Source: Bradyrhizobium septentrionale
GTDB taxonomy: Bacteria; Pseudomonadota; Alphaproteobacteria; Rhizobiales; Xanthobacteraceae
DNA length: 64,000 nucleotides
Direction of reading: 5' to 3'
Assembly: GCF_011516645.4 (NCBI RefSeq)
Contig: NZ_CP088285.1
Span: 8,512,501-8,576,500, forward strand
The translations under genes were made by a program, and so were the position numbers. Below are positions 1 through 64,000 of this stretch, in pieces. The notes under the pieces are model-generated. The model searched no databases and was not told where the DNA came from. It saw only the letters and a program-made list of their open reading frames with translations. Every line of letters starts with the position of its first letter. Within the stretch, counting starts at the first letter, position 1.

Positions 1-146
1 CATTCGACCGCCGGCAGGAACGTGATGTGCGTCGGCTTGACCGTGATCGGCCGGTTGATCTGCTTGAGGAGCTGCAGCAGGCTCTCCTCGGTGAGCGGCT
101 TGGCCTCGTCGGCCGGATTGCGCAGCGGCCCGATGTCGATCTTCAC
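1..146 (-). CDS. hypothetical protein, truncated by the left edge
   Basis: A GTG start at 146 opens about 48 codons that stay open to base 1. The start overlaps the stop of the upstream gene (GTGA), so translation is probably coupled. No family is recognised. The visible part is charged, with no signal peptide or membrane segment. It is the last visible member of the leftward block that begins near 10.5 kb. Confidence 0.5.
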   Translation of the reverse strand, partial: MKIDIGPLRNPADEAKPLTEESLLQLLKQINRPITVKPTHITFLPAVE

Positions 147-274
147 AGCTCGACGCCTCGCCGTTCGAGCTCGTCCTCGACCGCGGTGAAGGCGCCCTCG
201 AGGGGCGCGAGCATCATCGCCATCGTCGCGATCATGGCGTTGCGCCATGCGAGCAGGAACAGGGTCGGGATCAT
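143..274 (-). CDS. small hydrophobic protein (43 aa)
   Basis: The ATG at 274 overlaps the upstream stop (TGATG) and the stop overlaps the next GTG, which makes a tightly coupled trio. The first 25 residues are hydrophobic (MIPTLFLLAW then an Ala/Met-rich run), which fits one membrane segment, followed by an acidic tail (EDELERRG). Function unknown. Short length keeps confidence moderate; the coupling supports it. Confidence 0.5.
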   Translation of the reverse strand: MIPTLFLLAWRNAMIATMAMMLAPLEGAFTAVEDELERRGVEL

Positions 275-672
275 CACAGCTCCTGCAATGCGGGCTTGGA
301 TCGCGGCGGGATGACCGAGAGGTCGATCTCGCCGATGAAGCCGCCATGCACCAGCGTGTAGGCGACGCGGCCGTGGGGCTTCCTGCCGAAGTTCTCGTCC
401 GAGCTGGCCTTGCCGAGGATGTGGCAGCGGCCGAGCAGGCCGTCTGCCGAGAGCGCCTCGCAGATCGCCATGACGAGATCGCCGTGCGAGGACGCCTCCT
501 CGGTCCACGCCACCGCGATCAGGTCGATGTCGCGGGCGAGGCTGCCGTGCACGGCGACCGCGTAACCGCGGTCGCGCGCCACCGTCCGGATCGTCGGCAG
601 CATGCTGTCGAGCAGCGACTGGCAGAACGCGCCGGTCGCGAAGCGGACGGCTACGGGCTGGGTGTCTTTCAC
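274..672 (-). CDS. nucleotidyltransferase-fold phage protein
   Basis: 132 aa. Residues around 42-55 read HGSLARDIDLIAVAW, which matches the GS-x-x-(R)D-x-D core of the minimal nucleotidyltransferase fold as found in a common family of small phage proteins. The GS and two Asp would bind nucleotide and metal. The substrate is unknown. A GG-x-I-G-E-I-D-L segment near the C-terminus may hold the third acidic residue. It ends in the start of the next gene (TGATG) and lies 4 bp downstream of the membrane gene at 677-823. Confidence 0.6.
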   Translation of the reverse strand: MKDTQPVAVRFATGAFCQSLLDSMLPTIRTVARDRGYAVAVHGSLARDIDLIAVAWTEEASSHGDLVMAICEALSADGLLGRCHILGKASSDENFGRKPHGRVAYTLVHGGFIGEIDLSVIPPRSKPALQEL

Positions 673-676
673 AGGA

Positions 677-823
677 TCAGCACTCGATGAGGAAGATCAG
701 GAACAGACACCAGCCCCAGCCGTCATGACCGGAATAGCCGATGGCGCCTGCGGCGATGGCAAGCGCCACCGACACCCAGTGCACGTTGACGGGCGCGAAC
801 CGGCGGATCAGTTGCTCTTTCAC
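677..823 (-). CDS. small membrane protein (48 aa)
   Basis: GTG at 823 overlaps the stop of the upstream gene (GTGA). There are two hydrophobic stretches (WVSVALAIAAGAIGY and WGWCLFLIFLI), suggesting a two-pass inner-membrane protein. No family recognised. A holin-like role is conceivable but nothing in the sequence proves it. Confidence 0.5.
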   Translation of the reverse strand: MKEQLIRRFAPVNVHWVSVALAIAAGAIGYSGHDGWGWCLFLIFLIEC

Positions 824-1236
824 TTGCTCTTGCCCGGCGCCGGCGGGAACAGCGACGCTGCCACCTTGATCTCGAAGGTGCTGTCGTCGATCTTGCGGAC
901 CACGCCGCGCTCGTCGTCGAACATATCGTCACCCAGCCGGGGGACGTAGCCGAACGAGAACACGAAGGCGTGCATCAGCTCGCGCGGCTTGATCGCGGCC
1001 TCCGACGTGGAGCCGGTGATGCGGATCTTGCCGAGGTCGTCGCCGGTCCCGAGCTGGAGCACGTATCGCTCCGCCTTGGCGGCGCCGCAGACCGTGGTCG
1101 GGATCGAGACCATCAGCTGGGGCTCGGTGCCCGGCTTGGACTGCCCGGTGCCGCGCACCTTGGGACGCATGTAGGTCAGCTTCGCCATCGGCGGCTGATT
1201 GGTCTTGGTGACCGTCTCGATCTCTTCAAAGGCCAT
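820..1236 (-). CDS. hypothetical protein (138 aa)
   Basis: ATG at 1236 (MAFEEIE) is chosen over the upstream in-frame ATG because a purine-rich AAGGAC lies about 9 nt before it. Soluble and mixed in composition, with no recognised motif. The C-terminus (APGKSK) is basic. Coupled to the membrane gene downstream through a GTGA overlap. Confidence 0.6.
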   Translation of the reverse strand: MAFEEIETVTKTNQPPMAKLTYMRPKVRGTGQSKPGTEPQLMVSIPTTVCGAAKAERYVLQLGTGDDLGKIRITGSTSEAAIKPRELMHAFVFSFGYVPRLGDDMFDDERGVVRKIDDSTFEIKVAASLFPPAPGKSK

Positions 1237-1332
1237 TGGTCTGGTCCTTGGGGTGATGCAGTGGGGGACTGCGTGGAGCACCCAGCCATATGCGCGTCAG
1301 TGAGAGGCGGGCCGGGTCAATGAGGCGCCGCG

Positions 1333-1509
1333 TTAGCGGCTGAAGTCGAAGGTCTCGTCGCGTACCGGCTGGGGGCGCGAGAGCATCCACGACCATTCGG
1401 TGAACGACATCGAGAGCAGCAGCTTGCCGTCCTTCTCGATGTAGATCCGCTCGTGCTTGGCGGACTGGTAGATCTGGTGCGGGTTGGAGGGCACTGCCGG
1501 GGCGCTCAT
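1333..1509 (-). CDS. hypothetical protein (58 aa)
   Basis: ATG at 1509 overlaps the stop of the upstream DUF2158-like gene (ATGA). Soluble, rich in aromatic and charged residues (SFTEWSWMLSR). No family recognised. Confidence 0.5.
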   Translation of the reverse strand: MSAPAVPSNPHQIYQSAKHERIYIEKDGKLLLSMSFTEWSWMLSRPQPVRDETFDFSR

Positions 1510-1712
1510 GCTAACGAGGTCACCTTGTGCAGCGTCTTGAAGTGCAGCTCGGCGCGCTGGATTTGCCGCTTGAGGTCGAGCCACATCACCTTGATGTGGT
1601 TGTCGCCAGCGCCGATGACTGTCATCGGCGTGTACGGCTGACCCTTCATGGCGACAACGTCGCCAATCGCGACGTCGCTCGCGCTCTCGATGTCAACGCG
1701 AACCTCGGCCAT
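1506..1712 (-). CDS. DUF2158/YodC-like small SH3-fold protein
   Basis: 68 aa. The pattern IGDVVAMKG...MTVIG...KVMWLDL...F fits the small beta-barrel proteins grouped as DUF2158 (YodC-like), of unknown function. It is one of several such proteins in the left block (also 2326-2592, 4233-4418 and 4415-4711). Coupled to the 58-aa gene downstream. Confidence 0.6.
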   Translation of the reverse strand: MAEVRVDIESASDVAIGDVVAMKGQPYTPMTVIGAGDNHIKVMWLDLKRQIQRAELHFKTLHKVTSLA

Positions 1713-1815
1713 CAGCGCGACGCCTTCGCTCGTCGGCGAACTCGGCGGTGGTGATCGAGCCGGCGCTGTGCGCCGACCCGACGTACATCAGTGCGATCAG
1801 GATGTAGGCAGGCAT
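1693..1815 (-). CDS. possible small exported peptide (40 aa)
   Basis: ATG at 1815. The N-terminus MPAYILIALMYVGSAHS looks like a signal peptide with a small-residue cleavage site. The mature part would be about 22 residues and Arg-rich. No clear ribosome site is visible and the 3' end overlaps the next gene by 20 nt in another frame, so this is tentative. Confidence 0.35.
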   Translation of the reverse strand: MPAYILIALMYVGSAHSAGSITTAEFADERRRRADGRGSR

Positions 1816-2241
1816 GGGGGACCGTGGGGATTGTTGTGGAGGCTTGCAGACCCCCGACGATGTTTCGCCCCATCGCCTTACAGCGGGCTGGTTTGGTCGC
1901 CGATTTCTTTGCCTTCAGTCGGGACGCGCCTTTCTCCGACATCCGCTGTGGAGGGCATCTCTCCCCCGCTCCGGGCACGTGGCTCCCCGGTCAGCGCGGC
2001 TTGCATGGCGGGGTCCGTTGACCGAGCCGTTGCCACGGCAGTCTCGGGCGGATACCCCTGGGTGTGTGAAGTGAAACGCGACAGCCCGCCCTATACGGCG
2101 TCCCGACCGCGCACGGGCGCGGCGGGCGAGCTATGTGGGCGAGAGAGCCAGGCGGTGTCGCTTGGCGTCAACGAAGCGAAACGGGCCGGGACGCCCGGCT
2201 CTCTCGTGAGGTCGGGGCTACGCGATACAAGCGCCCCTATC
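1816..2241. other. intergenic stretch with one inverted repeat
   Basis: No convincing gene on either strand. It holds a 10-bp inverted repeat, CGAGAGAGCC at 2140-2149 and GGCTCTCTCG at 2197-2206. This lies just downstream of the leftward tRNA-Met and could fold as a hairpin. It may also contain the promoter for the leftward genes below 1815. Confidence 0.3.
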
Positions 2242-2318
<77 letters not shown>

Positions 2319-2325
2319 GAAAACT

Positions 2326-2592
2326 CTAGCAGTTGAAGTGCTCGATCGTTGCGATCAGCAGGTTCGAGCGGCAGATGTCTTGGTTCATGTTGAACCAAAC
2401 GACCGCCGCGATGTGACCCTCGATGTGCTCGATGGTGACCGGCACGTCGTCGCCCTTGGTCGTGACGACGTCGCCGACGTTGAAGTCGTGCTCGGGCACC
2501 GTCCGCGGATCGGCTTCGACGCGCTTGCTGGTGTTGGTGCCGGACTCGATGATGGTCTCGACGACATCGTCGCCGGTGGCCTGATGGGTCAC
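2326..2592 (-). CDS. DUF2158-like small protein (88 aa)
   Basis: GTG start at 2592 with AAAGAGACC about 7 nt upstream. The C-terminal 50 residues (FNVGDVVTTKG...VTIEHIEG...VVWFNMN) follow the DUF2158/YodC beta-barrel pattern seen at 1506-1712. The first 38 residues are charged and probably flexible. It ends 8 bp before the tRNA-Met gene, which is read in the same direction. Confidence 0.6.
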   Translation of the reverse strand: MTHQATGDDVVETIIESGTNTSKRVEADPRTVPEHDFNVGDVVTTKGDDVPVTIEHIEGHIAAVVWFNMNQDICRSNLLIATIEHFNC

Positions 2593-2628
2593 TGGTGGGG
2601 TCTCTTTCTACTGTGGGGGAAAGGTGTC

Positions 2629-2696
2629 CAACGAGGGCCGCTTGCGGTACCTGAAACGCTGACTTGACCAGCGGCCCGTAGCGCCCACCCTCGTTG
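2629..2696. repeat. 9-bp inverted repeat
   Basis: CAACGAGGG at 2629-2637 and CCCTCGTTG at 2688-2696 are perfect complements with a 50-nt loop that can pair further. It lies between two leftward genes, with no gene in 2593-2827. It could be a terminator or processing stem; there is no T-run. Confidence 0.35.
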
Positions 2697-2827
2697 AACT
2701 GCGCCAGTCCGCGAACAGGGCTGCTGGCGAATTGATGCGGCGGTGTTTTTCGGCCGAAGCCTCTGCCTACCATTAAGCGCCCCGCAAACGGCGCACCGCG
2801 AGAGGGCCCATCGTGGGGCCCTTTGAA

Positions 2828-3133
2828 CTAGATGACCTTGAAGTACTCGCGCCCGAAGAACACCGGGTGGCGACCGCGCCATGTCGAGCCGCGGCGAAGC
2901 CATCGCCTCAGATGCTGCGGGCTGCGGAAGCGGTAGACGATCCTGGCCGTCCAGTTGCCGTATCCGTAAATGCGCTTGATGCCATCGAGCAGCGCGAGCC
3001 GGCTGGCCTCAGCCTCTTCGCCGCCGCGCGCGATATGCGGCGTGGTCTGGTCGACCACGATGTCACCGTACTCCGCGTCCTCGTCGACGTTGAAGCACTC
3101 GATCACGACCAGCTCGTTGCGGCGGCGCTTCAT
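2828..3133 (-). CDS. hypothetical protein (101 aa)
   Basis: ATG at 3133 with GAAGG about 6 nt upstream; it starts 8 nt after the upstream stop, so the two are probably in one operon. Basic start (MKRRRNELVVIECFNV) and a C-terminal half rich in Arg and Trp. No family recognised. Confidence 0.6.
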   Translation of the reverse strand: MKRRRNELVVIECFNVDEDAEYGDIVVDQTTPHIARGGEEAEASRLALLDGIKRIYGYGNWTARIVYRFRSPQHLRRWLRRGSTWRGRHPVFFGREYFKVI

Positions 3134-3141
3134 GAGGACCT

Positions 3142-3642
3142 TCAGAATGGGAGCGCGGCTGCCGGGCAGATGCCGGCCAAGTAGCGCAGCGCCCGGACAG
3201 CCAGGTCGAGCTCGGTCGGCGCCTGCGCGTCGACGAACAGCGTCATCGCGAGCTGGTCGGAGCAGCGCTTGGTCGAGCCCCTGATCTCGCACACGGCGCC
3301 GGCGCGACCCGGGACGGTGAGAGCGGCGTACTTGGCGCCGCGCGAGGCGCGATACTCGTCGGACAGCTTGTCGAACGAGATCGTCTCGACGATGGGCCCG
3401 TCCCGGTGCCGCAGCGTGAACGTGCACTTCTCGCCGGGAGCGTGGTTCACCTCGAACTTCTCGCCGATGTGCCCCTCGTCCTCGTCGTGGACGCCGATCT
3501 GGTCCTGCAGGTTGTTCTCGAGGGCGAAGATCCGCGCAGCGGCTGCGATCGGCTTCATGGCCTCGGGGATGTCGTCGGCCGCGGCCGGCACAAGGGCGGC
3601 GGCGAAAGCGATGGCGGTGATGGCGATCCTGGGCACGGTCAT
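3142..3642 (-). CDS. predicted exported protein (166 aa)
   Basis: ATG at 3642 is chosen because it gives a Sec signal peptide (MTVPRIAITAIAFAAALVPA, cleavage near AAA-DD). The mature part holds three Cys (EKCTF, AVCEIRG, KRCSD) that could form disulfides in the periplasm, and a fourth near the C-terminus. No family recognised. Export suggests a host-surface role, which is inference. Confidence 0.65.
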   Translation of the reverse strand: MTVPRIAITAIAFAAALVPAAADDIPEAMKPIAAAARIFALENNLQDQIGVHDEDEGHIGEKFEVNHAPGEKCTFTLRHRDGPIVETISFDKLSDEYRASRGAKYAALTVPGRAGAVCEIRGSTKRCSDQLAMTLFVDAQAPTELDLAVRALRYLAGICPAAALPF

Positions 3643-3668
3643 GGCCCGAGAACTATCACCGGCGGAAC

Positions 3669-3745
3669 TGGCTGGGAAGGGTGGGCTCGAACCACAACCC
3701 ACCGAGGAATTGGAGATCCGTTAGCCGAAGGCGCGATGGTATGAC
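3669..3745 (-). other. tRNA-like remnant
   Basis: The minus strand ends in a T-arm-like segment (TGTGG-TTCGAGC-CCACC) followed by CTTCCCAGCCA, which looks like the 3' acceptor strand, discriminator and CCA of a tRNA. A hairpin with CTCCAA in its loop lies upstream. I could not find the matching 5' acceptor strand (TGGGAAG) at a normal distance, so this is a decayed or interrupted tRNA at best. Confidence 0.25.
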
Positions 3746-3850
3746 CGCGGAGACTTCGACCTTTCGGCGAGGAGCTGGGGACGGATCGAGCCCCTGACGT
3801 CGCGAAAGCTCCAGATACCATCCCAGAACACCGCCAAGCCTGCCTATCTT

Positions 3851-3926
3851 TGGTGCCAAGGGATGGGTTTGAACCACCGACGCCCGCGCCTTCAACGCGG
3901 CGCTCTACCGGCTGAGCTACCTTGGC
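3851..3926 (-). tRNA. tRNA-Phe(GAA)
   Basis: A 76-nt cloverleaf with encoded CCA. Acceptor GCCAAGG/CCTTGGC, anticodon stem CCGCG/CGCGG with loop TTGAAGG (anticodon GAA), variable loop GCGTC, T loop TTCAAAC. All stems pair. Element-borne tRNAs usually supplement host codon supply or serve when host tRNAs are damaged; which applies here is unknown. Confidence 0.9.
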
Positions 3927-4232
3927 GAATGAGCAGCCCTGCCCCCGGCGCGACCGGGTTCAATCGAACCGCCGCTGCGTATTGCCATGGTGCGCAGCGG
4001 CGACAAGATCGGGAGGCGTCCTGAGACGCGCAGGGCATGAAACTGACTGAGGGACCGCCTCCGACAGAGACGGCCCCTCGATAGTCGGTCACGACGAACT
4101 GACAAACAATGCGCGAAGGAGCGGTACGAGCACCTCGTTGCATCGGGGGCGCGTATAGCGCGCCCCGCCAGCACGATGGAAGAAAAATCTTGGTCTCGCG
4201 ATCAGCAATTCGTGAGTGCCCGGCGTGGAGCC
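3927..4232. other. intergenic stretch upstream of tRNA-Phe
   Basis: No gene found. Presumably carries the promoter for the leftward tRNA-Phe and the end of the operon coming from 4.9 kb. I see no strong promoter or terminator. Confidence 0.3.
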
Positions 4233-4418
4233 TCAGCGATCGAGCTCGTGCAGGAAGGCGAGGCATTCGACGCCGCAGTCGGTGCGGACCTTGGCATAGT
4301 CGACGCCGATGCGCGAGCTGTGGATCGACAGGACGGTGGCGCGCCGCGCGTCTGGGCGCGGATCGCCAAGCCGCAGGAACTTGAGCGTCACGCGGTCGCC
4401 GACCTTGACGTCGTTCAC
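4233..4418 (-). CDS. small SH3-like protein (61 aa)
   Basis: GTG at 4418 overlaps the upstream stop (GTGA), which decides the start. VKVGDRVTLKFL...RRATVLSIHSSRIGVDY resembles the small beta-barrel pattern of the neighbouring DUF2158-like proteins. Two Cys near the C-terminus. Function unknown. Confidence 0.55.
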   Translation of the reverse strand: MNDVKVGDRVTLKFLRLGDPRPDARRATVLSIHSSRIGVDYAKVRTDCGVECLAFLHELDR

Positions 4419-4711
4419 CACCAAGCATCCACGATCTGGTCGTGCGGTACGAAGGCCTTGCCGCCGTCGAGTACGTAGACGCGGGCGCCCAGCTCGGGGA
4501 CGATCACCTTGGTGATCACCCGCGGCGTGTTCGGGAAGCACTTGGTGCGGACCGTCATACCCTGCCGGTAACCGCGCACGCGATCGAAGGCGCGCTCAGT
4601 GACGCTGCCGAACTCGCGGTGGAAGTGGAAGCGGCCGCGGAACGTGACGCTGCCGACGAGCTTCGGCTCGTCAGAGGGCTGCGGCTGGACGGCGACCTCC
4701 ACCTTGCTCAC
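4415..4711 (-). CDS. small SH3-like protein (98 aa)
   Basis: GTG start overlaps the upstream stop (GTGA). The C-terminal half (GMTVRTKCFPNTPRVITKV...VYVLDGGKAFVPHDQIVDAW) fits the DUF2158-like barrel; the first 45 residues are an added Arg/Phe-rich region. Coupled to 4233-4418, a paralogous fold. Confidence 0.55.
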   Translation of the reverse strand: MSKVEVAVQPQPSDEPKLVGSVTFRGRFHFHREFGSVTERAFDRVRGYRQGMTVRTKCFPNTPRVITKVIVPELGARVYVLDGGKAFVPHDQIVDAWW

Positions 4712-4923
4712 GCGCGCACCAGACCGTTGGCCTCGGTGAGCGAGCCCGCCTCGATCTGGCGGAGCCGCCGCGCCACTGCGCGGGGACCGTTGAGACCGTT
4801 CTTGTAGTAGGCGGCGGTGCGCTGACCGCGCGTGATCCAGCGGATGTAGCGGCGCGAGCCGGTGCCGGACATGGCGAGAGCGGCCGCTTGAGCGGCGACG
4901 TGATCGAAAGCGCGTTTGAACAT
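4708..4923 (-). CDS. hypothetical basic protein (71 aa)
   Basis: ATG at 4923 (MFKRAFDHVAA). Strongly basic in the second half (RRYIRWITRGQR, ARRLRQIEAG), possibly nucleic-acid binding. No family recognised. First gene of the 4.9-to-4.2 kb operon; its stop overlaps the next start. Confidence 0.5.
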   Translation of the reverse strand: MFKRAFDHVAAQAAALAMSGTGSRRYIRWITRGQRTAAYYKNGLNGPRAVARRLRQIEAGSLTEANGLVRA

Positions 4924-5142
4924 GGCGGGGGACCTGCGTGGGTGCTTGACATGGAAATGCCCGGGCTGGGCCCGGGCATCAGGATAGTTGCCGCTGTTCT
5001 CAAAGCCGGATGCGCCCCCACGGACATCACAGCGAGGGCCCGACGGGAGACCAATCTCGTCGGCTAGGCACGCGGCTCTCCCCATGGCCTAGAGGTGGCC
5101 CCGCCCCTGTTGGTCCAGAGGCGAGGCCGTTGTCGTGGTCGG

Positions 5143-5661
5143 TTACTGCGCGGCGGGAGCCGCAGGAGCAGCAGCGGCGGCAGGGTCAGCAGCAGGAGCA
5201 GCGGGAGCCGCAGCCGGATCGGTCGGAGCCGGAGCCGCCGCCGGCGCCTGAGTGGCGTCGGCCGGAGCAGCAGCCGGGGCCGCAGCGGCGGCAGCAGCGG
5301 GAGCCGGCTGACCAGCCAGCGCGGTCTGCGCGGCGTTGACCGCATCGCCGAGCGCCTTCACCACGCCGTCGATGGCGTTGGCCGAGGACTCGACCACGGC
5401 CGGGTCGACACCGGGCACCTGGCTGGCGATGGCGACGATCTTGGCGGTCTCGGTCTGCATGATCGAGACGGCGGCGGGGATCGCGGCAAGCAATGCGGCG
5501 ACGGCGGTGGTGAGATGATCCTGTTCAGCGGACATATGCTGCAGCTCCAGTTCAAGGTGAGCCATCCGCTGCTCCATCGAGAGATGCGGAGGACGAGATG
5601 CGCGGCGCTGATTGCGCTTGGCGCGGTGGATGTTGATGAGGTCGAGTAGTTCAGCGAACAT
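5143..5661 (-). CDS. coiled-coil protein with Ala/Pro-rich tail (172 aa)
   Basis: ATG at 5661 overlaps the upstream stop (TGATG). Basic N-terminus (HRAKRNQRRA), then a heptad-like helix (MAHLELELQHMSAEQDHL) and an Ala-rich helix. The last 55 residues are almost only Ala and Pro, with a few Asp, Thr and Gln. Such tails are flexible linkers or GC-drift products. Could be a virion or scaffold-type protein; not provable here. Confidence 0.6.
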   Translation of the reverse strand: MFAELLDLINIHRAKRNQRRASRPPHLSMEQRMAHLELELQHMSAEQDHLTTAVAALLAAIPAAVSIMQTETAKIVAIASQVPGVDPAVVESSANAIDGVVKALGDAVNAAQTALAGQPAPAAAAAAAPAAAPADATQAPAAAPAPTDPAAAPAAPAADPAAAAAPAAPAAQ

Positions 5662-5843
5662 CAGGCGATCTCCGGTGGGGCGCCTTCTTTGGCGAAACCG
5701 ATCAGGTCGATGAGCGCGTCGCGCTCGCGCTGCTGGCGCGAGCCGATCAGCGGCGCGGCTGGCGGGAGAGAGCGCGTGAAGCGCTCGATCTCGTGCTGCA
5801 GCCGCAGATACTGAAACGTGGTGAAGGGAACGACGTTGGACAC
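5661..5843 (-). CDS. hypothetical protein (60 aa)
   Basis: GTG at 5843 (VSNVVPFTTFQY). Predicted helical (LRLQHEIERFTRSL, RERDALIDLIGFAKEG). It lies 2 bp after the upstream wHTH gene and is coupled to the next by TGATG. No family recognised. Confidence 0.5.
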   Translation of the reverse strand: MSNVVPFTTFQYLRLQHEIERFTRSLPPAAPLIGSRQQRERDALIDLIGFAKEGAPPEIA

Positions 5844-5845
5844 CG

Positions 5846-6262
5846 TCAGCGCCCCGTCTGGATCGCCGGGAAGTCGGGGTGCCCCGGATGGGGACGCGAC
5901 TGGGTGGGAAGCCCGAGCTTGGCGCGAACCTTGATCTTGTTCGCGGTGTCCATCGCGTACCCGCCGTCGACCACGGTGCGGAAGGTGATGCCGTGACCCT
6001 TCAGCGTCTTGCGCAGCTTGCTGAGGTGGACGTCCACCGTCTTGTCGCACGGCAGATCGCAGTCCGGCCGGTGGCCGTACAGCATCGCGTAGAGCGCGTC
6101 GTGGGTGACGAAGGAGCGGTTGAGCAGCATGCCGAGGATCTTCGGCTGCGTGGCGCCGGTGAGGCCGAAGGCCAGGCGCAGCTGCACGAGGAACGGCTCG
6201 TCGACGCCGAGGATCGCCTCCAGCTGGGCAACGCGATCGCGCAGCGCTTCGAGCTCAGTCAT
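5846..6262 (-). CDS. winged-helix DNA-binding protein (OmpR/PhoB C-terminal type)
   Basis: 138 aa. The N-terminal 20 residues form a short coiled coil (LRDRVAQLEAIL). Residues about 30-105 match the effector domain of OmpR/PhoB regulators: a recognition-helix region VDVHLSKLRKTLKG followed by the wing (ITFRTVVDGGYAMD). There is no receiver domain, so it is a stand-alone DNA-binding protein, probably an element regulator. It overlaps the upstream gene by 8 nt. Confidence 0.7.
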   Translation of the reverse strand: MTELEALRDRVAQLEAILGVDEPFLVQLRLAFGLTGATQPKILGMLLNRSFVTHDALYAMLYGHRPDCDLPCDKTVDVHLSKLRKTLKGHGITFRTVVDGGYAMDTANKIKVRAKLGLPTQSRPHPGHPDFPAIQTGR

Positions 6263-6593
6263 GCGTCCCCGCTTCGGCGCCGTTGAAATGCACGCATAGC
6301 GGATCGGAGCCGGCCTCGAAGGATCGGCACACGTCCGGACGGTCCTCGTAAATCGTGCAGCGGCCGTCGGCGCCGAGCTTCGGGCACGTCCACTCGAAGG
6401 TGGCGTAAGGCCGCCCGCTCTCCGGATCGACGTAGCTCGACAGCGGCGCGATGGGCTCGAACGGCAGACCGTGCGCGCGCGCCTGCGCGCTCACGTCCTC
6501 GTCGGTCCAGACCGTCAGCGGCTCGCCGTTCTGCGACAGATGCATCACCCGGCAGCACTGACCGGGCGCGTAGCAGCGATCACAGAGGCTCAC
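6255..6593 (-). CDS. YkgJ-type Cys-cluster (zinc/iron-chelating) protein
   Basis: 112 aa from a GTG at 6593 that overlaps the upstream stop (GTGA), preferred over the GTG five codons earlier. Cysteines in CDRCYAPGQCC, then C-P-K-L, GRCTIYEDRPDVCRSF and DPLC follow the YkgJ/UPF0153 metal-binding family. The role of these proteins in phages is not established. Confidence 0.7.
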   Translation of the reverse strand: MSLCDRCYAPGQCCRVMHLSQNGEPLTVWTDEDVSAQARAHGLPFEPIAPLSSYVDPESGRPYATFEWTCPKLGADGRCTIYEDRPDVCRSFEAGSDPLCVHFNGAEAGTHD

Positions 6594-7009
6594 CGCGACT
6601 TTTCCCACTCTCGCTCGCGATACTCGCGCAGCTCGATGCGATAGCTGTCGGCTTCCTCATAGACCCGGACCGGGATCACCCGGCTCTCGGTATCCTTGTG
6701 AGTGTCCTTCAGCAGTTCGACCGCCTCGGCCTTGGTCCACCGGATGGTGTCGCCCCAGATGCCTTGGCAGCCGTTGGCGAGGGCCCACGCCTCGGTGCCG
6801 CCGTGCAACTGGATGGCACAGGCCGGGCACTTCGGACCGAACTCGTCGGTGTTGAGGATGGACGCGCGCGGGTCAGCCGCGTCGAAGAAGTACTCGCACT
6901 CCTCGCACACCAGCCGGAGGTCCGGCTGCACGGGCGCCTTGCAGCCATCCTTGATGCAGGCTGCGAGCGTGAGACAGTTTTCGGAGCAGTGCCGCGGGAA
7001 GCTCTTCAT
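6590..7009 (-). CDS. Cys-rich hypothetical protein (139 aa)
   Basis: ATG at 7009 overlaps the stop of the interrupted upstream gene (TGATG). The N-terminal half carries several Cys in zinc-ribbon-like spacing (CIKDGC, CEECEYFF, CPAC); the C-terminal half is charged (REYREREWEK). Likely zinc binding, function unknown. Confidence 0.6.
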   Translation of the reverse strand: MKSFPRHCSENCLTLAACIKDGCKAPVQPDLRLVCEECEYFFDAADPRASILNTDEFGPKCPACAIQLHGGTEAWALANGCQGIWGDTIRWTKAEAVELLKDTHKDTESRVIPVRVYEEADSYRIELREYREREWEKSR

Positions 7010-7111
7010 CAGATCGGCCTGTAGTTCGCCGGGTGCGCGAAGTAGAGCTCGAGGTCGGCGACCTTGAAGTGCGCGACGACGAGATACTCGGGCACGCCCA
7101 GCTGATGCTTC
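7009..7111 (-). pseudogene. 3' part of a gene split by the IS66 element
   Basis: Joined to the 5' part at 9816-9978 with one copy of the 8-bp target duplication removed, the frame runs straight through: ...KVHELKH-QLGVPEYLVVAH... to the stop at 7009-7011. The restored product is about 85 aa. The stop overlaps the next start (TGATG), so the insertion also breaks translational coupling to 6590-7009. Confidence 0.85.
7104..7111. repeat. target-site duplication, left copy
   Basis: GATGCTTC, identical to the copy at 9816-9823. Eight bases is the duplication length made by IS66-family elements. Confidence 0.9.
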
Positions 7112-7224
7112 GTAAGCGCGCATTTTACTGCACAGGCTGCGCGCGCGGCTGGCCGCGGCGTCGCGTGGCGCCGGGGCCCAGCGGGATCATCGGAACGGCT
7201 TGATTGATCCTGAGCGTTTGACGG

Positions 7225-8826
7225 TCAGCCGCTGTCGTTGTCAGCTGGCAGGTTTTTTTGAGCGGTGCAATTGAACGGCAACAGATCTTCGATATCGGCG
7301 TCTGGCGCGCGTTGGGGCAATTCGGTGAGCGCGTGACGTAGCCATGCATAGGGATCGACGCCGCATGCCCGGCATGTCAGCACCAAACTGTAGATCACGG
7401 CGCTTGCCTTGGCGCCGGCAACGGTGTCGCTGAACAGCCAACTTTTTCGTCCGGTGCAAAACGGCCTGATGTCGCGCTCCAGAACATTGTTATCGATCGG
7501 GGCGAGACCGTCACTGGTGTAACGGGTCAGATAATCCCATTGGTTGCGTGCATAGGCGATCGCCTTGCCGGTCAAGCTTTCGGGTAGCACCTTCGGCGCC
7601 TGGTCGTCGAGCCAGGTCCGGAAGGCGGCCAATACCGGCAGGCTATGCTGCTGGCGCAGCCGCAAGGTGTATGCGGCGCGCGTTTCGCCGTCGGGCGGCG
7701 TCTGGCGCGCCACCCTCTCGACCTCGTACAACGCCTCGAAGAACTTGAGCGCCTGCAATGGCGGACCGCCAGGCTTTGTCCTGGCCTTGAGCGCATCGGT
7801 AAATTTCCTGCGCGCATGCGCCATACAGCCGAGATGGGTCGCGCCTGTCAGCGTGCGCCAGGCGTCATAGCCGTCGCTCATCAACAAGCCGCGATAGCCG
7901 GCCAGGAAGGCCTGAGGATGTTGCTGGCCGCGACCGGGCTGGTAATCGAACAGCACGACCGGCTGCGCGCAGTCCTGGCCGCTGCGATAGGCCCACATGA
8001 AGGATTTGGCCTGCGCATCACGGCCGTCCTCTTTAAGAACCTGGACCCAGGTTTCGTCGCCGTGGACCAGGGGCTGCGACATGAGCTTTTGCTGTAGCGC
8101 GTCATAGACCCGATGCAGATGCAACTCGCTCGCCCGGATCACCCAGTTGCCCAGCGTCCCGCGGCTGATGCTGACGTCGGCGCGCCCCAGCGCGTCCGCC
8201 ACACGGTACAGCGGCGTGCCGTCGACGTATTTGTTGGCGAGCACCAGCGCCAGCGTCGATGGCGTGGCGACGCTACCCGGCAGCGGCTGCGCCGGCATCG
8301 GCGCGGTCACAATCGGGGTGTTCAGCGCGGTGCGCTCGCAGTGACGGCAGGCATATTTGAACCGCACATGTTGCAGCACCGACGCCTTGACCTCGACGTG
8401 CAACTGCTCGGTGACGGTCTCGCCCATCCGATGCATCCGATTATGGCAGCACGGACAGTCCTTTTGATCCTCACCCAGATCGTGTTCGACGCGTTGGCGC
8501 GGCAGATCGTCAGGCAGCGGCTTGCGGCCGCGTGCCTTCGGCGCCGGCTTTGGAGCCTCCGGCAATCCCGTGTCCGGCACGGCGACCGCCTCGACATCGT
8601 CGTCGTCCCGGCTTTCAGCGGCGGCCTGCTCGGCTTCGTTGAAGATGCGCTCCTTGAGCTTTTCGCTCTTCGGCGCATACCGGTGCAGGCGCTCCAGGCG
8701 CAACTGCTCCTCTAGATGCAGCACGCGTTGTGCGAGTTTCTCGTTTTCGGCCTTCAGCGCCGCGATCTCGGCCGCGTGCGCCGCGATCAAGGCTTCCAGT
8801 TCGTGCGTCGTGGGCTTGCGACTCAT
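7225..8826 (-). CDS. tnpC: IS66-family transposase TnpC
   Basis: 533 aa, normal for the family. An N-terminal leucine-zipper-like helix (LKAENEKLAQRVLHLEEQL) is followed by a Cys zinc motif (CPCCHNRM...CRHCER). The DDE catalytic core includes VHGDETWVQV and the C-terminal PIDNNVLERDIRPF block with the catalytic Glu. It catalyses transposition of the element. Appears intact. Confidence 0.95.
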   Translation of the reverse strand: MSRKPTTHELEALIAAHAAEIAALKAENEKLAQRVLHLEEQLRLERLHRYAPKSEKLKERIFNEAEQAAAESRDDDDVEAVAVPDTGLPEAPKPAPKARGRKPLPDDLPRQRVEHDLGEDQKDCPCCHNRMHRMGETVTEQLHVEVKASVLQHVRFKYACRHCERTALNTPIVTAPMPAQPLPGSVATPSTLALVLANKYVDGTPLYRVADALGRADVSISRGTLGNWVIRASELHLHRVYDALQQKLMSQPLVHGDETWVQVLKEDGRDAQAKSFMWAYRSGQDCAQPVVLFDYQPGRGQQHPQAFLAGYRGLLMSDGYDAWRTLTGATHLGCMAHARRKFTDALKARTKPGGPPLQALKFFEALYEVERVARQTPPDGETRAAYTLRLRQQHSLPVLAAFRTWLDDQAPKVLPESLTGKAIAYARNQWDYLTRYTSDGLAPIDNNVLERDIRPFCTGRKSWLFSDTVAGAKASAVIYSLVLTCRACGVDPYAWLRHALTELPQRAPDADIEDLLPFNCTAQKNLPADNDSG

Positions 8827-8951
8827 CGGAGTCTTGAATCGAAGTCATGCCGCCGCGTCAACCGGGCTCCCATGTCTTCGTCATGTCTTCGGCCGCGTCA
8901 TCTGAGAACGGCCATGCCGAAGCCCGATGACGCCGCCCGCATCGAACACGC

Positions 8952-9305
8952 TCAGCCCACGCTCTGATATTGCCGCACCGGATGACGACGCACCGCCGCG
9001 ATGTTGATGCCGTCAAGCAGCCAGTGCAGCTCCTCCGTCGTCAGCGTCAGCACCGCCTCCTGACTTCGGGGCCAGTGGAATCTGTCGGCCTCCAGCCGCT
9101 TCAGCAGCATCCAAAATCCTGACCGATCATAAATCAGCAGCTTGATCCGGTCGCGGCGACGATTGCAGAACGCGAACACCGCGCGCTGGAACGGATCCAG
9201 CCCCATCGACTGCTCGACCACGATCGCCAGGCTGTTGATGCCCGCCCGGAAGTCAATCGGTTCGCGGTGAAGGTAGACCCGAAGATCAGACGCCAGTCGG
9301 AACAT
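8952..9305 (-). CDS. tnpB: IS66 accessory protein TnpB (Orf2)
   Basis: 117 aa from the ATG at 9305 (MFRLASDLRVYLHREPIDFR), the conserved TnpB start. Contains PFQRAVFAFCNRRRDRIKLL and the W-H-W-P region typical of the family. It starts 20 nt inside the end of tnpA, as expected for coupled IS66 genes. Needed for transposition; biochemical role unknown. Confidence 0.95.
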   Translation of the reverse strand: MFRLASDLRVYLHREPIDFRAGINSLAIVVEQSMGLDPFQRAVFAFCNRRRDRIKLLIYDRSGFWMLLKRLEADRFHWPRSQEAVLTLTTEELHWLLDGINIAAVRRHPVRQYQSVG

Positions 9306-9732
9306 CGCAACGCCCCAGCGCTTCAATCACCGCCGACAGCAACTGCGCGTCGCCGCCTTCCAGCGAAAGCGTCACGCCGTTGGGCATCGATGCCGTCAGC
9401 CGCCCTGCACAGGATCGCTCCGTCGCGCAAACCGCAATCGCGCCAGCAGATCGAGTTGGCGACGGCGACGGCGCGCGAACCGGAATAAAGGCTGGCGCAA
9501 TCGGCGCCCGCGCCTCCGGCTGGCCATCCCCGTTCTGAAGTTGTCGCTTGGCCACCCACTTGCGCAGCAGGTTCGCGTTCACGCCGTGTTGCAGCGCAAG
9601 CCCCGCCAGCGACACGCCAGACTGCAGACAGGCCTCGACCAGCCGCTGTTTGCTGGCCGGATCATAGCGACGCCGGCCATTGCGCAACACGCCGACCGTC
9701 TCAAGTCTCAAAGGTTCTTCTGGAGTGATCAT
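9286..9732 (-). CDS. tnpA: IS66 accessory protein TnpA (Orf1, HTH)
   Basis: 148 aa with a helix-turn-helix in the first 70 residues (KQRLVEACLQSGVSLAGLAL, NANLLRKWV), as in IS66 Orf1/IS3 OrfA-like proteins. First gene of the element's operon. Confidence 0.95.
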   Translation of the reverse strand: MITPEEPLRLETVGVLRNGRRRYDPASKQRLVEACLQSGVSLAGLALQHGVNANLLRKWVAKRQLQNGDGQPEARAPIAPAFIPVRAPSPSPTRSAGAIAVCATERSCAGRLTASMPNGVTLSLEGGDAQLLSAVIEALGRCDVPTGV

Positions 9733-9815
9733 CGATCGTGTCCACCTCGCTCATGGTGGACACCTCATCCCATCCCCGCGCTCAACTGCATAGGTGCGTA
9801 GAAAGGAGCGCTTAC

Positions 9816-9823
9816 GATGCTTC
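9816..9823. repeat. target-site duplication, right copy
   Basis: GATGCTTC, matching 7104-7111 exactly. Confidence 0.9.
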
Positions 9824-9978
9824 AGCTCGTGCACCTTGGCGACCGCCTTCTCCCGGGTGGAGGCCGCGACGAACCAGCAGGACCGGTTGTCGTCGCAGTA
9901 GGCGACCGCCATGAACGGATTGAGCCTGATCTCGTCGAGCGTGAGGTAGCCGCTGCCGCCGTTACCCACGTCGGGCAC
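9816..9978 (-). pseudogene. 5' part of the gene split by IS66
   Basis: GTG at 9978 overlaps the upstream stop by 17 nt; an internal Met (MAVAYCDDN) is an alternative start. The sequence AVAYCDDNRSCWFVAASTRE is coding-like. See 7009-7111 for the rest. No family recognised. Confidence 0.75.
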
Positions 9979-10528
9979 GTTCCGCCAGCATCAGCGCGGC
10001 GACGTCGTAGGCGGTCGAGGCCAGGTCGCGATGGTCGACGACGCAGGAGGCCAACAGCCCGGACATCGCATGAGCCGCGAACACGTCGCGCATGTAGGCG
10101 ACGGCTTCGGGGTCCAGCTCGGGAGCTTTGGTGGTGGACCCGGGAGGGGCGACCAGAAGGTCGCTGAGGTCAGCGCCCGTGCCGGGGCCCGGCTCCGCTT
10201 GAGCTGCGCCGGTCCCGACCAGCGTCTCCACCCCGGAGGCCACGGTCTGACCGAGCACCGCCGGGTCGAGGACCTTGAACACATCCTCGGAGCGGTACCG
10301 CGAGAGCGGGTCGGGCGCCTGCCGGCCGGCGATGATGTCGGGCGGAGCGATGCCATCCAGCGGACGGTTGAAGTTGCCGAAGGGCGGAGTGTGAAAGACG
10401 ACCCCGGACGGGACCTCGATGGTCGGCGTGTCCCCGAACAGGACGCGCGACAGCTCCTCGACCGTGCGAGGCGCGTTGTTGCGAGCCGGCTCGAACACGA
10501 TCGAGCCGACGGTGAGGTCTTTCGACAT
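9962..10528 (-). CDS. hypothetical protein (188 aa)
   Basis: ATG at 10528 (MSKDLTVGSIVFEPARNN). First gene of the leftward 10.5-to-0 kb block. Pro/Gly-rich middle, predicted helical C-terminus (YMRDVFAAHAMSGLLAS). No family recognised; the ribosome site is weak. Confidence 0.55.
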   Translation of the reverse strand: MSKDLTVGSIVFEPARNNAPRTVEELSRVLFGDTPTIEVPSGVVFHTPPFGNFNRPLDGIAPPDIIAGRQAPDPLSRYRSEDVFKVLDPAVLGQTVASGVETLVGTGAAQAEPGPGTGADLSDLLVAPPGSTTKAPELDPEAVAYMRDVFAAHAMSGLLASCVVDHRDLASTAYDVAALMLAERARRG

Positions 10529-11059
10529 CGGGCGGGGTCCAACGATGGGGGCTGGGCGGAACTGGACGTGGACGTCCAATGGTGTTTCCCCGCCTCCCCC
10601 TACCCGGCCAGGATGGGCGGTGTCGGGACGGAAGCGGGGGCGGAAAGCGACGGAGGCCAGCGTCAGCCGTGCCTAGGAGGGCTGGCGCTGACCTCACGTG
10701 ACCGGCTATCGGAGGGCCGGATCGGGGGAAACTGGTTGGGGACTACGAGGGACGTCGTCTCGGGTGACGCGGGACCATCGGGACCGCGCGGTCTCCGGTC
10801 TGGGTGACCGGGCGCAGCTTCCCGTTAGGAAGTACCCTCATGGATACCTTCCCCCACAATCAATCTGACGATGTTCCTGAGTGAACGGCACACCCTCGCT
10901 TGATGCTCGGGGTGCCTCATGACGCAGTGGTGGCCGCGCCCGGGCGTGTGTAGGCCACGGTTTTGACAGCAAAAACAAGATTAATTTGCGTTTACGACTG
11001 GGAACGGAGGGTCGATGCACCGGCTAAGCGGATTGAAGCATCGACAGGATCGGCCATGA
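10529..11059. other. intergenic region upstream of the leftward block
   Basis: About 530 bp with no credible gene. It should hold the promoter for the leftward genes from 10528. An AT-rich patch at about 10960-10990 (TTTTGACAGC, then ATTAATTTGCG) is the most promoter-like part but has no matching -10 at normal spacing. An operator copy lies just beyond it at 11076. Confidence 0.35.
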
Positions 11060-11893
11060 TCACGTTTTCGTGAAATGCACCATGCTGGTGCACGATGAAA
11101 GCTCGGAACCGAGGCGTTTGACCAGCCACTCGGTGTAGCTGACAGCTGATTCGTCGAGGGGGACATCCGACGATGTCCCATTGTCCCCCGATTGTCCCGC
11201 CGAATGTCCCTGCGAATGTCCCTGCGATCCGGCGCCCTGCCCGGGCTCCTTGATGGTGGCCTTGGCGAACTTCTCCCCGAGGAAGGCCGACCACGACAGC
11301 TTGGGCGAGCCCTCCTTGCGCGACTTGTACTCGGCCTTGAGGCGGTCGCGATCTGCGCGGTCGAGCGCGTTGTAGAGCTCGGTCAGCGCGTCATAGGCCT
11401 CGCGGTTCTCATGGGTGCGGTGGACCCGGTCCTTGAGCTGGGTGTACTCGCGGTTGATCCGCTTCATGGTGCCGTCGCGCTGCCAGCGGGCGAGCGCCTC
11501 CTCCACCCTCCGGGCGACGCTGGCGAACGTCGTGGTGACGTCGCAGTCCTCGATCGGGGTGATGCCGGCGCAGAACGCCGTGCCCCGGACCAGCTCCACC
11601 ACGGCCTCGACCTCGGCCGCGACCATCAGGCCATCCCTCGACTGCTGGATCTGGCGGTTGGCCTCGAACAGCTGCTTCAGGACGGCGGCGGCCTCGCGCT
11701 CGGTCCGGAACCAGACCTTGGTGCCGCGCGCCTTCATGGCGGCGATGCGGCGGCTGACCATGCGCGTCTTGGACGCGCCCGGCAGCCGGTCGATCAGGAT
11801 GCAGGTCAGACCCAGCCGCTCCAGGAAATCCTCGGCGAGACGGAGGGCGGGACCTTTGGGAGAGGAGATCGACACGCTGTGAAGCATGGACAT
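11060..11893 (-). CDS. hypothetical protein (277 aa)
   Basis: ATG at 11893. Mostly helical and charged. A segment near residue 215 is a Gly/Ser/His-rich repeat (GSQGHSQGHSAGQSG) encoded by a run of TGTCCC/GGGACA repeats. It stands alone between the leftward and rightward blocks, where a replication or partition protein might be expected, but no motif supports that. Confidence 0.6.
   Translation of the reverse strand: MSMLHSVSISSPKGPALRLAEDFLERLGLTCILIDRLPGASKTRMVSRRIAAMKARGTKVWFRTEREAAAVLKQLFEANRQIQQSRDGLMVAAEVEAVVELVRGTAFCAGITPIEDCDVTTTFASVARRVEEALARWQRDGTMKRINREYTQLKDRVHRTHENREAYDALTELYNALDRADRDRLKAEYKSRKEGSPKLSWSAFLGEKFAKATIKEPGQGAGSQGHSQGHSAGQSGDNGTSSDVPLDESAVSYTEWLVKRLGSELSSCTSMVHFTKT
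11076..11092. promoter_or_regulatory. operator copy 1, TGCACC-N5-GGTGCA
   Basis: TGCACCATGCTGGTGCA, a 17-bp palindrome with the same arms and spacing as the copies at 12813, 12976, 48184 and 49373. It lies inside the 3' end of 11060-11893, about 550 bp upstream of the first gene of the leftward block (10528). Confidence 0.55.
11160..11222. repeat. GGGACA/TGTCCC cluster, left
   Basis: One GGGACA and five TGTCCC within 63 bp, spaced 8-12 bp, inside the coding region 11060-11893. A second cluster lies at 11993-12042. Confidence 0.6.
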
Positions 11894-11992
11894 CTCGCTT
11901 ATCTGCTTCGCAGAATCCTCGACAACGACCTTTCGTCTATCACCGTAATTGTACGGAACCGTAAAGCCGCGCGGGATGCCAGCACACCCGAA

Positions 11993-12042
11993 GGGACATG
12001 CTTAGGGGACATTGGTGGACAGTGGACATTGATGGATGTCCC
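11993..12042. repeat. GGGACA/TGTCCC cluster, right
   Basis: Two GGGACA, two GGACA and one TGTCCC within 50 bp, upstream of the leftward gene starting at 11893 and of the rightward gene at 12121. Iteron-like spacing of 7-13 bp. Confidence 0.55.
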
Positions 12043-12120
12043 TTGTTTCACGTGCAACACTCTGGTGCAGAGGTGGCACGGGGTTTGATGCGGAGGCGCT
12101 CACGCGGGTATGGTTGCGAC

Positions 12121-12312
12121 ATGCCCAGACCCCGCAAGCCAGATGGCGCCGTGATCGTAAGCGTGACCCGCAGCGAGGGCCGATCGCGCACCCTCCCCGC
12201 GACGTGGACCGACGGCTCCCGCGTGCTGGCATCCGATCTCCAGCCGGGCGCGACCTACGAGCTCGACCCGGAGACCGGCGCGATCCGCCGATCCCAGCAG
12301 CCGGTCCGATAG
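12121..12312 (+). CDS. hypothetical protein (63 aa)
   Basis: ATG at 12121 (MPRPRKPDGAVIVSVTRSEG). Small beta-rich protein with a C-terminal GATYELDPETGAIRR. The ribosome site is weak and no family is recognised. Last gene before the palindrome-rich region. Confidence 0.5.
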   Translation: MPRPRKPDGAVIVSVTRSEGRSRTLPATWTDGSRVLASDLQPGATYELDPETGAIRRSQQPVR

Positions 12313-12812
12313 CCCGCTCACGCGACGGCCAGGTTCGACGCCCCTCCCGATCTCACCGCTTCACGTGAAGGCGACGGCTTCGCCGTCATCAGGCTGCGAT
12401 GGGATGGGCCGGGGGGGCGGTTTTTTCGGCTTTTTAGACATTTTTGGCCGTTTTCGGCCCTTTGGGGCCCGTTTTGGGGCCCTGCCCGGGCTTCCCTGCC
12501 CGTGATTCGGGGGCCCGGGGCCCGTCCATCTCTCCCGGGGGCCGGGGCCGGGCTTCCTGCCTGCCCGGGGCCCGTATGCCGGGCCATCTCCCGGGCTTTC
12601 CCTGCCCGGGCCCGATTCGGGGGCCCTTCCGGGCCCGGCTCCGGGCCCTATGCCTTTCCCGGGCTTCCGGGGCCCTGCTAGGGCCCTTCCGTTTCCGGGC
12701 TCCAAGTCCGGCCGGGGGCCGGTTCCCTAATCAGCGGCGTTGCTAGGGGCCCGATTCCCGGGCTTTAGGGGCCCGCACATTCGCGTTTCCGGCGCACCCG
12801 TAGGGGCCCTTT

Positions 12813-12829
12813 TGCACCAGTCAGGTGCA
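12813..12829. promoter_or_regulatory. operator copy 2, TGCACC-N5-GGTGCA
   Basis: TGCACCAGTCAGGTGCA, a perfect-arm 17-bp palindrome upstream of the rightward block that begins at 13534. Confidence 0.65.
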
Positions 12830-12965
12830 TTACCGGCCCTGCCCGGGCCCGTTGGGGCCCTGCCCGGGGGCCCGTAGCATCCCGGTTCCGGCCCTTAACG
12901 GCCAATTAACGCGCGTTTTCAACGGGTTAACCGGTGCACTTTTTCGCCTTTCCAGTGCATTTCAC

Positions 12966-12996
12966 CTTTACTATATGCACCCATTCGGTGCATTAT
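12966..12996 (+). promoter_or_regulatory. candidate rightward promoter with operator copy 3
   Basis: TGCACCCATTCGGTGCA (12976-12992) lies between TTTACT (12966-12971) and CATTAT (12990-12995). The spacer is 18 nt, and the right arm runs into the -10, as at 49366-49393. A half-site GGTGCA is at 12933. This could drive the rightward block from 13534. Confidence 0.5.
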
Positions 12997-13436
12997 CTCC
13001 GTGGGGGCCCTCCCGGGGCCCTCCCGCTTCCAGCCTAGGCGGTATCGCCTCCTTAAATTTGGGGCATGGCTCTAAAGGCAGTCCCGACCCATGCACTTGC
13101 AAGGGCCCCGGGGTTGGATCGTCCGCCGCCACACCGCAGAGATGCAGGGGTCGCAATTGGCTGGAGGTGCCCGACCCCACCGTGGCCGTTCCCTTCCGCG
13201 CGCATCGTCGCCATAGGGGGCAGGTTTAAGGGCCGGGGCAGTTTGGAAAGTCGGGAGGGGCCAAAAGGATTAGCCTCACACATCGCGACCGGTCGCAGCC
13301 GGGAGCGCAGGTGCAACTCCTCCACATATTCCAACGCTTTTCAGTATCCCGCCCCGGCGCGCGTTGCGCGTGACCGATGCAAGGAGAGCCGAAGCGACTG
13401 GCGACCACCAGTGGCCTAGGCCGAGTAAAGCCAAGA

Positions 13437-13467
13437 CCCCGTCGGACCTCATACAGGCCCGACGGGG
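13437..13467 (+). terminator. leader hairpin before the rightward block
   Basis: CCCCGTCGG (13437-13445) pairs with CCGACGGGG (13459-13467), followed by CTTTGCTT. It lies about 70 bp before the first gene, so it could act as an attenuator of the rightward transcript. Apart from this and operator copy 3, I see no gene in 13021-13533. Confidence 0.5.
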
Positions 13468-13533
13468 CTTTGCTTAGAGCGCCGAACCCCGACGCTCCAA
13501 TCAAAGCCCCACCACCCACCAAAGGAGACCACG

Positions 13534-13827
13534 ATGACCAAGTACACCGCGACCTGCCAAGTCTGGACCCGCAACAAGCTGGTGACCTCGACCTACGCCA
13601 TCCCGATGGAGAGCGAGGCCGCCTGCTACCGCACGGCCGGATCGTTCCGCTCCATGACCGACACCGCCTTCGTCATCTTCATGTGCGATGGCGAGGAGTT
13701 CTTCCGGGTCGCTTGCGAAGGCTTCTACCAGAACAAGAAAGCGATCCAGGCCAAGTACCCCGACGCTTGGCGCGATGCACCCAAGGGCAAGGGCGGACCC
13801 GGCGCCTTGCGTCGCCGCGCCGCCTGA
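13534..13827 (+). CDS. hypothetical protein (97 aa)
   Basis: First gene of the rightward block; AAGGAGACC lies 4 nt before the ATG. The sequence has aromatic and Cys residues (CQVWTRNKLVTSTY, FMCDGEEFFRVACEGFY) and a Lys/Gly-rich tail. No family recognised. Confidence 0.7.
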   Translation: MTKYTATCQVWTRNKLVTSTYAIPMESEAACYRTAGSFRSMTDTAFVIFMCDGEEFFRVACEGFYQNKKAIQAKYPDAWRDAPKGKGGPGALRRRAA

Positions 13828-13848
13828 TCCACCCGACCCACTTCACCC

Positions 13849-13874
13849 GGCCCCGTTCGCATCGGGGCCTTTTT
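13849..13874 (+). terminator. intrinsic terminator with loop TTCGCAT
   Basis: GGCCCCG / CGGGGCC stem around TTCGCAT followed by five T. It follows 13534-13827. The loop differs from the recurrent TTCGCAG hairpins by one base, and this copy alone has a clear T-run, so it may show what the family derives from. Confidence 0.75.
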
Positions 13875-13902
13875 CATGCCTGCCAACCAAGGAGACCACC
13901 CG

Positions 13903-14151
13903 ATGTCCACAACGCTCAACACCGACCTGTCGCGCCGCGCCCACCAGCTCGCGGCGATCGCCGCCGAGAACGCCAACAAGTTCATCCGCCGCGAGATGCA
14001 GGCCGGTGGCCTGTCCCGTCAGCAGATCGTCGCCGAGTGCGGCGCCGGGATGAAGGCGATCGACTTCCTCGCCGACATCCGCCGCGTCCTGTCCATCCGC
14101 CCGACGGCGAGCGATCGCCGCGTGCTCAAGCTCGCCAAGTGCGATTTCTGA
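13903..14151 (+). CDS. hypothetical helical protein (82 aa)
   Basis: ATG at 13903 follows AAGGAGACCACCCG and is preferred to the upstream in-frame ATG. Helical (HQLAAIAAENANKFIRREMQ) with a possible helix-turn-helix around GLSRQQIVAECGAG. No family recognised. Confidence 0.65.
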   Translation: MSTTLNTDLSRRAHQLAAIAAENANKFIRREMQAGGLSRQQIVAECGAGMKAIDFLADIRRVLSIRPTASDRRVLKLAKCDF

Positions 14152-14161
14152 GGAGGCCGCA

Positions 14162-14356
14162 ATGACCAAGCGACGCAAGCTCACCTATCACGGCAAGCGC
14201 TTCAACCTGCGCATCAGCGACACACCCTTCGGACTCTTCGTCCACCTCGATCCGAAGAGGGCGCCGAAGCGCGGCGGCTACAAGACCAAGTCGTGGCGCT
14301 TCGCCACGTTCAAGCACGCGACGATGTTCTGCCAAGACGTCGTCCAAGACATCTGA
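14162..14356 (+). CDS. hypothetical basic protein (64 aa)
   Basis: GAGGAGGCC precedes the ATG. Rich in Lys/Arg and aromatic residues (MTKRRKLTYHGKRF, KSWRFATFKHA). Possibly nucleic-acid binding; no family recognised. Confidence 0.6.
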   Translation: MTKRRKLTYHGKRFNLRISDTPFGLFVHLDPKRAPKRGGYKTKSWRFATFKHATMFCQDVVQDI

Positions 14357-14386
14357 ACCGCAACCCCCGACACAAGGAGACCACCC

Positions 14387-14605
14387 GTGATCGACTTCTG
14401 CAACATCGACAATGCCAAGAGCTACGCCACCGAAGCGAACCTGATGAAGGCCCTCGCGACCCTGGGCCTCGACCAGATGCGACCGGTCATCGTGCGCAAC
14501 CGGGAGGGGCGCTTCACCGCGATCTTCGGCCTCCACCTCTCGGGCATGGCGTGCAGCGGCAACGTGATGGCCGCTGCCAACCACGGCTTCAAGACCATCA
14601 ACTGA
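14387..14605 (+). CDS. hypothetical protein (72 aa)
   Basis: GTG start set by AAGGAGACCACCC immediately upstream. Contains RPVIVRNREGRFTAIF and a C-terminal Gly/Ala-rich segment. No family recognised. Confidence 0.6.
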   Translation: MIDFCNIDNAKSYATEANLMKALATLGLDQMRPVIVRNREGRFTAIFGLHLSGMACSGNVMAAANHGFKTIN

Positions 14606-14616
14606 GGGCAACGAAC

Positions 14617-14790
14617 ATGAACACGAACAACCGGCGGACGCGCTTTCCCGAACTCGCCTACGCCCAGCACGCCAAGGACCTGTGGCGGATCATCGCCACC
14701 GACACCGATCAGGCGGTTGGCCCGCACTACAGGACGAAGGCCGAACTGCTCGCCGATCTCGACCGCTACGCCAAGGAATTTGGTTGCTGA
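14617..14790 (+). CDS. hypothetical protein (57 aa)
   Basis: ATG at 14617, 11 bp after the previous stop. N-terminal basic stretch (NTNNRRTRF), then helical (KAELLADLDRYAKEFGC). No family recognised. Confidence 0.55.
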   Translation: MNTNNRRTRFPELAYAQHAKDLWRIIATDTDQAVGPHYRTKAELLADLDRYAKEFGC

Positions 14791-14845
14791 AACTCACGTC
14801 CGAGCGCCGCCGATGTGCGGCGCTCCAGCGTGCGCTTCCTGCACG

Positions 14846-14862
14846 ACCGTTTCGCAGACGGT
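14846..14862 (+). repeat. TTCGCAG-loop hairpin 1
   Basis: Stem ACCGT/ACGGT around TTCGCAG, 10 nt before AAGGAGACC of the 22-aa gene at 14888. Confidence 0.8.
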
Positions 14863-14887
14863 TCCTCAAACTCAAGGAGACCATCCC

Positions 14888-14956
14888 ATGTCCTACCAAC
14901 AGAAGCTCGAACTACTCCGCAAGCTCGCCCTCCAGCAATACCGCCACGGCAAGTGA
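14888..14956 (+). CDS. microprotein (22 aa)
   Basis: ATG at 14888 has a full AAGGAGACC site and one of the conserved hairpins upstream, the same leader as much longer genes, which is the main reason to believe it. The product is one helix rich in Gln, Leu and Lys (QQKLELLRKLALQQY). Function unknown. Confidence 0.55.
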   Translation: MSYQQKLELLRKLALQQYRHGK

Positions 14957-14970
14957 GAGGAGCGACGCAC

Positions 14971-15273
14971 ATGGCTGGCACCAACACGCACTACACGATC
15001 CGCGAAGCCAAGGCGATCCTGGCCCAGCACGGCATGACGATCTCGTCCGACGAGGGCGAGTATCGCGTCGCCTTCAAGATCGAGCACCACTCGGCGAGCG
15101 CAAGCCACGCCAGCGGCTACTGGACGGTCGGTCGCAAGACCTTCACCGGCGCCGGCGCCGCGATGGACGCCCGCAACGCCGCCGAGGGATCGTCCTACTA
15201 CACCACCCAGCTGGTCGACGCGATCGGCACCGGCATCGAGATGGCGCGGCACGAAGCTGGGAGGGCCGCATGA
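14971..15273 (+). CDS. hypothetical protein (100 aa)
   Basis: GAGAGGAGC precedes the ATG at 14971. Likely alpha/beta fold (YTIREAKAILAQHGMTI, EYRVAFKI). Its stop overlaps the next ATG. No family recognised. Confidence 0.65.
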   Translation: MAGTNTHYTIREAKAILAQHGMTISSDEGEYRVAFKIEHHSASASHASGYWTVGRKTFTGAGAAMDARNAAEGSSYYTTQLVDAIGTGIEMARHEAGRAA

Positions 15274-15464
15274 CCCTCACGCAGCTGCAACGCTACGAGC
15301 TCGCCCGCCGCAAGCTGGCCGATGGCAACATCGCCTTCATGGAGATGGTCACCCACAAGACCAATCCGATGACCCGCGAGGATCTCACCGCGCTGATCAA
15401 ACTCCGGCCGGAGCGCTACTCGCGCTTCTCCGGCTGGCTCGACGTCCTTCCCTCCCGCAACTGA
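15270..15464 (+). CDS. hypothetical protein (64 aa)
   Basis: ATG overlaps the upstream stop (ATGA). Helical (QLQRYELARRKLADG) with an Arg-rich C-terminal part. No family recognised. Confidence 0.6.
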   Translation: MTLTQLQRYELARRKLADGNIAFMEMVTHKTNPMTREDLTALIKLRPERYSRFSGWLDVLPSRN

Positions 15465-15480
15465 CAAGGAGACCCCGACC

Positions 15481-15705
15481 ATGGCTACCAAGATCAAGAC
15501 CTTCCGCCTCGGCTCGTCCCCAATGGTGTCCGCGCCCGGCATGGTGCGATGGGCGATCGCCGGCGCCAAGTTTCCGCGGGATCGCAAGACCGTCGCCAAC
15601 GTCATCGCTCAGACGTGGAGCGTCCCGATGGCCGCAGCGATCAAGCTCGTCACCCAGACCGTGCCCTTCACGGTCGAGGGCGAGACCGTCGTGTTCACCG
15701 CCTGA
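15481..15705 (+). CDS. hypothetical protein (74 aa)
   Basis: AAGGAGACCCCGACC precedes the ATG. KFPRDRKTVANVIAQTW may be a helix-turn-helix-like segment. No family recognised. Confidence 0.6.
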   Translation: MATKIKTFRLGSSPMVSAPGMVRWAIAGAKFPRDRKTVANVIAQTWSVPMAAAIKLVTQTVPFTVEGETVVFTA

Positions 15706-15718
15706 CAGGGAGCCCACC

Positions 15719-15961
15719 ATGAAAGTCTACCTGACCCGCACCAAGGCCGTGACCGTCGCCGACTATCCCGCCGCCTCCAAGGCGGTGCGCGCCTTCATCG
15801 AGAAGGGCGATCTCGGCGCGGGCTGCGGCTCCTCGCTGGAGGCCTTCACCGGCGGCAACATCGTCGACGGCAAGGGCAAGATGATCGCCCACGTCTCCTA
15901 CAACGGCCGCGTCTGGCCCGGCACCGAGTGGAAGCCGGGCCTCAAGCCGCTGTTCGGCTGA
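15719..15961 (+). CDS. hypothetical protein (80 aa)
   Basis: GGGAGCCC precedes the ATG. Mixed alpha/beta; the Trp-rich C-terminus (GRVWPGTEWKPGLKPLFG) is distinctive. No family recognised. Confidence 0.6.
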   Translation: MKVYLTRTKAVTVADYPAASKAVRAFIEKGDLGAGCGSSLEAFTGGNIVDGKGKMIAHVSYNGRVWPGTEWKPGLKPLFG

Positions 15962-15990
15962 CCCTCACCTCAACCCCCGATCTTCAACCC

Positions 15991-16013
15991 GGGCCGCCTT
16001 CGCAGGGCGGCCC
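15991..16013 (+). repeat. TTCGCAG-loop hairpin 2
   Basis: Eight-base stem GGGCCGCC/GGCGGCCC, followed by TTTGC and then the AAGGAGACC of the next gene. Confidence 0.85.
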
Positions 16014-16035
16014 TTTGCACAAGGAGACCATCCCA

Positions 16036-16488
16036 ATGACGACCAAAGCCATTTCCGCCGTCCTCGCCGACACCCGCAGCCCGGCTGCGCAGAAGGCATT
16101 CATCAACGCCTTCGCCGACGCGCCGCTGATCCCGCTCGAAGAGCAGATCGCGGACCTCGAGGCCAGGTTGGACGCCATGGTGCTCAAGGCCGAGACCGGC
16201 GCGCAGTGGGCCGAGATTTGCCGCATCGAGCGCAACGAGATGATCCCGCTGCTGCGCCAGAAAGCGGTGCCGGTCGACCCGATGCGCAAGACCGCCTCGT
16301 CGATCGAGCACGGCACCAAGTTCTCCAAGTCGCAGGTCCAGTGGATCATGGACCACGACTGGGCGGTGCGCTCGCTGATGGGCGCCGTCGTCGTGATCGA
16401 CCGCTTCACCTACAACGGATCGGCCTACGCCGAGTATTTCGTCTGGGCCGGCACCTTCAACGAGCTGCGCGACTGGGCGGGGTACTGA
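16036..16488 (+). CDS. hypothetical protein (150 aa)
   Basis: ATG at 16036 after AAGGAGACCATCCCA. Predicted coiled coil at residues 35-60 (EEQIADLEARLDAMVLKAE). The remainder is mixed alpha/beta. No family recognised. Confidence 0.65.
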   Translation: MTTKAISAVLADTRSPAAQKAFINAFADAPLIPLEEQIADLEARLDAMVLKAETGAQWAEICRIERNEMIPLLRQKAVPVDPMRKTASSIEHGTKFSKSQVQWIMDHDWAVRSLMGAVVVIDRFTYNGSAYAEYFVWAGTFNELRDWAGY

Positions 16489-16491
16489 GCC

Positions 16492-16710
16492 GTGGCCCTG
16501 CACACCATGGACGTCGACCGCGGCTTTAGGCGTGAGACGATTGTCACCTGCTTGGTCGATATCTCCTCCGGCGTTGCCGGTGAGATCACCTGTATCGAAT
16601 GCGGTGGCGATGGTGATTGGACCAAGTTTCACCCCGAGCCAGAGACGTTGACGGCGCCGATGCGGTGCATCGAGTGCAAGGGCACCGGGCGCATCTACGT
16701 GTCGATCTAG
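16492..16710 (+). CDS. DnaJ-like Cys-motif protein (72 aa)
   Basis: GTG at 16492 directly after the previous gene, or ATG at 16507. Two CxxCxG motifs (CIECGGDGDW and CIECKGTGRI) match half of a DnaJ-type zinc-binding region, so it probably binds one zinc ion. Function unknown. Confidence 0.6.
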   Translation: MALHTMDVDRGFRRETIVTCLVDISSGVAGEITCIECGGDGDWTKFHPEPETLTAPMRCIECKGTGRIYVSI

Positions 16711-16763
16711 GTGGTCCACCCCGGACACCTCTTTTCAACTCGCAACCCCAAGGAGACCATCCA

Positions 16764-17240
16764 ATGCGAAAGCCCAAGACAATCACCGTGCAGCGCGGCC
16801 GCGTCGTCGGAGAAGGCGCAACCAAGACGCTCGCCAACGCCGACCTCGCGAGCAAGATCGACTTCCTGTGCCACGCCGAGGGCGCGCACATCGAGGTGCG
16901 CTTCGGCCTCGTGCTGATCGTCTGTTCCGGCCCGACGGCCGAATGGAGCTACCAGGTCGTCGACCCCGCCCATGAGAGGGAGGGCAAGGTGTTCTATCAG
17001 AACGGCCTCGGCGGAAACCTCACCATGCGTCAGGCGATCTCCAGGGTCCGCCTCTACGCCGCGCAGCGCGACTGGAAACCGCAGATCGGCGACGACGAGG
17101 GCTTCATCGCCCGCGCCGAGTGCCAATCCGAGCAGGAACGCGACCTGCGCCACTGGATCAAATGGCAGCGCAGCTACGCCGATCTGATCAAAGCAGGCAA
17201 GACGCACGCCGAGGCCCACCAGCAGGCGACGGGGTACTGA
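16764..17240 (+). CDS. hypothetical protein (158 aa)
   Basis: ATG at 16764 after AAGGAGACCATCCA. The C-terminal half is helical and charged (RDLRHWIKWQRSYADLIK). No family recognised. Confidence 0.65.
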   Translation: MRKPKTITVQRGRVVGEGATKTLANADLASKIDFLCHAEGAHIEVRFGLVLIVCSGPTAEWSYQVVDPAHEREGKVFYQNGLGGNLTMRQAISRVRLYAAQRDWKPQIGDDEGFIARAECQSEQERDLRHWIKWQRSYADLIKAGKTHAEAHQQATGY

Positions 17241-17243
17241 GCG

Positions 17244-17520
17244 ATGACCCATCCCAACCTCCGCAACTTCATGGACCTGTCGACCGCGCATCTCTCGCCG
17301 ACGACAAAGCGAGAAAGTCTCCGGCGAGTTCGCCCTCAACCACTGGGTCGCCGCCACGCCCTACGGCTGGTTCCTGTACTGCGACGAGGAGAACGCCGAG
17401 GACTCGATCCCGGCCGATCTGTTCGCCTGCATGACCTACGCCCGCCAGAACGGCGCCGACTACGTGCTGTTCGATCAGGACGCCGACGCGCTCGACGATC
17501 TGCCGACCTTCGAGAACTAG
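17244..17520 (+). pseudogene. DUF5983-like gene with a frameshift
   Basis: The ATG frame encodes MTHPNLRNFMDLSTAHLSPT. Further on, a second frame encodes EKVSGEFALNHWVAATPYGW and then DLPTFEN to the stop at 17518. Together these resemble DUF5983 phage proteins. The frames meet near 17312 with a +1 shift, perhaps with a few codons lost. Confidence 0.6.
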
Positions 17521-17522
17521 CG

Positions 17523-17702
17523 ATGGGCCGGCACAAGGGCCGCGATCCTCCGAAGTCGCACTGCATCCGAGGTCACCGCCTGCACGGCAAGAACCTCTAC
17601 GTCCAACCCGACGGCGCCCGCGTGTGCCGTCGGTGTCGCGCTCTGAGCAAGATGGACTACCTCCGCCGCCTTCGCGGCACATCACCAAGGAGAAAACGAT
17701 GA
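17523..17702 (+). CDS. HNH-like zinc-ribbon protein (59 aa)
   Basis: ATG at 17523. The pattern CIRGHRLHGKNLYVQPDG then CRRCR resembles the Cys/His motif at the start of small phage HNH nucleases, but there is no HNH catalytic block. The rest is basic. Probably a DNA-binding ribbon or nuclease fragment. Confidence 0.55.
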   Translation: MGRHKGRDPPKSHCIRGHRLHGKNLYVQPDGARVCRRCRALSKMDYLRRLRGTSPRRKR

Positions 17703-18004
17703 TGACCATTGCATATGACGTGACCGTCCGCCGCATCGGATACGGCGGTGGCGACATCCGGCTCCACGTGTTCGCTGCCAGCGAGCAGATGGCAATGGAT
17801 CGCGCCGTCGATCAAGCCAAGCGCAAGAGCGCCATGCCACCGCGTCACCGCCGCTACGCGGTGTTCGCTGCGGTGGCGTGCGAGGTGTCGCTCGACCAGA
17901 GCCGCACCCGCCACGCCGCCCCCTTCGCCAAGACCGACCGCGGCTTCATGCGCCGCGCCGAGCGCCAGTCGAAGCAGATCGTTCGCAGCGCCTGCTTCGC
18001 CTGA
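17699..18004 (+). CDS. hypothetical protein (101 aa)
   Basis: ATG at 17699 after CCAAGGAGAAAACG; overlaps the previous stop. Very basic (RRIGYGG, KRKSAMPPRHRRY, RRAERQSKQIVR). Possibly nucleic-acid binding. No family recognised. Confidence 0.6.
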   Translation: MMTIAYDVTVRRIGYGGGDIRLHVFAASEQMAMDRAVDQAKRKSAMPPRHRRYAVFAAVACEVSLDQSRTRHAAPFAKTDRGFMRRAERQSKQIVRSACFA

Positions 18005-18035
18005 TCCACCAACCCAAGTCAGCAAGGAGACCACC

Positions 18036-18461
18036 ATGCCGAAAAGCAACTGCAAGCACTTCCCCAACGCCGATGACCACTGCCTCGTATGCGAGACCGA
18101 GCAGCGCGCGGCGATGCGGTCCAGCGTCTACAACGACGAGCGCTCCACGTTCGCGCTGCACGCCGTGACCGCCTTCCGAGATGTCTGCCCCGGCAGCCGG
18201 AACGAAGATGGCAGCCCGCTGATCGAGGAGGCCGTCGGCGACCTGATCGCCAACCTGATGCACCTGTGCGTCAAGCACGGCGTCGACCCGCTCAAGCAGA
18301 TCAAGAACGGCGTCTGCCACTTCGCGGTCGAGACCATCGAGCCCGACGGCGTGAGCCATGAGGCGCAGTTCAACTACACCGTCTACGCCAGACCGTACGC
18401 CTCCGGCGAGAGCTGGCAGCTGTTCGACTGGCGGAACCCGCCCGCATCGAGGGAGACGTGA
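18036..18461 (+). CDS. hypothetical protein (141 aa)
   Basis: ATG at 18036 after AAGGAGACCACC. Starts with a His/Cys cluster (CKHFPNADDHCLVCE) that may bind zinc; the helical middle is acidic. No family recognised. Confidence 0.65.
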   Translation: MPKSNCKHFPNADDHCLVCETEQRAAMRSSVYNDERSTFALHAVTAFRDVCPGSRNEDGSPLIEEAVGDLIANLMHLCVKHGVDPLKQIKNGVCHFAVETIEPDGVSHEAQFNYTVYARPYASGESWQLFDWRNPPASRET

Positions 18462-18464
18462 GCG

Positions 18465-18554
18465 ATGCCCGTCACGACCATCGCCGCCATCGTCCTCGCC
18501 TTCATCGTCATCAGCGCGCTCTGCGCGCATCGCTACGGGAGACCGCATCCATGA
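18465..18554 (+). CDS. small membrane protein (29 aa)
   Basis: ATG at 18465. One membrane segment (TTIAAIVLAFIVISALCA) followed by a basic tail. Its stop overlaps the next start. Function unknown. Confidence 0.45.
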   Translation: MPVTTIAAIVLAFIVISALCAHRYGRPHP

Positions 18555-18838
18555 CCAAGACGCTCACGTCCGGCGACCGGGTCGCTTACGCCGCATCGTT
18601 CCTCAAGAGCACCGGGCAACACACCGGCGCCGCGCCACAGCGGCGCGGCACCTTTGTTTCCTATTGGGTATCCAACCCGGACTTCGCCCGCGTGCACTGG
18701 GACGATTTCGAGCAGATCGCTCCTCAGCTCGCCGAGCAGTATGGCGATGATTACGTGGCCGACGCCCGGTCCTGCGGATCACTCGTCCATGCCAAGAACA
18801 TCGCAAAGATCGGGTCGGCGCGTTTCGCGCTGACGTGA
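18551..18838 (+). CDS. hypothetical protein (95 aa)
   Basis: ATG at 18551 overlaps the previous stop. The first part (LTSGDRVAYAASFLKSTG...RRGTFVSYW) looks like a small beta-barrel; the C-terminus is mixed. No family recognised. Confidence 0.6.
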   Translation: MTKTLTSGDRVAYAASFLKSTGQHTGAAPQRRGTFVSYWVSNPDFARVHWDDFEQIAPQLAEQYGDDYVADARSCGSLVHAKNIAKIGSARFALT

Positions 18839-18863
18839 CCGGCGTGTTCGAGGTCGTGGCGTC

Positions 18864-19019
18864 ATGAGCTACCACGAGCGGGACGTGCGTCCCACCGACT
18901 GGGTGCTGACGCTCGCTGACGGCACCACCAAGACCGTCACCATCTACGACAACCGCCATCTCCGCGAGGAGATGGCACGGCTCGGCGCCAAGCGCGCCGA
19001 GCCGACCGAGGCCATCTGA
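18864..19019 (+). CDS. hypothetical protein (51 aa)
   Basis: ATG at 18864. Beta-rich first half (DWVLTLADGTTKTVTIYD), helical charged second half. No family recognised. Confidence 0.5.
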   Translation: MSYHERDVRPTDWVLTLADGTTKTVTIYDNRHLREEMARLGAKRAEPTEAI

Positions 19020-19037
19020 CATCAACAGGAGACTGCC

Positions 19038-19283
19038 ATGAATACCGAGATCAAGACGCTCGAAGATTTCGAGCGCGCCTGCAACGCGCACGACCTCACC
19101 TACGCCTACTCAGATGATGGCGAATGCTACAGGCGAGGCCGCAACAGCGAGGCGCGCATCGAGAAGGCCGCGGAGAACTTCCCCCGCGCAGACGTGGAGC
19201 GCATCTGGAATGCGATGGTCGACCGCAGGCTGGTCGACTTTGCCCGTGCCGCCTTCTATTGGCGCTGGCCCAACAAGGGCTGA
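19038..19283 (+). CDS. hypothetical protein (81 aa)
   Basis: CAGGAGAC precedes the ATG. Helical (LEDFERACNAHDL, VERIWNAMVDRRLVDFA) and ends in FYWRWPNKG. No family recognised. Confidence 0.65.
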   Translation: MNTEIKTLEDFERACNAHDLTYAYSDDGECYRRGRNSEARIEKAAENFPRADVERIWNAMVDRRLVDFARAAFYWRWPNKG

Positions 19284-19305
19284 CCATCACCCCACCACCA
19301 AACCC

Positions 19306-19322
19306 GCCGTTTCGCAGACGGC
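19306..19322 (+). repeat. TTCGCAG-loop hairpin 3
   Basis: Stem GCCGT/ACGGC, then AAGGAGACC 5 nt downstream. Confidence 0.8.
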
Positions 19323-19340
19323 AATCAAGGAGACCATCCC

Positions 19341-19631
19341 ATGAAGTCCATCGTCCCGAACTACCCGATGCCCTCGCAGTCGATCCTCGTCCCCAACGAG
19401 ACCGAGGTCCGCGTCCGCCTCTGGGCGACGTCCTCCGTAACCATCTCGTGGGTCGAGATGGGCATGATCCTGGCCGCGCACGTTGTGCTCGGCTTCCTGA
19501 TCGGCCTTGCGACGACGACCCGGCGGCATTCGCCGCCGCCGTCGTTGCGATCTGCTCGCGCTCCGGCGGATCGCCGGCGGACCGAGAACACCTCCAGCAG
19601 TTCGGAGCGACGTGTCTCAACGCCAGCATGA
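19341..19631 (+). CDS. membrane protein with an aberrant C-terminus
   Basis: ATG at 19341 with hairpin and AAGGAGACC upstream. Residues 1-55 look native and include one membrane segment (MGMILAAHVVLGFLIGLA). From about residue 58 the product turns into low-quality Ser/Arg/Pro sequence while another frame becomes coding-like (see 19514). A deletion or frameshift has probably replaced its C-terminus. Confidence 0.5.
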   Translation: MKSIVPNYPMPSQSILVPNETEVRVRLWATSSVTISWVEMGMILAAHVVLGFLIGLATTTRRHSPPPSLRSARAPADRRRTENTSSSSERRVSTPA

Positions 19632-19729
19632 ACGGCGCCGACGCCGCCCTTCGAGCGTTCCTCGCAGCTGACTGGGAGCTCTTCACCGGGCATCCGCCCT
19701 GTCAGTACGTCGCACCTCGCGACAAGTAA
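19514..19729 (+). pseudogene. gene remnant without a start
   Basis: This frame gives DDDPAAFAAAVVAICSRSGG, then an Ala-rich helical C-terminus ending PPCQYVAPRDK. It reads like real protein but has no start or ribosome site. Either the 3' end of 19341 shifted by one frame or the tail of a second gene fused to it by deletion. Confidence 0.5.
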
Positions 19730-19739
19730 CCCACTCACC

Positions 19740-19754
19740 CCCGTTCGCAGCGGG
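19740..19754 (+). repeat. TTCGCAG-loop hairpin 4
   Basis: Four-base stem CCCG/CGGG, weakest of the well-paired copies. AAGGAGACC follows 6 nt later. Confidence 0.65.
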
Positions 19755-19775
19755 CTCAACAAGGAGACCGCCATC

Positions 19776-19953
19776 ATGACGAACGAAGATCGCCGACAGC
19801 ACGGCCGCGCCGTGCTGCAGACTTACGAGGCCCTGCCGGGCGTCGAGACCCGCGCCGATGGCGCCCGACCTCCGCCACACCGTGTCGATCGACGTGTTCG
19901 CGAAAGCGGTCAGCCTGTCGGAGACGCACTTCCATGCCGAGGCAGGCCGATGA
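19776..19953 (+). pseudogene. frameshifted small gene
   Basis: Starts well (AAGGAGACCGCCATC then ATG; MTNEDRRQHGRAVLQTYEA). After about codon 28 the native-looking sequence (APDLRHTVSIDVFAKAVSL, ending HAEAGR at 19953) is in the +1 frame. A separate 31-aa gene from the ATG at 19857 is the alternative. Confidence 0.5.
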
Positions 19954-20116
19954 GGAAATCCCTAATTATCCAGATGACACCACAATACACAGCATCTAGG
20001 AATATAAGCTAAACAACTGATTTTGCGGCGCTTTCCATACCATGAGTTTTCAGAAGCTTGCGAGACGCAGCAACAGACGCAGTGATTGACGCCGAACCGA
20101 ATCTCTGCGCATAAAC

Positions 20117-20173
20117 GAACATCCGCTTGCAGGCGGGGTGTTGTCTGTTCCGTATCCAAGCGGGCGGATGTTC
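20117..20173. repeat. 10-bp inverted repeat
   Basis: GAACATCCGC (20117-20126) and GCGGATGTTC (20164-20173) with a GC-rich loop. Upstream of the gene at 20332; possibly regulatory or part of an insert end. Confidence 0.4.
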
Positions 20174-20331
20174 TGCCTAGAAGTCCCGCCTCGGCTCCAC
20201 ACCGGGGCGGGCACGGCCCCTTAAAAGGAGAGCCGGATCGCAAGCCCGAACTTGGGAATGCGGGAAGCGCAGTCAGATGCCTCCCCTCCTAAAGACAGGC
20301 GGCGATTCGGTCAACGGGAAACTGTGACTCG

Positions 20332-21111
20332 ATGGATCGCAAAGAGACTGTCTACGAAATGCTAGAGCGTCGAGAACGCGAACTTACGCATGAACTCGCC
20401 GGGCTAAAGGGTGAGATTGATGTGCGCGAGAACGAACTTGCGCACGTTCGATCAGCTAGACGGCAGATTGATATGCTGGGCGGTAATGACGCCGCGCGAT
20501 TTGGCAAACTTTCCGGCGTCGCTGCAACAGGAAATCCAATCGAAGATTCCGCCAGTGGACCGACCCTTGAAGGCGTCGTTAATGTTGCAATTGGCGTTGG
20601 CTCACTCATAGCAAAAACATCTAGGATTATAGCGGAAGCACAAGACCGCAATCCATTTTTGCAGTTCGAGGGTCTCACGATTAAACAACTAATCGTCAAA
20701 GCCCTAGGTGACCATTTCCTGAATGGCGCTTCTGCCAGCGAGCTTCGAGATTTCATTGAAAATGCGTATGACCGGAATATCGAGCGGTCTAGTCTGACGC
20801 CGCAGTTGTCGCGACTTAGGGACGAAGGAGTCGTCGAATATTTTCAGCCGCAGAGCGAAACCGAAACCGGACCAAAAGCCTTTGTGGTCGCCCGCCAGTT
20901 TAATTCAGCTATTCGTCGTTTCCCGCTTGGCGCTGAGCTTGTGGTTCCGGACGACGCTGATGCACTTCGTATTCTCAAGAAAGAATTAGAGCCGCGTGAG
21001 CTTGAGGATTTGATAAAGCGCCGCTGGATCGTTCCGCATGGCGCGGGCCTTTGGAGACTCGCGCACCAGGGTTCCAACCATCCTACTTTGATTGAGGGAA
21101 AAGCAGGGTGA
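20332..21111 (+). CDS. coiled-coil/winged-helix hypothetical protein (259 aa)
   Basis: ATG at 20332. Residues 5-50 form a coiled coil (LERRERELTHELAGLKGEID). Residues about 115-165 (LTIKQLIVKALGDHF, ASELRDFIEN, LTPQLSRLRDEGVVEY) read as a winged helix. Base use is unlike its neighbours, so it came with the insert. Might be a regulator; no family named. Confidence 0.65.
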   Translation: MDRKETVYEMLERRERELTHELAGLKGEIDVRENELAHVRSARRQIDMLGGNDAARFGKLSGVAATGNPIEDSASGPTLEGVVNVAIGVGSLIAKTSRIIAEAQDRNPFLQFEGLTIKQLIVKALGDHFLNGASASELRDFIENAYDRNIERSSLTPQLSRLRDEGVVEYFQPQSETETGPKAFVVARQFNSAIRRFPLGAELVVPDDADALRILKKELEPRELEDLIKRRWIVPHGAGLWRLAHQGSNHPTLIEGKAG

Positions 21112-21356
21112 ACGAAATACCGACTGCATCCGGGCCGTGGCACCGGTGCAGTGGGCAGCGAAAGGGTGGAGACCCGAGTAGCAATCTTGAGGCGCGAAAC
21201 GGGGCGGTCACGGTAAGCCCCGAAGGAGGGTAACATGCAACAACGTGGTTGAGGCATGAAACGTGGCGCGTCATCGGGCTGGACCCCGGTGGCGCGTTAC
21301 GCGCTTATCTACTAGATAGTCGTTAACTCTCAAGAATCGAGGCTAGACTAATATCA

Positions 21357-21527
21357 ATGGCCAATCAACGTGACGAACCATATAGCGAACAAGAAGCGCA
21401 ACGCCGTTTTCTCGTCACACTCAAGACAGCGCTGAATACCCCACCAAAGCCGCTCAAAATGATGCCTCGCAAAGGCGTGGCTGCTCAATCCAAGAAACGC
21501 CGCAAGACGGCTAAGAAGTCCGCTTAG
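21357..21527 (+). CDS. small transposon-associated protein (56 aa)
   Basis: MANQRDEPYSEQEAQRRF is the start of a small protein often found beside IS1595-like transposases in rhizobia (from memory of the family). The C-terminus is Lys/Arg-rich (KKRRKTAKKSA). It stands 54 bp from the convergent transposase remnant. Confidence 0.6.
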   Translation: MANQRDEPYSEQEAQRRFLVTLKTALNTPPKPLKMMPRKGVAAQSKKRRKTAKKSA

Positions 21528-21580
21528 GGCGTTTCTTCCGCCAGCGCAGAAACCTGCCGGCCTGATATCTAAAGACCGGC

Positions 21581-21895
21581 TCAGTGAGTTTGATGATAGG
21601 TCAGGCGCTTGCCTTCCACGGCCTTGATTGCGGCTTTGGTGCGGTCGGTATCGCTGTAGCCAAGACCAACACGATGGTTGTAGCGGAAATCAAACTCGGC
21701 AAGGTAGCGATGCAAATGCTTTTCTTTGCAATGCTGGTAGACACCAGTCATGCCGCGCTTGAAGATCGAAAATGATCCTTCGATCGTGTTCGTGTGAACG
21801 TCTCCGCGAGCATATTCCTTGGCGCTATGTCGCACGGTTTCATGCGAAGCAAAATGCTGATCCGCGCCGCTGTAAAGTTTGCTTTCGTCCGTCAT
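21581..21895 (-). pseudogene. IS1595/ISXO2-type transposase, 3' remnant
   Basis: The minus strand from 21895 encodes MTDESKLYSGADQHFASHET, then NTIEGSFSIFKRGMTGVYQH and AEFDFRYNHR before the stop. These are the C-terminal catalytic blocks of ISXO2-like (IS1595) transposases. The N-terminal part is missing and the frame runs straight into element DNA. Confidence 0.75.
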
Positions 21896-22603
21896 CAAGG
21901 TCCTGATCGCCTGCGAGTACACCGGCACCGTGCGGCGCGCATTCGCCGCACGGGGCCATGCTGTCTGGTCCTGCGACCTGCTTCCCTCGCTCGATGGCAG
22001 CAACCGCCACATCGTCGACGACGTCCGCAACGTGCTCGACGGCGACTGGGACTTCCTCATGGTGGCGCACCCGCCGTGCACCCGGCTCGCGAACAGCGGC
22101 GTGCGCTGGCTCGACGAGCCGCCCGGTCGACTGACACGGCCGAGCACTACTCGACGAAGGAGATCGCCGCCTACGCCACGATGAACCGGCGCGAGCGCCT
22201 GGACTTCATCTGGTTCAAGCTCGAGGAAGGCGCCAAGCTGTTCTCCACGCTCTGGGACGCGAAGATACCGCGCAAAGTGCTGGAGAACCCGGTGATGCAC
22301 AAGCACGCCAAGAAGCGCATCCGTCGCTACCGCGAGTTCTCGCAGTCGATCCAGCCGTGGATGTTCGGCGACTTCGAGACCAAGCGGACCTGCTTCTGGA
22401 CCGACTTCGAGGGCGAGGACGCGCCGCCGCTCAAGCCGACGTACCGGACGATGGAGGAGTGCCGCAGGGCACTCAACCTGCCGCGCGGCGCCAAGCCGGT
22501 CGACCGCGTCCACAAGGCAGCACCCGGCCCGAAGCGATGGGCCGAGCGCAGCAAGTTCTTCCCCAAGGTGGCGGAGCAACTCGCCATCCAATACGCCGGA
22601 TAA
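21890..22603 (+). pseudogene. cytosine-methyltransferase-like phage protein, 5' end lost and frameshifted
   Basis: KVLIACEYTGTVRRAFAARG, DLLPSLDG and FLMVAHPPCTRLANSGVRWL follow a widespread phage family related to DNA cytosine methyltransferases (GxxS-like loop, PPC). The native start was removed by the insert. At about 22130 the frame shifts (a missing G in CCCGG would restore PPGSTDTAEHYSTKEI). The second half to 22603 is intact. Confidence 0.7.
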
Positions 22604-22608
22604 CCCGC

Positions 22609-22625
22609 CCCGTTTCGCAGACGGG
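22609..22625 (+). repeat. TTCGCAG-loop hairpin 5
   Basis: Stem CCCGT/ACGGG; a CCAGGAGACC site follows 5 nt later. Confidence 0.8.
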
Positions 22626-22646
22626 CAACACCAGGAGACCAACCAC

Positions 22647-22904
22647 ATGAAGATTCTTTACCAATACGTCGCCCCGAAGGTCGGCGCGAAGATCAGGCTG
22701 ATCGAGGGGACGGCGTTCGTGCCGGCAACGCCGTTCCAGCCGGCGACCGAGCGCAGGGCCTTCGCCGTCACGCTCGACATCCCCGGCGAGTACGCCACGT
22801 TCGAGCGCTACCACGACGTCGAGTACGCGGCCGGCGCCTTCATCAGTACCTGTGAGATGTTCGGCGACGTCATGATGCGCAATCAGGTGGTGTTCGTCCC
22901 ATGA
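22647..22904 (+). CDS. hypothetical protein (85 aa)
   Basis: ATG at 22647 after AGGAGACCAACCAC. Beta-rich first half, aromatic middle (GEYATFERYHDVEY). Stop overlaps the next start. No family recognised. Confidence 0.65.
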   Translation: MKILYQYVAPKVGAKIRLIEGTAFVPATPFQPATERRAFAVTLDIPGEYATFERYHDVEYAAGAFISTCEMFGDVMMRNQVVFVP

Positions 22905-23206
22905 GGAGGAGCAACGTCGGACCGCTGGTCGACGAGCTGGGCCTGCTGGAGGCCCAGATTGCCGACATCGAGACCAAGGCCCAGCCGCTGCGTGACCAGA
23001 TCAAGGCCATGGGCGCCGGCGCCTATGAGGGCGATCTATTCCGCGCGGTCGTCTCCGAATACGAGCGCAAGAACCTCAACATGAAGGCGGTGAAGAAAAA
23101 GCTCTCCCCGCAGTTCATCCGTGCCCACACCAAATACACGCCGACCACGAGCCTCACCGTCAACGGGCGCAATGCGATCGACGTGACCACCGAGGGCGAC
23201 GATTAG
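22901..23206 (+). CDS. conserved phage protein (101 aa)
   Basis: ATG overlaps the previous stop (ATGA). N-terminal coiled coil (LGLLEAQIADIETKAQPL), then AYEGDLFRAVVSEYERKNLN and KKLSPQFIRAHT, a pattern I know from many phage proteins of unknown function. A DNA-bound or scaffold role is possible. Confidence 0.65.
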   Translation: MRRSNVGPLVDELGLLEAQIADIETKAQPLRDQIKAMGAGAYEGDLFRAVVSEYERKNLNMKAVKKKLSPQFIRAHTKYTPTTSLTVNGRNAIDVTTEGDD

Positions 23207-23228
23207 TCGCCTTCCACGACCCGGCACT

Positions 23229-23245
23229 GGGCCTTCGCAGGGCCC
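23229..23245 (+). repeat. TTCGCAG-loop hairpin 6
   Basis: Stem GGGCC/GGCCC, about 26 nt before AAGGAGACC. Confidence 0.8.
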
Positions 23246-23283
23246 GGGCCGGAGACCTGCAACCTCAAACAAGGAGACCAACC

Positions 23284-23946
23284 ATGAGAACCATCACGGT
23301 CGAGCTGTTCCAGTTCGACGAGCTGAGCGACAAGGCCAAGGAGAAGGCCCGGGACTGGTACCGCAGCGCCAGCGAGGGCGACAACACCTTCGCCGAGTTC
23401 GTGATCGAGGACGCCGTCACGGTCGCGGAGTGCTTCGGCATCGAGCTTGACCAACGCTCCTATACCACCGTCGGCGGCAAGACCCGGTACGAGCCGAAGA
23501 TTTGGTGGCGAGGGTTCTGGAGCCAGGGTGACGGCGCGAGCTTCGAGGGGACCTTCCGCTCGCACGAGAAGGGCTCCGCCAAGCAGCGCATCAAGGCGCA
23601 CGCGCCGAAGGACGAGAAGCTACGCGAGATCGCCGCGACGATCGACGACCTGCAGCGCAAGTACCGCAAGCGCCTCTGGGCCAAGATCACCCAGCGGGAT
23701 AACCACTATGTCCACGCCTACACAATGAGCCTCGACGCGGAGGCGATCACTGCCGCCGGCAACGTCCGCGACGTTTCTGCCGAGGACGAGGAGGCGCTGC
23801 TCACGGCCATGCGCGACTTCGCCAACTGGATCTACCGACAGCTGGAGAAGGAATACAACCACCAGAACTCGGACGAGCAGATCGACGAGACGATCCGCGC
23901 CAACGAGTACGACTTCAAGGGCGATGGACGGAGGGCCTGTGCATGA
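23284..23946 (+). CDS. phage protein of the ELSDKAKEKARDWY family
   Basis: 220 aa. The N-terminus TVELFQFDELSDKAKEKARDWY matches a family found in many phages and often labelled antitoxin-like without evidence. A predicted coiled coil lies near residue 110 (REIAATIDDLQRKYRKRL). Acidic C-terminus. Function unknown. Confidence 0.65.
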   Translation: MRTITVELFQFDELSDKAKEKARDWYRSASEGDNTFAEFVIEDAVTVAECFGIELDQRSYTTVGGKTRYEPKIWWRGFWSQGDGASFEGTFRSHEKGSAKQRIKAHAPKDEKLREIAATIDDLQRKYRKRLWAKITQRDNHYVHAYTMSLDAEAITAAGNVRDVSAEDEEALLTAMRDFANWIYRQLEKEYNHQNSDEQIDETIRANEYDFKGDGRRACA

Positions 23947-24167
23947 GCGTCCAGATCGCCCGCGATTCCTTCGCCCGTCAGGACCTGTGCCGCGAGGTCG
24001 TCGCAACCTCGCAGGACTGCGATTGGTGCGGCGGCTTCCGCTATCGCAGCGGCCGCAAGCTGCAGGCCCTGTTCCGCTACAGCACCGAGACCAACGGCGG
24101 CCGCACGCACGAGCATCGCGGCCTGTTCTGCTCGAAGGGCTGTCACGACAGCTACCACGACCAATGA
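23943..24167 (+). CDS. zinc-finger protein (74 aa)
   Basis: ATGA overlap with the previous gene. CDWCGGFRYRSG and FCSKGCHDSY provide four Cys in a zinc-binding arrangement. Basic middle. Probably zinc-stabilised; function unknown. Confidence 0.65.
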   Translation: MSVQIARDSFARQDLCREVVATSQDCDWCGGFRYRSGRKLQALFRYSTETNGGRTHEHRGLFCSKGCHDSYHDQ

Positions 24168-24316
24168 GCAAGCCCGTCTACATGGTGTTGCGCCGGGCGG
24201 AGCCCGGCACGCACTACGTGCTTGCGACCCATCGCAAGTTCTATCGCTACAGCGAGGCCGCCCTGTTCACCCAGAGCCTCGCTGTTTCCTGCAACCCCAT
24301 CATCCTGATGATCTGA
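24164..24316 (+). CDS. hypothetical protein (50 aa)
   Basis: ATG overlaps the previous stop. Beta-rich, hydrophobic C-terminus (SLAVSCNPIILMI). No family recognised. Confidence 0.5.
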   Translation: MSKPVYMVLRRAEPGTHYVLATHRKFYRYSEAALFTQSLAVSCNPIILMI

Positions 24317-24330
24317 CAAGGAGACCAACC

Positions 24331-24579
24331 GTGAGTGAGAAACCCGAACTCTGTTACGTCGTGGTGCCCGGCAATGAGCCGGGCAACCGCATCGGCATCG
24401 TCAAGCGCGGCGAGGCCGGCTACTACCTCACCGACTTCGATAATGACGAGGTGCCGATGTCGGCGGTGGAGGAAGCTGTCGACGAGCTGAACGATCGCCT
24501 CGGCGTCACCGCCGAGGAGGCGATGCGCATGAAGTCCGGCTCGATGTTCGGCTGGGACACTCCGGCGGCAAGGGAGTGA
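24331..24579 (+). CDS. hypothetical protein (82 aa)
   Basis: GTG start set by AAGGAGACCAACC. First half beta-rich (LCYVVVPGNEPGNRIGIV), second half acidic helix (VEEAVDELNDRLGVTAEE). No family recognised. Confidence 0.65.
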   Translation: MSEKPELCYVVVPGNEPGNRIGIVKRGEAGYYLTDFDNDEVPMSAVEEAVDELNDRLGVTAEEAMRMKSGSMFGWDTPAARE

Positions 24580-24582
24580 GCG

Positions 24583-25017
24583 ATGCAGCGCAACACCCCC
24601 ACCTTCCGCTGGAAGCTCTCCTACATGGGCGGCGTCGAGTACGAGGTTCACGACGAGACCGGCAGCTATCTGGTCGAGATCGCGATGCGCAGTCCCAACA
24701 GCTACCACCTGTCGGTCTGCAACGGCGATGACGTCCGCTCCGAGGTCAAGTCCCGGGTCGGTATCCTGCGCCGGTGCAGCTGCATCCGCCGCGCCGACGG
24801 CTCGTGGACCTTCGAGGTCGGCCCCGAGGTCGTCGACGCCTTCAACGAGTGGCGCATGGAGCAGCACTTCATGTGGCTCGCCCAGCTGGAGGCGCAGCCG
24901 GAACGCTACGGCGTCATCGGCCCTGACGACGAGTTCCGGCGACTGCCGCTCATGGCACGCGGCGGCGACTACCGGTTCGGAGAGCATGTCTGGGAGGTCA
25001 CCCATGCCCTCGCATGA
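24583..25017 (+). CDS. hypothetical protein (144 aa)
   Basis: ATG 3 bp after the previous stop. Beta-rich N-terminal half, helical C-terminal half (FNEWRMEQHFMWLAQLEAQ). No family recognised. Overlaps the next start. Confidence 0.65.
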   Translation: MQRNTPTFRWKLSYMGGVEYEVHDETGSYLVEIAMRSPNSYHLSVCNGDDVRSEVKSRVGILRRCSCIRRADGSWTFEVGPEVVDAFNEWRMEQHFMWLAQLEAQPERYGVIGPDDEFRRLPLMARGGDYRFGEHVWEVTHALA

Positions 25018-25351
25018 CAATGACAACGTCACCCCGGTCATCTTCCGGGCGTGCACCTTCAAGGAGCCCGAGGGACGCGCGGCGGAGATCACCGCCGTGT
25101 TCCCTGCCGAGTTGGGAGCCTACGACGCCAACACCATGAGCTGCTATGCGCACCTCGGGCAGCACGGCATCTGTGATGTCGGCTGGTACATCCGCACGAG
25201 GCCCGCCACACCGGAAGAGTATGCAGACCTCAAGCGAGAGCTGGAGGCCGCGCCCTTTGGTTACCGGTTCAAGGTCTATGACCGGATGCAGCCGTGGATG
25301 CGGACGGCGCGTCTCGCGCAGGAGCGATCGCTCCGAGGGCGAGGCGCGTGA
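25004..25351 (+). CDS. hypothetical protein (115 aa)
   Basis: ATG at 25004 inside the end of the previous gene (14-nt overlap). Contains SCYAHLGQHGICDVGWYI and a basic C-terminus. No family recognised. Coupled to the next gene by TGATG. Confidence 0.6.
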   Translation: MPSHDNDNVTPVIFRACTFKEPEGRAAEITAVFPAELGAYDANTMSCYAHLGQHGICDVGWYIRTRPATPEEYADLKRELEAAPFGYRFKVYDRMQPWMRTARLAQERSLRGRGA

Positions 25352-25590
25352 TGGCGACCGATCGCATGACCCACGACTGGCAGCCGCTCCCGGCTGCTGA
25401 CGGATGCGCGACCAAGGGGAAATGGGAGCACGTCCCCGGCAAGCCGGCCTGCCTCGTGCGGACCGAGCCGACGCCGCAGGGTTTCCTGTGGCAGCACGGC
25501 AAGCAATACGGCTTCGGCAAGACCCTTGCCGAGGCCAAGGAGTGGGCGGAGGCAGCCAGAGAGTTCTGGCCGCGTCACCTGCCCGGATAA
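25351..25590 (+). CDS. hypothetical protein (79 aa)
   Basis: ATG at 25351 overlaps the previous stop. Trp-rich (HDWQPLPA, KGKWEHVPG, KEWAEAAREFW). No family recognised. Confidence 0.6.
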   Translation: MATDRMTHDWQPLPAADGCATKGKWEHVPGKPACLVRTEPTPQGFLWQHGKQYGFGKTLAEAKEWAEAAREFWPRHLPG

Positions 25591-25600
25591 CGACGCCCCC

Positions 25601-25628
25601 GCGCGACCGATTTCGCAGATCGCCGCGC
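25601..25628 (+). repeat. TTCGCAG-loop hairpin 7
   Basis: Inner stem CGAT/ATCG and outer stem GCGCG/CGCGC separated by a small internal loop. Confidence 0.8.
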
Positions 25629-25668
25629 GAGCCCCACCCGGATCACTTCACACAAGGAGACCATCACC

Positions 25669-26637
25669 ATGGGTTACACCCACTATTGGACGCAGAAGCG
25701 CAACTTCACCATCGCTCAGTGGCAGCAGATCATCGTCGACCTCAAGGCGATCCTGGCCCACGCCCAGCACGTCGAGGGCATCGTGCTCGCCGGCTCCATG
25801 GGCGAAGGCAAGACCTCGCCGGAGTTCACCGACGATCTGATCGCCTTTAACGGGCTCGGCGACGACAGCCACGAGAGCTTCTACATTCAGCGGAAGCGGA
25901 CGCTGGAGGAGTGGCAGAGCAAGGATCGACTCGGCTGGTCGTTCTGCAAGACGGCGCACAAGCCCTACGACCGCGTCGTCGTTGCCTGCCTGTGCTACCT
26001 CGCAACCGTGACGCGGAAGGAGGACCCCGCGACGCATGAGCCGATCATCGGCAGCGAGGCGTTCTCGGTGACCTCGGACGGTGACAGCACCGACTTCCTC
26101 GCCGGCCTCGACATGGCGCGGGTGGCGCTGCCGCAATATGGCAACGTCCTCGACCTGCCGCTCTCGCTGATGGAGGACGACCGCTGGTGCGCGCCGTGGG
26201 TCAGCCTCTGCGGCGACAGACCGAAGTACGATGTCCGCTTCTGCGTCGACGGCCACGGCTACGTGCTCAAGGGCAAGCAGAGCTACCGCTTCGACACCCA
26301 CGAGTCGATGGCGCGTTGGCTGAACGGATGCAAGCGCGTCGAGTTCAAGGGCGGTCGTCACAGCGATTACACGGTGCGCTGGAATGACCGGCTGCAGGAC
26401 AACTATCGCATCGAGCCGAACATCTGGAACGCGACCGGATCGTTCGACAAGGCGCGGCACGCCCGTATCCAGCCAGCGCAAGAGGCTGCGCTGTCGGCGC
26501 TGTTCCCGGCGCCCGCTGCCAACGCGCATCAGCCGCCGGCATTCGTTCGCCCCGGCCAGATGCCGGAGAACGGCGGACGCGAGTTCTGCTACAGCGTCAC
26601 CGAGCTGCTCGACCGCCTGTCGGTGAAGGCGGCCTGA
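25669..26637 (+). CDS. conserved phage protein of the GYTHYW family (322 aa)
   Basis: Begins MGYTHYWTQKRNF, a start shared by a family of phage proteins of unknown function. AAGGAGACCATCACC precedes the ATG. The product is soluble, rich in aromatic and Asp residues, with no recognised catalytic motif. One of the largest genes of the block. Confidence 0.7.
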   Translation: MGYTHYWTQKRNFTIAQWQQIIVDLKAILAHAQHVEGIVLAGSMGEGKTSPEFTDDLIAFNGLGDDSHESFYIQRKRTLEEWQSKDRLGWSFCKTAHKPYDRVVVACLCYLATVTRKEDPATHEPIIGSEAFSVTSDGDSTDFLAGLDMARVALPQYGNVLDLPLSLMEDDRWCAPWVSLCGDRPKYDVRFCVDGHGYVLKGKQSYRFDTHESMARWLNGCKRVEFKGGRHSDYTVRWNDRLQDNYRIEPNIWNATGSFDKARHARIQPAQEAALSALFPAPAANAHQPPAFVRPGQMPENGGREFCYSVTELLDRLSVKAA

Positions 26638-26646
26638 CACCCGATA

Positions 26647-26679
26647 CCGCGCGACGGCTTTCGCAGAGCCGCCGCGCGG
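26647..26679 (+). repeat. TTCGCAG-loop hairpin 8
   Basis: Inner stem CGGCT/AGCCG and outer stem CCGCGCG/CGCGCGG joined by one A-C mismatch, 12 pairs in all. Confidence 0.9.
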
Positions 26680-26709
26680 CCCATCCCCATCATCATCAAG
26701 GAGACCAAC

Positions 26710-26979
26710 ATGACCCGCATTATCCTCAAGTGCTATCCCGCCTCCCGCGTTGACGGCAACGTCCAGATCGCGGTGACCTCCGACGGCCCGCACCCGCAGC
26801 GGACCGTGGAGATCGTCCGCGCGGCCGAAGCCGAGGCCGAGTTCAAGGCCTACTGCGCGGAGGTCGAGGCCACCGGCAAGGGCGCGGCCGTCTCGATGTC
26901 GCTCGGTCGCGGCGAGCGCGCCCCGAACGGCTTCCACAAGCTGCCCGGCGCCAAGACCTTCCACCCCGTCAACATCTGA
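26710..26979 (+). CDS. hypothetical protein (89 aa)
   Basis: ATG after AAGGAGACCAAC. Alpha/beta with an Ala/Glu helix (AAEAEAEFKAYCAEVEATG). No family recognised. Confidence 0.65.
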   Translation: MTRIILKCYPASRVDGNVQIAVTSDGPHPQRTVEIVRAAEAEAEFKAYCAEVEATGKGAAVSMSLGRGERAPNGFHKLPGAKTFHPVNI

Positions 26980-26987
26980 CGATCAAC

Positions 26988-27010
26988 GGCCCCGCTTCGC
27001 AGGCGGGGCC
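26988..27010 (+). repeat. TTCGCAG-loop hairpin 9
   Basis: Eight-base perfect stem GGCCCCGC/GCGGGGCC. Confidence 0.9.
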
Positions 27011-27038
27011 CCTTCCCCATCACAAGGAGACCAGACCA

Positions 27039-28397
27039 ATGAACGCTCATGTCAAGATCGGGCAAGAGATCGCCCGCCAACGCAGCCTGCCCGAGATCAT
27101 CGCCGAATACGAGGCGAAGGCGCAGGCAATCTCCGACGGCCTGCGCGCCTGCGGCAAGGCGCAACTCGACCTGCAGACGACGGCAACGCTTGCCGGCGTC
27201 TACGGCAACAGCCACCTCGACTTCAAACTGCCGTCCGAGCGAGACCTGCACCAGCACCTGCTCAGGTCCGCGTGGCTGCACGCCTACGCTGGCTGCAACA
27301 TCGAACTCCTGTCGTCGCCGACCGACAAGAGCCTGTGGAAGCAGCAACTGGAGAAGCTCCCGCCCTTCACGCTGGAGAACATCCGCGAGCTGTTCGGTAA
27401 GTTCCTGATCGACCCCCGCGCCAGTATGCTGCGCGGGCTCGCCGAGGTGTTCTGTGGCCTGGACCAAGCCTTCAAGAGCCACGACGTCGTCAAGATCGGC
27501 GTCAAGGGTCTGCCGAAGCGCATCATCATGTCGGGCTTCTCCAAGTATTCGACCTACGGTCGGGAAAAGCTGGAGACGGTCCTCAATGCGCTGGCTGCCT
27601 ATCAGGGCAAGCCATTGGTCGATCACGTCGAGCTGAGCGCTATCTTCGACAACGAGGACGCGCTGCTCAAGGCAGGGACGCTGACGAAGTACGACAAGAC
27701 CACGATCGACCATCCCGCCCGTGGCGTCCGCCTGCGCACATTCTCCAACGGCAACGGTCACCTGTTCTTTGAGCCCGACACGCTCAAGGACGTGAACCTG
27801 GCCCTCGCCGAGTTCTACGGCGACGTGCTGCCCGACACCCCGGACGAGAACCCGGTCAAGGCGAAGTCGACCGCGGTCTCCAAGGACCTGCAGTACTACC
27901 CGACGCCGGCGAAGGTGGTGGACGACGTGATCTATCCGATCGCTCACCTGCTCAAGGGCGCCAAGGTGCTGGAGCCGAACTGCGGCTGTGGCCGCTTCAT
28001 GGTGGCGCTGCGCAAGAAAGGCGCCGACGTCTACGGCGTGGAAGTCGACGCCGGCCGCGCAGCGCTGTGCCGCGCACTGGGCCTGACGGTGTTGCACGCA
28101 AACTTCCTCGAGCTCGCGCCGCGCGCGGAGTTCAAGTTCGTGTTCATGAACCCACCGTTCTACGGCAGGCACTACGCACTGCATGTCCGGCACGCCTTCG
28201 ACTTCCTTGAGCCGGGCGGCACGTTGAAGGCGATCCTTCCGATCACCGCGCGCGACCACGGCCTACTCGATGATCTGATCGGCAAGCGAGATAGCTGGAA
28301 CAGCGCGTGGAACGACCTTCCGGTCGGCTCCTTCTCGGAGAGCGGAACCAACATCAACACCACCGTGCTCACCCTCCACAAGCCGGGCCGGAGGTGA
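27039..28397 (+). CDS. DUF4942-domain DNA methyltransferase (N6-adenine type)
   Basis: 452 aa. Residues about 60-250 fit the DUF4942 domain often found before phage methyltransferases. The C-terminal part holds motif I (VLEPNCGCGRFMVAL, AdoMet binding) and motif IV NPPF (FVFMNPPFYG), as in N6-adenine DNA methyltransferases. It probably methylates element or host DNA; target unknown. Preceded by hairpin 9 and AAGGAGACC. Confidence 0.8.
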   Translation: MNAHVKIGQEIARQRSLPEIIAEYEAKAQAISDGLRACGKAQLDLQTTATLAGVYGNSHLDFKLPSERDLHQHLLRSAWLHAYAGCNIELLSSPTDKSLWKQQLEKLPPFTLENIRELFGKFLIDPRASMLRGLAEVFCGLDQAFKSHDVVKIGVKGLPKRIIMSGFSKYSTYGREKLETVLNALAAYQGKPLVDHVELSAIFDNEDALLKAGTLTKYDKTTIDHPARGVRLRTFSNGNGHLFFEPDTLKDVNLALAEFYGDVLPDTPDENPVKAKSTAVSKDLQYYPTPAKVVDDVIYPIAHLLKGAKVLEPNCGCGRFMVALRKKGADVYGVEVDAGRAALCRALGLTVLHANFLELAPRAEFKFVFMNPPFYGRHYALHVRHAFDFLEPGGTLKAILPITARDHGLLDDLIGKRDSWNSAWNDLPVGSFSESGTNINTTVLTLHKPGRR

Positions 28398-28400
28398 GCT

Positions 28401-28601
28401 ATGGCCCTGCACACTTACACCGACTACTGCAAAGGCCTTTTCGGAGTGAACGATGGCTTCACTGGCGTCGTCTACTCCGACACCGGTCGCCTCAACTACG
28501 CCGCCGTCGTCAACGGCAGAATGCTGCAAAACAAACGCGGCATGAACCGATGGTTCGGTAGCGCCGAGGCCGCCCAGAAGGCAATCGAGGCGGAGGACTG
28601 A
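28401..28601 (+). CDS. hypothetical protein (66 aa)
   Basis: ATG 3 bp after the methyltransferase stop, with GGAGGTGAGCT upstream inside the previous gene. Mixed alpha/beta. No family recognised. Confidence 0.6.
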   Translation: MALHTYTDYCKGLFGVNDGFTGVVYSDTGRLNYAAVVNGRMLQNKRGMNRWFGSAEAAQKAIEAED

Positions 28602-28604
28602 ACC

Positions 28605-28850
28605 ATGACAAACCTCGGACCACTGCAGCGCTATCGTGATGCACTGATCGACGTCGATCAGCCGGCAAGCGCATATGCGATCGCCCTCGTCAACATTCTC
28701 AAACGGATGGCGGAGATCGAGAGCCGGAGCGTCACCAAGAGCCACTACCGGGACCTCGGCCCCGATGAACAGGACGAACCGCCGACCGGCGACACCTACA
28801 ATGAGCTGTGGGACGCCGTGCTCGACGAGATCAAGGCCATCACCACCTAA
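28605..28850 (+). CDS. hypothetical protein (81 aa)
   Basis: ATG 3 bp after the previous stop. Helical (YAIALVNILKRMAEIE) and acidic. No family recognised. Confidence 0.6.
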   Translation: MTNLGPLQRYRDALIDVDQPASAYAIALVNILKRMAEIESRSVTKSHYRDLGPDEQDEPPTGDTYNELWDAVLDEIKAITT

Positions 28851-28855
28851 GTCCC

Positions 28856-28872
28856 GGGCTTTCGCAGAGCCC
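28856..28872 (+). repeat. TTCGCAG-loop hairpin 10
   Basis: Stem GGGCT/AGCCC, starting 5 nt after the previous stop; AAGGAGACC follows. Confidence 0.8.
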
Positions 28873-28893
28873 TCAATCCAAGGAGACCACCAC

Positions 28894-29331
28894 ATGAAGA
28901 TCTTTATCGTGCAGTCCGAACACTTCCACGTGCCCGGCAACCCGATATCCCTCCACGCCACCATGGAGGGCGCCGCGCGCGAAGCCGCCGACCTTGTCAA
29001 CGATATGCTTGAATGGATCGACCAGCCGGAGGACGCCAAGCCGGAGACGTGGGAAGCGGACCTGCTCCGTGCCCGCACCCTGCGCGCCGAGCAGATGGAT
29101 TGTGATCTCGACGAGCTTGGCGAGGACGACGGCGACGTCTGGATCACCGAGAAGGAGGTCGAGGTTCCGATCATCGGCAAGATGCTCGCCATGCTCGATC
29201 GCATCCACGGCACCATGGAGGAGGATCTCAAGAACGCCGATCAAGGCGAGAAGGACCTCTTCAATGAGATTGGCTGCCTGATCGCGGAAGCGAAGGGCGA
29301 GTACGACCCGAACGCCGCCACCGGCTCTTAA
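28894..29331 (+). CDS. hypothetical acidic protein (145 aa)
   Basis: ATG at 28894 after AAGGAGACCACCAC. Mostly helical and very acidic (DCDLDELGEDDGDVWITE). DNA-mimic behaviour, as in some anti-restriction proteins, is conceivable but unproven. Confidence 0.65.
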   Translation: MKIFIVQSEHFHVPGNPISLHATMEGAAREAADLVNDMLEWIDQPEDAKPETWEADLLRARTLRAEQMDCDLDELGEDDGDVWITEKEVEVPIIGKMLAMLDRIHGTMEEDLKNADQGEKDLFNEIGCLIAEAKGEYDPNAATGS

Positions 29332-29339
29332 CCACCCCC

Positions 29340-29354
29340 GGGCTTCGCAGGCCC
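29340..29354 (+). repeat. TTCGCAG-loop hairpin 11
   Basis: Stem GGGC/GCCC; AAGGAGACC 5 nt downstream. Confidence 0.7.
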
Positions 29355-29374
29355 ATCACAAGGAGACCAAGACT

Positions 29375-29971
29375 ATGCCTGATACCACATGGACCACGAT
29401 GCGCGTCGGCGGCGCGCTGCCGTCCGACAAGATCGAAGCGCTCCTCGAAGCAATCGAGAACGACTTCTCCTACGAATGTCAGGAGGCGCCCGACGACGAA
29501 GAGGATCTTCGTGCGATCGTCGCCAAGGGGGAGAGCGTCAAGCTGCAGGCGCACGTCTACGGCAACCCGGATAGGGTCGTCGCCTTCTGCAAGGAGAACG
29601 GCCTGCCGTTCTGGATGCACTGCGAGGCTGGCTACGAGTGGGACGCCTTCATCTCGATCTGGGCGCCCGGCATGGCGAAGGAGGAAGAGTGCCCGGCCTC
29701 CGGGCAGGGCTACACACCGCAGGTCGATCTCTCGACCCTGCGAACGTGGGCCGGCAACGGCATCCTGATGCTCATAAAGGATGTCGAGCGCTTCGAGAGT
29801 GAGCGCGTCCCGCCGCTCACCATCACCGAGATGGTGGAGGACGGCGAACCGTTCGGCGCCATCACGCCGTCGGGTGATCGCCTCGATCACTGGGACGAGC
29901 GGCTGCGCGCCGCCGACTGCACCCCGATCTACCGCATGGTGCCGAAGGTGGAGAAGCCCGATGTCCGCTGA
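29375..29971 (+). CDS. hypothetical protein (198 aa)
   Basis: AAGGAGACCAAGACT before the ATG. Aromatic and acidic, with FWMHCEAGYEWDAFISIW as the most distinctive segment. No family recognised. Overlaps the next gene by 11 nt. Confidence 0.65.
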   Translation: MPDTTWTTMRVGGALPSDKIEALLEAIENDFSYECQEAPDDEEDLRAIVAKGESVKLQAHVYGNPDRVVAFCKENGLPFWMHCEAGYEWDAFISIWAPGMAKEEECPASGQGYTPQVDLSTLRTWAGNGILMLIKDVERFESERVPPLTITEMVEDGEPFGAITPSGDRLDHWDERLRAADCTPIYRMVPKVEKPDVR

Positions 29972-30341
29972 ACTCGTCGCCATCGTCATCGTCAAGGACG
30001 GCTGCGTGATCGACGCCATCGTCCCCGACGGCGTCCGCGTCATCGTCAAGGACTACGACGTGCAGGACGCTGACCCCGATCACCTGCGCGACGACCGCGG
30101 CCCTTTCACCCAAGACGAATGGACCCACCGCCGCCTCAAGACGCCCGGCTGTCAGCACCAGCACGAGGGCGAACCGCACTGTCAGCCCGTGTTCCTCAAT
30201 AGCTACCACTGCGACACATGCGACGTGTCGTGGGAGGACAGTCACTCATGCGGATGCGACGACGAGTGTCCGGAGTGCGGGGCCGACACCAGCCCCGAGA
30301 CCTCGGAGGAGACCGCACCGTGCGCTTGCGAAAGCCTCTGA
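29961..30341 (+). CDS. zinc-ribbon protein (126 aa)
   Basis: ATG at 29961. First 55 residues alpha/beta; then YHCDTCDVSWEDSHSCGCDD and CPECGAD supply at least six Cys in zinc-ribbon spacing. The acidic end is EETAPCACESL. Function unknown. Confidence 0.65.
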   Translation: MSAELVAIVIVKDGCVIDAIVPDGVRVIVKDYDVQDADPDHLRDDRGPFTQDEWTHRRLKTPGCQHQHEGEPHCQPVFLNSYHCDTCDVSWEDSHSCGCDDECPECGADTSPETSEETAPCACESL

Positions 30342-30424
30342 GCACATTCGACCGAGACCTCACGTTCTTCATGATCGGCGCCGCTGTCGGCGCCCTCATG
30401 GCGATCGGGTGGCAACTTCACTAA
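30320..30424 (+). CDS. small membrane protein (34 aa)
   Basis: GTG at 30320 is set by GGAGGAGACCGCACC just upstream. Basic start (RLRKPLSTFDRD) then one membrane segment (FFMIGAAVGALMAIGW). It overlaps the previous gene by 22 nt. Function unknown. Confidence 0.5.
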   Translation: MRLRKPLSTFDRDLTFFMIGAAVGALMAIGWQLH

Positions 30425-30435
30425 CCAATCCCAAC

Positions 30436-30450
30436 GGGCTTCGCAGGCCC
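30436..30450 (+). repeat. TTCGCAG-loop hairpin 12
   Basis: Stem GGGC/GCCC; leader nearly identical to that of hairpin 11, including CCCATCA and AAGGAGACCAAGACTATG. Confidence 0.7.
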
Positions 30451-30471
30451 ATCATCAAGGAGACCAAGACT

Positions 30472-31710
30472 ATGAGTCATTTCGCAGTTCTAGTGATCTC
30501 GCCGACCGAGCTCACCAAGGAAACGATCAAGCCGATGCTGCAGCCTTGGCACGAGTTCGAGTGCACCGGCTTCGATGACCAATATGTCGTCGATGTCGAC
30601 AAGACTGAAGAGGTCCTCGCCGAGTATCGCGAGCAGACCCGCTCGATGATCCGTTCCCCTGACGGCATTCAGGTCGCGGCCCACGACGATCGGTTCTACC
30701 GCAACCCGACCGAGCAGGAGCAGCAGATCATGGGCAAAGTCCCGGGCACGGGAAGTCGCGGCGATTTGTCGTGGACGAGCAAGGACTGGGGTGACGGCCG
30801 GGGCTATCGCGGCAAGGTGCACTTCGTGCCTGACGGATATAGCAAGGTGGAAGTGCCGTGCAGCGAGGTCATGACCATCGCCGAGTTTATCGACTGGTGG
30901 CACAGCGGCAAGATCGTTCGCAGCGAGGCCGAGATCGACCGGAGCGGCGAGCACAAATACGGCTACGCGCTCATTGCCGAGAACGGCGATTTGATCCGGA
31001 TGATCGACCGCACCAACCCGAACCGGAAATGGGACTGGTGGGCGGTTGGTGGCCGCTGGTCGGGCATGCTCGCCGCTCCCGGCTACGATCCCGAGAAAGA
31101 CCCGGCCAATCAGGAGACCTGCACCCTGTGTGGCGGTTCCGGCAAGCGTACGTTTCGGGCGGAGGAGATCGTCTGCAACAAGTGCGATGGCAGGGGCACT
31201 GCGGTCAAGTGGCCGAGCAGCTGGGTCGACACCGGCAACCACGCCCAGCTCAAGGACATCCCGCTGGAGGCGATCCGCAACCACGCCGAGATCGAGGCGC
31301 TCAAGCGGTTCGACGAGGCGCAGGAGGTGATCGCCGGCCGGGGCTTCAAACGGTGGGACGAGGTCAAGGCCGACAATGGCGGCGACATCGACAAGACCCG
31401 CGAGGCCTACCGCGGCCAGCAAGTGCTCAAGGACCTCGAGGAAGCCAAGCTGGTCAGCTTCTTCGATGACGACGAGATCATCGGACTGTTCTGGATGTCA
31501 CGCGCAGATCGGGCCACCCGCGCTCGCAACAACGCGCTTCGCACCTTCGCCGTCGTCAAGGACGGTCAGTGGTACGAGCGCGGCGAGATGGGTTGGTTCG
31601 GGTGCGTCGCTGACGAGAAGGACTCCGAACAATGGTCGCGCGAGTTCGCGGCCCTGCTCGACGGCCTGCCGCCCGAAACCTGGCTCGCCGTCGTCGACTG
31701 CCACATCTGA
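30472..31710 (+). CDS. conserved phage protein with DnaJ-like Cys motifs (412 aa)
   Basis: MSHFAVLVI...WHEFECTGFDD is the start of a family seen in phages of several phyla, function unknown. Residues about 220-250 hold CTLCGGSGKR and CNKCDGRGTA, two CxxCxGxG repeats as in DnaJ zinc domains. WDWWAVGGRWSG before them is also conserved. Probably a zinc-stabilised protein. Confidence 0.7.
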   Translation: MSHFAVLVISPTELTKETIKPMLQPWHEFECTGFDDQYVVDVDKTEEVLAEYREQTRSMIRSPDGIQVAAHDDRFYRNPTEQEQQIMGKVPGTGSRGDLSWTSKDWGDGRGYRGKVHFVPDGYSKVEVPCSEVMTIAEFIDWWHSGKIVRSEAEIDRSGEHKYGYALIAENGDLIRMIDRTNPNRKWDWWAVGGRWSGMLAAPGYDPEKDPANQETCTLCGGSGKRTFRAEEIVCNKCDGRGTAVKWPSSWVDTGNHAQLKDIPLEAIRNHAEIEALKRFDEAQEVIAGRGFKRWDEVKADNGGDIDKTREAYRGQQVLKDLEEAKLVSFFDDDEIIGLFWMSRADRATRARNNALRTFAVVKDGQWYERGEMGWFGCVADEKDSEQWSREFAALLDGLPPETWLAVVDCHI

Positions 31711-31725
31711 TCTGAAACCCCAACC

Positions 31726-31748
31726 GGGGCCGCTTCGCAGGCGGCCCC
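31726..31748 (+). repeat. TTCGCAG-loop hairpin 13
   Basis: Eight-base perfect stem GGGGCCGC/GCGGCCCC. Confidence 0.9.
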
Positions 31749-31771
31749 ATCATTCCACAAGGAGACCAACT

Positions 31772-33727
31772 ATGACTGACATCACCATCAACGGCCTGAC
31801 CCGCGCCGACATCAAGGCGGGCGAGACCTACGAGTTCCGCATGGGCGGCAGCGTCCAGAGTATCGAGGTGCGCGCCGTCGGCGACGACGGCTTCATGACC
31901 CAGTTCGGCCCGATGCCGTGGAGCAACGCCGGAATGTTGACCCGGCCGACCCCGGCGACGACCATGGACACGCCGGAGATCAGGAAGATGGTCGCGGATG
32001 CGGCCGCCGATGCCGAGGCCGCGCCCCCGAAGAGCCGCAGGACTAAGGCGAAGGCCGAAGCCGAAGCCAAGGCCGATGTTGCGGCCGAGCCGCCTGCCCC
32101 GGAGCCCGCAGCGGTCCCGGCTCCCGCCAAGAAACCGCCCCTGACCCGCAGCCAAGAGATCGCGGCCGACGTGGCGGCGCTGCTCCGCGCTCGCAATCCG
32201 CTGTTGTGGATCGTCACCCGGGAGGAGGCCCGGGCCGAGCGCTACCTCGTGAGCGCCGCCGCCGCGGCTGGCTTCGTCCCGCGCATGTGGGATTGCGGTC
32301 AGGGCGTCACCGATGTCGCGGCCAAGGCCGAGAGCATCGGCTCCGCCGACATCGGCGAGACGCTCGGCGCCATCCGCGCCCGGGCCGACGCCAAGTCCGA
32401 CCGCGGCGCGTGGATCATGCGCGATCTGCCGCCGTGGCTGGCCGGGACCATTGGCATGGTGGTCTGCCGACAGGTGCGCAACCTGGCCCGCTTCCTGCCG
32501 GGCGTGGAGCGCGATGGCGCGCAGGCGCTGATCGTGCTGTCCCCGTCGGGCGATGTCCCGCCGGAGCTCGCCAACCACGCCACGGTGATCGAGTGGCCGA
32601 TGCCGGATCGCGCCGAGATCGCCAGCCTGCTGGACGACACGATCAACGGCCTGCCCGACGAGATGCGCGAGTCGGCAGCGCCCAACGGCACCCGGGAGGC
32701 GGCGATCGACTCCGCGATCGGGCTCACCGGCGAGGAAGCACAGGCCTGCTACTCGAAGTCGCTTGTGCAGCTGCGCAAGATCGACCCGACCGCCGTGTCG
32801 AGGGAGAAGAAGCGCGTCATCGCTCGCGAGAAGGTCCTCGAATGGTTCGACCCGATCCCCGGCGGCCTTGCGGCCGTCGGCGGTCTCGGCAACCTCAAGG
32901 ACTGGCTGATGCAGCGTAAGCTCGCCTACTCCCCGGCCGCGCGTGCCTACGGCCTACCGGCGCCGAAGGGCTGCTTCCTCGTCGGCATCCCGGGCTGCGG
33001 AAAGTCGCTGATCTCGAAGGCGACCGCCACCGCCTTCGATGCGCCGCTGCTCAAGCTCGACTTGGGCGCGCTCAAGGGCAAGTTCGTCGGCGAGAGCGAG
33101 GCCAACATGCGCAAGGCGCTTCGCACCATCGAGGCGATTGGCCGCTGCGTGGTCTGGATCGACGAGATCGAGAAGGCCCTGACCGGGGCCACCGCCGGCG
33201 GCTCGGACGGCGGCGTCTCGTCGGACCAGCTCGGCGCGCTGCTGCAGTGGATGCAGGAGCGCACCAGCGAGTCGTTCGTGATCGCCACCGCCAACTCGGT
33301 GGCGACCCTGCCGCCGGAGCTGCTCCGCAAGGGCCGCTTCGACGAGTTCTGGTTCGTCGACCTGCCGAACCCGAACGAGCGCGTTGAGATCCTCAACGCA
33401 GGGCTCAAGGCGCACGGCCGCAGCTTCTCGGACATCAAGGCCGAGGAGATCGCCAACGTGGTTGCCGCGACCGACGGCTTCACCGGCTCGGAGATCGCAG
33501 CCATCGTCCCGGACGCCCTGTTCGCAGCGTTCGCCGACGGCGGCCGCCAGATCACCTGTGTCGATCTGGTGAAGGCGGCGAAGGCCGTGACCCCGCTCTC
33601 GGTCACCGCGAAGGACAAGATCGCGGAGCTGCGCAACTGGGCAGCTGGCAAGGCCCGTCGCGCCACCGACGAGTGGACTGCGGAGACGGCAAAGGTTCGC
33701 TCTACCGGCCGCGCCCTCGACATCTGA
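31772..33727 (+). CDS. Ycf46-like AAA+ ATPase
   Basis: 651 aa; ATG at 31772 after AAGGAGACCAACT. Order: beta-rich N-terminus (1-60), Ala/Lys/Pro linker, a degenerate ATPase-like domain (LLRARNPLLWIVTREEARAE...), then a full AAA+ module. The module has Walker A GIPGCGKS, Walker B CVVWIDEIEK and an arginine-finger region RKGRFDE. This two-domain plan is that of Ycf46-type ATPases related to FtsH. It may remodel a protein complex; partner unknown. Confidence 0.8.
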   Translation: MTDITINGLTRADIKAGETYEFRMGGSVQSIEVRAVGDDGFMTQFGPMPWSNAGMLTRPTPATTMDTPEIRKMVADAAADAEAAPPKSRRTKAKAEAEAKADVAAEPPAPEPAAVPAPAKKPPLTRSQEIAADVAALLRARNPLLWIVTREEARAERYLVSAAAAAGFVPRMWDCGQGVTDVAAKAESIGSADIGETLGAIRARADAKSDRGAWIMRDLPPWLAGTIGMVVCRQVRNLARFLPGVERDGAQALIVLSPSGDVPPELANHATVIEWPMPDRAEIASLLDDTINGLPDEMRESAAPNGTREAAIDSAIGLTGEEAQACYSKSLVQLRKIDPTAVSREKKRVIAREKVLEWFDPIPGGLAAVGGLGNLKDWLMQRKLAYSPAARAYGLPAPKGCFLVGIPGCGKSLISKATATAFDAPLLKLDLGALKGKFVGESEANMRKALRTIEAIGRCVVWIDEIEKALTGATAGGSDGGVSSDQLGALLQWMQERTSESFVIATANSVATLPPELLRKGRFDEFWFVDLPNPNERVEILNAGLKAHGRSFSDIKAEEIANVVAATDGFTGSEIAAIVPDALFAAFADGGRQITCVDLVKAAKAVTPLSVTAKDKIAELRNWAAGKARRATDEWTAETAKVRSTGRALDI

Positions 33728-33796
33728 TCCACAAACCGCATGAGACCCGCACTGTTACGACAGTGCGGGAAGTGTCCATCCCGTGTACTATCAAAC

Positions 33797-33813
33797 CGCG
33801 GTTTCGCAGACCG
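33797..33813 (+). repeat. TTCGCAG-loop hairpin 14
   Basis: Stem GCGGT/ACCGC. A second plain hairpin (CCCGCACTG-TTACGA-CAGTGCGGG) lies about 30 nt upstream. Confidence 0.8.
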
Positions 33814-33839
33814 CATCATCCCGCAAGGAGACCCACACT

Positions 33840-34679
33840 ATGTCGATCATCAACACCACCATCCGTCCGGGCCGCATCGTCGTGCTGCGGACCACGATCA
33901 CCGGCAACGTCAACTACACCAAGTCGGTCATCGAGGCCGAGCGCGTCGAGGCGGACGGCGCCAAGCGCGCCAAATGGGAGACCGAGCGCGTCGTCATCAA
34001 CCCGGACGAATACGAGGAGGCCACCACGCTGCGCGACAAGGTCCGGCAGACCATCGCCGGCCTGTGCATCAAGACCACCTTCGGCCTGCTCTGCTCGGAG
34101 GAGAAGGTCGAGAAGCTCGAAGCCGCGTTCACCGAGGCGCGCCGGCTCGCCGACGAGTTCAACGGCCGCGCCTCCACGACCCAGATCAACGTGTTCGTGA
34201 TCGCGGGCCGGGTGGCAGCCGATGACGTCGAGGCGATGCGGGCGATCAACTCGGAGGTCCGCGAGCTGATGCAGGACATGGAGACCGGCCTGCAGAACCT
34301 CGATGCGAAGGCGGTGCGCGATGCCGCCAAGAAAGCGCGGCTGCTCGGCTCGATGCTCTCCGACGACGCATCGGAGCGGGTCAAGCAGGCCATCGAGACC
34401 GCCCGCAAGGCGGCCAACGACATGGTCAAGGCCGCTGAGACGAGCTCGGCCGAGATCGACCTGCAGGCGATCCGCAAGATCACGGAGAGCCGCACCGCGT
34501 TCCTCGACATCACCGGCGACAACGTCGAGATCGCGGCTCCCGTGCACGGCGCCCGCGCGCTCGACTTCGAGCCGACCGAGGGCCAGGGGCCCGCGTCCGC
34601 GCCCGAGGTCGACGAGGAGGTCGCGCCGATCGCTCCGGCCGCCCCGGCCGTCAAGGTGCCGCAGCTCGAGATGGACTAA
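33840..34679 (+). CDS. conserved phage protein (279 aa)
   Basis: ATG at 33840 after AAGGAGACCCACACT. The middle is helical (LEAAFTEARRLADEFNGRAS, VKQAIETARKAANDMVKAAE); the end is Ala/Pro/Glu-rich. It follows the AAA+ ATPase and may be its partner, by position only. Confidence 0.65.
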   Translation: MSIINTTIRPGRIVVLRTTITGNVNYTKSVIEAERVEADGAKRAKWETERVVINPDEYEEATTLRDKVRQTIAGLCIKTTFGLLCSEEKVEKLEAAFTEARRLADEFNGRASTTQINVFVIAGRVAADDVEAMRAINSEVRELMQDMETGLQNLDAKAVRDAAKKARLLGSMLSDDASERVKQAIETARKAANDMVKAAETSSAEIDLQAIRKITESRTAFLDITGDNVEIAAPVHGARALDFEPTEGQGPASAPEVDEEVAPIAPAAPAVKVPQLEMD

Positions 34680-34690
34680 CGACAACGACC

Positions 34691-34715
34691 CCGGCGGGCT
34701 TCGCAGGCCCGCCGG
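34691..34715 (+). repeat. TTCGCAG-loop hairpin 15
   Basis: Nine-base perfect stem CCGGCGGGC/GCCCGCCGG. Confidence 0.9.
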
Positions 34716-34751
34716 CTTCGCTTCAAACCCCAACATTTCAAGGAGACCAAC

Positions 34752-35096
34752 ATGGCTTGTGACACATGGCGTGCCAACGAGAACCAGACCCTTACCGAGC
34801 GCAAGGAAGAGATCAAGCGCGTGATCGACCTCGTCGCGCAGGAGATCGTCAAGGGCCGCGTCAAGCCCAAGGTGGGCGCGCAGGGCGCGATCACCTTCGA
34901 GGGACTGGACGCCGTCACCGACCGGCGCGGCGTCACCGACGCCTGCGTCTACCGCCGGATCATGTCGACCGGATCGGCAATGGCGAAGCAGCAGCTCGCC
35001 CGCGCCGAGCAACTGGCCGGACGCCGCGTCGATGCGAAGGCGCTCGCCGGCGGCCACCACTCTCACGATGGAGGCAAGACATGGCACAAGCATTGA
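34752..35096 (+). CDS. hypothetical protein (114 aa)
   Basis: ATG after AAGGAGACCAAC. Helical N-terminus (TERKEEIKRVIDLVAQEI), His-rich end (GGHHSHDGGKTWHKH) that could bind metal. No family recognised. Confidence 0.65.
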   Translation: MACDTWRANENQTLTERKEEIKRVIDLVAQEIVKGRVKPKVGAQGAITFEGLDAVTDRRGVTDACVYRRIMSTGSAMAKQQLARAEQLAGRRVDAKALAGGHHSHDGGKTWHKH

Positions 35097-35257
35097 AGCG
35101 CGGTGACGCTGTCGTCTGGCGCGTGTCGCTTGGCGTCGCCTTTCCCGGAGAGGTCGACACAGTGCGGGGCAACGACGTCTACGTCCTGTTCCCAAATCGT
35201 GAGCGGCCCACGGGCGGTCACTGGCTGACCAGCGAAGAGCTGCAGCATGAGCGCTGA
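35081..35257 (+). CDS. small SH3-like protein (58 aa)
   Basis: ATG at 35081 after GGAGGCAAGAC. LKRGDAVVWRVSLG...GEVDTVRGNDVYVLF is a small beta-barrel pattern similar to the DUF2158-like proteins of the left block. Overlaps both neighbours. Confidence 0.55.
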   Translation: MAQALKRGDAVVWRVSLGVAFPGEVDTVRGNDVYVLFPNRERPTGGHWLTSEELQHER

Positions 35258-35516
35258 CCGAGACGGCTTCCTCGTGCAGGACCGGCCGTGCTCGACCTGC
35301 ATCTATCGCAAGGACAGCCCGCTCGATCTAAAAAAACTCGAAGCCGACGTCGCCAATAAGCACGGCGGCTTCGAGGGCTATCGCGTCTGTCACCACTCGA
35401 ACGACGCATGCTGCCGCGGCTTCTGGAACCGGCACAAGGACAAGTTCGCCATAGGGCAGATCGCCCAGCGGCTTGGCTTCGTGCGGTTCGTCCGCGACGA
35501 CACTCTCAAAGACTGA
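35247..35516 (+). CDS. Cys-rich phage protein (89 aa)
   Basis: DRPCSTCIYRKDSPLD ... CHHSNDACCRGFWNR: five Cys and two His in an arrangement seen in other phage proteins of unknown function, probably metal binding. Overlaps the previous gene by 11 nt. Confidence 0.65.
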   Translation: MSADRDGFLVQDRPCSTCIYRKDSPLDLKKLEADVANKHGGFEGYRVCHHSNDACCRGFWNRHKDKFAIGQIAQRLGFVRFVRDDTLKD

Positions 35517-35524
35517 CACCCCAC

Positions 35525-35543
35525 CGCCTGTTCGCAGCAGGCG
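35525..35543 (+). repeat. TTCGCAG-loop hairpin 16
   Basis: Six-base stem CGCCTG/CAGGCG; AAGGAGACC 5 nt downstream. Confidence 0.85.
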
Positions 35544-35561
35544 CATTCAAGGAGACCATCA

Positions 35562-35762
35562 ATGTCTGACGTAAGCTACGGCCCTTCACGGGCACAACGA
35601 GTGCTGGACCGTCACCGAGCCGACACCGGCCTCGAAGGCGATCAGGAGATCATGCTTACCCACCTGCTCGGCGACATCATCGAGTGGTGCGATGCTCACA
35701 AGGTCGACTTCGACCTCGTCGTGCAGAGCACCCGCGAGATGCTGAGGGATGCCGCATCATGA
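35562..35762 (+). CDS. hypothetical protein (66 aa)
   Basis: ATG after AAGGAGACCATCA. Helical (QRVLDRHRADTGLEGDQEIM, LLGDIIEWCDAHKVDFDLV). Stop overlaps the next ATG. No family recognised. Confidence 0.65.
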   Translation: MSDVSYGPSRAQRVLDRHRADTGLEGDQEIMLTHLLGDIIEWCDAHKVDFDLVVQSTREMLRDAAS

Positions 35763-35956
35763 GCGAGAAGAGCGTCATCGAGGACATCATCGAAGCCGCA
35801 GCCAAGCACGGCCGCGAGAGTGAGCCCGACCACGAGGTGGGCGACCTGCAGGACCTGCTGCGGGTGGCGTGGAAGATCATGGAGCCGCGGCAGCGCATCC
35901 GGTTCTGGAACCACGACACGACGACAGAGCTGCTCAAAGAGTGGGGAGGCATGTGA
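35759..35956 (+). CDS. hypothetical protein (65 aa)
   Basis: ATG overlaps the previous stop. Acidic helix (VIEDIIEAAAKHGRESE) then basic C-terminal half. Followed by a TGATG overlap. No family recognised. Confidence 0.6.
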   Translation: MSEKSVIEDIIEAAAKHGRESEPDHEVGDLQDLLRVAWKIMEPRQRIRFWNHDTTTELLKEWGGM

Positions 35957-36129
35957 TGGCCTTCCAGTACAACGGCGACAAGTGCCCGAAGTGCCGGCGC
36001 TACATGATCGTGGCTCCGCCCATCCCGGCGAACTCGAACGATCAGGTCAAGTGCCAGGTCTGCGGCCATCAAGGCACGCTCGACGAGTTCGCCGAGGCAT
36101 ACGACCGCGACTTCCCGGAGGACGAATGA
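35956..36129 (+). CDS. zinc-ribbon protein (57 aa)
   Basis: ATG overlaps the previous stop. CPKCRRYMIV and CQVCGHQG give a CxxC-CxxC zinc ribbon; acidic tail. Function unknown. Confidence 0.65.
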   Translation: MAFQYNGDKCPKCRRYMIVAPPIPANSNDQVKCQVCGHQGTLDEFAEAYDRDFPEDE

Positions 36130-36339
36130 CCAAGTCCCCCGAGCAGTGGCTCGCTTTTGGCGCTGGCGGCCAACTTCCTCAGCGCCGCGCGTCTCAGCGG
36201 CGAAGAGCGGCGGCAAGCCCAGTCGATTGCCGCCGGCCTGCAGGAGCGCGCCCAGCACAGTCGCGAGCGTGCCGCGCAGGCCCCCAAGACGGAGGGCGTC
36301 ATCGGCATCGCTGACGCCCTCAAGCGAAGCGCGAAGTAA
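36126..36339 (+). pseudogene. frameshifted helical protein
   Basis: The coupled ATG at 36126 gives MTKSPEQWLAF. The native-looking rest (ALAANFLSAARLSGEERRQA, to the stop at 36337) is in another frame. Removing one T from the TTTT run near 36153 would give one 70-aa protein. A TTG start at 36157 is the alternative. Confidence 0.5.
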
Positions 36340-36353
36340 CAGAGGAGATCATC

Positions 36354-36569
36354 GTGCGCTTCTATCAAGTCCACCGTCTCGCCGAAGGCGGCCAGAGCGC
36401 CGGCTACGAATACTTCACCAGTAAGCGGGCCGCCGATCGGGCCGTCTCGGATTGGAGGGACGACGATCTCGAACAGATCGCCAACGTTGAGCCGATCGAC
36501 ATCACGCCGACGAGGGCCGGCATCCTGCTGGCCCTCAATACCTACGCCAACCACGCCGACAACGGCTGA
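36354..36569 (+). CDS. hypothetical protein (71 aa)
   Basis: GTG start with AGAGGAGATCATC upstream. Mixed alpha/beta (RFYQVHRLAEGGQSAGYEYF). No family recognised. Confidence 0.6.
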   Translation: MRFYQVHRLAEGGQSAGYEYFTSKRAADRAVSDWRDDDLEQIANVEPIDITPTRAGILLALNTYANHADNG

Positions 36570-36574
36570 CCCCG

Positions 36575-36591
36575 GCCCGTTCGCAGCGGGC
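36575..36591 (+). repeat. TTCGCAG-loop hairpin 17
   Basis: Stem GCCCG/CGGGC, 5 nt after the previous stop; AAGGAGACC follows. Confidence 0.8.
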
Positions 36592-36613
36592 TTCAACAAG
36601 GAGACCAAAGACC

Positions 36614-37159
36614 ATGACGACACGTAAGCAGATGCTCGGTCGCGATCTCGCGACCACCCTCGACGGGATCACCCCTCCGCAGGAGCAGTTCATCGGGGCG
36701 GAGCAGAAGCGGCTCTACGAGCAGGAGGAGAAGCGCAACGACGCCATCAACGCCTGCGCCAAGGAGTGGGCTCGCATCTTCAAGGTCGACGGCGCCGACC
36801 TGTGGACCCGGACGATGCCGCAGGCGCTGTTCGACACGCTGGAGGGCTTCTCGCCGCAATGCGCCATCGTGGCGGCCGAGGCGTTCCTCAAGCAGTTCGG
36901 ATGGAAGATCGAGCGGCCGGGCGACGAGACGCGCGCCGACGCCGTGCACGAGGCCCTCACCGGCCTCGTCGACGAGGTGGAGAAGCTCTACCACCGCGCA
37001 CCGCGTGAGAGCGACCTGCCCCATGAGCCCGGCGTCTACGCCGCCAACATGCCGGACAGTCAACGGTGGTCCTGCCCGTACCACCCGAACGAGATCGCCG
37101 AGCACATCCGCTCGAAGATCGACGGCATCGTCGAGATCGCGGTCAATCCCGCTCGCTGA
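36614..37159 (+). CDS. hypothetical protein (181 aa)
   Basis: ATG after AAGGAGACCAAAGACC. Helical and charged first half (EEKRNDAINACAKEWARI), C-terminal part with CPYHPNEIAEHI. No family recognised. Confidence 0.65.
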   Translation: MTTRKQMLGRDLATTLDGITPPQEQFIGAEQKRLYEQEEKRNDAINACAKEWARIFKVDGADLWTRTMPQALFDTLEGFSPQCAIVAAEAFLKQFGWKIERPGDETRADAVHEALTGLVDEVEKLYHRAPRESDLPHEPGVYAANMPDSQRWSCPYHPNEIAEHIRSKIDGIVEIAVNPAR

Positions 37160-37168
37160 AATAAAGGT

Positions 37169-37195
37169 GGGGCTGGAGTTCGCAGCTCCAGCCCC
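37169..37195 (+). repeat. TTCGCAG-loop hairpin 18
   Basis: Ten-base perfect stem GGGGCTGGAG/CTCCAGCCCC. It is followed by CAAGGGAGG and CAAGGAGACC sites that have no start codon at the right distance, so a gene may have been lost from 37200-37280. Confidence 0.9.
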
Positions 37196-37288
37196 GGCTC
37201 AAGGGAGGTAAACCGCCAAGGAGACCATCCACGGGGTCCATCAACCAAGAGCATCCACATCACCTAACACAAACAAGGAGACCTTCAA

Positions 37289-37572
37289 GTGACCAACACC
37301 GAAACGGTGCAAGAACAGCTGGGGATACTGTCTGGGTCCTCGTCATTGACACCCGGCACGGAACCGACGTGGAGACCTTCAAGACAAGGGAGGCCGCGGA
37401 CAAGCACCTCTACGACTATTGCGACGAGTGGTGGGATCGCGAGTTCGGCGCCGCCAGCCGGCCATCGGACGACAATCTGGTCGAAGCCTACTGGAATCGC
37501 ATGAGCGACGAGGGCGAGGAGTGGTACGTGCTGGAGGAATGTAAAGTGAAGAGCCTCGAGGTCACCGAGTAG
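37289..37572 (+). pseudogene. frameshifted hypothetical gene
   Basis: GTG after AAGGAGACCTTCAA opens MTNTETVQEQLG. The native-looking continuation (DTVWVLVIDTRHGTDVETF, ending KVKSLEVTE) is in the -1 frame. One more G in the GGGG run near 37321 would join them into a protein of about 95 aa. Confidence 0.6.
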
Positions 37573-37586
37573 GACCTCGCAAAGGA

Positions 37587-37623
37587 ATTGGGCGCGGCGA
37601 CTTCGCAGGTCGCCACGCCCAAT
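37587..37623 (+). repeat. TTCGCAG-loop hairpin 19
   Basis: Inner stem GGCGAC/GTCGCC and outer stem ATTGGGCG/CGCCCAAT with one C-A mismatch, 14 pairs. The following AAGGAGACC has no start codon at normal spacing. Confidence 0.9.
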
Positions 37624-37699
37624 CATAAGCGCCTGCCGATCCCAAGGAGACCATCCCCACGACCGGCGTCGCTTTCAAATGCAACATAAGGAGGAGCAA

Positions 37700-37726
37700 T
37701 TGAGATTGCTATACGCGAAACGATGA
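37700..37726 (+). CDS. possible 8-codon leader peptide
   Basis: A strong AAGGAGG lies 5 nt before TTG at 37700, which opens MRLLYAKR and stops at 37724-37726, overlapping the ATG of the next gene (ATGA). That gene has no ribosome site of its own, so it may be translated only by coupling. Confidence 0.35.
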   Translation: MRLLYAKR

Positions 37727-38103
37727 CAGTTCGGTCCTACACGATCCTGGAAATGCTGGGCGCCGTGCGACGGCTCCCAGCGCAGATGCCCGAGTCGGAC
37801 ACCCTTCCGACCGGCGGTTATCAGACCCACCAGCAGCACTGGGTCACATGGCTAAGCGAGTACGACGGTCCCGGTGGATACGGCCGGAACAGCTGGGATG
37901 TTGACGCGAGGTCGGTCTACGCGCGCCTCTGCAACGCCTACATGATCGTCTATCTCAACGAGGCGGCCGGCGCCGATCCGGCCGCGATCCGGCAGACGAT
38001 CCGGGAGATATTCGCGAAGGGCAACAATCGCGCCCAGACCGAAGCCAAGATCGCCCGCGAGCGCCATCCATGGGACGGGCTGACCAAACTACTGTTCCGA
38101 TAG
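37723..38103 (+). CDS. hypothetical protein (126 aa)
   Basis: ATG at 37723; see the leader peptide. Last gene of the rightward block. Middle segment rich in Tyr, Trp and Gly (EYDGPGGYGRNSWDVDARS), C-terminal helix with basic residues. No family recognised. Confidence 0.65.
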   Translation: MTVRSYTILEMLGAVRRLPAQMPESDTLPTGGYQTHQQHWVTWLSEYDGPGGYGRNSWDVDARSVYARLCNAYMIVYLNEAAGADPAAIRQTIREIFAKGNNRAQTEAKIARERHPWDGLTKLLFR

Positions 38104-38122
38104 CATTCCGAAAAAGGCCAAG

Positions 38123-38151
38123 GGCCCCGGCGGGTTAGTCCCTGCCGGGGT
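38123..38151. terminator. hairpin at the end of the rightward block
   Basis: CCCCGGC ... GCCGGGG with a 12-nt loop lies between convergent genes ending at 38103 and 38151. No long T-run; it could stop transcripts from both sides. Confidence 0.5.
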
Positions 38152-38543
38152 CACTCCCGACCGGTGACGGCGTCCAGCCAGTGCCAGTCGCGACACGGAA
38201 CCACCTTCCTTGAGGCGGCTGGGTCCGCCGTCTTTCGCCTCCTCACCATCAGACCCCGCGGACGCCGCCCGCTCGGCTTCGCGTTTAGCTCCGGAACGAT
38301 CTCGCGGATCAGTTCCGCCTCGCGCTCCCTCAGCTCTGACGGATCGCATTCGAGCAGGATTTCCAACGTCGGATACCCCCATTCATCGAAGGCCCGCTGA
38401 ACGTCGCGCGTATGCCGACCTTCGCGCATGTCCTTACGATGCAGTGAGAATCTCGTCCCGACGTTCGTAGAACATCCAATGTACCGCGCCCCTCCCCTGA
38501 ACCGCAGCAAGTAGACCCCGCAAACGACCGTCTCGCGCGCCAT
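38151..38543 (-). CDS. GIY-YIG nuclease
   Basis: 130 aa. GVYLLRFRGGARYIGCSTNV carries the GIY...YIG signature, followed by an Arg (TRFSLHRKDM) and a Glu region (REREAELIREI) as in the family. GIY-YIG enzymes cut DNA; small phage ones may act in repair or homing. The ATG at 38543 lies next to the iteron-like region. Confidence 0.75.
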   Translation of the reverse strand: MARETVVCGVYLLRFRGGARYIGCSTNVGTRFSLHRKDMREGRHTRDVQRAFDEWGYPTLEILLECDPSELREREAELIREIVPELNAKPSGRRPRGLMVRRRKTADPAASRKVVPCRDWHWLDAVTGRE

Positions 38544-38561
38544 GTTTTTTTGCTCTTCCGT

Positions 38562-38619
38562 AGGTATTTAGGTATTCCAAAAAGAGGTATCTCGGTATAG
38601 GTAAGCATTGCTTACCTAT
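38562..38619. repeat. AGGTAT repeats and palindrome
   Basis: GGTAT occurs at 38563, 38571, 38586 and 38594, three times as AGGTAT. This is followed by a near-perfect palindrome ATAGGTAAGC-ATT-GCTTACCTAT (38597-38619). AT-rich in a GC-rich genome, between the nuclease gene and the GGGCCC region. Confidence 0.55.
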
Positions 38620-38640
38620 ATGGCCGTTTTAAGGGCCGTA

Positions 38641-38846
38641 CAGGGCCCCGGGGCCGGGCCCGGCCCCTTGGTAGCACCGGGCCTGTTTTAACGCGCCCTT
38701 GCCTGCCCTCCCGGCCACGGTTCCGGGGCCCTAAAGTAAGGCTAGCTGCCATTCCGGGGCCCGGCCCCCGGGGCCGGTTCCTGCCCGGTTCCATAGGGGC
38801 CCGGGGGCCGGTTCCCTGCCCGTTTCCGGGCCCTGCCCGGGCCCCC
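38641..38846. repeat. second GGGCCC palindrome region
   Basis: About seven GGGCCC in 200 bp, with many GGGGCC and CCGGGG. The 3' end of 38742-39041 runs through it as a Gly/Pro/Arg-rich tail. Same character as 12464-13021. Confidence 0.65.
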
Positions 38847-39041
38847 TACGGGGGCCGGGGGCCGGTCCGGTTCTGCCAATGCTTCCCGGCCCTGTACCGT
38901 GATTCCATACCGCCGATATTTGGCGATGTGCACCAATCCCCGACGACACAGGTCCGAGCCGACGCGAAGGCCCATCGCGATGGTGGCGCCTTCCGGCAGC
39001 AACAGCGTGAGGAAGCGACGCTCGCGCGGTGTCAGCTTCAT
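38742..39041 (-). CDS. possible winged-helix protein (99 aa)
   Basis: ATG at 39041 overlaps the upstream stop. Residues 1-60 (MKLTPRERRFLTLLLPEG, LCRRGLVHIAKYRRYGITVQ) resemble a small winged helix. The last 38 residues are low-complexity Pro/Gly/Arg encoded by the GGGCCC region, so the native C-terminus may have been shorter. Confidence 0.55.
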   Translation of the reverse strand: MKLTPRERRFLTLLLPEGATIAMGLRVGSDLCRRGLVHIAKYRRYGITVQGREALAEPDRPPAPVGGPGRARKRAGNRPPGPYGTGQEPAPGAGPRNGS

Positions 39042-39295
39042 CCGATCCCTCCCGCCGCTTCGATTGCACTCCGCTTGAGACGATCCCAGACGCGCCACCA
39101 ACGCGCGTCGAAGTGGACGCCGGCCTCGGGGCCGTATCGCCGCCACTGACGACGCAGCCGGCCCCAGACGCGGCGCTGGGCCAGCGGGACCGCCTTCCAG
39201 TGTTTGCCGCAGATCCACTGCACGTCGACACCGTTTCGACCTGGCTTCGTTGTGCGCCGGCAGAACGGCACAAGGCATCGCACCCGATCCGTCAT
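39038..39295 (-). CDS. Cys/His zinc-finger protein (85 aa)
   Basis: ATG at 39295 overlaps the upstream stop (ATGA). CLVPFCRRTTKPG...WICGKHW gives a C3H zinc site; the rest is basic and Trp-rich. Function unknown. Confidence 0.65.
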   Translation of the reverse strand: MTDRVRCLVPFCRRTTKPGRNGVDVQWICGKHWKAVPLAQRRVWGRLRRQWRRYGPEAGVHFDARWWRVWDRLKRSAIEAAGGIG

Positions 39296-39546
39296 GGCAC
39301 GATGCCCTCCGCGATCAGCCGCTCGCGCACCTGCGGCCAGGACCAACCCTGCGGATGGCCGCGCCGGTGCCAGTTCGCGTAGGAGAGCTGCAGCTCCCGG
39401 TTGACGCGGACGCCGTACCAGCGCCGCTTCTGCTCCTTGACGCAGGTCTTGCAGCGGAGGCGGATGCCGCCGCGGGTCTCGCGGCAGCGTTCCTCGCGAA
39501 CGTGGTCACCGATCAGCGGATGGCCCTTGCGACACATTGCCGGCAT
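39292..39546 (-). CDS. HNH-like zinc-binding protein (84 aa)
   Basis: ATG at 39546 (TGATG with the upstream gene). CRKGHPLIGDHVREERC...LRCKTCVKEQKRR resembles the zinc part of small phage HNH proteins. No clear catalytic His-Asn-His. Basic C-terminus. Confidence 0.6.
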   Translation of the reverse strand: MPAMCRKGHPLIGDHVREERCRETRGGIRLRCKTCVKEQKRRWYGVRVNRELQLSYANWHRRGHPQGWSWPQVRERLIAEGIVP

Positions 39547-39788
39547 CAGCTGATGACCCATTCCGCGCCGGTCCAGATGATGCGGACCATCTCGGTCGGC
39601 AGCATCGCGCCCGGGTCGCCCGGCAATGGCCCCCACCCGATGATGTAGCGCCACTCGCCGACAACCGGGATGCGAGCCATGTCGACTGACCGCATCTCGT
39701 AGGTCACGGCGCGCTCACCGCTGTTGAGCGCCTTGATCTGATCGGCTGCGGTGATGGCGTCGCCGACACGCTCCAACAGCGTTGTCAT
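39546..39788 (-). CDS. hypothetical protein (80 aa)
   Basis: ATG at 39788 overlaps the thyX stop. Contains PVVGEWRYIIGWGPLPGDPG and ends in EMVRIIWTGAEWVIS. No family recognised. Confidence 0.6.
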   Translation of the reverse strand: MTTLLERVGDAITAADQIKALNSGERAVTYEMRSVDMARIPVVGEWRYIIGWGPLPGDPGAMLPTEMVRIIWTGAEWVIS

Positions 39789-40498
39789 GCCACGCTCTCC
39801 TTCCACGCCTTCACGCACTCCGGCACGATCGGCTCGATCAGCTGCAGCATCGCCTCGGCATAGACCCGGATCTCGTATTGAGAATGCGAGTGATGGCGCA
39901 GCGTGAGGAACTTCATCAGGTTCAGCAGGTCAACGCTCGCGAACTGGTGCGAGTATGTCGCGAACGGGAGAATGATCCGCGCGAGCTCGCGCGGCATCCC
40001 CTCGGCCAGGTGCTTGCGGTAGAGCGCGAAGCCTTGCTCCATGTAGGAGCGCTGCTCATCCTCCCAGCGCAGAAATTTTTGCCACTCCTCCGCCGAATAC
40101 CCGTCGACGCCACCGATGTCGCGGACCTGCTTGTTCACCTTGCTCTGCGTGCCGTAATGCTCCGGCTTCGGCACATAGAACTCCTCGGGGAGCTCGGTGT
40201 ACCGGGCGGACACTTCGTTGTATGCCCACGTGCGATGCCGGTGCCATTGCCGGAACACGAAGATCGGCGCCTTCACCTCGAAGGTGAACGTCACCGCCTC
40301 GAACGGCGAGGTGTGGTGGTTGCGCCAGAGATAGCGGATCAGCCGATGGTCACTGCCGGTGTCCTCGCCGGCGCGCCATGCCGCGTCGTAAGACACGCGG
40401 GCGGCGCGGACCACGGACAGGTCGCTGCCCATGCTGTCGACCAGGCGCGCGTAGCCATGGTCGAGGACGTCGATCTTATTGGACGGATTGTCGTTCAC
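39785..40498 (-). CDS. thyX: flavin-dependent thymidylate synthase ThyX
   Basis: 237 aa. GTG at 40498 is set by AAGGAGACCAAC upstream; a longer frame exists but its extra 50 residues are not ThyX-like. The signature region reads RHRTWAYNEVSARY (RHRx7S motif, dUMP/FAD binding), preceded by FRQWH; SPFEAVTFTFEV also fits. It makes dTMP from dUMP with FAD, NADPH and methylene-tetrahydrofolate, supplying thymidine for element replication. It overlaps the NrdR-like gene by 23 nt. Confidence 0.95.
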   Translation of the reverse strand: MNDNPSNKIDVLDHGYARLVDSMGSDLSVVRAARVSYDAAWRAGEDTGSDHRLIRYLWRNHHTSPFEAVTFTFEVKAPIFVFRQWHRHRTWAYNEVSARYTELPEEFYVPKPEHYGTQSKVNKQVRDIGGVDGYSAEEWQKFLRWEDEQRSYMEQGFALYRKHLAEGMPRELARIILPFATYSHQFASVDLLNLMKFLTLRHHSHSQYEIRVYAEAMLQLIEPIVPECVKAWKESVA

Positions 40499-40754
40499 TG
40501 TTGGTCTCCTTGGTTTTGGTCTTGCCAAACTGGCCGTGCGAAGCGCCCCGTTTGGCAGGTTCTGCGTATTCGAGAGTGGTCCAGCGGAAGCCGCAGCCGA
40601 GACATTCCCGGCGGCGGCGCATCGTGCGGGTCCGCGTCGAGCGTCCATTGACGAGGACGTGCGAATGGATCACGCGAGATTCGATGACGCGGGACGGGAC
40701 CAGCTTGCGCGGTCCCGGCTTGCTCGGCTTGCAGCGCATGCAGATGATCGACAT
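40476..40754 (-). CDS. NrdR-like zinc-ribbon protein (92 aa)
   Basis: MSIICMRCKPS, SRVIESRVIHSHVLVNG then MRRRRECLGCGFRWTTLEY follow the N-terminal zinc ribbon of NrdR (CxxC ... RRRRxCxxCxxRFTTxE). The ATP-cone that senses dATP in NrdR is absent. Being next to thyX suggests a link to nucleotide metabolism, perhaps interference with host NrdR. TGATG overlap with the upstream gene. Confidence 0.7.
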   Translation of the reverse strand: MSIICMRCKPSKPGPRKLVPSRVIESRVIHSHVLVNGRSTRTRTMRRRRECLGCGFRWTTLEYAEPAKRGASHGQFGKTKTKETNSERQSVQ

Positions 40755-41119
40755 CAGAAGTCGCTCTGCTCCGCCTCCTCGGCCTCAATCCGAGTGATCG
40801 CCCACTTGAGATAGTTGGCGAGGTCGAGCGCCTCCTCGTAGGCGTGCTGCAGCCGGCCGCGGAGCGAGAAGTTCGGCTGCTCGCCGAGCGTCTTGCCGTA
40901 CTTGGCGATGCCGAGCTGGGAGCGCTGCAGCAGGTCGGTGCGGACCGCGTCGATGACGCTGTCGCGCCGCGCCTCGACGTGACCGCACTCGTTGCGAACC
41001 AGCACGCCGTCGACGACGATGGTGAGCGGGAGATTGTAGGAGTTCTCACGCTCTTTGATGATGCGGCCGTTCTCGATGACGAGGTCGGCGCTGTTGTATA
41101 GTTGGGTATTGCCTCTCAT
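40754..41119 (-). CDS. MazG-like (d)NTP pyrophosphohydrolase
   Basis: 121 aa from ATG at 41119, set by AAGGAGACCAGA. LQRSQLGIAKYGKTL and LQHAYEEALDLANYLKWAI match phage dATP/dGTP pyrophosphohydrolase-type (all-alpha NTP-PPase) proteins; EE-xx-D would bind metal. The first 60 residues are an added region. Its job is probably to shape the dNTP pool together with ThyX. Confidence 0.65.
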   Translation of the reverse strand: MRGNTQLYNSADLVIENGRIIKERENSYNLPLTIVVDGVLVRNECGHVEARRDSVIDAVRTDLLQRSQLGIAKYGKTLGEQPNFSLRGRLQHAYEEALDLANYLKWAITRIEAEEAEQSDF

Positions 41120-41135
41120 TCTGGTCTCCTTGGGG

Positions 41136-41390
41136 TTAGACGTTGATCGGGCCGTTCGCGATCGCCCGGGCCCATCTCGGGTCGGTGTCGCGACAGCTGG
41201 GCCGCCCGCGCTTCTCGGGCCTGCGAAGCCCGAGGACGGAGGCGGAGGTGGCGGCATAGCGGGGGTGCAATCCCTCCGCCCTGCATGCTTCAGCGGAGGC
41301 CGCTGGCCCCTGCTCCATGTGGATCGCGACGAGCTCGAGCTCGCGCTTGAGCGAGACCTTGCGGCGTCGATTGTGTCCGGTCTGGACCAT
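41136..41390 (-). CDS. hypothetical protein (84 aa)
   Basis: ATG at 41390 after CAAGGAGACCGATC, with a minus-strand hairpin upstream. Basic N-terminus (TGHNRRRKVSLKREL), central region like a small helix-turn-helix (EACRAEGLHPRYAATSASVL). A second TTCGCAG hairpin sequence falls inside it (41217-41237). Confidence 0.55.
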   Translation of the reverse strand: MVQTGHNRRRKVSLKRELELVAIHMEQGPAASAEACRAEGLHPRYAATSASVLGLRRPEKRGRPSCRDTDPRWARAIANGPINV

Positions 41391-41409
41391 GATCGGTCTC
41401 CTTGTGCTG

Positions 41410-41426
41410 CCCTGCTGCGAACAGGG
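41410..41426 (-). repeat. TTCGCAG-loop hairpin 20, minus strand
   Basis: On the minus strand CCCTG-TTCGCAG-CAGGG, between the phosphoesterase stop and the AAGGAGACC of the next leftward gene. Orientation follows the gene, as on the plus strand. Confidence 0.8.
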
Positions 41427-41440
41427 GGTTGGGTGAGGCG

Positions 41441-42127
41441 TTAGCGGGGATCTCCCTTGATCTCGATGGCGCCAATCGGCCCACCTGGCTGGTCGTCATC
41501 GAATACGCCGACGACCAGCCGGCCAGTGTGATAGGCGCGGGTGTCGAGGTTGGTGCGGCCCTTGAAGAGCTTGGGGCCGTCCTCGAAGTAATCGTGGCCG
41601 TGCACGACGTGGAGGTCGCGATAGCCGTCCTCGGCGCCAACCGGATAGCGCGACCAGAGCAGCAACTCGGTGCCCTGCTGCTCCAGCGGCACGCCCTGCT
41701 TGACGTAGGCGTGCACGAACACGCGGTGCGCGTCGACGTGATACAGCGGCAGCTGGTCCATCCAGTCGATGTGCGCCTCCGGTACGACGGTCGGGTCGTA
41801 GTCGCCGTACCTCACATGACCGTACGACATCAGCGTGGTGCCGCCGCCATTGGTGATCCACCAGTTGTGATCCAGCGGCTTGCGCAGGGTCTGGACCATC
41901 ATGTCCTCGTGGTTGCCCTTGAGGCAGATGAATGGCAGGCCGCGCGCCTGCGCCTCCATCAGCGTCTCGATGATGCCTTTGCTCTGCGGGCCACGGTCGA
42001 TGTAGTCGCCGAGCGTGATGATCTTGTGCTTCACGCCCTTGGCGTGGGCCTTGATGGACCACAGGGCGCGCTCGAGAAGATCGTAGCGGCCGTGCAGGTC
42101 CGCGATTGCATAGGTCCTTGACGTCAT
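41441..42127 (-). CDS. metallophosphoesterase (PP-lambda type)
   Basis: 228 aa. The motifs ADLHGRYDLL, GDYIDRGPQS and GNHEDMM form the binuclear metal site (D-x-H, GDxxDRG, GNHE) of phage-lambda-type Ser/Thr phosphatases and ApaH-like enzymes; later VHGHD fits the last His. Might dephosphorylate proteins or clear dinucleotide tetraphosphates. ATG at 42127. Confidence 0.9.
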   Translation of the reverse strand: MTSRTYAIADLHGRYDLLERALWSIKAHAKGVKHKIITLGDYIDRGPQSKGIIETLMEAQARGLPFICLKGNHEDMMVQTLRKPLDHNWWITNGGGTTLMSYGHVRYGDYDPTVVPEAHIDWMDQLPLYHVDAHRVFVHAYVKQGVPLEQQGTELLLWSRYPVGAEDGYRDLHVVHGHDYFEDGPKLFKGRTNLDTRAYHTGRLVVGVFDDDQPGGPIGAIEIKGDPR

Positions 42128-42128
42128 T

Positions 42129-42581
42129 TCAACCCCTCACCCGAACACGATCGCGGCGCAGGCCGCGCGAGATGATCTTGAGGCCGTACAGCACCCATTG
42201 CGGGATTTCAGCCTCGTCGATGGAATAGGTCTTGGCGGCCCAGAAGCCGACGGACTGGGCCACGTCGTCCGGCTCGTGCTTGAAGTAGCGCGGCATCCAG
42301 CCGAGCGCCTCCTCGCACAACTCGATCTCGATGCCGGACGGCGGGATGCGCTGGCGGTTCTGCTCGCGCTCCCATGCCTCCAGCTGCCCAGCCTCCTGCA
42401 GCTCGCGCTTGAACGCGAACAGCTCCGCCGCCGTCATCGCCTCGAAGCGCGGCCAGGCCGTGCCGAACTGCTTCGGCCAGATCCGCATCGGCGTGCGGCG
42501 CACGACCGAGGCGGCCTCGATCAACCGGCTGCCAACCAGACCATAATGCCAGACCCGCTCATGAAGGTTCAGGTTCACCAT
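42129..42581 (-). CDS. hypothetical protein (150 aa)
   Basis: ATG at 42581 overlaps the primase-helicase stop (TGATG). RLIEAASVVRRTPMRIWPKQ and FGTAWPRFEAM resemble phage proteins grouped as DUF6362, which is a guess from memory. Helical C-terminus. Confidence 0.6.
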   Translation of the reverse strand: MVNLNLHERVWHYGLVGSRLIEAASVVRRTPMRIWPKQFGTAWPRFEAMTAAELFAFKRELQEAGQLEAWEREQNRQRIPPSGIEIELCEEALGWMPRYFKHEPDDVAQSVGFWAAKTYSIDEAEIPQWVLYGLKIISRGLRRDRVRVRG

Positions 42582-44971
42582 CACTCGCTCGCTCCCTCCA
42601 GCTCCGGCTCGCCGACGCTCTGCCCGGTCTCCTGCCCGGGCACGGGCTCCATCAGCTCCATCTCCGGCTCGACCAGCGGCGCATCGTCGCCGTCGAACTG
42701 CTCCCAATTGGTTTCGTTCTGATCGACCGGATCGCCCTCGTCGACCGGCGCCGCCTGCGGCGCGGTCTCCTGCTCGGGTGCCGCGATCATGCGCGCCTCG
42801 CCGCGAACCCGCTTGCCGGTGATCCAGACCCACGGATTGTCGCGACCGATCACGCCGGAGCGGATCAGGAAGTCGTTGGCGCGCTGCAGCGCCTTCTTGA
42901 CGGCGTCCTCGCTGTCATCCTCGGCATAGTATTTCCGGTAGGCGGCGAACCAATAGCTGCGGTTGACGACGCGGGTGATCGCCTTGGGCAGCCGCAGGCT
43001 CGGCGGCGCCGCGATGCCGCTCTCCTCCATCGCCCGGAGCAGCGCGCGATAGACGTTGGCGCGCTGGTCGGTGAGCTGCACACCGCTCTCTTGCACGGTC
43101 TTGTCGGCCTCGCGGCTCTTCGGCGTGTCGATCCATTCGACCACGGCGCCCGGGATGATCTCGTTGTCCTCGTCGTAGCCGCAGATCACGCCGCGCAGGT
43201 AGAAGTCCGTGACTTCGCCATCCTCGCCCTCGCGCTGCTTGGACATCCGGGTGAAGCGACGGTCGCGCAGGTTGTTGCCGTCCTTGATCCTGGGCGGCGC
43301 GTCCTTCTCGGTGTGGTCGTAGCGGCCGACATGGATGGCAGTCTCGAAGGCGGCGTAGAGTGAGGTGTGGCCGCGCGGCCCGGTGCCGGATGCGTTCATG
43401 TGATGGACGAGCCACAGCCCGGTGTTCAGCTCCTCGCGGATGCGGTCGAGCCGCGACATCACGAGGCCGACCTCCTTGCCGTTGATCTCGTCCATCGCGG
43501 GCGTGACCTTGTTCAGCGTGTCGATCACGACCGCTTCGAGCTCGACCTGATCGTTCGGATAGGTCGCGTTCCACCACGCGACCCAGTATTTGCACTCGGC
43601 GATCAGCTCGGTGACCTGCTGGTCGTTGCCGAATAGGTCGAACTTCTTGGTCAGGCAGATGAACGGCAGATACACATCGTCAGGCAGACCCTTGCCCGCC
43701 GCATAGCCCGCGAACCGCTTGTAGACGAAGCCGGAGCCCGCCTCCGCCGCGCAATAGATCACGAGCCCGCGACGCACCTTGCGGCCGAGGTATTCCCCGC
43801 CCTGCGAGACCGCCATCGCCATGTCCTGGGTGAAGAAGCTCTTGCCCGACTGCGACGCGCCGTAGATCAGCACGGTCTCCCGGCGGGGGATCAGACCCTT
43901 GATGATGTATTCATACTTCTGCTGCGCGGTGCGCGGCTCGCCCCACACCACGGCGCCGAACTTCGACTTGAAGTTCTTGCTGAGCCACGCGAGGTCGAGC
44001 GCGGCGGTGTATTCGGCCGCCGTGCACGACTTCTCGTCGACCAGCCGGTAGAGCGCCTCCGAGGTGCCGCCGGCGGCGATCCAGTCCGAGGTGTCGCCCT
44101 TCTCCGGCAGGTCGGGCAGCGACAGGATGCGAATGCTTTCGGCGGCGCCCTCCAGCTTGGAGGCGACCAGCTTGACGTGATCCTGGCCGGGCAACACCGG
44201 GCGTCCATCGGGATGGAAGCGCGGTTCACCGGTGCGCGGGTTCTTGGCCTGCGGATCGTTGTCGGGCGGGATAACGACGTTGGCGCCCCTGAAATACTGC
44301 GTCAGCTCCTCGGGCCACTTCCCGGCGCCGCCTGCGTTGCAGGTCGCGGGAACGCCCATGGCCCACAGATTGTCGACGTCCTTCTCGCCCTCGACGACGA
44401 AGATGGTGCGCTCGTCGGCGATCGCCTCCAACAGCTCGGGCAGCCGGTACGGGACCTGCGGCTTGACGTCCTGCTTCCAGACCCAGCCGTTCTTGATGTC
44501 GTTCGGGTCGTCATCCTTGCGCGGCTTGCGGCGCTGCAGGAAATTCTTCGGCTCCATACGGACGACCTGAAACAGGAACTCGCCGCTGGCGTCGACATAG
44601 TCGTAGGTCTTGACGATCTTGGGCTTCGGACCGTCCTGCTTTGGCTTCGCCGGCGCCGGAGCCGGACGCTCGCGCTGATCGCGCTGATCGCGTCGCTCAG
44701 ACCGCTGCTCGGGTGCGCGATCCTCGATCTCCAGCTTCAGCTCGGTCCGCATCCACTCGATGGCGTCCTTGCCCTCGAGTCCCATCTCGCGCTTGATCAG
44801 CGCGAGCGTGCCGCCGCCCTCGCCGGATTCGAAGTCATCCCAGAAGCCGGTGTCGGTGTTGACGCGGAGCGAGCCGCGCTTGCCGTAGCGCAACTCGTCC
44901 TTCTTGCTGGACGTCGGCTTGCCGAACAGAGCGTCGGCGACCGCTTCGATATTTTTACCCCAGTCGTCCAT
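42581..44971 (-). CDS. bifunctional primase-helicase
   Basis: 796 aa. Residues 1-60 have the small primase start (SLRVNTDTGFWDDFESGEGG). About 190-280 is a TOPRIM-like region (RTIFVVEGEKDVDNLWAMG...VVIPPDNDP, Glu and D-x-D). About 360-560 is a RepA/RecA-type hexameric helicase with Walker A LIYGASQSGKSFF and VIYCAAEAGSG. An acidic tail (DDAPLVEPEMELMEPV) ends it. It would prime and unwind DNA for element replication. Confidence 0.85.
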   Translation of the reverse strand: MDDWGKNIEAVADALFGKPTSSKKDELRYGKRGSLRVNTDTGFWDDFESGEGGGTLALIKREMGLEGKDAIEWMRTELKLEIEDRAPEQRSERRDQRDQRERPAPAPAKPKQDGPKPKIVKTYDYVDASGEFLFQVVRMEPKNFLQRRKPRKDDDPNDIKNGWVWKQDVKPQVPYRLPELLEAIADERTIFVVEGEKDVDNLWAMGVPATCNAGGAGKWPEELTQYFRGANVVIPPDNDPQAKNPRTGEPRFHPDGRPVLPGQDHVKLVASKLEGAAESIRILSLPDLPEKGDTSDWIAAGGTSEALYRLVDEKSCTAAEYTAALDLAWLSKNFKSKFGAVVWGEPRTAQQKYEYIIKGLIPRRETVLIYGASQSGKSFFTQDMAMAVSQGGEYLGRKVRRGLVIYCAAEAGSGFVYKRFAGYAAGKGLPDDVYLPFICLTKKFDLFGNDQQVTELIAECKYWVAWWNATYPNDQVELEAVVIDTLNKVTPAMDEINGKEVGLVMSRLDRIREELNTGLWLVHHMNASGTGPRGHTSLYAAFETAIHVGRYDHTEKDAPPRIKDGNNLRDRRFTRMSKQREGEDGEVTDFYLRGVICGYDEDNEIIPGAVVEWIDTPKSREADKTVQESGVQLTDQRANVYRALLRAMEESGIAAPPSLRLPKAITRVVNRSYWFAAYRKYYAEDDSEDAVKKALQRANDFLIRSGVIGRDNPWVWITGKRVRGEARMIAAPEQETAPQAAPVDEGDPVDQNETNWEQFDGDDAPLVEPEMELMEPVPGQETGQSVGEPELEGASE

Positions 44972-44974
44972 CTC

Positions 44975-45166
44975 TCAAATATCCAGTACGGCAGCGTAAA
45001 GGCCGTGGTTCGCAACAGCGTCGAGGATGGAGGCCGCGAACTCGTCGTATTCGACACCGCGCCTCTTTGCCTCTGCCCTCAAATCAACCGAGACGTTCGG
45101 CGTAACTCGCACCGTCAACGTCGATTTCCGCGCCTCGTCCGGCGCGACCTTCCTGCACATTCCCAA
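44975..45166 (-). CDS. ribbon-helix-helix-like protein (63 aa)
   Basis: KSTLTVRVTPNVSVDLRAEA then KRRGVEYDEFAASILDAV has the strand-helix-helix pattern of Arc/MetJ-type DNA-binding proteins. It lies 3 bp upstream of the primase-helicase and could control this operon. An internal start is possible. Confidence 0.6.
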   Translation of the reverse strand: MGMCRKVAPDEARKSTLTVRVTPNVSVDLRAEAKRRGVEYDEFAASILDAVANHGLYAAVLDI

Positions 45167-45190
45167 GCCCCCGCTCCTTGTGATGCTCGA

Positions 45191-45529
45191 TCAGGCGTGT
45201 CCGGACACCTGGCCGTCGTATCCACCGGATGGACGCCCCAAGGCCTCCCACCCGGCGTTCAGTCGTTCGCAGAACTCGATCTGCTCCTCGATCAACCCCG
45301 CCATGGCGAGGGCGTCGTCGCTGCCCTTGCCATCTGCACGGAATGCCTTGGCGATGGAGCGCGCCGCGTCTGTCGTCAGGGCATTCCACTTCCGCGAGGT
45401 CGAAAACTTTAGGACCACGCAGTAACCGCGAAGTTCATCGAACACGCGGCCGCAAACGAGTTCCTGTCCCGGCTCGATATGGATGACCCAGCCTGCGTCA
45501 CCCCACTTGATTGGCGCCTCCGATGTCAT
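45191..45529 (-). CDS. hypothetical protein (112 aa)
   Basis: ATG at 45529 overlaps the upstream stop. Beta-rich first half (KWGDAGWVIHIEPGQELV), helical second half (LIEEQIEFCERLNAGWEALG). No family recognised. Confidence 0.6.
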   Translation of the reverse strand: MTSEAPIKWGDAGWVIHIEPGQELVCGRVFDELRGYCVVLKFSTSRKWNALTTDAARSIAKAFRADGKGSDDALAMAGLIEEQIEFCERLNAGWEALGRPSGGYDGQVSGHA

Positions 45530-45810
45530 GGCGCTTTCTTCCGCGTTTTCGCGTCGATGACGGCGTCCACGTCCTCCTTGTTGGTGATCAGGAAATTCAG
45601 CGCGTTGCAGATCGCCTTGCGCGCGCGCACGTCGCTCTCGCGCCGCGCGATGTCGGCCGGCGTCGCGTCGGGATTGGTGCGCGTCGCATGCAGCATGGTC
45701 TCCGCGTAGACGAAATCGTTGTAGGCAATCTCCCAGAGACCCTGCGAGGTATGCGGGACGACCTTCTGCCGGGTCGCGCTGTCGAAGTTCACTGAGTGGG
45801 TACTCACCAT
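45526..45810 (-). CDS. hypothetical protein (94 aa)
   Basis: ATG at 45810 overlaps the resolvase gene by 7 nt. Helical (GLWEIAYNDFVYAETMLHA, RESDVRARKAICNALNFL). No family recognised. Confidence 0.6.
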   Translation of the reverse strand: MVSTHSVNFDSATRQKVVPHTSQGLWEIAYNDFVYAETMLHATRTNPDATPADIARRESDVRARKAICNALNFLITNKEDVDAVIDAKTRKKAP

Positions 45811-46340
45811 GCGAGGACCCCCGCGGTGAACGCATCGCGTGGGACCTGGCCGTAGGGCGCGAAGGTCGAGCAGCCCCAGATCCACATGCCGCCAGCATCG
45901 GCGGCGTTGTCGTCGACGGCGACCCAGCCGACGTTCTTGCAGTAGGCAAGCATCGCCTGCTTGGCCCCGTCGCGGCCGTGAAACTTGGCGGTGCCGAGCG
46001 CCATCGCGCGCCACGTCTGGACCGCGACCGACCAGCATTGCACGTTGCGACTGCGTGCCATGCCGCAGATGCATCCATACAATCCATGCAAGAGCTGCGT
46101 GGTGCCGTAGTTGCTCTCGCCCTTGATGTAGAAGGGCTGCTCGACCACGATCAGCGCAGGCTGATGCTTCACGATCAGATCGTCGACCGCGCGCGCGCAC
46201 CGGCCGTACACCTCGATGTCCGGGGTGTTGTCGTTGCCGAGCGTGACCGTGCCGAGTTCGGGCGTGCCCCCAATGGGGCCCGCGCCGTAGCCGAGCTTAC
46301 GCGACGGGTCGAATGTCAGGATGGACGGCTTGGTCGTCAT
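45804..46340 (-). CDS. RuvC-like Holliday junction resolvase
   Basis: 178 aa. ILTFDPSRKLGYGAG (catalytic Asp), LIVVEQPFYIKG (Glu) and VDDNAADAGGMW (two Asp) follow the RuvC RNase-H-like fold; WRAMALG lies where RuvC has its helix. Would cut four-way junctions in replicated DNA. ATG at 46340. Confidence 0.75.
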   Translation of the reverse strand: MTTKPSILTFDPSRKLGYGAGPIGGTPELGTVTLGNDNTPDIEVYGRCARAVDDLIVKHQPALIVVEQPFYIKGESNYGTTQLLHGLYGCICGMARSRNVQCWSVAVQTWRAMALGTAKFHGRDGAKQAMLAYCKNVGWVAVDDNAADAGGMWIWGCSTFAPYGQVPRDAFTAGVLAW

Positions 46341-46379
46341 CGCACACCGTCGGAACGAAGTGCGGTATGCGACTGATAC

Positions 46380-46940
46380 TCACGCTTCAACACCAACGGC
46401 GGCATGACTGGTCCCCTTGGAAAATCTGATCGTTCTGTCGTGGGCGATCCGGTGGTGCTGCGAACACCACGAACAGCCTTCTCCAACTACCGGCGCGCCG
46501 CAGTAGAAATACGGGGGCGTGTCGTGAAAATTGCCGAGCGGCCAATGACATTGGTCGTTGCGCAGCTCGAGCAGCGTCGGCGAACGCGGCTCGCCGCTTT
46601 CGGCGTCGACCGCGCGCTCCGTGACGGGCACGGCGGATTTCTTGTTGACTATAATCGCAGGCTCCGGCGTGGAGCCCTTGCGTGCGGCGATGACCTTGGC
46701 GACCCTTGGCGCGGTATTGACTGCACCCGGCGTAGCCGGACTCGGCCTGCGCGCCTTGGCGACGTTGGAGGGCTTGCGCCAGAACGAAAGCCCCAGCCTG
46801 TGCACCTTGCCGATGACGGCGTTGCGCGACAGCGTGTAGCCATCCGCCTTCATCGCAGCCTCCGCCTCGCCGGCGGACATCTTCTCCACCATCACGTAGT
46901 GGCGGAGCTTCTCGATCATGGTGTCGGACCAATCACCCAC
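46380..46940 (-). CDS. gcrA: GcrA family cell-cycle regulator
   Basis: 186 aa from GTG at 46940, set by GAGGAGACCAATC. N-terminus GDWSDTMIEKLRHYV...SRNAVIGKVHRLGLSFW is the GcrA DNA-binding region; the C-terminal QCHWPLG...FYCGAPV...SWCSQHHRI fits the sigma-factor-contacting part. In Caulobacter GcrA recruits RNA polymerase to promoters containing methylated GANTC. An element copy could redirect host or element transcription. Confidence 0.85.
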   Translation of the reverse strand: MGDWSDTMIEKLRHYVMVEKMSAGEAEAAMKADGYTLSRNAVIGKVHRLGLSFWRKPSNVAKARRPSPATPGAVNTAPRVAKVIAARKGSTPEPAIIVNKKSAVPVTERAVDAESGEPRSPTLLELRNDQCHWPLGNFHDTPPYFYCGAPVVGEGCSWCSQHHRIAHDRTIRFSKGTSHAAVGVEA

Positions 46941-46951
46941 GATTGGTCTCC

Positions 46952-47389
46952 TCAGACTTCGCTGGTCGTCTGCGCGCCGCCAGCGTCGCCGCCCAGGATG
47001 CGAAGCACTTCGTCAAGCGAAGCAAGAGCTTCACGGCAATGCGGCGCGGAAGAGCCCTCCAGCTTTCGGCGTGCCATCGCGACCCCGTCGAGGGCGATGC
47101 GCCACTCGGCGGCGTCGGCTGCTTCCCGCAGCACGTCCATTTCCCATGCATCAATTCTTCGTGCTTCCCCATACCAAATGTCCCTCGCTCGCCCGTAAGC
47201 GATGCCCGTGCGTTCTGATGTTCGTGTGATTGCTGCCTTGACGTAGTCCCCCGCAGGGCATGGCTCGCTTGCGCGCTTCGCGAGATGCGCGGCGATCTCG
47301 GACGTTTTTTCCGAGCGGGAGGACGGCTTTTCTGTGCGCAAGGACTTGACGGCGCTCGAATCAACCAGCGCAATGGTTAGGTTACTCAT
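46952..47389 (-). CDS. hypothetical protein (145 aa)
   Basis: ATG at 47389. The middle (YVKAAITRTSERTGIAYGRA, ARRIDAWEMDVLREAA) looks like a helical DNA-binding protein. First gene of the leftward 47.4-to-38.2 kb block, facing away from 47611. Confidence 0.6.
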   Translation of the reverse strand: MSNLTIALVDSSAVKSLRTEKPSSRSEKTSEIAAHLAKRASEPCPAGDYVKAAITRTSERTGIAYGRARDIWYGEARRIDAWEMDVLREAADAAEWRIALDGVAMARRKLEGSSAPHCREALASLDEVLRILGGDAGGAQTTSEV

Positions 47390-47426
47390 GCGCGCACCTG
47401 CTGAAGCGAGTACGCGCCACCACGAT

Positions 47427-47457
47427 CGTTTAGATCGCTGCGACCGTCGTTTAGATC
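47427..47457. repeat. paired CGTTTAGATC direct repeats
   Basis: CGTTTAGATC at 47427-47436 and 47448-47457, offset 21 bp, two helical turns. They lie just upstream of the leftward gene at 47389 in the divergent promoter region, so they are likely a regulator site. Confidence 0.5.
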
Positions 47458-47543
47458 ATTAAGACTAAAACTATAGGCCTGTGACGCCCGCACCTTTTTT
47501 TGAGTACGAGAGTTTTTGCATGACCCAAGTTCTAAGGAAATGC

Positions 47544-47562
47544 TTGCGCTGGAACAGCGCAA
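47544..47562. promoter_or_regulatory. palindrome TTGCGCTG-N3-CAGCGCAA
   Basis: Perfect 8-bp arms with a 3-bp centre, about 50 bp before the rightward ATG at 47611. Could be an operator for one of the nearby regulators or an RNA hairpin in the leader. Confidence 0.45.
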
Positions 47563-47610
47563 CCAGTCATAGAATTGCCGCAACTGGCGAGAAGGCCGAA
47601 AGAGCCGAGA

Positions 47611-47838
47611 ATGGTTACAGATGCTTTGGAAGTGCGTACCCTCGACAAGGATCTGCTTCAGCCGATCGAGGTGAAATACATCGACGCCGACCGCTTCGAG
47701 TTCACGTTCCGCACCCGGAACGGCACGCTTGTGAAAAGCGTGTTGAACGCAGTGGGCATGGTCCACTGCATCAACCTCGCGATGAAGGCACTCAACGAGT
47801 ACCCCACGCAGGCACTGCACGATCTGCTGTCGCTGTAG
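47611..47838 (+). CDS. hypothetical protein (75 aa)
   Basis: ATG after GAAAGAGCCGAGA. Beta-rich (QPIEVKYIDADRFEFTFRTR) then helical. It converges with the Cro-like gene. No family recognised. Confidence 0.6.
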   Translation: MVTDALEVRTLDKDLLQPIEVKYIDADRFEFTFRTRNGTLVKSVLNAVGMVHCINLAMKALNEYPTQALHDLLSL

Positions 47839-47846
47839 CCTGCCCA

Positions 47847-48140
47847 TCAGCGCTTTGCCCGTTTTTTAACCGCAGCCTTGCCTCGCTTTTGAGCGGGCTT
47901 GGAGCGTGCGGCCATGGCGGGCTGGGTCTTGGCGATCGCGGGCAGATGATCGTCCGCGGTCACGAGACCCTTGGTGGCGTGCTTGATGCGCGCCCAGACG
48001 GTGGGCGTCGGGTAGTGCAGGAATTTTCGGTATCTGGTGACGGACCAGCGCGCGACGCCGATCTTGTCGGCGAACTGCTGGTCGGCACCCGACGGCGAAA
48101 CGTCGGGATACGCAACCGCGTAGTATTCTGCGAGCGTCAT
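47847..48140 (-). CDS. Cro/YdaS-like DNA-binding protein (97 aa)
   Basis: ATG at 48140 (MTLAEYYAVAYPDV) is chosen because the longer GTG start would fall inside the operator at 48184. A helix-turn-helix fits ADQQFADKIGVARWSVTRYR; the end is Lys/Arg-rich (KPAQKRGKAAVKKRAKR). Divergent from the CI-like gene, like lambda cro and cI. Confidence 0.65.
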   Translation of the reverse strand: MTLAEYYAVAYPDVSPSGADQQFADKIGVARWSVTRYRKFLHYPTPTVWARIKHATKGLVTADDHLPAIAKTQPAMAARSKPAQKRGKAAVKKRAKR

Positions 48141-48183
48141 TGGCTTTCCGGTGATGGAGGTGGGCGCGTCCGTCACCGACAAG

Positions 48184-48200
48184 TGCACCAGATAGGTGCA
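48184..48200. promoter_or_regulatory. operator copy 4, between the Cro-like and CI-like genes
   Basis: TGCACCAGATAGGTGCA. On the minus strand a TTGACC (48203-48208) lies 2 nt before it, so the operator fills the spacer of a leftward promoter for the Cro-like gene; the -10 is weak. Confidence 0.7.
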
Positions 48201-48251
48201 CTGGTCAAGACGTCACACGCGGCTCCCTACACCTTTTCGGTGAAATGACAC

Positions 48252-49055
48252 ATGGCAGTACGTTTGGTACCGAACAGCGTGACTCAAAAAATACTTCAAG
48301 CGCACGGAATAGTCCCCTGCCCGGGCGACTCTGTTACGACGGTTCACTCCCGGTTGAGCGAAACTTTGACTAGTACAGAGATGGACATGATTGCGGACGG
48401 CCGCAGGCGGACAGGCAGCAGTCGCCTGAAGAACCCGCCGCCGGAAAACTCGATTCGCTACTACAGACAGCGCAAGGGATTGACGCTGAAGGAGGTTGCG
48501 ACTCTCCTCGGCACCACCCACCAGACCATCCAGCGACTCGAGGAGCTCAATCAGGTTCTTACCCCGGACTGGGCAATGCGAATCGGTTCGGTGCTTGGCG
48601 GTATTCCCGGCGCCCTGATCGCCTATTCAGACGACGAGGACGCCTACCCGTGGGCCGCGAGGCCCATCCCGGTGATGGGGGTGATCGACGAGCGCCGGCA
48701 AATCGAGCTCCAGCAGGAGCCGCTTTACCGCGTAGGTCTGACCAACAGGCCGACCGGCACGGTTGCGATCGAGGTGCGCGACAGGACCATGCTGCTCGAT
48801 GGCTGGCTCCTCCTCTACGACGACACCCAGGCCGAGCCGATCACCGATGACATCATCGCGCTGCAGGCCAACAACGAACGATTCGTCTGCCGCCTGACCG
48901 ACGGCACCGTCTGGGTGCGCCGAATCGTGCCTGCTGCGAACGGTCTGCACCACCTCGAAACCGACCACGCGCCGCCGATCTACGACGCGCACGTCAAATC
49001 AGTTGCGTTGGTGCTGGGCTTCGAGAGACCGGGGCAGGACCTGCCTCCGAGATAG
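48252..49055 (+). CDS. CI-like repressor with degenerate S24 domain
   Basis: 267 aa; ATG at 48252, or possibly 48382. XRE-type helix-turn-helix at about residues 70-110 (IRYYRQRKGLTLKEVATLLG, THQTIQRLEEL). The C-terminal part has the LexA/CI (S24) layout (EVRDRTMLLDGWLLLYDD ... TDGTVWVRRIV). The positions expected for the nucleophilic Ser and catalytic Lys carry Thr and Arg, so self-cleavage is doubtful. It would hold the element silent through the TGCACC-N5-GGTGCA operators. Confidence 0.8.
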   Translation: MAVRLVPNSVTQKILQAHGIVPCPGDSVTTVHSRLSETLTSTEMDMIADGRRRTGSSRLKNPPPENSIRYYRQRKGLTLKEVATLLGTTHQTIQRLEELNQVLTPDWAMRIGSVLGGIPGALIAYSDDEDAYPWAARPIPVMGVIDERRQIELQQEPLYRVGLTNRPTGTVAIEVRDRTMLLDGWLLLYDDTQAEPITDDIIALQANNERFVCRLTDGTVWVRRIVPAANGLHHLETDHAPPIYDAHVKSVALVLGFERPGQDLPPR

Positions 49056-49228
49056 GGCGCGGCGATTCGCCACACAATTCCGGATTACTACGGATGACGC
49101 CCACGCGCGGTGCAGTCAGGGCTTCGTCATGGTCGGGACAAAGGGGACATCGCCCAACTGGCACACGGCTTGCAATATATCCAATAACTAAGATTCTTAG
49201 ATCAAGTATATCCAAGAACTCAGAACAA

Positions 49229-49249
49229 GGGGGCCCCTATAGGGCCCCC
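49229..49249 (+). terminator. intrinsic terminator after the repressor gene
   Basis: GGGGGCCC-CTATA-GGGCCCCC, a perfect 8-bp stem, followed by GTTTTGTTT. It separates the repressor transcript from the recombination operon promoter. I see no gene in 49056-49526. Confidence 0.8.
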
Positions 49250-49329
49250 GTTTTGTTTCTGATTTGAGAGCATTTCTAAAGACTGAGAATTTAATGTTGT
49301 GCAATGCGTGCCAGCGCGCGTAGACGAAA

Positions 49330-49356
49330 TGCACCAGATTTTTTCGATTCGGTGCA
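49330..49356. promoter_or_regulatory. wider operator-like inverted repeat
   Basis: TGCACC (49330-49335) and GGTGCA (49351-49356) with a 15-bp spacer; another TGCACC at 49359. May be extra half-sites for cooperative binding beside the main operator at 49373. Confidence 0.5.
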
Positions 49357-49365
49357 TTTGCACCC

Positions 49366-49393
49366 TTGACGATGCACCTTTCCGGTGCAATAT
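49366..49393 (+). promoter_or_regulatory. promoter with operator copy 5 in its spacer
   Basis: -35 TTGACG (49366-49371), 16-bp spacer, -10 CAATAT (49388-49393). The operator TGCACCTTTCCGGTGCA (49373-49389) covers the spacer and the first bases of the -10, the classic place for repression. It faces the recombination genes starting at 49527. Confidence 0.75.
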
Positions 49394-49526
49394 CGGATGC
49401 ACACCGGGAGACCAACCCACCATCCATCGTCAACAAGCCCGGTTCCGAGGGTGACTGTCAGGCCGCGCCGCACTTCGCAGGTGCACGCGGACTGACACTC
49501 GAGGGACCGGGTGGGAGCACCCAATC

Positions 49527-50540
49527 GTGACCGACACCGACACGTTCCAACCCGTGGGCGCGTTCGCCCAAGCCGTCGTCGACAAGATCCAGCTCGGCGC
49601 CGTCGATAGCCACCCCGTCACCGACCGCGCGTCGTGGCTCGCCATGCGGACCCGCGACATCACCGCCTCCGACATCGCGTCGATCTGCGGCGTCGGCTAC
49701 CGCTCGGCGCTCGCAGTCTGGGCCGAAAAGACCGGCAAGACCCAGCCGCAGGCGGATAGCCCCATCCTGCAGCGCGGCCGCTGGCTCGAGCCCGCGATCT
49801 GGCGCGCCATCGAGGACCGCGAGCCCAGCTGGCAGCTGCGTCCTGCCAAGGTCTATCTGCGCTCGCCGTCGCTGCGCGTTGGAGCGACACCGGATGCACT
49901 GGCAGTGGACCCCGAACGCAAGGGCCTCGTGCTCATTCAGGGCAAGGTCGTTGCCCGGCCGACGTTCATCAACGACTGGCTCGGCGGCGATAAGCATCGC
50001 GGCACCCCCGAGGTGCCGCTCGGCTATCAGCTGCAGACGTTGACCGAGACCATGCTCGCCGAGGCGCGCTTCCAGATCGAAATCCATCCGGTCCTGGCCG
50101 CGCTTGTGGTCGGCGACTTCACCGCCGACCTGCACATGATCCCGGTGCAGCGCCACGAAGGCGCTGAACAGCGGGCGCTCGCCACCGTCAAGAGCTTCTG
50201 GGAGATGATCGCCAACGGCCAGCAGCCGGCGCTGGACCCGAGCCGCGACCACGACGTGGTGCGCAAGCTGTACCCTGTCGCGGACGGCACCACGATCGAC
50301 CTCTCCGGCGACAACGAGATTCCCGAGATGGTTGACGAGCGCCTCGAGCTCGGCCGCCAGATCAAGGAACGCGAGGATCGTCGCGACGAGATCACCACGA
50401 CGATCATGCACAAGATTGGCGATGCGTCGTTCGCAGTCATCGCAGGCGGACGCAGGCTCTCGGCCAAGGTCACCAACGTCAAGGAGAAGGTCGTCGCACC
50501 CTACTCCTTCCGCAGCCTGCGCGAAGTCAAGGCGCTCTGA
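49527..50540 (+). CDS. YqaJ-type (lambda exonuclease-like) exonuclease
   Basis: 337 aa; GTG start. ITASDIASICGVGYRSALAVW, RGRWLEPAIWRAI, GATPDALAV and LGYQLQTLTETMLA are YqaJ/lambda-Exo blocks. The core that should read Asp...Glu-x-Lys is GATPDA...VLIQGKVV, with Gln in place of Glu. The last 60 residues are an added coiled region. It would resect DNA ends for annealing recombination. A weak TTCGCAG hairpin (49470-49484) lies upstream. Confidence 0.8.
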   Translation: MTDTDTFQPVGAFAQAVVDKIQLGAVDSHPVTDRASWLAMRTRDITASDIASICGVGYRSALAVWAEKTGKTQPQADSPILQRGRWLEPAIWRAIEDREPSWQLRPAKVYLRSPSLRVGATPDALAVDPERKGLVLIQGKVVARPTFINDWLGGDKHRGTPEVPLGYQLQTLTETMLAEARFQIEIHPVLAALVVGDFTADLHMIPVQRHEGAEQRALATVKSFWEMIANGQQPALDPSRDHDVVRKLYPVADGTTIDLSGDNEIPEMVDERLELGRQIKEREDRRDEITTTIMHKIGDASFAVIAGGRRLSAKVTNVKEKVVAPYSFRSLREVKAL

Positions 50541-50587
50541 CGAGCGCCTTCCTCCCCTCCCATTCCCACTATTCGGAGACCATCCAC

Positions 50588-51823
50588 ATGACGACGATCA
50601 TCGACAATGACGATATCCGGGTGCGCACGCTGGAGGCGTTTGCCGGTGTTGCCGGCCCTGCCCCGTCCAACCTTCCTGCGACCCAGCCGCAGAGCTTCCT
50701 GCCCCCGGTGGATCGCGTTCACGGCGCCCAACAGGTGGCCGTCCGTCGCCACGAGCCGGACGTGCTGCGCAAGATCAAGGAGCTGGCGGCGGCTGCGGGT
50801 GAATATTTCTACTACCGCTTTCCCGTGAAAAATAAGGGCAAGACGGAATACATCGAAGGCCCGACGATCAAGTGCGCCAACGCGGTCGCGCGTTTGTTCG
50901 GCAACTGCGATGTCGATTGCCGCTCGGTCGACATCGGCACCCACTGGGTGTTCCACGCGCGCTTCATGGACTTGGAGACCGGCTACTCGCTGACGCGGCC
51001 GCTGCAGCAACGCAAGACCCAGGCCACCGTGCGCGGCGATGCGGGGCGCGCCGAGGACATCGCGTACCAGATCGGCACATCGAAGGCGATCCGCAACGTC
51101 GTGACCAACGCGCTCGACACCTTCACCACCTTCGCGTGGCAAGAGGCGAAGATGTCGGTCGTCGAGACCGTCGGCAAGCAGATCGAGAAGTACAAGACCC
51201 GGGTCCAGATCCGATTGGACGAGATGGAGGTCGACCTCCATCGCGTCGAGGCTGTACGCGGTCGACCGTTGAAGGATTGGCTTGCCACCGATGTCGCGCG
51301 CACCATCGCCGAAATTCAGGCCGTCAACGACGGCATGGCGACGGCGGACGAAACCTGGCCGAAGAAGGATGACCAGAAGGCCGATGGCGACGGCAAGCTG
51401 TCGCAGTTCGCGAGCGACGCCAACAAGGCGGACGGCAACGCGGAGACCGTCGACCCCAAGACCGGCGAGGTCACCGACGGGGTCGCCAGCACCAACAACA
51501 GCGCGCAGGGCGATCAGCCCGCGCAGGGTTCGCAGACCGCCGAGGATGGCCCCCAGCCATCGGCATCTGCGACGGAGGACGGCGCGGCAGCGTCCGAAAC
51601 CGCGGCGTCCTCCGCCAATTCCGAGCCGGAAGGCCCGGCCACCGAGGCCGAGTACAGCGACTATGCGGTGGCGTGGTTCGCTGAGGCGAACAACGTCGAG
51701 GAAGTGCGCGCCCGCTGGGCTCGCGAAAAGTCGATGCGTGCGAAGGCCGGCGTCAAGCCGGACACCCTCACCAAGCTGGAAGGCCTGATGAAGGACACCG
51801 TCGCCCGGATCAAGAAGGGGTAG
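50588..51823 (+). CDS. candidate single-strand annealing protein
   Basis: 411 aa; ATG after TTCGGAGACCATCCAC. Residues about 90-200 (IEGPTIKCANAVARLFGN, RFMDLETGYSLTRPL, YQIGTSKAIRNVV) follow a phage family that sits beside exonucleases and resembles RecT-like proteins. A long Ala/Asp/Thr-rich linker precedes a C-terminal helical domain (YAVAWFAEANNVEEVRARWA). The assignment rests on pattern and position. Confidence 0.5.
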   Translation: MTTIIDNDDIRVRTLEAFAGVAGPAPSNLPATQPQSFLPPVDRVHGAQQVAVRRHEPDVLRKIKELAAAAGEYFYYRFPVKNKGKTEYIEGPTIKCANAVARLFGNCDVDCRSVDIGTHWVFHARFMDLETGYSLTRPLQQRKTQATVRGDAGRAEDIAYQIGTSKAIRNVVTNALDTFTTFAWQEAKMSVVETVGKQIEKYKTRVQIRLDEMEVDLHRVEAVRGRPLKDWLATDVARTIAEIQAVNDGMATADETWPKKDDQKADGDGKLSQFASDANKADGNAETVDPKTGEVTDGVASTNNSAQGDQPAQGSQTAEDGPQPSASATEDGAAASETAASSANSEPEGPATEAEYSDYAVAWFAEANNVEEVRARWAREKSMRAKAGVKPDTLTKLEGLMKDTVARIKKG

Positions 51824-51959
51824 CGCAGGGAGCAGAGCCAAACTCCCAAGAGGGGCACTGCGTGCGGCTCCGTAAACGGGAAGGCACCTCCGGGGTTCGT
51901 CAGTCTCTCTGCGTGGGTCGGACCACGGGCCGGTCAAGGTGACCAACGCGCGCAAACTA

Positions 51960-51992
51960 CCGTGGGCGGGAAGCCGCACTTCTCGCCCACGG
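51960..51992 (+). terminator. hairpin after the annealing-protein gene
   Basis: CCGTGGGCG (51960-51968) and CGCCCACGG (51984-51992), perfect 9-bp arms, no T-run. It lies just before hairpin 21. Confidence 0.5.
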
Positions 51993-52005
51993 ACATCTCA
52001 ATCGC

Positions 52006-52022
52006 CGGGCTTCGCAGGCCCG
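52006..52022 (+). repeat. TTCGCAG-loop hairpin 21
   Basis: Stem CGGGC/GCCCG; here followed by GGGGAACC instead of AAGGAGACC. Confidence 0.8.
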
Positions 52023-52047
52023 CATGGATTTTAGTCGGGGAACCAGC

Positions 52048-53022
52048 ATGGCGACGATCATCAACTTGAAGGGGACCAAAGAGGCCCCGAAAAACTCTCG
52101 CTCCAGCATGGGGACACGGATCATCTCCATCGCCGGCGTCCAGCAGTGGAAGGTCCCGCCGTTCCAGCGTCCGGTGCGGGTCAATGCGAAGGTGCAGGAG
52201 GCCGCGCAGTCGACACGGGAAAACGAAGCCATCGAGGGCGTCATCACGCTGGGCCAGGTCAGGGGAGACCTCGCCTACTACATCGTTGACGGCCAGCACC
52301 GCATCGAGGGCTTTAAAATCTCCGGCATCGAGGAGGCGCTGGTCGACGTTCGCGTCGTCACCTTCGAGGACTTCGCCGAGATGGCGAACGAGTTCGTTAA
52401 GCTGAACTCGTCATTGGTTCGGATGCGACCGGACGACCTACTGCGCGGCATGGAGGACGCGACCATCTCGCTGCAGCTTATCCGCAAGCATTGTCCTTTC
52501 GTCGGCTATGACCAGATCCGGCGCGCCTCGACCGGGGCGCCGATTGTGGGCATGTCCGTCATCCTCCGCTGTTGGGCCGGGTCGGCCGGTGAGACGCCGA
52601 CATCAACGATGGCTGGTCAGTCAGTCTCGTCGCTCGCCAAGACCACGGACGAAACCAGCGCTCGGCAGTTGATCCAATTCCTCGGCAACGCCCATCAGGC
52701 ATGGGGACGAGACCCTGAATATTACCGGCTGTGGGGCGCCCTGAACCTTTCGCTTTGCATGTGGCTGTACCGTCGCCTCGTTATCGACCGCGACCGGATG
52801 GGCAACAAGCGCGTCGTGGTGCTGAACCAGAACGAGTTCAAGCAGTGTTTGATGTCGGTCTCGGCGAGCGGCGATTACCTGCAGTGGCTAGTCGGCCGCA
52901 ACATGACCGAACGGGATCGCAGCCCCGCCTACATGCGCCTCAAGGCCATCTTCCAGAAGCGCCTGCAAGAGATCACCCAGACCAAGTCGGCGCTGCCAGC
53001 TCCGGCGTGGTCGTCGCGCTGA
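52048..53022 (+). CDS. DGQHR-domain (ParB-like) protein (324 aa)
   Basis: ATG at 52048 after GGGGAACCAGC; an in-frame ATG at 52024 has no ribosome site. [35 protein letters not shown] and [17 protein letters not shown] match DGQHR-type proteins, relatives of ParB and DndB. These bind DNA or nucleotides; its role here is unknown. It sits between the annealing protein and SSB. Confidence 0.7.
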
Positions 53023-53040
53023 CAATCTACCCTATGGCGG

Positions 53041-53053
53041 GGCTTCGCAGGCC
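53041..53053 (+). repeat. weak TTCGCAG-loop hairpin
   Basis: Only GGC/GCC directly flanks the loop, but position and the following AAGGAGACC match the family. Confidence 0.5.
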
Positions 53054-53083
53054 GCGCCCAGCACCATCAAGGAGACCATCTAC

Positions 53084-53590
53084 GTGGCTGGATCAGTGAA
53101 TAAGGTAATTTTGGTCGGCAATCTCGGGAAGGACCCCGAGGTGCGCCGCACCCAGGATGGCAGGCCGATTGCGAACCTGTCGATCGCGACGAGCGAGAGT
53201 TGGCGCGACAAGGGCACCGGCGAGCGTCGCGAAAAGACCGAGTGGCACCGCGTTGTAATTTTTAACGAGGGCCTCGCCAAGGTCGCCGAGCAGTATCTCA
53301 AGAAGGGCGCCAAGGTCTACATCGAGGGCCAGCTGCAAACGCGCAAGTGGACCGACCAGAGCGGCGTCGAGAAGTATTCGACCGAGGTCGTGCTGCAGGG
53401 CTTCAACTCGACGATGACCATGCTCTCGGATGGTGGCGGTGGCCGTGGTGGTGGCGGCGGAGATGACCGCGGCTCCGGTGGCGGCAACTACGGTGGTGGT
53501 GTCGGTGGCGCCGCGCCGCGTCGCGGCGGCCAGGACAACGGCGGCCAGAGCTCGCGGTTCGACAACATGGACGACGATATTCCGTTCTAG
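53084..53590 (+). CDS. ssb: single-stranded DNA-binding protein SSB
   Basis: 168 aa; GTG start set by AAGGAGACCATCTAC. OB-fold start [40 protein letters not shown] and [12 protein letters not shown] are standard. A Gly-rich linker leads to the acidic tip DDDIPF that docks partner proteins. Protects ssDNA during replication and recombination. Probably intact. Confidence 0.97.
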
Positions 53591-53601
53591 GACTCAGCAA
53601 A

Positions 53602-53622
53602 CCCCGCTTCGCAGGCGGGGTC
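53602..53622 (+). repeat. TTCGCAG-loop hairpin 22
   Basis: Seven-base perfect stem ACCCCGC/GCGGGGT, 11 nt after the ssb stop; no AAGGAGACC follows directly and 53623-53772 has no gene. Confidence 0.85.
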
Positions 53623-53772
53623 CTACACGGAGTCCGCGGCGCTGCGGATCAGTCTGACCTGCACGCGAGAAGGTTTGCTGCGCTCAGCCCGCCAGCGCGA
53701 CGCGACGGACGTGGCCCTTCTCTGCCGAATTGACTACCTGCTCGAAGTGATCGGAAGGACCCCGGTGGGAGC

Positions 53773-54168
53773 ATGAGCGGGATCGTGATCGCCAACGAGG
53801 AGGATCGCATCTTCCTGTGCCGCATGGTGATGGGCGCCAAGCCGGGCACCCTGATCGAGATGCATGTCGATCTCGCCTCCGACGCCCAGCGCAAGAAGAT
53901 GTGGGCGATGCTCGGCGAGGTGTCCAAGCAGGTGCCGCACGTCGACATGAACGGCAACGCCAAGTTCTACGCGCCCGAGCAGTGGAAAATTCTCTTCATG
54001 CACGCCTGCGGCCAGGAGGTGGAGATGATGCCATCGCTCGATGGCTCGACCTTCCTGCCCTACGAGGGTCGGTCCTCGAAGATGAAGTCTCGAGATATGG
54101 GCGAACTTCTGTCCTGCATCGAGGCGTGGGGCGTGCAGAACGGCGTCACCTTCAAGGAGATCAGTTGA
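53773..54168 (+). CDS. NinB-like recombination protein
   Basis: 131 aa. RKKMWAMLGEVSKQVPH, PEQWKILFMHACGQEVEM, PSLDG and RSSKMKSRDMGELLSCIEAW follow lambda NinB (Orf), a recombination mediator that binds ssDNA and SSB. ATG at 53773 after GGTGGGAGC. Fits its place after ssb. Confidence 0.8.
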   Translation: MSGIVIANEEDRIFLCRMVMGAKPGTLIEMHVDLASDAQRKKMWAMLGEVSKQVPHVDMNGNAKFYAPEQWKILFMHACGQEVEMMPSLDGSTFLPYEGRSSKMKSRDMGELLSCIEAWGVQNGVTFKEIS

Positions 54169-54335
54169 TGTTTGACATGCGTGTGGAATTGGCCGCTCAA
54201 GCCATTCACAAGCTCGTCTGCGATCGGTCTGGTCGCGGCCGTGAGTGGAAGGCCATTCCGGAAAGCCTGAAGGCATCCTTTCGCGAAGAAGCTAGAGCAG
54301 CTCTTGCGGCGGCCGACACTATGGAGGTCCGATGA
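54168..54335 (+). CDS. hypothetical helical protein (55 aa)
   Basis: ATG overlaps the ninB-like stop (TGATG). Helical, with WKAIPESLKASFREEARAAL. No family recognised. Confidence 0.6.
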   Translation: MFDMRVELAAQAIHKLVCDRSGRGREWKAIPESLKASFREEARAALAAADTMEVR

Positions 54336-54640
54336 AGCCCGAGCAGCTGAAGATGTTCGACCTGCCGGATGTCGAGGATCGCGTCATCGACGTGCCGGCC
54401 GAGAAGCAGCCCGCGCCAAAGCGCGCGGGCCAGCGCAACCGGCAGCCATCGCTCGCGGTCCGCCAGTACGAGGTCAAGAGCGGCGGAGACTGCTTCCGCG
54501 TGCAGGCGGCCTCGCCGTCGGCGGCGAAGTACATCGCATTCAGGTTTGCGCGGAGCATGGGCCAGTACCTCTACGAGGGCGGCTTCATGGCGTTCGTCTC
54601 CGGCGGCCTGCAGGTCAGGGAAGAGAGGAGATCGAAGTGA
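54332..54640 (+). CDS. hypothetical protein (102 aa)
   Basis: ATG overlaps the previous stop. Basic linker (KRAGQRNRQPS), then a compact domain with Cys and aromatics (GDCFRVQAASPSAAKYIAFR). No family recognised. Confidence 0.6.
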   Translation: MKPEQLKMFDLPDVEDRVIDVPAEKQPAPKRAGQRNRQPSLAVRQYEVKSGGDCFRVQAASPSAAKYIAFRFARSMGQYLYEGGFMAFVSGGLQVREERRSK

Positions 54641-54717
54641 GCGTTGAACAGATCGTCGTTGTCCTGATGGCCCTCTCGGTCGTCAGCGTCTTTTTCTACT
54701 TGGGATTTGGCAAATGA
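54637..54717 (+). CDS. small membrane protein (26 aa)
   Basis: GTG overlaps the previous stop (GTGA), with AGAGGAGATCGAA upstream. One membrane segment (IVVVLMALSVVSVFFYLGF). Function unknown. Confidence 0.45.
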   Translation: MSVEQIVVVLMALSVVSVFFYLGFGK

Positions 54718-55931
54718 GCATCATCGCAACCGAGCGACTGCAACAGATCGAACAGCTCGACACCAACGGCCGATACGGCCGCCTCGCGCGCGAGGCGCTG
54801 GAGGCCCTGCCCGTGACTTTTCAGGGTCGCGTCGCGGAATGGATGAAGGCGTGCTTCTCCATCGACGTCTGTCGCGACGGCATCGAGCGCAATCACCGCT
54901 TCCTCGAAGAGTCGCTGGAACTCGTCCAATCGCTCGGCTGCACGGCGAGCGAGGCGCATCAGCTCGTCGACTACGTGTTCGGTCGCCCGGTCGGGGAGCC
55001 CAAGCAGGAGATGGGCGGCGTCATGGTCACGCTCGCGGCCCTCGCCTGCGCGCACGACCTTGACATGATGCCGGCGGCCGAGACCGAGCTGGTGCGCGTC
55101 TGGACCCGGATCGACCAGATCCGCGCGAAGCAGGCCACCAAGCCGAAGCACTCGCCACTGCCCCAGCATGTCGAGGCAGATGCTGGGACGGCTCAGGCGG
55201 CTCTGCAGGAAATCATCAAGTCAGCGTCCCACAAGGACGCAATCAATATCGCGATCGAAGCAAGGAGAGAGTACAAAACGTCCCCAGCCGCGCCAGTCGT
55301 CACCGTCGATATGTCCGCGGAGCTGATGGATGCGGCGCAGCGGACGAGCAAGCTGCGCGATAGCATCGTCGAAGCCTGCGACCTGCTGGCCGAACGGAAA
55401 TACGGGAGCCCTGCCCGGTCACCCGGTCACAACGCCCGACTCCTGCTGGAGCGGGCACTGGAGAACGTGCCGAAGGCGCCGGCCACACCCGGCGCAGACG
55501 CCGCGCGCACCATCTCTGAGCTTCGCGCGGGCCTGCAGGCGGCAATTCGCGCCGCCAAGCTCGCCCTGTTCGTGGTCCGTAAGCAGAATGTGATGCCCAA
55601 CGGCAGCTGGGCCAACGGCTTCGACCGCGATCTCGAAGCAGCCGATGCAGCGCTCGCAGGGACGCCACAACATCCGGATCTGCGCGTGGCCGTCGCCCGC
55701 GCCATCGTCGAGGTGACCAACCGCTGGATCAAGCCGAACTTCCCGGCTGATCACGTGCTGCCGACCTTCGACCAGCTGCGCAAGCAGGAGAAGCGGCTCA
55801 ATCTGGAGTTTGCTGACGCCGCGATCGCGACGGTGAAGAACGCCGGGGCCGAGCCAAAGCCGGAGCGCCAGTGGACCGGTCCCGGTCACCTCGAGCAGAC
55901 CGGCTACATTGATCCGGAGCCCGGCCGATGA
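54714..55931 (+). CDS. MazG-like NTP pyrophosphohydrolase with C-terminal extension
   Basis: 405 aa. Residues about 40-150 (WMKACFSIDVCRDGIERNHR, FLEESLELVQSLG, QLVDYVFGRPVGEPKQEMGG) are a phage NTP-PPase family; EE-x-x-E and the later E region bind Mg. Residues 170-405 are an extra region of unknown role, helical and partly basic. It would hydrolyse (d)NTPs or alarmones. Confidence 0.75.
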   Translation: MSIIATERLQQIEQLDTNGRYGRLAREALEALPVTFQGRVAEWMKACFSIDVCRDGIERNHRFLEESLELVQSLGCTASEAHQLVDYVFGRPVGEPKQEMGGVMVTLAALACAHDLDMMPAAETELVRVWTRIDQIRAKQATKPKHSPLPQHVEADAGTAQAALQEIIKSASHKDAINIAIEARREYKTSPAAPVVTVDMSAELMDAAQRTSKLRDSIVEACDLLAERKYGSPARSPGHNARLLLERALENVPKAPATPGADAARTISELRAGLQAAIRAAKLALFVVRKQNVMPNGSWANGFDRDLEAADAALAGTPQHPDLRVAVARAIVEVTNRWIKPNFPADHVLPTFDQLRKQEKRLNLEFADAAIATVKNAGAEPKPERQWTGPGHLEQTGYIDPEPGR

Positions 55932-56099
55932 ACCTCCGCATCCTCAAGAAGCTGTCCGCGCGCGCCGCTCTACAAGAAGCGTGCGTATCACCTGGGTCTG
56001 AAAGACAAGCCGTCGCGGCTGAAGAGCCGCGGCTTCGAGGGCGTCAAGCCGCAGCGTACCGCGTCGACACCCATCAACAAATGGAGAGGGTATGACTGA
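55928..56099 (+). pseudogene. frameshifted small basic protein
   Basis: ATG overlaps the previous stop. MNLRILKKLSAR is followed in the +1 frame by APLYKKRAYHLGLKDKPSRL to ...KWRGYD and a stop at 56097. The shift falls in the GCGCGCGCC repeat near 55960. Confidence 0.55.
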
Positions 56100-56652
56100 G
56101 ATCGAGCGTTACATCATCCGGCCCGAGGCGCACCGCGGCGAATGGGCCTTCATCTATGTCGACGAGGAGAAGAGCATGTTCATGGCCTACTCGTCGTTCG
56201 GAACCTACGCATATTGCTGGCCTCACCGGGGGCCCGAGACCTTGAAGGAGTTCCTGCTCGACCTCGAGTTCGACTACTTCATGGGAAAGACGCGTGGGCT
56301 CGAGAGCAAGCAGTTTGATTTCAACGGCACCATCGAGGGCATGAGAAAGCACGTCCGCGAAGCGCAACGCCGCAAGATGCTGAGCAAGGACAAGGCTCGC
56401 GACGCCTTGGTCGCCATCGACGACCTGAAGTGGATGGATAACCATCAGAGCGTCGACGTGTTCGTCGATCGCGTCTATGCGGACAAGGCGATCTGCGAGG
56501 CCTATCGTCACGACTTCGAGGACGTCATCAAGAACCGCCCTGACCCTCAGTGCGTTGGCTTCTGGCAGAAGATCTGGCCGGAGTTCGTCAAGGCGATCAC
56601 GCCCAAGCCGGTCGCGGCGGTGGTCGAGCAGCCGGTCGAGGTGATGGCATGA
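56092..56652 (+). CDS. hypothetical protein (186 aa)
   Basis: ATG after GGAGAGGGT. The first half (IIRPEAHRGEWAFIYVDEEK, YAYCWPHRGPETLKEFL) looks like a phage protein family of unknown function; the C-terminal helices are charged. Stop overlaps the next start. Confidence 0.65.
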   Translation: MTEIERYIIRPEAHRGEWAFIYVDEEKSMFMAYSSFGTYAYCWPHRGPETLKEFLLDLEFDYFMGKTRGLESKQFDFNGTIEGMRKHVREAQRRKMLSKDKARDALVAIDDLKWMDNHQSVDVFVDRVYADKAICEAYRHDFEDVIKNRPDPQCVGFWQKIWPEFVKAITPKPVAAVVEQPVEVMA

Positions 56653-57149
56653 CAACGCGCCGCGATCTGTTCAAGGTCGGCGCGGCTGCGGCCGCCGCCG
56701 TCGCACTGCCCTCCTCGGGCCCCGTCGTTGCGGGCGAGCTGGTCGAGCCCGCGGTCGCTGTAGCCCCGGCGACGCCCTACGCGACCTATCCGTGGCGCTG
56801 GTGGATCAGCCTCGACGGCGAGTCCTTCATCGAAGAGTTCGATACCGAGGCCGAGGCCATCAAGGCGGCCAAGGGTTACGGAGAGAAGGCCATTGTGGCT
56901 GAGTGCCAGCAGCAGGACTTCAGCCTTCATGTCTACGGCAGCGACGTCATCGAGATGCTCTACCAGAACAACGAGGAGGACATCGGCGATGGCGAGTTCT
57001 TCGACTGCACCAAGGAGCAGTCGGACGAGCTCGGCCAGGTCGTGACCGCCGCGATCGAGGCGTGGGCCGCGAAGCACAAGCTCAATCTGACGGCATGGAC
57101 GTTCGGTCAGACCCGCAACCGCACCGAGATCCCAGAGGAGGTCGCCTGA
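56649..57149 (+). CDS. protein with Tat-like signal (166 aa)
   Basis: ATG at 56649. MTTRRDLFKVGAAAAAAVAL is a twin-arginine-type signal peptide (RRDLFK plus hydrophobic Ala run, cleavage near VVAG). The mature part has WRWWISLDGESFIEEF and is acidic. Function unknown; if the signal works it is exported folded. Confidence 0.6.
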   Translation: MTTRRDLFKVGAAAAAAVALPSSGPVVAGELVEPAVAVAPATPYATYPWRWWISLDGESFIEEFDTEAEAIKAAKGYGEKAIVAECQQQDFSLHVYGSDVIEMLYQNNEEDIGDGEFFDCTKEQSDELGQVVTAAIEAWAAKHKLNLTAWTFGQTRNRTEIPEEVA

Positions 57150-57595
57150 TGGACCTGCCGCAGATCCCCGACGACGACGCCGACTTCACGCCCGATCTGG
57201 CGCGCGAGATCATCGCCAAGTACCAGAAGATCATCACCGACCTGACCGACCCCACTCTGAGGAGCATGCGGCTCGATGATGGCGGCTTCAACATGGAGCT
57301 GGGCGGCGAGGTCGTGAAGCGGATGGCGATCATGATGACGACGTGGTTCCGCGAGAGCGGCGCCAAGAACTACGTCGAGATCGCCATCAACGCCATCGAC
57401 CCGCCCTTCGAGAAGTTCCTGTTCTATGTGCAGAAGCGCGGCGACGGTGCGTTGACGCCGGGTGAGGCTTTGAGCGAGGCGAAGGCCGAGATCGCCCGCT
57501 ACGCCAGCCAGGTCGCGGACCTCGAAGAGGAGTGCGATCGCCGCTACCAAGAAACCGAGAAGCTGCGTGAGCAGCTTGCAGTAAGTGTAAAATAG
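57149..57595 (+). CDS. coiled-coil hypothetical protein (148 aa)
   Basis: TGATG overlap. C-terminal coiled coil (KAEIARYASQVADLEEECDR). No family recognised. Last gene before hairpin 23. Confidence 0.6.
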   Translation: MDLPQIPDDDADFTPDLAREIIAKYQKIITDLTDPTLRSMRLDDGGFNMELGGEVVKRMAIMMTTWFRESGAKNYVEIAINAIDPPFEKFLFYVQKRGDGALTPGEALSEAKAEIARYASQVADLEEECDRRYQETEKLREQLAVSVK

Positions 57596-57604
57596 ACCCC
57601 GGCC

Positions 57605-57629
57605 GGGGCCCGCTTCGCAGGCGGGCCCC
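57605..57629 (+). repeat. TTCGCAG-loop hairpin 23
   Basis: Nine-base perfect stem GGGGCCCGC/GCGGGCCCC, 9 nt after the previous stop; AAGGAGACC follows 7 nt later. Confidence 0.9.
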
Positions 57630-57650
57630 TTGCTGGCAAGGAGACCGATC

Positions 57651-57839
57651 ATGAGCCGCCGTGCTGCCCGCTTCACTGAGGCTGACGCCTACCGTGCGAT
57701 CCGCGCGGCGCAGCGCGCTGGCGCAGGAACCGTGGAAATCAAGCCTGATGGCACGATCTGGGTCCGGATTTCCCCGCCATCCACACCGGAAGAGCTACCC
57801 CCGGAGCCTCCTCGGAAGCGCACCCCAGTGGTGCTTTAA
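57651..57839 (+). CDS. small protein preceding the integrase (62 aa)
   Basis: ATG after AAGGAGACCGATC. RFTEADAYRAIRAAQRAG and TVEIKPDGTIWVRI are typical of a small protein found just upstream of rhizobial phage integrases; an excisionase-like role is possible. Its stop overlaps the integrase ATG (TAATG). Confidence 0.65.
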   Translation: MSRRAARFTEADAYRAIRAAQRAGAGTVEIKPDGTIWVRISPPSTPEELPPEPPRKRTPVVL

Positions 57840-58963
57840 TGGAGGACATGCCCCGACCCCGTCCCCCTTATTTGCAGCGCGGCAAGAGCCGCCACGGCAA
57901 GCCGTACTGGTTTGTGAAGGTCGGTCGCAGCGGGCCGAAGATCACCATCCGTGCCGAATACGGCACCAAGGAGTTCGACGAGGAATACCGGGCGGCGGTG
58001 AATGGCGGCGCCACTGTCAAGCGCAAGCCACGGGCCAGCAAGGGAACGTTGGAGTGGGCGTGGCAGCTCTACAAGGCGTCGAGCGCGTGGAACAACGAGA
58101 TCAGCGAATCGACCCGCCGCCAGCGTAGCAACATCATGAAGCACGTCCTCAAGACCGGAGGGGCAAGCCCGCTGGAGGACATCGACGCCGATGCGATCGC
58201 GGCTGGCATCGAACGGCGCGCCGCAACGCCGTCGCAAGCGAAGAACTTCAAGCAGACCATGCGTCAGTTCTTCGCCTGGCTGAAGCGTCAGAAGATCGTG
58301 GCGGTCAATCCGGCCGAGGACGCCGAGCTGCCGAAGCGCCCCAAGACCGGCGGCTTCAAGGAGTGGACTGAGGCCGACGTCGTGAAGTACGAGGAGCGCT
58401 GGCCGCGCGGCACCCGGCAGCGGGTTATGCTGGATGTGTATATGTATACCGGCCTACGCCGTGGCGACGCCGCCGAGGTCGGACCCAAGCACGTTTACGA
58501 CCAGCCGGCCATCGTGCGGGACGAGGTCACGGGCGAGAGGAAACCGATCGTCAAGAAGGTCATCTCACTGTCGACCGAGAAGAGCCAGCGCCAGACGGCG
58601 GTTCACCTGCCCATGCTCCCTCCGTTGGCTGAAACGCTGGAGGCGGGCCCCACCGGGGAAACCTTCATCGTCACCGAGACCGGCGACGCCTACGTCAAGG
58701 AGAGCCTCGGCAATGCCTTCAAGGATGCCTGCGTCGCGGCCGGCATCATGGACAAGTCGGCGCACGGCCTCCGCAAGGCGGCCGCCACCCGGGCGGCCGA
58801 CAACGGCGCCACCGCCCACGAACTGATGGCGATCTTCGGCTGGAAGGACATCAAAGAAGCGGAGATCTACACCAAGGCGGCGGACCGGAAGCGGCTGGCG
58901 CTGCGGGCGATGGGGATGCTCGACAATACGGCCGCGGCGAACCGCGACACGCTCAGATCGTGA
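57839..58963 (+). CDS. int: tyrosine-recombinase integrase
   Basis: 374 aa. N-terminal arm-binding region, core-binding domain, then the catalytic domain with MYTGLRRGDAAEVG (Arg I), a Lys strand, HGLRKAAATRAADNG (H-x-x-R), GWKDIKEAEIYTKAADR (Tyr). It integrates the element at the tRNA-Leu gene 79 bp downstream. Confidence 0.92.
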   Translation: MEDMPRPRPPYLQRGKSRHGKPYWFVKVGRSGPKITIRAEYGTKEFDEEYRAAVNGGATVKRKPRASKGTLEWAWQLYKASSAWNNEISESTRRQRSNIMKHVLKTGGASPLEDIDADAIAAGIERRAATPSQAKNFKQTMRQFFAWLKRQKIVAVNPAEDAELPKRPKTGGFKEWTEADVVKYEERWPRGTRQRVMLDVYMYTGLRRGDAAEVGPKHVYDQPAIVRDEVTGERKPIVKKVISLSTEKSQRQTAVHLPMLPPLAETLEAGPTGETFIVTETGDAYVKESLGNAFKDACVAAGIMDKSAHGLRKAAATRAADNGATAHELMAIFGWKDIKEAEIYTKAADRKRLALRAMGMLDNTAAANRDTLRS

Positions 58964-58970
58964 ACACCTA

Positions 58971-58998
58971 TGCACCCACCCTCGATCTGGTGGGTGCA
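58971..58998 (+). terminator. hairpin after the integrase
   Basis: TGCACCCACC / GGTGGGTGCA, 10-bp perfect arms with an 8-nt loop. Likely ends integrase transcripts; no T-run follows. Confidence 0.55.
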
Positions 58999-59041
58999 TG
59001 AGAGCGAAAAGTGCAATAATATCAAAGAGGATTTCGGGTTG

Positions 59042-59126
59042 TGGTGCGCTCGGAGGGACTCGAACCCCCACGGTGTTACCCACTGCCACCTCAAGGCAGC
59101 GCGTCTACCAATTCCGCCACGAGCGC
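59042..59126 (-). tRNA. tRNA-Leu(GAG), attachment site
   Basis: An 85-nt class II tRNA with anticodon loop CTTGAGG, long variable arm and encoded CCA. The 3' half faces the integrase, so the element's att core should lie in or next to it. The gene is intact. Confidence 0.93.
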
Positions 59127-59218
59127 TAAGGATGTCGGATGGAACCCTAAGGCGCCGCCGCATCGACGGGGCGATGTAACAAATCATGCATGCAGGGACA
59201 AGGCGCTAAATGCGAGAA

Positions 59219-59464
59219 TTAACTGCGAACTCCGGGAGATTTCGGCAGCATTTGCTTGACCTCGACCGCAATCCGGTTGCGGTCGACCAGCACCACGCCG
59301 CTGGCCACCGGCAGGTTGTTGGCGAGGATCTTGACCTCGTCGGCCTCGGTGGCATCCAGTTCGATGATGGCGCCGCGGGACAGCCGCATGACCTGATGAA
59401 TCGGCATGGTGGTCGTGCCGAGGACCACCATGAGATCTACGCTGACTTTATCGAGGGTGGGCAC
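59219..59464 (-). CDS. fliN: flagellar motor switch protein FliN
   Basis: 81 aa. VDLMVVLGTTTMPIHQVMRL and RGAIIELDATEADEVKILAN form the SpoA domain of FliN, which builds the C-ring with FliM and FliG. ATG at 59464. First host gene to the right of the element. Confidence 0.85.
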   Translation of the reverse strand: MPTLDKVSVDLMVVLGTTTMPIHQVMRLSRGAIIELDATEADEVKILANNLPVASGVVLVDRNRIAVEVKQMLPKSPGVRS

Positions 59465-59524
59465 TTCTGAACCGCCGAACGGGAACTAAATTATGGGTTC
59501 ACCTGACCACGTTAGGGTTAGCTA

Positions 59525-60256
59525 ATGGTTAACGACCGCCAAAGCCTCGATTTGACGACCTTTGCTCGCCCTTCGGGCGGCGGCGCGGTCGAATGGCGGA
59601 TTTCGGACGGTCCGGTGCCCTACCCCGATTCTCTCGCGGCGATGGACGCAAGGGTGGCGGCGATCGCGGCCGGCGAGGCAACCGAGCTGGTGTGGCTGCT
59701 CGAGCACCCGCCGCTCTACACCTCCGGCACCAGCGGCAAGGCCGACGATTTGCTCGCCCCGCGCTTTCCGACCTTCCAGAGCGGCCGCGGCGGCCAGGTC
59801 ACCTATCACGGCCCAGGCCAGCGCGTTGCCTATGTGATGCTCGACCTCAAGCGGCGCCGGCCGGATGTGCGCGCCTATGTCGCCTCGCTGGAGGAGTGGA
59901 TCATCCGCACGCTGGCCGCCTTCAACGTCCGCGGCGAGCGTCGCGAGGATCGCGTCGGGGTCTGGGTGCGACGCCCGGACAAGGGACCGGGTTTTGAGGA
60001 CAAGATCGCAGCGATCGGCGTCCGGCTGCGCCGTTGGGTCTCGTTCCACGGCATCGCGATCAATGTCGAGCCCGAGCTCTCGCACTTCCAGGCGATCGTG
60101 CCCTGCGGCGTGGTCGATCCGCGCTACGGCGTCACCTCGCTGGTCGATCTCGGGCTGCCAGTCACGATGGCCGATGTCGACATCGCGCTCCTGCAGGCCT
60201 TCGCCGAGGTGTTCGGCGACACCGCGGCGCGCCTGCCGGAAGCGACGGCGCTGTGA
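59525..60256 (+). CDS. lipB: octanoyltransferase LipB
   Basis: 243 aa; ATG at 59525. [20 protein letters not shown] is the LipB signature; [12 protein letters not shown] carries the conserved Lys and IVPCGV the catalytic Cys. It moves octanoyl from acyl-carrier protein to lipoyl domains, the first step of lipoate synthesis. Host gene. Confidence 0.95.
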
Positions 60257-60260
60257 TCTG

Positions 60261-60923
60261 ATGCGCAAGCGGTTCCTGGTCGGGTTTATCGTTCTGGCCT
60301 CCGCAAGCCTGGTGTATCGCCTGCTGGACACCCCGGTCGAAAAGCTTCGACAAGACGCAACACTGCAGCGCGTCCAGGATTTCATGACGCGTCATGGCAG
60401 CGAGAGACCGGTTGCTTTCGTCGGCGACAGCCTGGTCGAAAACGCCAACTTTTCGCCTGCGATCTGCGGACGACCCGTCTTCAACGCGGGTTATGCCGGT
60501 GCGATCGCCAGCGGCGTGCTTCAACTGGTCAAGGAGTTCGACCGCATCAAATTTTCCCCGGGCATTGTCGTGATCTCGGTCGGCGTCAACGACAGCCTCG
60601 TGGTCGACCGGCGCCCCTTTGCCGAGTCCTATCAGGAGATCGTGCAGCGGGCCGGCGCACTCGGCGCCAAGGTCTTCGTCGTGTCGCTGGCGCCGATTGC
60701 CGGGTCGGGCGTGCTGGCCAATGCCATCGACCGGTCACGCTTCGCCGACATCGACCGGGTGATACGGCAGACCGCCCATGATCGTTCGATCCCGCTGATC
60801 GATGTCGGCACGCTGCGCACGCAGGCGAGCCCCCAGGTCGAGGACGGCATCCATCTCAGCGCAGATGGCTATGCCGCCTGGACCGGCACGATCGAGAGCA
60901 CGATCAACCGGCAGTGTCCTTGA
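60261..60923 (+). CDS. SGNH/GDSL-type hydrolase
   Basis: 220 aa; ATG 4 bp after lipB. An N-terminal membrane anchor or signal (FLVGFIVLASASLVYRLL) is followed by block I FVGDSLVENAN (Ser), a Gly region, SVGVND (Asn) and DGIHLSADGY (Asp-x-x-His). Probably a periplasmic esterase; substrate unknown. Confidence 0.8.
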   Translation: MRKRFLVGFIVLASASLVYRLLDTPVEKLRQDATLQRVQDFMTRHGSERPVAFVGDSLVENANFSPAICGRPVFNAGYAGAIASGVLQLVKEFDRIKFSPGIVVISVGVNDSLVVDRRPFAESYQEIVQRAGALGAKVFVVSLAPIAGSGVLANAIDRSRFADIDRVIRQTAHDRSIPLIDVGTLRTQASPQVEDGIHLSADGYAAWTGTIESTINRQCP

Positions 60924-60950
60924 GGCGCGCGCCAGCCGGACAACTGGCAA

Positions 60951-61379
60951 TCATGCCGCCGCCTTCTGCGGCGCGACCTCCAGCTTGCCGGCGATGTAGC
61001 GGCGCTCCTGGGTGAGGCCGCCGAAGCCGTAGGCATCGCCCTTCACCTCGTCGACATGGGCATAGCTCTCGGTGTGCAACGGCCCGAGCAGCTCGCCCAT
61101 CCGCTTGAACAGCGCAGCGAGATAGGCCGCCTTCTCGTCCTTGGTGTTGGTGCCCTCGGTGACGTGGATGTCGAGCCAGTAGCTCGCGAGCCCCTGCTCG
61201 GCGAGCGATTTGCCGCCCGCGAACCAGTCGGCGGCGGCGGCCGACTTCACGATGATGGCGGTGACCTTGGGATCCTTGTGCAGGATGTCAGCGGTGAGGT
61301 CGGACACGGCGGCGGCGATGTCGGACTTCAGCGACGACGTCTGGCGGGAGGTCGCGTAGGTGACGGTGATGAGCGGCAT
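60951..61379 (-). CDS. tautomerase-superfamily protein
   Basis: 142 aa; ATG at 61379 with AAGGAGACCGATC upstream, the same ribosome site used by element genes. Pro follows Met (MPLITVTYATSR), as needed for the catalytic N-terminal proline. Longer than typical 60-aa tautomerases. Divergent from the LysR gene, which may control it. Confidence 0.75.
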   Translation of the reverse strand: MPLITVTYATSRQTSSLKSDIAAAVSDLTADILHKDPKVTAIIVKSAAAADWFAGGKSLAEQGLASYWLDIHVTEGTNTKDEKAAYLAALFKRMGELLGPLHTESYAHVDEVKGDAYGFGGLTQERRYIAGKLEVAPQKAAA

Positions 61380-61494
61380 GATCGGTCTCCTTGAATTCGG
61401 TTGGCGCGGGTCAATCGCGCCTCCTCTAGCTAGACCTTCGCGCATCATCTTGGTATCTTATCTATATGGATAGCAGTGATAACGATTGTTGATC

Positions 61495-62346
61495 ATGACG
61501 CTCGATATCGATACCGTGCAGGCCTTCCTGCTGGTCGCCGAATTGCAGGGTTTCACCCGCGCCGCCGAGGCGCTCGGCACCACGCAGGCGGCGATCAGCA
61601 TGAAATTGCAGCGGCTCGAAACCGTGCTCGGCAAGCGGCTGGTCGAACGCTCGCCCCGCGCGGTGCGGCTGACCGCTGATGGCGCGGCGTTCCTGCATCA
61701 TGCCCGCGCGCTGATCGAGGTGCATGACCGCGCGCTGTCCGGCGAGAGGCCGGCGCGGCAGCAACTCACGCTCGGGATCAGCGATCACGCCGCAGGCCCC
61801 GAGCTGGTGCCGCTCCTGGAGCGGCTGCACGCAATGGCGTCGCAGCTCGCGCTTGCCGTGAACATCGGCTTCTCGCGCGAGATGCTCGACGCCTACGATG
61901 CCGGCGAGCTCGATGCTGTCATCGTGCGCCAGGAAGGCAGCCGGCGCGGCGGCGAGAAACTGACCGAGGACGAATTCGGCTGGTTTGCCACCAAGCGCTT
62001 CGTATGGCCGCGAGGCGATGCCCTGCCGCTCGCAACGCTCGCGCCGCCGTGCGGAGTGCGTGCCCTCGCCGTGCGTGCACTCGACAAGGCCGGCATCGCG
62101 TGGACCGAAAGCTTCGTCGGCGGCGGTGTCACCGCGGTGGTGGCTGCCGCGCTGGCAGGCCTTGCGGTCGCTCCGCTCGTTCGCCGCATCGCGCCGCCGG
62201 GCCTGATCGACATCGGCCCCACGCACAAGCTGCCACGACTAGGTGCGTCAAAGGTGATGCTGCATTCGAAGGTCGGCGATCCCGCCAAGCTGGCGGCACT
62301 CAGGACGCTGGCTGCGACGTTTCGGAGCGTGGCGGCTGCGGCGTAG
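61495..62346 (+). CDS. LysR-family transcriptional regulator
   Basis: 283 aa; ATG at 61495. Helix-turn-helix TVQAFLLVAELQGFTRAAEA...TTQAAISMKLQRLE, then a periplasmic-binding-like effector domain. Probably regulates the divergent tautomerase gene through the 115-bp shared promoter region. Confidence 0.9.
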   Translation: MTLDIDTVQAFLLVAELQGFTRAAEALGTTQAAISMKLQRLETVLGKRLVERSPRAVRLTADGAAFLHHARALIEVHDRALSGERPARQQLTLGISDHAAGPELVPLLERLHAMASQLALAVNIGFSREMLDAYDAGELDAVIVRQEGSRRGGEKLTEDEFGWFATKRFVWPRGDALPLATLAPPCGVRALAVRALDKAGIAWTESFVGGGVTAVVAAALAGLAVAPLVRRIAPPGLIDIGPTHKLPRLGASKVMLHSKVGDPAKLAALRTLAATFRSVAAAA

Positions 62347-62740
62347 CATCGCGCACGACGAGCCAGTAGGCCACACCTGCAACAAATCCGACCGCGGCGA
62401 TCACGTAACCAAGTCCGGATGTCCAGAACTCTGGACGCGGCACCAGCAGGGTGATGATCAACGCCCCGGTCGCAGCACCGGCGCAGGCGAAGAAGCCGAC
62501 AGCCCGAATCTGAAACTTCTCACTGAGCCAGCCGACAATCGAGGCGGGCATGGCGGTCAACAGACAGGTCACGAAGAAGAGCAAGGGCGAGCAGCCCAGC
62601 ACCCAGAAACAGACCAGAACCGAGGATAGATTGGGGTACGAAGCAATCAATAGCGCGCTGACGCCGACAGAAATCACCACTGTTGTCGTGGCGCAACCCG
62701 CAAGCCAGCCCTTGACTCCACGAGTGAAGCTGCTGGACAT
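62300..62740 (-). CDS. membrane protein (146 aa)
   Basis: Four hydrophobic segments (e.g. VVISVGVSALLIASY, VLVCFWVLGCSPLLFFV). Overlaps the 3' end of the LysR gene by 47 nt on the other strand. No family recognised. Host gene. Confidence 0.7.
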   Translation of the reverse strand: MSSSFTRGVKGWLAGCATTTVVISVGVSALLIASYPNLSSVLVCFWVLGCSPLLFFVTCLLTAMPASIVGWLSEKFQIRAVGFFACAGAATGALIITLLVPRPEFWTSGLGYVIAAVGFVAGVAYWLVVRDATPQPPRSETSQPAS

Positions 62741-62751
62741 ACGCCCCTCCT

Positions 62752-64000
62752 CTACAGGATCGCCTCGAATGCGCTGCGCAGGGTTTCGTGCCGAAACACA
62801 AAGCCATTGCTCAACGCCTTGTTCGGCAGCACGCGCTGGCCGCCGAGCAGCAGCTCATCGGCGAAATCGCCGCCGACGGCGCGGAGCAGCGCGGCCGGCA
62901 CGCGGAAGATCGCGGGCCGGTGCAGACGGCGCCCCAGCTCCTCGGTGAATTTCGTGTTGGTTACCGGGATCGGTGCGGTGGCGTTGACAGGACCGGACAG
63001 TTCGGGCCTCGCGATCACATGCGCGATCAGGCGCACCAGATCGTCGCGCTCGATCCACGACATCCACTGCTTGCCCGAGCCGAGCGGGCCGCCGAGACCG
63101 AACTCGAACGGCGTCAGCATCCGCGTGATGAAGCCGCCGTCGGTGCCGACCACGAGACCGATCCGCAAATAGGCCACGCGGACGCCGTGATCGGCAGCGG
63201 GCTTCGCGGCATTCTCCCAAGCCTCGCACAATTCGTGACTGAAGCAGGCATGGGATTTCGCCGACTCCGTCAGCACCTGGTCCTGCCAAAGACCGTACCA
63301 GCCGATCGCCGAGCCGCTCACCAGCACAGCCGGCTTGCGCTCAAGGCGCGCGATCAGCCTGACGACCTCCGCCGTCATGTCGATCCGCGAGGCAAGGATC
63401 GTCCGCCGCTTGGCCTCGGTCCACAGGCCATTGCCGATCGGCTCGCCCGCGAGATTGACGATGGCGTCGATCCCTGAGTCGGCGGGCAACTGGTCGAGGC
63501 TCGTGATCAGCGTCACCGGCGGCGCCAGCATCTCGGCCTTCGCCGGATTGCGGATCAGCGCGATGACCTGATGGCCTGACGCGGTGAGGCTTGCGACCAG
63601 ACGGCTGCCGATGAAGCCGGTCGCGCCGGTGACCAGCACGGTCTGCCGCGCCGGCAATTTCTCAACCAGCGTCGTGGCCGGCACGCTGGCCATCCGTCCG
63701 AGGCGTCTGGCTGCGGCGAAGTCTCGCGCACCGAACAGCGCAGCGCCGAAGGCTGCGGCCGTCGCGAACAGACTCAAGAGGCCCGCAGAGGCAGGTGCGA
63801 CGGCCGTCGGCAGCATCGCCCAGCCGATCAGGACCGGCACCAGCAGCACAAGGATCGCGCCGTAATTAATCGCGAGCAGCGTATGATTGATCCGCTCGCT
63901 CGGCGGCAGCTTTCGGCTCAGATCCTCCTCGACAAAATCCATCAGCGTGATGACGACCTCGACAACCAGCACCATCATAATGGCGATCGCGAAGATGCCG
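62752..64000 (-). CDS. TIGR01777-type NAD-dependent epimerase (5' end outside the window)
   Basis: About 415 residues seen; the frame stays open to the right edge. The N-terminal part has membrane segments (HTLLAINYGAILVLLVPVLI). Then comes a Rossmann start VLVTGATGFIGSRLV, ...AIVNLAGEPIG..., SGSAIGWYG and W-x-x-A, as in TIGR01777 sugar-nucleotide-epimerase-like proteins. Exact substrate unknown. Confidence 0.85.
   Translation of the reverse strand, partial: GIFAIAIMMVLVVEVVITLMDFVEEDLSRKLPPSERINHTLLAINYGAILVLLVPVLIGWAMLPTAVAPASAGLLSLFATAAAFGAALFGARDFAAARRLGRMASVPATTLVEKLPARQTVLVTGATGFIGSRLVASLTASGHQVIALIRNPAKAEMLAPPVTLITSLDQLPADSGIDAIVNLAGEPIGNGLWTEAKRRTILASRIDMTAEVVRLIARLERKPAVLVSGSAIGWYGLWQDQVLTESAKSHACFSHELCEAWENAAKPAADHGVRVAYLRIGLVVGTDGGFITRMLTPFEFGLGGPLGSGKQWMSWIERDDLVRLIAHVIARPELSGPVNATAPIPVTNTKFTEELGRRLHRPAIFRVPAALLRAVGGDFADELLLGGQRVLPNKALSNGFVFRHETLRSAFEAIL

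Follow-up and report, generated by a model that had tools for sequence, protein, structure and literature searches.

A bipartite start-associated element in one lineage of large Bradyrhizobium prophages: a fixed-loop hairpin followed by a fixed ribosome-site motif

Many translational units of early and replication genes in one lineage of large Bradyrhizobium prophages are headed by a bipartite start-associated element. The first part is a hairpin with a stem that mostly measures 4-8 bp and may have any sequence so long as its two arms pair; the loop almost always reads TTCGCAG and, more rarely, is the hexaloop TCGCAG. The second part is AAGGAGACC, which combines a Shine-Dalgarno core with letters unable to pair with the 16S tail, and which typically lies 5-8 nt downstream of short stems and is followed by the start codon. 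We give about even chances to the element being a multi-gene translational operator whose loop is read in trans, and a trans-acting factor at translation appears to be the best of the roles that a first-pass annotation of this DNA had listed.

The window, by which we mean the whole 64-kb stretch that was analyzed, holds the right part of a Bradyrhizobium myovirus prophage of about 119 kb, a size measured by the att repeat; its relatives are 105-136 kb as IMG/VR records. The sites in the window are collected in Table 1.

Table 1. Hairpins, ribosome-site motifs and prophage landmarks in the window (window coordinates)
Position	Strand	Feature	Stem	Remark
13849..13869	+	variant hairpin, loop TTCGCAT	7 bp	followed by T-run
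14846..14862	+	TTCGCAG hairpin	5 bp	
15991..16013	+	TTCGCAG hairpin	8 bp	
19306..19322	+	TTCGCAG hairpin	5 bp	
19740..19754	+	TTCGCAG hairpin	4 bp	
22609..22625	+	TTCGCAG hairpin	5 bp	before CAGGAGACC; orthologous gene in G053 also has one, stem letters differ
23229..23245	+	TTCGCAG hairpin	5 Watson-Crick bp (7 with G-U)	
25608..25622	+	TTCGCAG hairpin	4 bp	outer helix beyond internal loop
26655..26671	+	TTCGCAG hairpin	5 bp	outer helix beyond one mismatch
26988..27010	+	TTCGCAG hairpin	8 bp	
28856..28872	+	TTCGCAG hairpin	5 bp	
29340..29354	+	TTCGCAG hairpin	4 bp	
30436..30450	+	TTCGCAG hairpin	4 bp	
31726..31748	+	TTCGCAG hairpin	8 bp	before AAA ATPase gene 31772-33727
33798..33814	+	TTCGCAG hairpin	5 bp	
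34691..34715	+	TTCGCAG hairpin	9 bp	loop variable in relatives
35525..35543	+	TTCGCAG hairpin	6 bp	
36575..36591	+	TTCGCAG hairpin	5 bp	
37169..37195	+	TTCGCAG hairpin	10 bp	G053 and G082 counterparts also 10 bp, stem letters differ
37596..37614	+	TTCGCAG hairpin	6 bp	
41214..41234	-	TTCGCAG hairpin	7 bp	within ORF 41136-41390
41410..41426	-	TTCGCAG hairpin	5 bp	before minus-strand gene
46452..46470	-	TTCGCAG hairpin	6 bp	within 3' part of GcrA-family gene
49470..49484	+	TTCGCAG hairpin	4 bp	before RecE-like exonuclease gene
52006..52022	+	TTCGCAG hairpin	5 bp	
53041..53053	+	TTCGCAG hairpin	3 inner bp, outer pairs past mismatch	before SSB gene
53601..53621	+	TTCGCAG hairpin	7 bp	AAGGAGA not found within about 80 nt
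57605..57629	+	TTCGCAG hairpin	9 bp	upstream of small ORF 57630-57839 and integrase gene
14874..14882	+	AAGGAGACC		second fixed part
13522, 13889, 15466, 16021, 16750, 18024, 19327	+	AAGGAGACC		ATG 1-7 nt on
19761, 23271, 25654, 26698, 27024, 28880, 29360	+	AAGGAGACC		ATG 1-7 nt on
30457, 31759, 33825, 34740, 35549, 36598, 57638	+	AAGGAGACC		ATG 1-7 nt on
within 41117-41131 and 41388-41403	-	AAGGAGACC		ATG 1-7 nt on
57839..58963	+	tyrosine integrase of prophage		
59040..59056	.	17 bp, tRNA-Leu 3' end		presumed att core; second copy G000:C2:8452129

The window contains 39 copies of TTCGCAG; shuffled sequences average 13.4 (sd 3.7), and none of 100 shuffles reached 39. In 26 of the 39 the seven bases form a loop closed by at least 4 bp of Watson-Crick stem, and the next commonest 7-mer loop, its own reverse complement aside, has 4 occurrences. 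As a host control, 400 kb drawn from 20 places in the same genome held 41 copies of TTCGCAG, none with a stem of at least 4 bp. A genome-wide model search, in which 150 of 8669 candidates were scored, put its 25 best matches (E up to 0.021) all inside the prophage, which bears out the expectation that the hairpins are not scattered over the host chromosome; 10 of the 12 weaker matches lie outside it. The first-pass annotation had called the loop invariant, which is not true of the first copy, with its TTCGCAT loop; loops one letter off on stems of at least 5 bp number 1 in the window, 0 in G053 and 1 in G082. Its statement that every stem is perfectly paired had to be given up, as there are mismatches or small internal loops at 25612, 26660 and 53044 and a G-U pair in the longer stem at 23234. 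Nor is the family confined to the one span where it was noticed: a copy also lies at the left end of the prophage (G000:C2:8452248), and the late part of this prophage holds one terminator-like stem and that left-end site.

By the calls of a rough in-house gene caller, 24 of the window's 26 hairpins are intergenic with a same-strand gene downstream, and two are inside genes, in sense (41221 and 46458, both minus strand), so the description of the copies as lying between genes is right for most of them. None of the 26 is antisense, nor is any of 82 hairpins with stems of at least 4 bp antisense to a gene by the same calls; orientation does follow the genes, as first described, and the leftward block is indeed free of the hairpins, with zero TTCGCAG in window positions 1-11209. 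This orientation, along with placement before a ribosome site, argues against a DNA-level element (a cruciform, an inter-cassette recombination site or an N4-like hairpin promoter), which we regard as extremely improbable. The partly shuffled order of genes in three prophages, where copies could mark exchange points, and the rarity of G-U pairs would suit such an element, but the stems are not common between copies and thus offer little homology for exchange, and the largest listed prophage ORF, at 987 aa, leaves no N4-type giant virion polymerase.

Two divergent prophages (primase 67% identical) have 30 and 26 TTCGCAG hairpins, and a metagenomic phage fragment has 6. The hairpin and AAGGAGACC occur together in G000, G053, G082, G648 and G647, the last being a fragment with almost no proteins in common with the other hairpin phages. 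Seven stretches with a related primase lack the hairpin family, their enriched loops of at least 6 nt reaching at most 5 copies, and have 0-1 AAGGAGACC apiece. The composite pattern TTCGCAGN{7,24}AAGGAGACC is found 16 times in G000, 26 times in G053 and 24 times in G082; among the other 262 Bradyrhizobium genomes there are 1-3 matches in 26 and 0 in the rest, and when the order's 397 genomes are taken together, 21 apart from G000 match, once each. Viral contigs outside the known family gave 39 matches to the composite, in 33 distinct contexts; a stem of at least 4 bp is present in 1 of them, and these matches are chance. Gene order is partly shuffled among the three prophages.

Comparative evidence argues strongly that the hairpin is an RNA structure. 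We considered 82 sites selected by TTCGCAG plus AGGAGA and a start codon, with no stem required; the fixed loop and the AGGAGA letters are accordingly selection criteria and not findings of this set, which omits 34 of the 116 TTCGCAG of the three early regions. Inner pairs 1, 2, 3 and 4 are Watson-Crick at 77, 81, 78 and 77 of the 82 sites, and 7 sites do not make 4 pairs. The covariation score is 0.998, versus 0.224 in shuffles and 0.08-0.22 with slid partners, and there are 190 double-changed cells versus 78, in support of the earlier claim of a selected RNA structure. G-U pairs fill 3 of 328 inner-pair cells, fewer than expected of a freely drifting RNA stem. The loop-closing pairs are of three types (C-G, G-C and U-A).

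Comparison of orthologous genes points the same way. Genes with a hairpin in both, one or neither member number 8, 8 and 28 for G000-G053 (Fisher p 9e-4), 9, 4 and 28 for G000-G082 (p 6e-6), and 6, 7 and 28 for G053-G082 (p 2e-3), and the hairpins kept at orthologous genes mostly differ in stem letters. In the close relative G648, for which 10 of 27 sites are unalignable (4 without a match, 6 not spanned), there is a compensatory double change (C-G to G-C) at 26996 and a stem-breaking change at 37602. At the 34700 site G648 has TTTGCAG as its loop and G053 has a C(UUCG)G tetraloop, so this site can do without the usual loop. The family's own 7-nt loop sets it apart from the UUCG tetraloop. That no known element fits, as had been proposed, agrees with an Rfam search in which only 3 tRNAs in the window exceeded the gathering cut-off.

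The 82-site set carries AAGGAGACC at 81 sites and CAGGAGACC at one, with the first A forced in any letter counts around its ribosome site, and the fixity of both loop and AAGGAGACC rests instead on counts made without preselection, plus the one-letter-off loop counts given above. Seventy-seven of 107 sites with AAGGAGACC and a start have a perfect stem of at least 5 bp with a 4-8-nt loop within 60 nt upstream; the loop of the best stem is TTCGCAG at 49 of these, TCGCAG at 6, TTCGCAT at 1 and something else at 21, so that the three related loops make up 56 of 77 although the loop was not preselected. It is on this ground that we treat the two parts as one bipartite start-associated element. Taken from the hairpin side, where a stem of at least 4 bp is followed by GGAG and a start (76 cases), the two letters AA precede GGAG in 73 and 74 cases and the letters ACC follow it in 73, 73 and 74, while 0 of 33 host AAGGAGNNN sites with a start are ACC. 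The view that AAGGAGACC is ordinary does not hold: 25 of the 41 genomic copies of AAGGAGACC-N(1-7)-ATG are in the prophage, and the motif is specific to these phages.

The hairpins sit just upstream of a ribosome site, as first noted: where the stem has 3-6 pairs (52 sites) the median distance is 6 nt (quartiles 5-8.25). For the 24 stems of 7 or more pairs the median is 13.5 nt, as expected if some of them only insulate. Over 63 hairpins the quartiles are 6-14.5 from hairpin to site and 9.5-21.5 from stop codon to hairpin, the former not much tighter. Of 121 same-strand genes behind a gap of more than 30 nt, 75 have a hairpin and 46 do not; of 97 genes no more than 10 nt behind the previous gene, 1 does. 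A cis-only structure, in which the hairpin serves to insulate or present the ribosome site (by standby or anti-coupling) while the loop goes unread, finds some support in predicted folding, with inner pairs likely formed (mean 0.85), a ribosome site that is open about half the time (mean P unpaired 0.53) and C/A-rich, G-poor flanks, and in the UUCG tetraloop at one orthologous site. We nevertheless consider it unlikely, as a purely structural role requires neither one loop sequence under three closing-pair types in 56 of 77 best hairpins nor AAGGAGACC itself.

Intrinsic terminators or attenuators that set the output of each cassette, in the weak form suggested by the first-pass annotation, are highly improbable. 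Long stems with T-rich tails are present near the start of the rightward block (window 13856, G053 57522, G082 62299) and in a late-region copy (G000:C2:8505707), but of the 75 sites where the stem has at least 4 pairs, just 7 show 4 or more T within the next 8 nt, and 40 of 82 stems have just 4-5 pairs. Antitermination, with nut- or boxB-like sites loading a factor onto RNA polymerase, is also decidedly unlikely. In principle, boxB is a fair parallel for an RNA hairpin with a specific loop in a temperate phage's early operons, and the lambda-type boxB is itself a small hairpin with a pentaloop read by a phage protein. Lambda boxB, however, stands once per operon with a boxA partner, whereas the present 7-nt TTCGCAG loop recurs 26-30 times per phage and many times in a single operon, with the copies tied individually to gene starts that have a ribosome site close by and a second fixed motif there.

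In the translational operator that we prefer, a single sequence-specific factor, most probably an RNA-binding protein of the phage, would read the loop on the mRNA in trans. Together with the fixed AAGGAGACC it would govern how the 30S subunit gains access, and some 20-35 early units might in this way be switched or tuned together at translation initiation, either by repression or by activation. No known RNA-binding regulator is among 25/26 Pfam families found in a scan of 77/84 called early-region proteins, and G647 shares almost no proteins with its fellows; the reader could thus be host-encoded or lie outside that fragment. A phyletic pattern search for a cognate protein gave 28 proteins common to three hairpin phages. 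One of the proteins common to all three, a small basic protein (54332-54640), makes a poor candidate for the reader because its N-terminal motif is one that we take to be for sliding-clamp binding. A phage protein that reads the loop, if there is one, would amount to a natural RNA-binding module that controls some 20-35 genes via one short tag, and a compact tool for controlling translation in rhizobia could also come of it.

RNA processing or decay would account for the concentration of copies in early genes in another way: the hairpin and AAGGAGACC might single out early mRNAs for cleavage by a site-specific endonuclease, or new 5' ends might be protected by the hairpin, with stability setting output. 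We think this somewhat unlikely, one point against it being that most of the stems are presumably too short for RNase III. T4 RegB offers a precedent: it cleaves GGAG within early-gene ribosome sites, with the consensus GG*AGRAYARAA (PMC3014915). GGAG is followed here by A, C, C and A, and 3 of these 4 letters fit that consensus, the fourth place being A in 70 of 82 sites. Further on the match to it is poor (A in 37 of 82 sites, followed by C in 52), RegB sites need no fixed-loop hairpin, and a RegB- or RelE-like family is absent from the Pfam families listed for 77 proteins.

Another candidate for the partner of the loop is a tRNA. UUCGCAG is complementary at 7 of 7 positions to the anticodon loop CTACGAA of the host tRNA-Arg(ACG), counting position 34 as inosine, which we assume it to be; the complementarity was sought after the fact, and the probability for a random 7-mer is 0.0015. 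It is very unlikely, in our judgment, that the loop acts as a sensor of a tRNA or as bait for it, forming a seven-base loop-loop complex with tRNA-Arg(ACG) beside the ribosome site. Were it so, the early phage genes would form a regulon whose output follows how much of a single host tRNA there is or what state it is in, in the manner of a T-box yet via loop-loop pairing and at translation, or, alternatively, the mRNAs would shield tRNA-Arg(ACG) from anticodon nucleases.

To our knowledge, the nearest known multi-gene case is T4 RegA, which reads no hairpin. RegA resembles the proposed operator in that one factor acts at the ribosome sites of many mRNAs, but its sites are unstructured and variable in sequence (PMC3014915), while the hairpin and ribosome-site motif here are fixed. 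Both RegA and T4 gp43 repress. The same source describes the T4/RB69 gp43 operator, in which the top of the hairpin, loop included, is conserved between the two phages; there too a hairpin with a recognized loop lies upstream along with sequence over the ribosome site, a likeness that for the present element is one of anatomy only. The gp43 operator serves one gene autogenously, in contrast to some 20-35 copies per phage with another loop.

The distribution over genes recalls the SAS/ESAS of cluster K mycobacteriophages and Microbacterium cluster EF phages, repeats at the starts of non-structural genes (PMC3203893, PMC7302621). Both kinds of element are mostly in one orientation, rare in the host and often preceded by an inverted repeat, and both have a fixed Shine-Dalgarno motif with letters unpairable with 16S (GGGATAGGAGCCC; here AAGGAGACC). 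The SAS sequence itself, GGGATAGGAGCCC or GGGAAAGGACCCC, is not matched here, where the motif is AAGGAGACC. The inverted repeats upstream in cluster K have conserved arms, and the authors who described them judge RNA pairing to be unsupported, unlike the present arms, which vary without losing their pairing around a fixed loop. We found no consistent pairing around 5 sense GTAGAG copies in 33 kb of AnnaSerena (EF). On these analogies, the best reading would be an architecture like that of the T4 gp43 operator and a pattern like that of SAS/ESAS, but with a genuine RNA hairpin. Start-associated repeats of actinobacteriophages are known, with their function unexplained; here an RNA hairpin is strongly supported and the element is bipartite. 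In the literature searched, which lay outside most subscription journals, we found no description of a hairpin/AAGGAGACC element.

The 17-bp repeats of cluster O phages (Corndog) have dozens of copies, many in short intergenic gaps, and invariant 7-bp arms, a variable 3-bp centre and no clear orientation, the reverse of the present element (PMC4351075). A loop-enrichment search revealed no like family in parts of Firecracker, MP1412, BcepMigl and Mae-JY30, phages that share single genes, and it recovered the known 17-bp repeats of Firecracker; the parts of AnnaSerena and Quhwah searched are also without such a hairpin family. Cluster O phages share an AAA-ATPase gene and a 114-aa gene with the phages that carry the element (46% and 53% identity).

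The element is bipartite and associated with gene starts, a hairpin with the loop TTCGCAG being followed by the ribosome-site motif AAGGAGACC. The window contains 39 copies of the heptamer, threefold the number expected from shuffles, and 26 of the 39 form the loop on a Watson-Crick stem of 4 bp or more; the next best 7-mer reaches 4 (its own complement set aside), while none of 41 copies sampled from the host chromosome (400 kb from 20 places) has such a stem. The intergenic hairpin family described in the first-pass annotation is therefore real. A covariance model built from 24 sites was run over the 10.4-Mb genome, and among the 150 of 8669 candidates scored it gave 37 matches up to E 10, of which the best 25 (E up to 0.021) all lie inside one prophage, as do 2 of the 12 weaker ones. 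Together with the host sample, this speaks against hairpins scattered at random over the host chromosome. Only 3 of 265 Bradyrhizobium genomes have the composite pattern more than 3 times, and no other among 397 genomes of the order has more than one; 38 of 39 chance matches in other viral contigs lack a stem of at least 4 bp.

The window corresponds to G000:C2:8512501-8576500 of the host genome. Seventeen bases of the tRNA-Leu end recur at 8452129, giving a prophage of about 119 kb. It is a myovirus, because terminase, portal, sheath and tape-measure proteins are encoded in part of the DNA left of the window (10 ORFs scanned). Its right part holds many small genes along with those for a primase-helicase, a RecE-like exonuclease, SSB, NinB and a GcrA-family protein. 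The two divergent relatives, prophages of genomes G053 and G082 (the latter in the same GTDB genus as the host), have primases 67% identical to that of the window and other protein relatives at about 32-90%. TTCGCAG is the dominant 7-nt loop there as well (25 and 21 copies with stems of at least 5 bp), and their early regions contain 30 and 26 hairpins with stems of at least 4 bp. In IMG/VR, 2908764845 and 2922401287 are near relatives of the window element, and two further records give the same matches as G053 and G082. A 28.6-kb metagenomic phage fragment (3300037054), its genes nearly unrelated, has 6 such hairpins, all ahead of AAGGAGAC. Around a more distant primase, seven stretches are devoid of TTCGCAG hairpins with stems of 4 bp or more and have AAGGAGACC 0-1 times each. 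The element is specific to this phage lineage.

Features of the prophage and its relatives (G000, host genome; G648, close relative of the window element)
Feature	Location	Strand	Remark
Integrase	window 57839-58963		beside tRNA-Leu
GcrA-family cell-cycle regulator (PF07750)	window 46380-46940	-	TTCGCAG hairpin inside 3' coding part
Left-att-side hairpin	G000:C2:8452246-8452290		about 100 bp inside left att repeat; one G-U pair; with AAGGAGACC before a gene of HD-domain (SpoT-like) look by eye
Counterpart of left-att-side site	G053 3127582		
Site of loop loss	window 34691-34715; G053 36243		TTCGCAG in window, TTTGCAG in G648; in G053 a perfect stem capped by a C(UUCG)G tetraloop
Hairpin GATGCACTTCCGCATC	G053 52120, 56391, 57122 (element coordinates)		another repeated hairpin, preceding three AAGGAGACC sites
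Early genes	window 30472-34679, 34752-35096		related to genes of cluster O mycobacteriophages (46%, 53%) and of Pseudomonas, Bordetella, Burkholderia and Caulobacter phages
Basic 102-aa protein	window 54332-54640	+	conserved in three phages; N-terminus QLKMFDLP resembles a sliding-clamp binding motif
987-aa late-region protein	L064:3951-6914	-	successive NUDIX, RNA-ligase and head maturation protease profiles; unusual fusion
Lone late-region stem	G000:C2:8505707	-	about 12 bp, TTCGCAG loop, one G-U pair, T-rich tail; intrinsic-terminator look

The stems covary. For this we used sites chosen with no stem required, namely TTCGCAG with a ribosome site (AGGAGA) and a start codon at most 75 nt on (82 of the 116 copies that the three early regions contain). 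Watson-Crick pairing is seen at inner pairs 1-4 in 77, 81, 78 and 77 of the 82 sites and G-U pairing in 1, 0, 2 and 0, and 92.7% of five-pair cells are paired, against 45.7% in shuffles. The covariation score is 0.998, versus 0.224 shuffled and 0.08-0.22 with partners slid by 1-3 columns; the count of double-change pairs, 5/5, does not discriminate, as shuffles reach the same value. At orthologous genes, as defined by our own rough gene caller, the hairpin is kept with mostly different stem letters. Loops are unchanged in G648 at 16 of 17 alignable sites, and the changes classed, those within stems, include a compensatory double change at 26996; two other inner-stem changes give better pairing and one breaks a pair.

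Sites picked by their loop cannot show that the loop is fixed, so the count was restarted from AAGGAGACC plus a start codon. This gave 107 sites. A perfect stem of 5 bp or more with a 4-8-nt loop stands at most 60 nt upstream in 77 of them, and the best stem carries the loop TTCGCAG at 49 sites, TCGCAG at 6, TTCGCAT at 1 and another loop at 21. One-letter-off loops on stems of at least 5 bp number 1, 0 and 1 in the window, G053 and G082 elements. Within 75 nt, 70 of the 107 have the heptaloop hairpin (at least 4 bp), 7 more the hexaloop TCGCAG in the same geometry, 10 TTCGCAG on a weaker stem, and 20 none. With stem letters free and the loop fixed, the loop would be recognized by its sequence, the stem merely presenting it.

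A lead apart from the main reading is that the loop can be matched at 7/7 positions by the complementary anticodon loop of the host tRNA-Arg(ACG), CTACGAA, if position 34 is read as inosine. The genome gives 60 tRNA matches; the loci fetched yielded 53 tRNA predictions with 46 distinct parsed loops, and no other of these loops is complementary in this way. The chance for a random 7-mer is 0.0015. It is 6/7 identical to the tRNA-Ala(CGC) loop TTCGCAA. Both likenesses are post hoc resemblances of sequence and are no evidence of pairing.

Across the three early regions, 82 hairpins have stems of 4 bp or more; 77 of these are intergenic and ahead of a same-strand gene, 5 lie in sense within genes and none is antisense. 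The median distance to the ribosome site is 6 nt for short stems (3-6) and 13.5 nt for long ones. Hairpins are present at 22/35, 29/44 and 24/42 same-strand genes with gaps above 30 nt and at 0/31, 1/33 and 0/33 genes at most 10 nt behind the previous one; the hairpin thus stands at the front of translational units and rarely occurs where coupling between genes is possible. The hairpin within the GcrA-family gene is common to all three phages, with stems of 6, 3 and 3/6 bp, and in G082 and G053 it is followed by the AAGGAGA site of the next gene.

Downstream of 76 of these 82 hairpins come GGAG and a start codon. The two positions preceding GGAG are A and A in 73 and 74 of the 76, and the three positions behind it are A, C and C in 73, 73 and 74. 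In AAGGAG-NNN-start sites, the NNN is ACC in 29/35, 38/46 and 38/47 cases in the early regions, in 1/8 in the late region and in 0/33 in host DNA; genome-wide, 25 of 41 AAGGAGACC-N(1-7)-ATG sites are inside the prophage. ACC is unable to extend pairing with the 16S tail, GGAUCACCUCCUUU. The main rival reading is a RegB-like processing site, so ranked because, of the four letters that come next to GGAG on its 3' side, three agree with the published RegB consensus, though the later letters do not. Weak terminators, also offered in the first-pass annotation, are unlikely, with a T-run after only 7 of 75 hairpins. The orientation, the closeness to the ribosome site and the fixed extension of that site argue for action at translation initiation, and we infer translational control by a trans factor, most simply a single recognizer for some 20-35 units.

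As a working model, a gp43-type operator (hairpin plus ribosome-site sequence) deployed as a RegA-like regulon comes closest, both being described in PMC3014915. The element shares its genomic pattern with the start-associated sequences and extended parts of cluster K and EF phages (PMC3203893, PMC7302621) and the 17-bp repeats of cluster O phages (PMC4351075). The defining difference is that the arms of the cluster K and O repeats are conserved, whereas the stem letters of the element are free; the cluster K authors moreover judged that their inverted repeats do not support RNA pairing (PMC3203893). For these reasons we do not class the element as SAS/ESAS, to which it corresponds in position but of which it would be a novel form by nature. 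No account of it turned up in literature search listings. In three other Bradyrhizobium genomes (loci L021, L022 and L023) there is a near-identical terminator-like stem, GCCCGG-TTCGCAG-CCGGGC.
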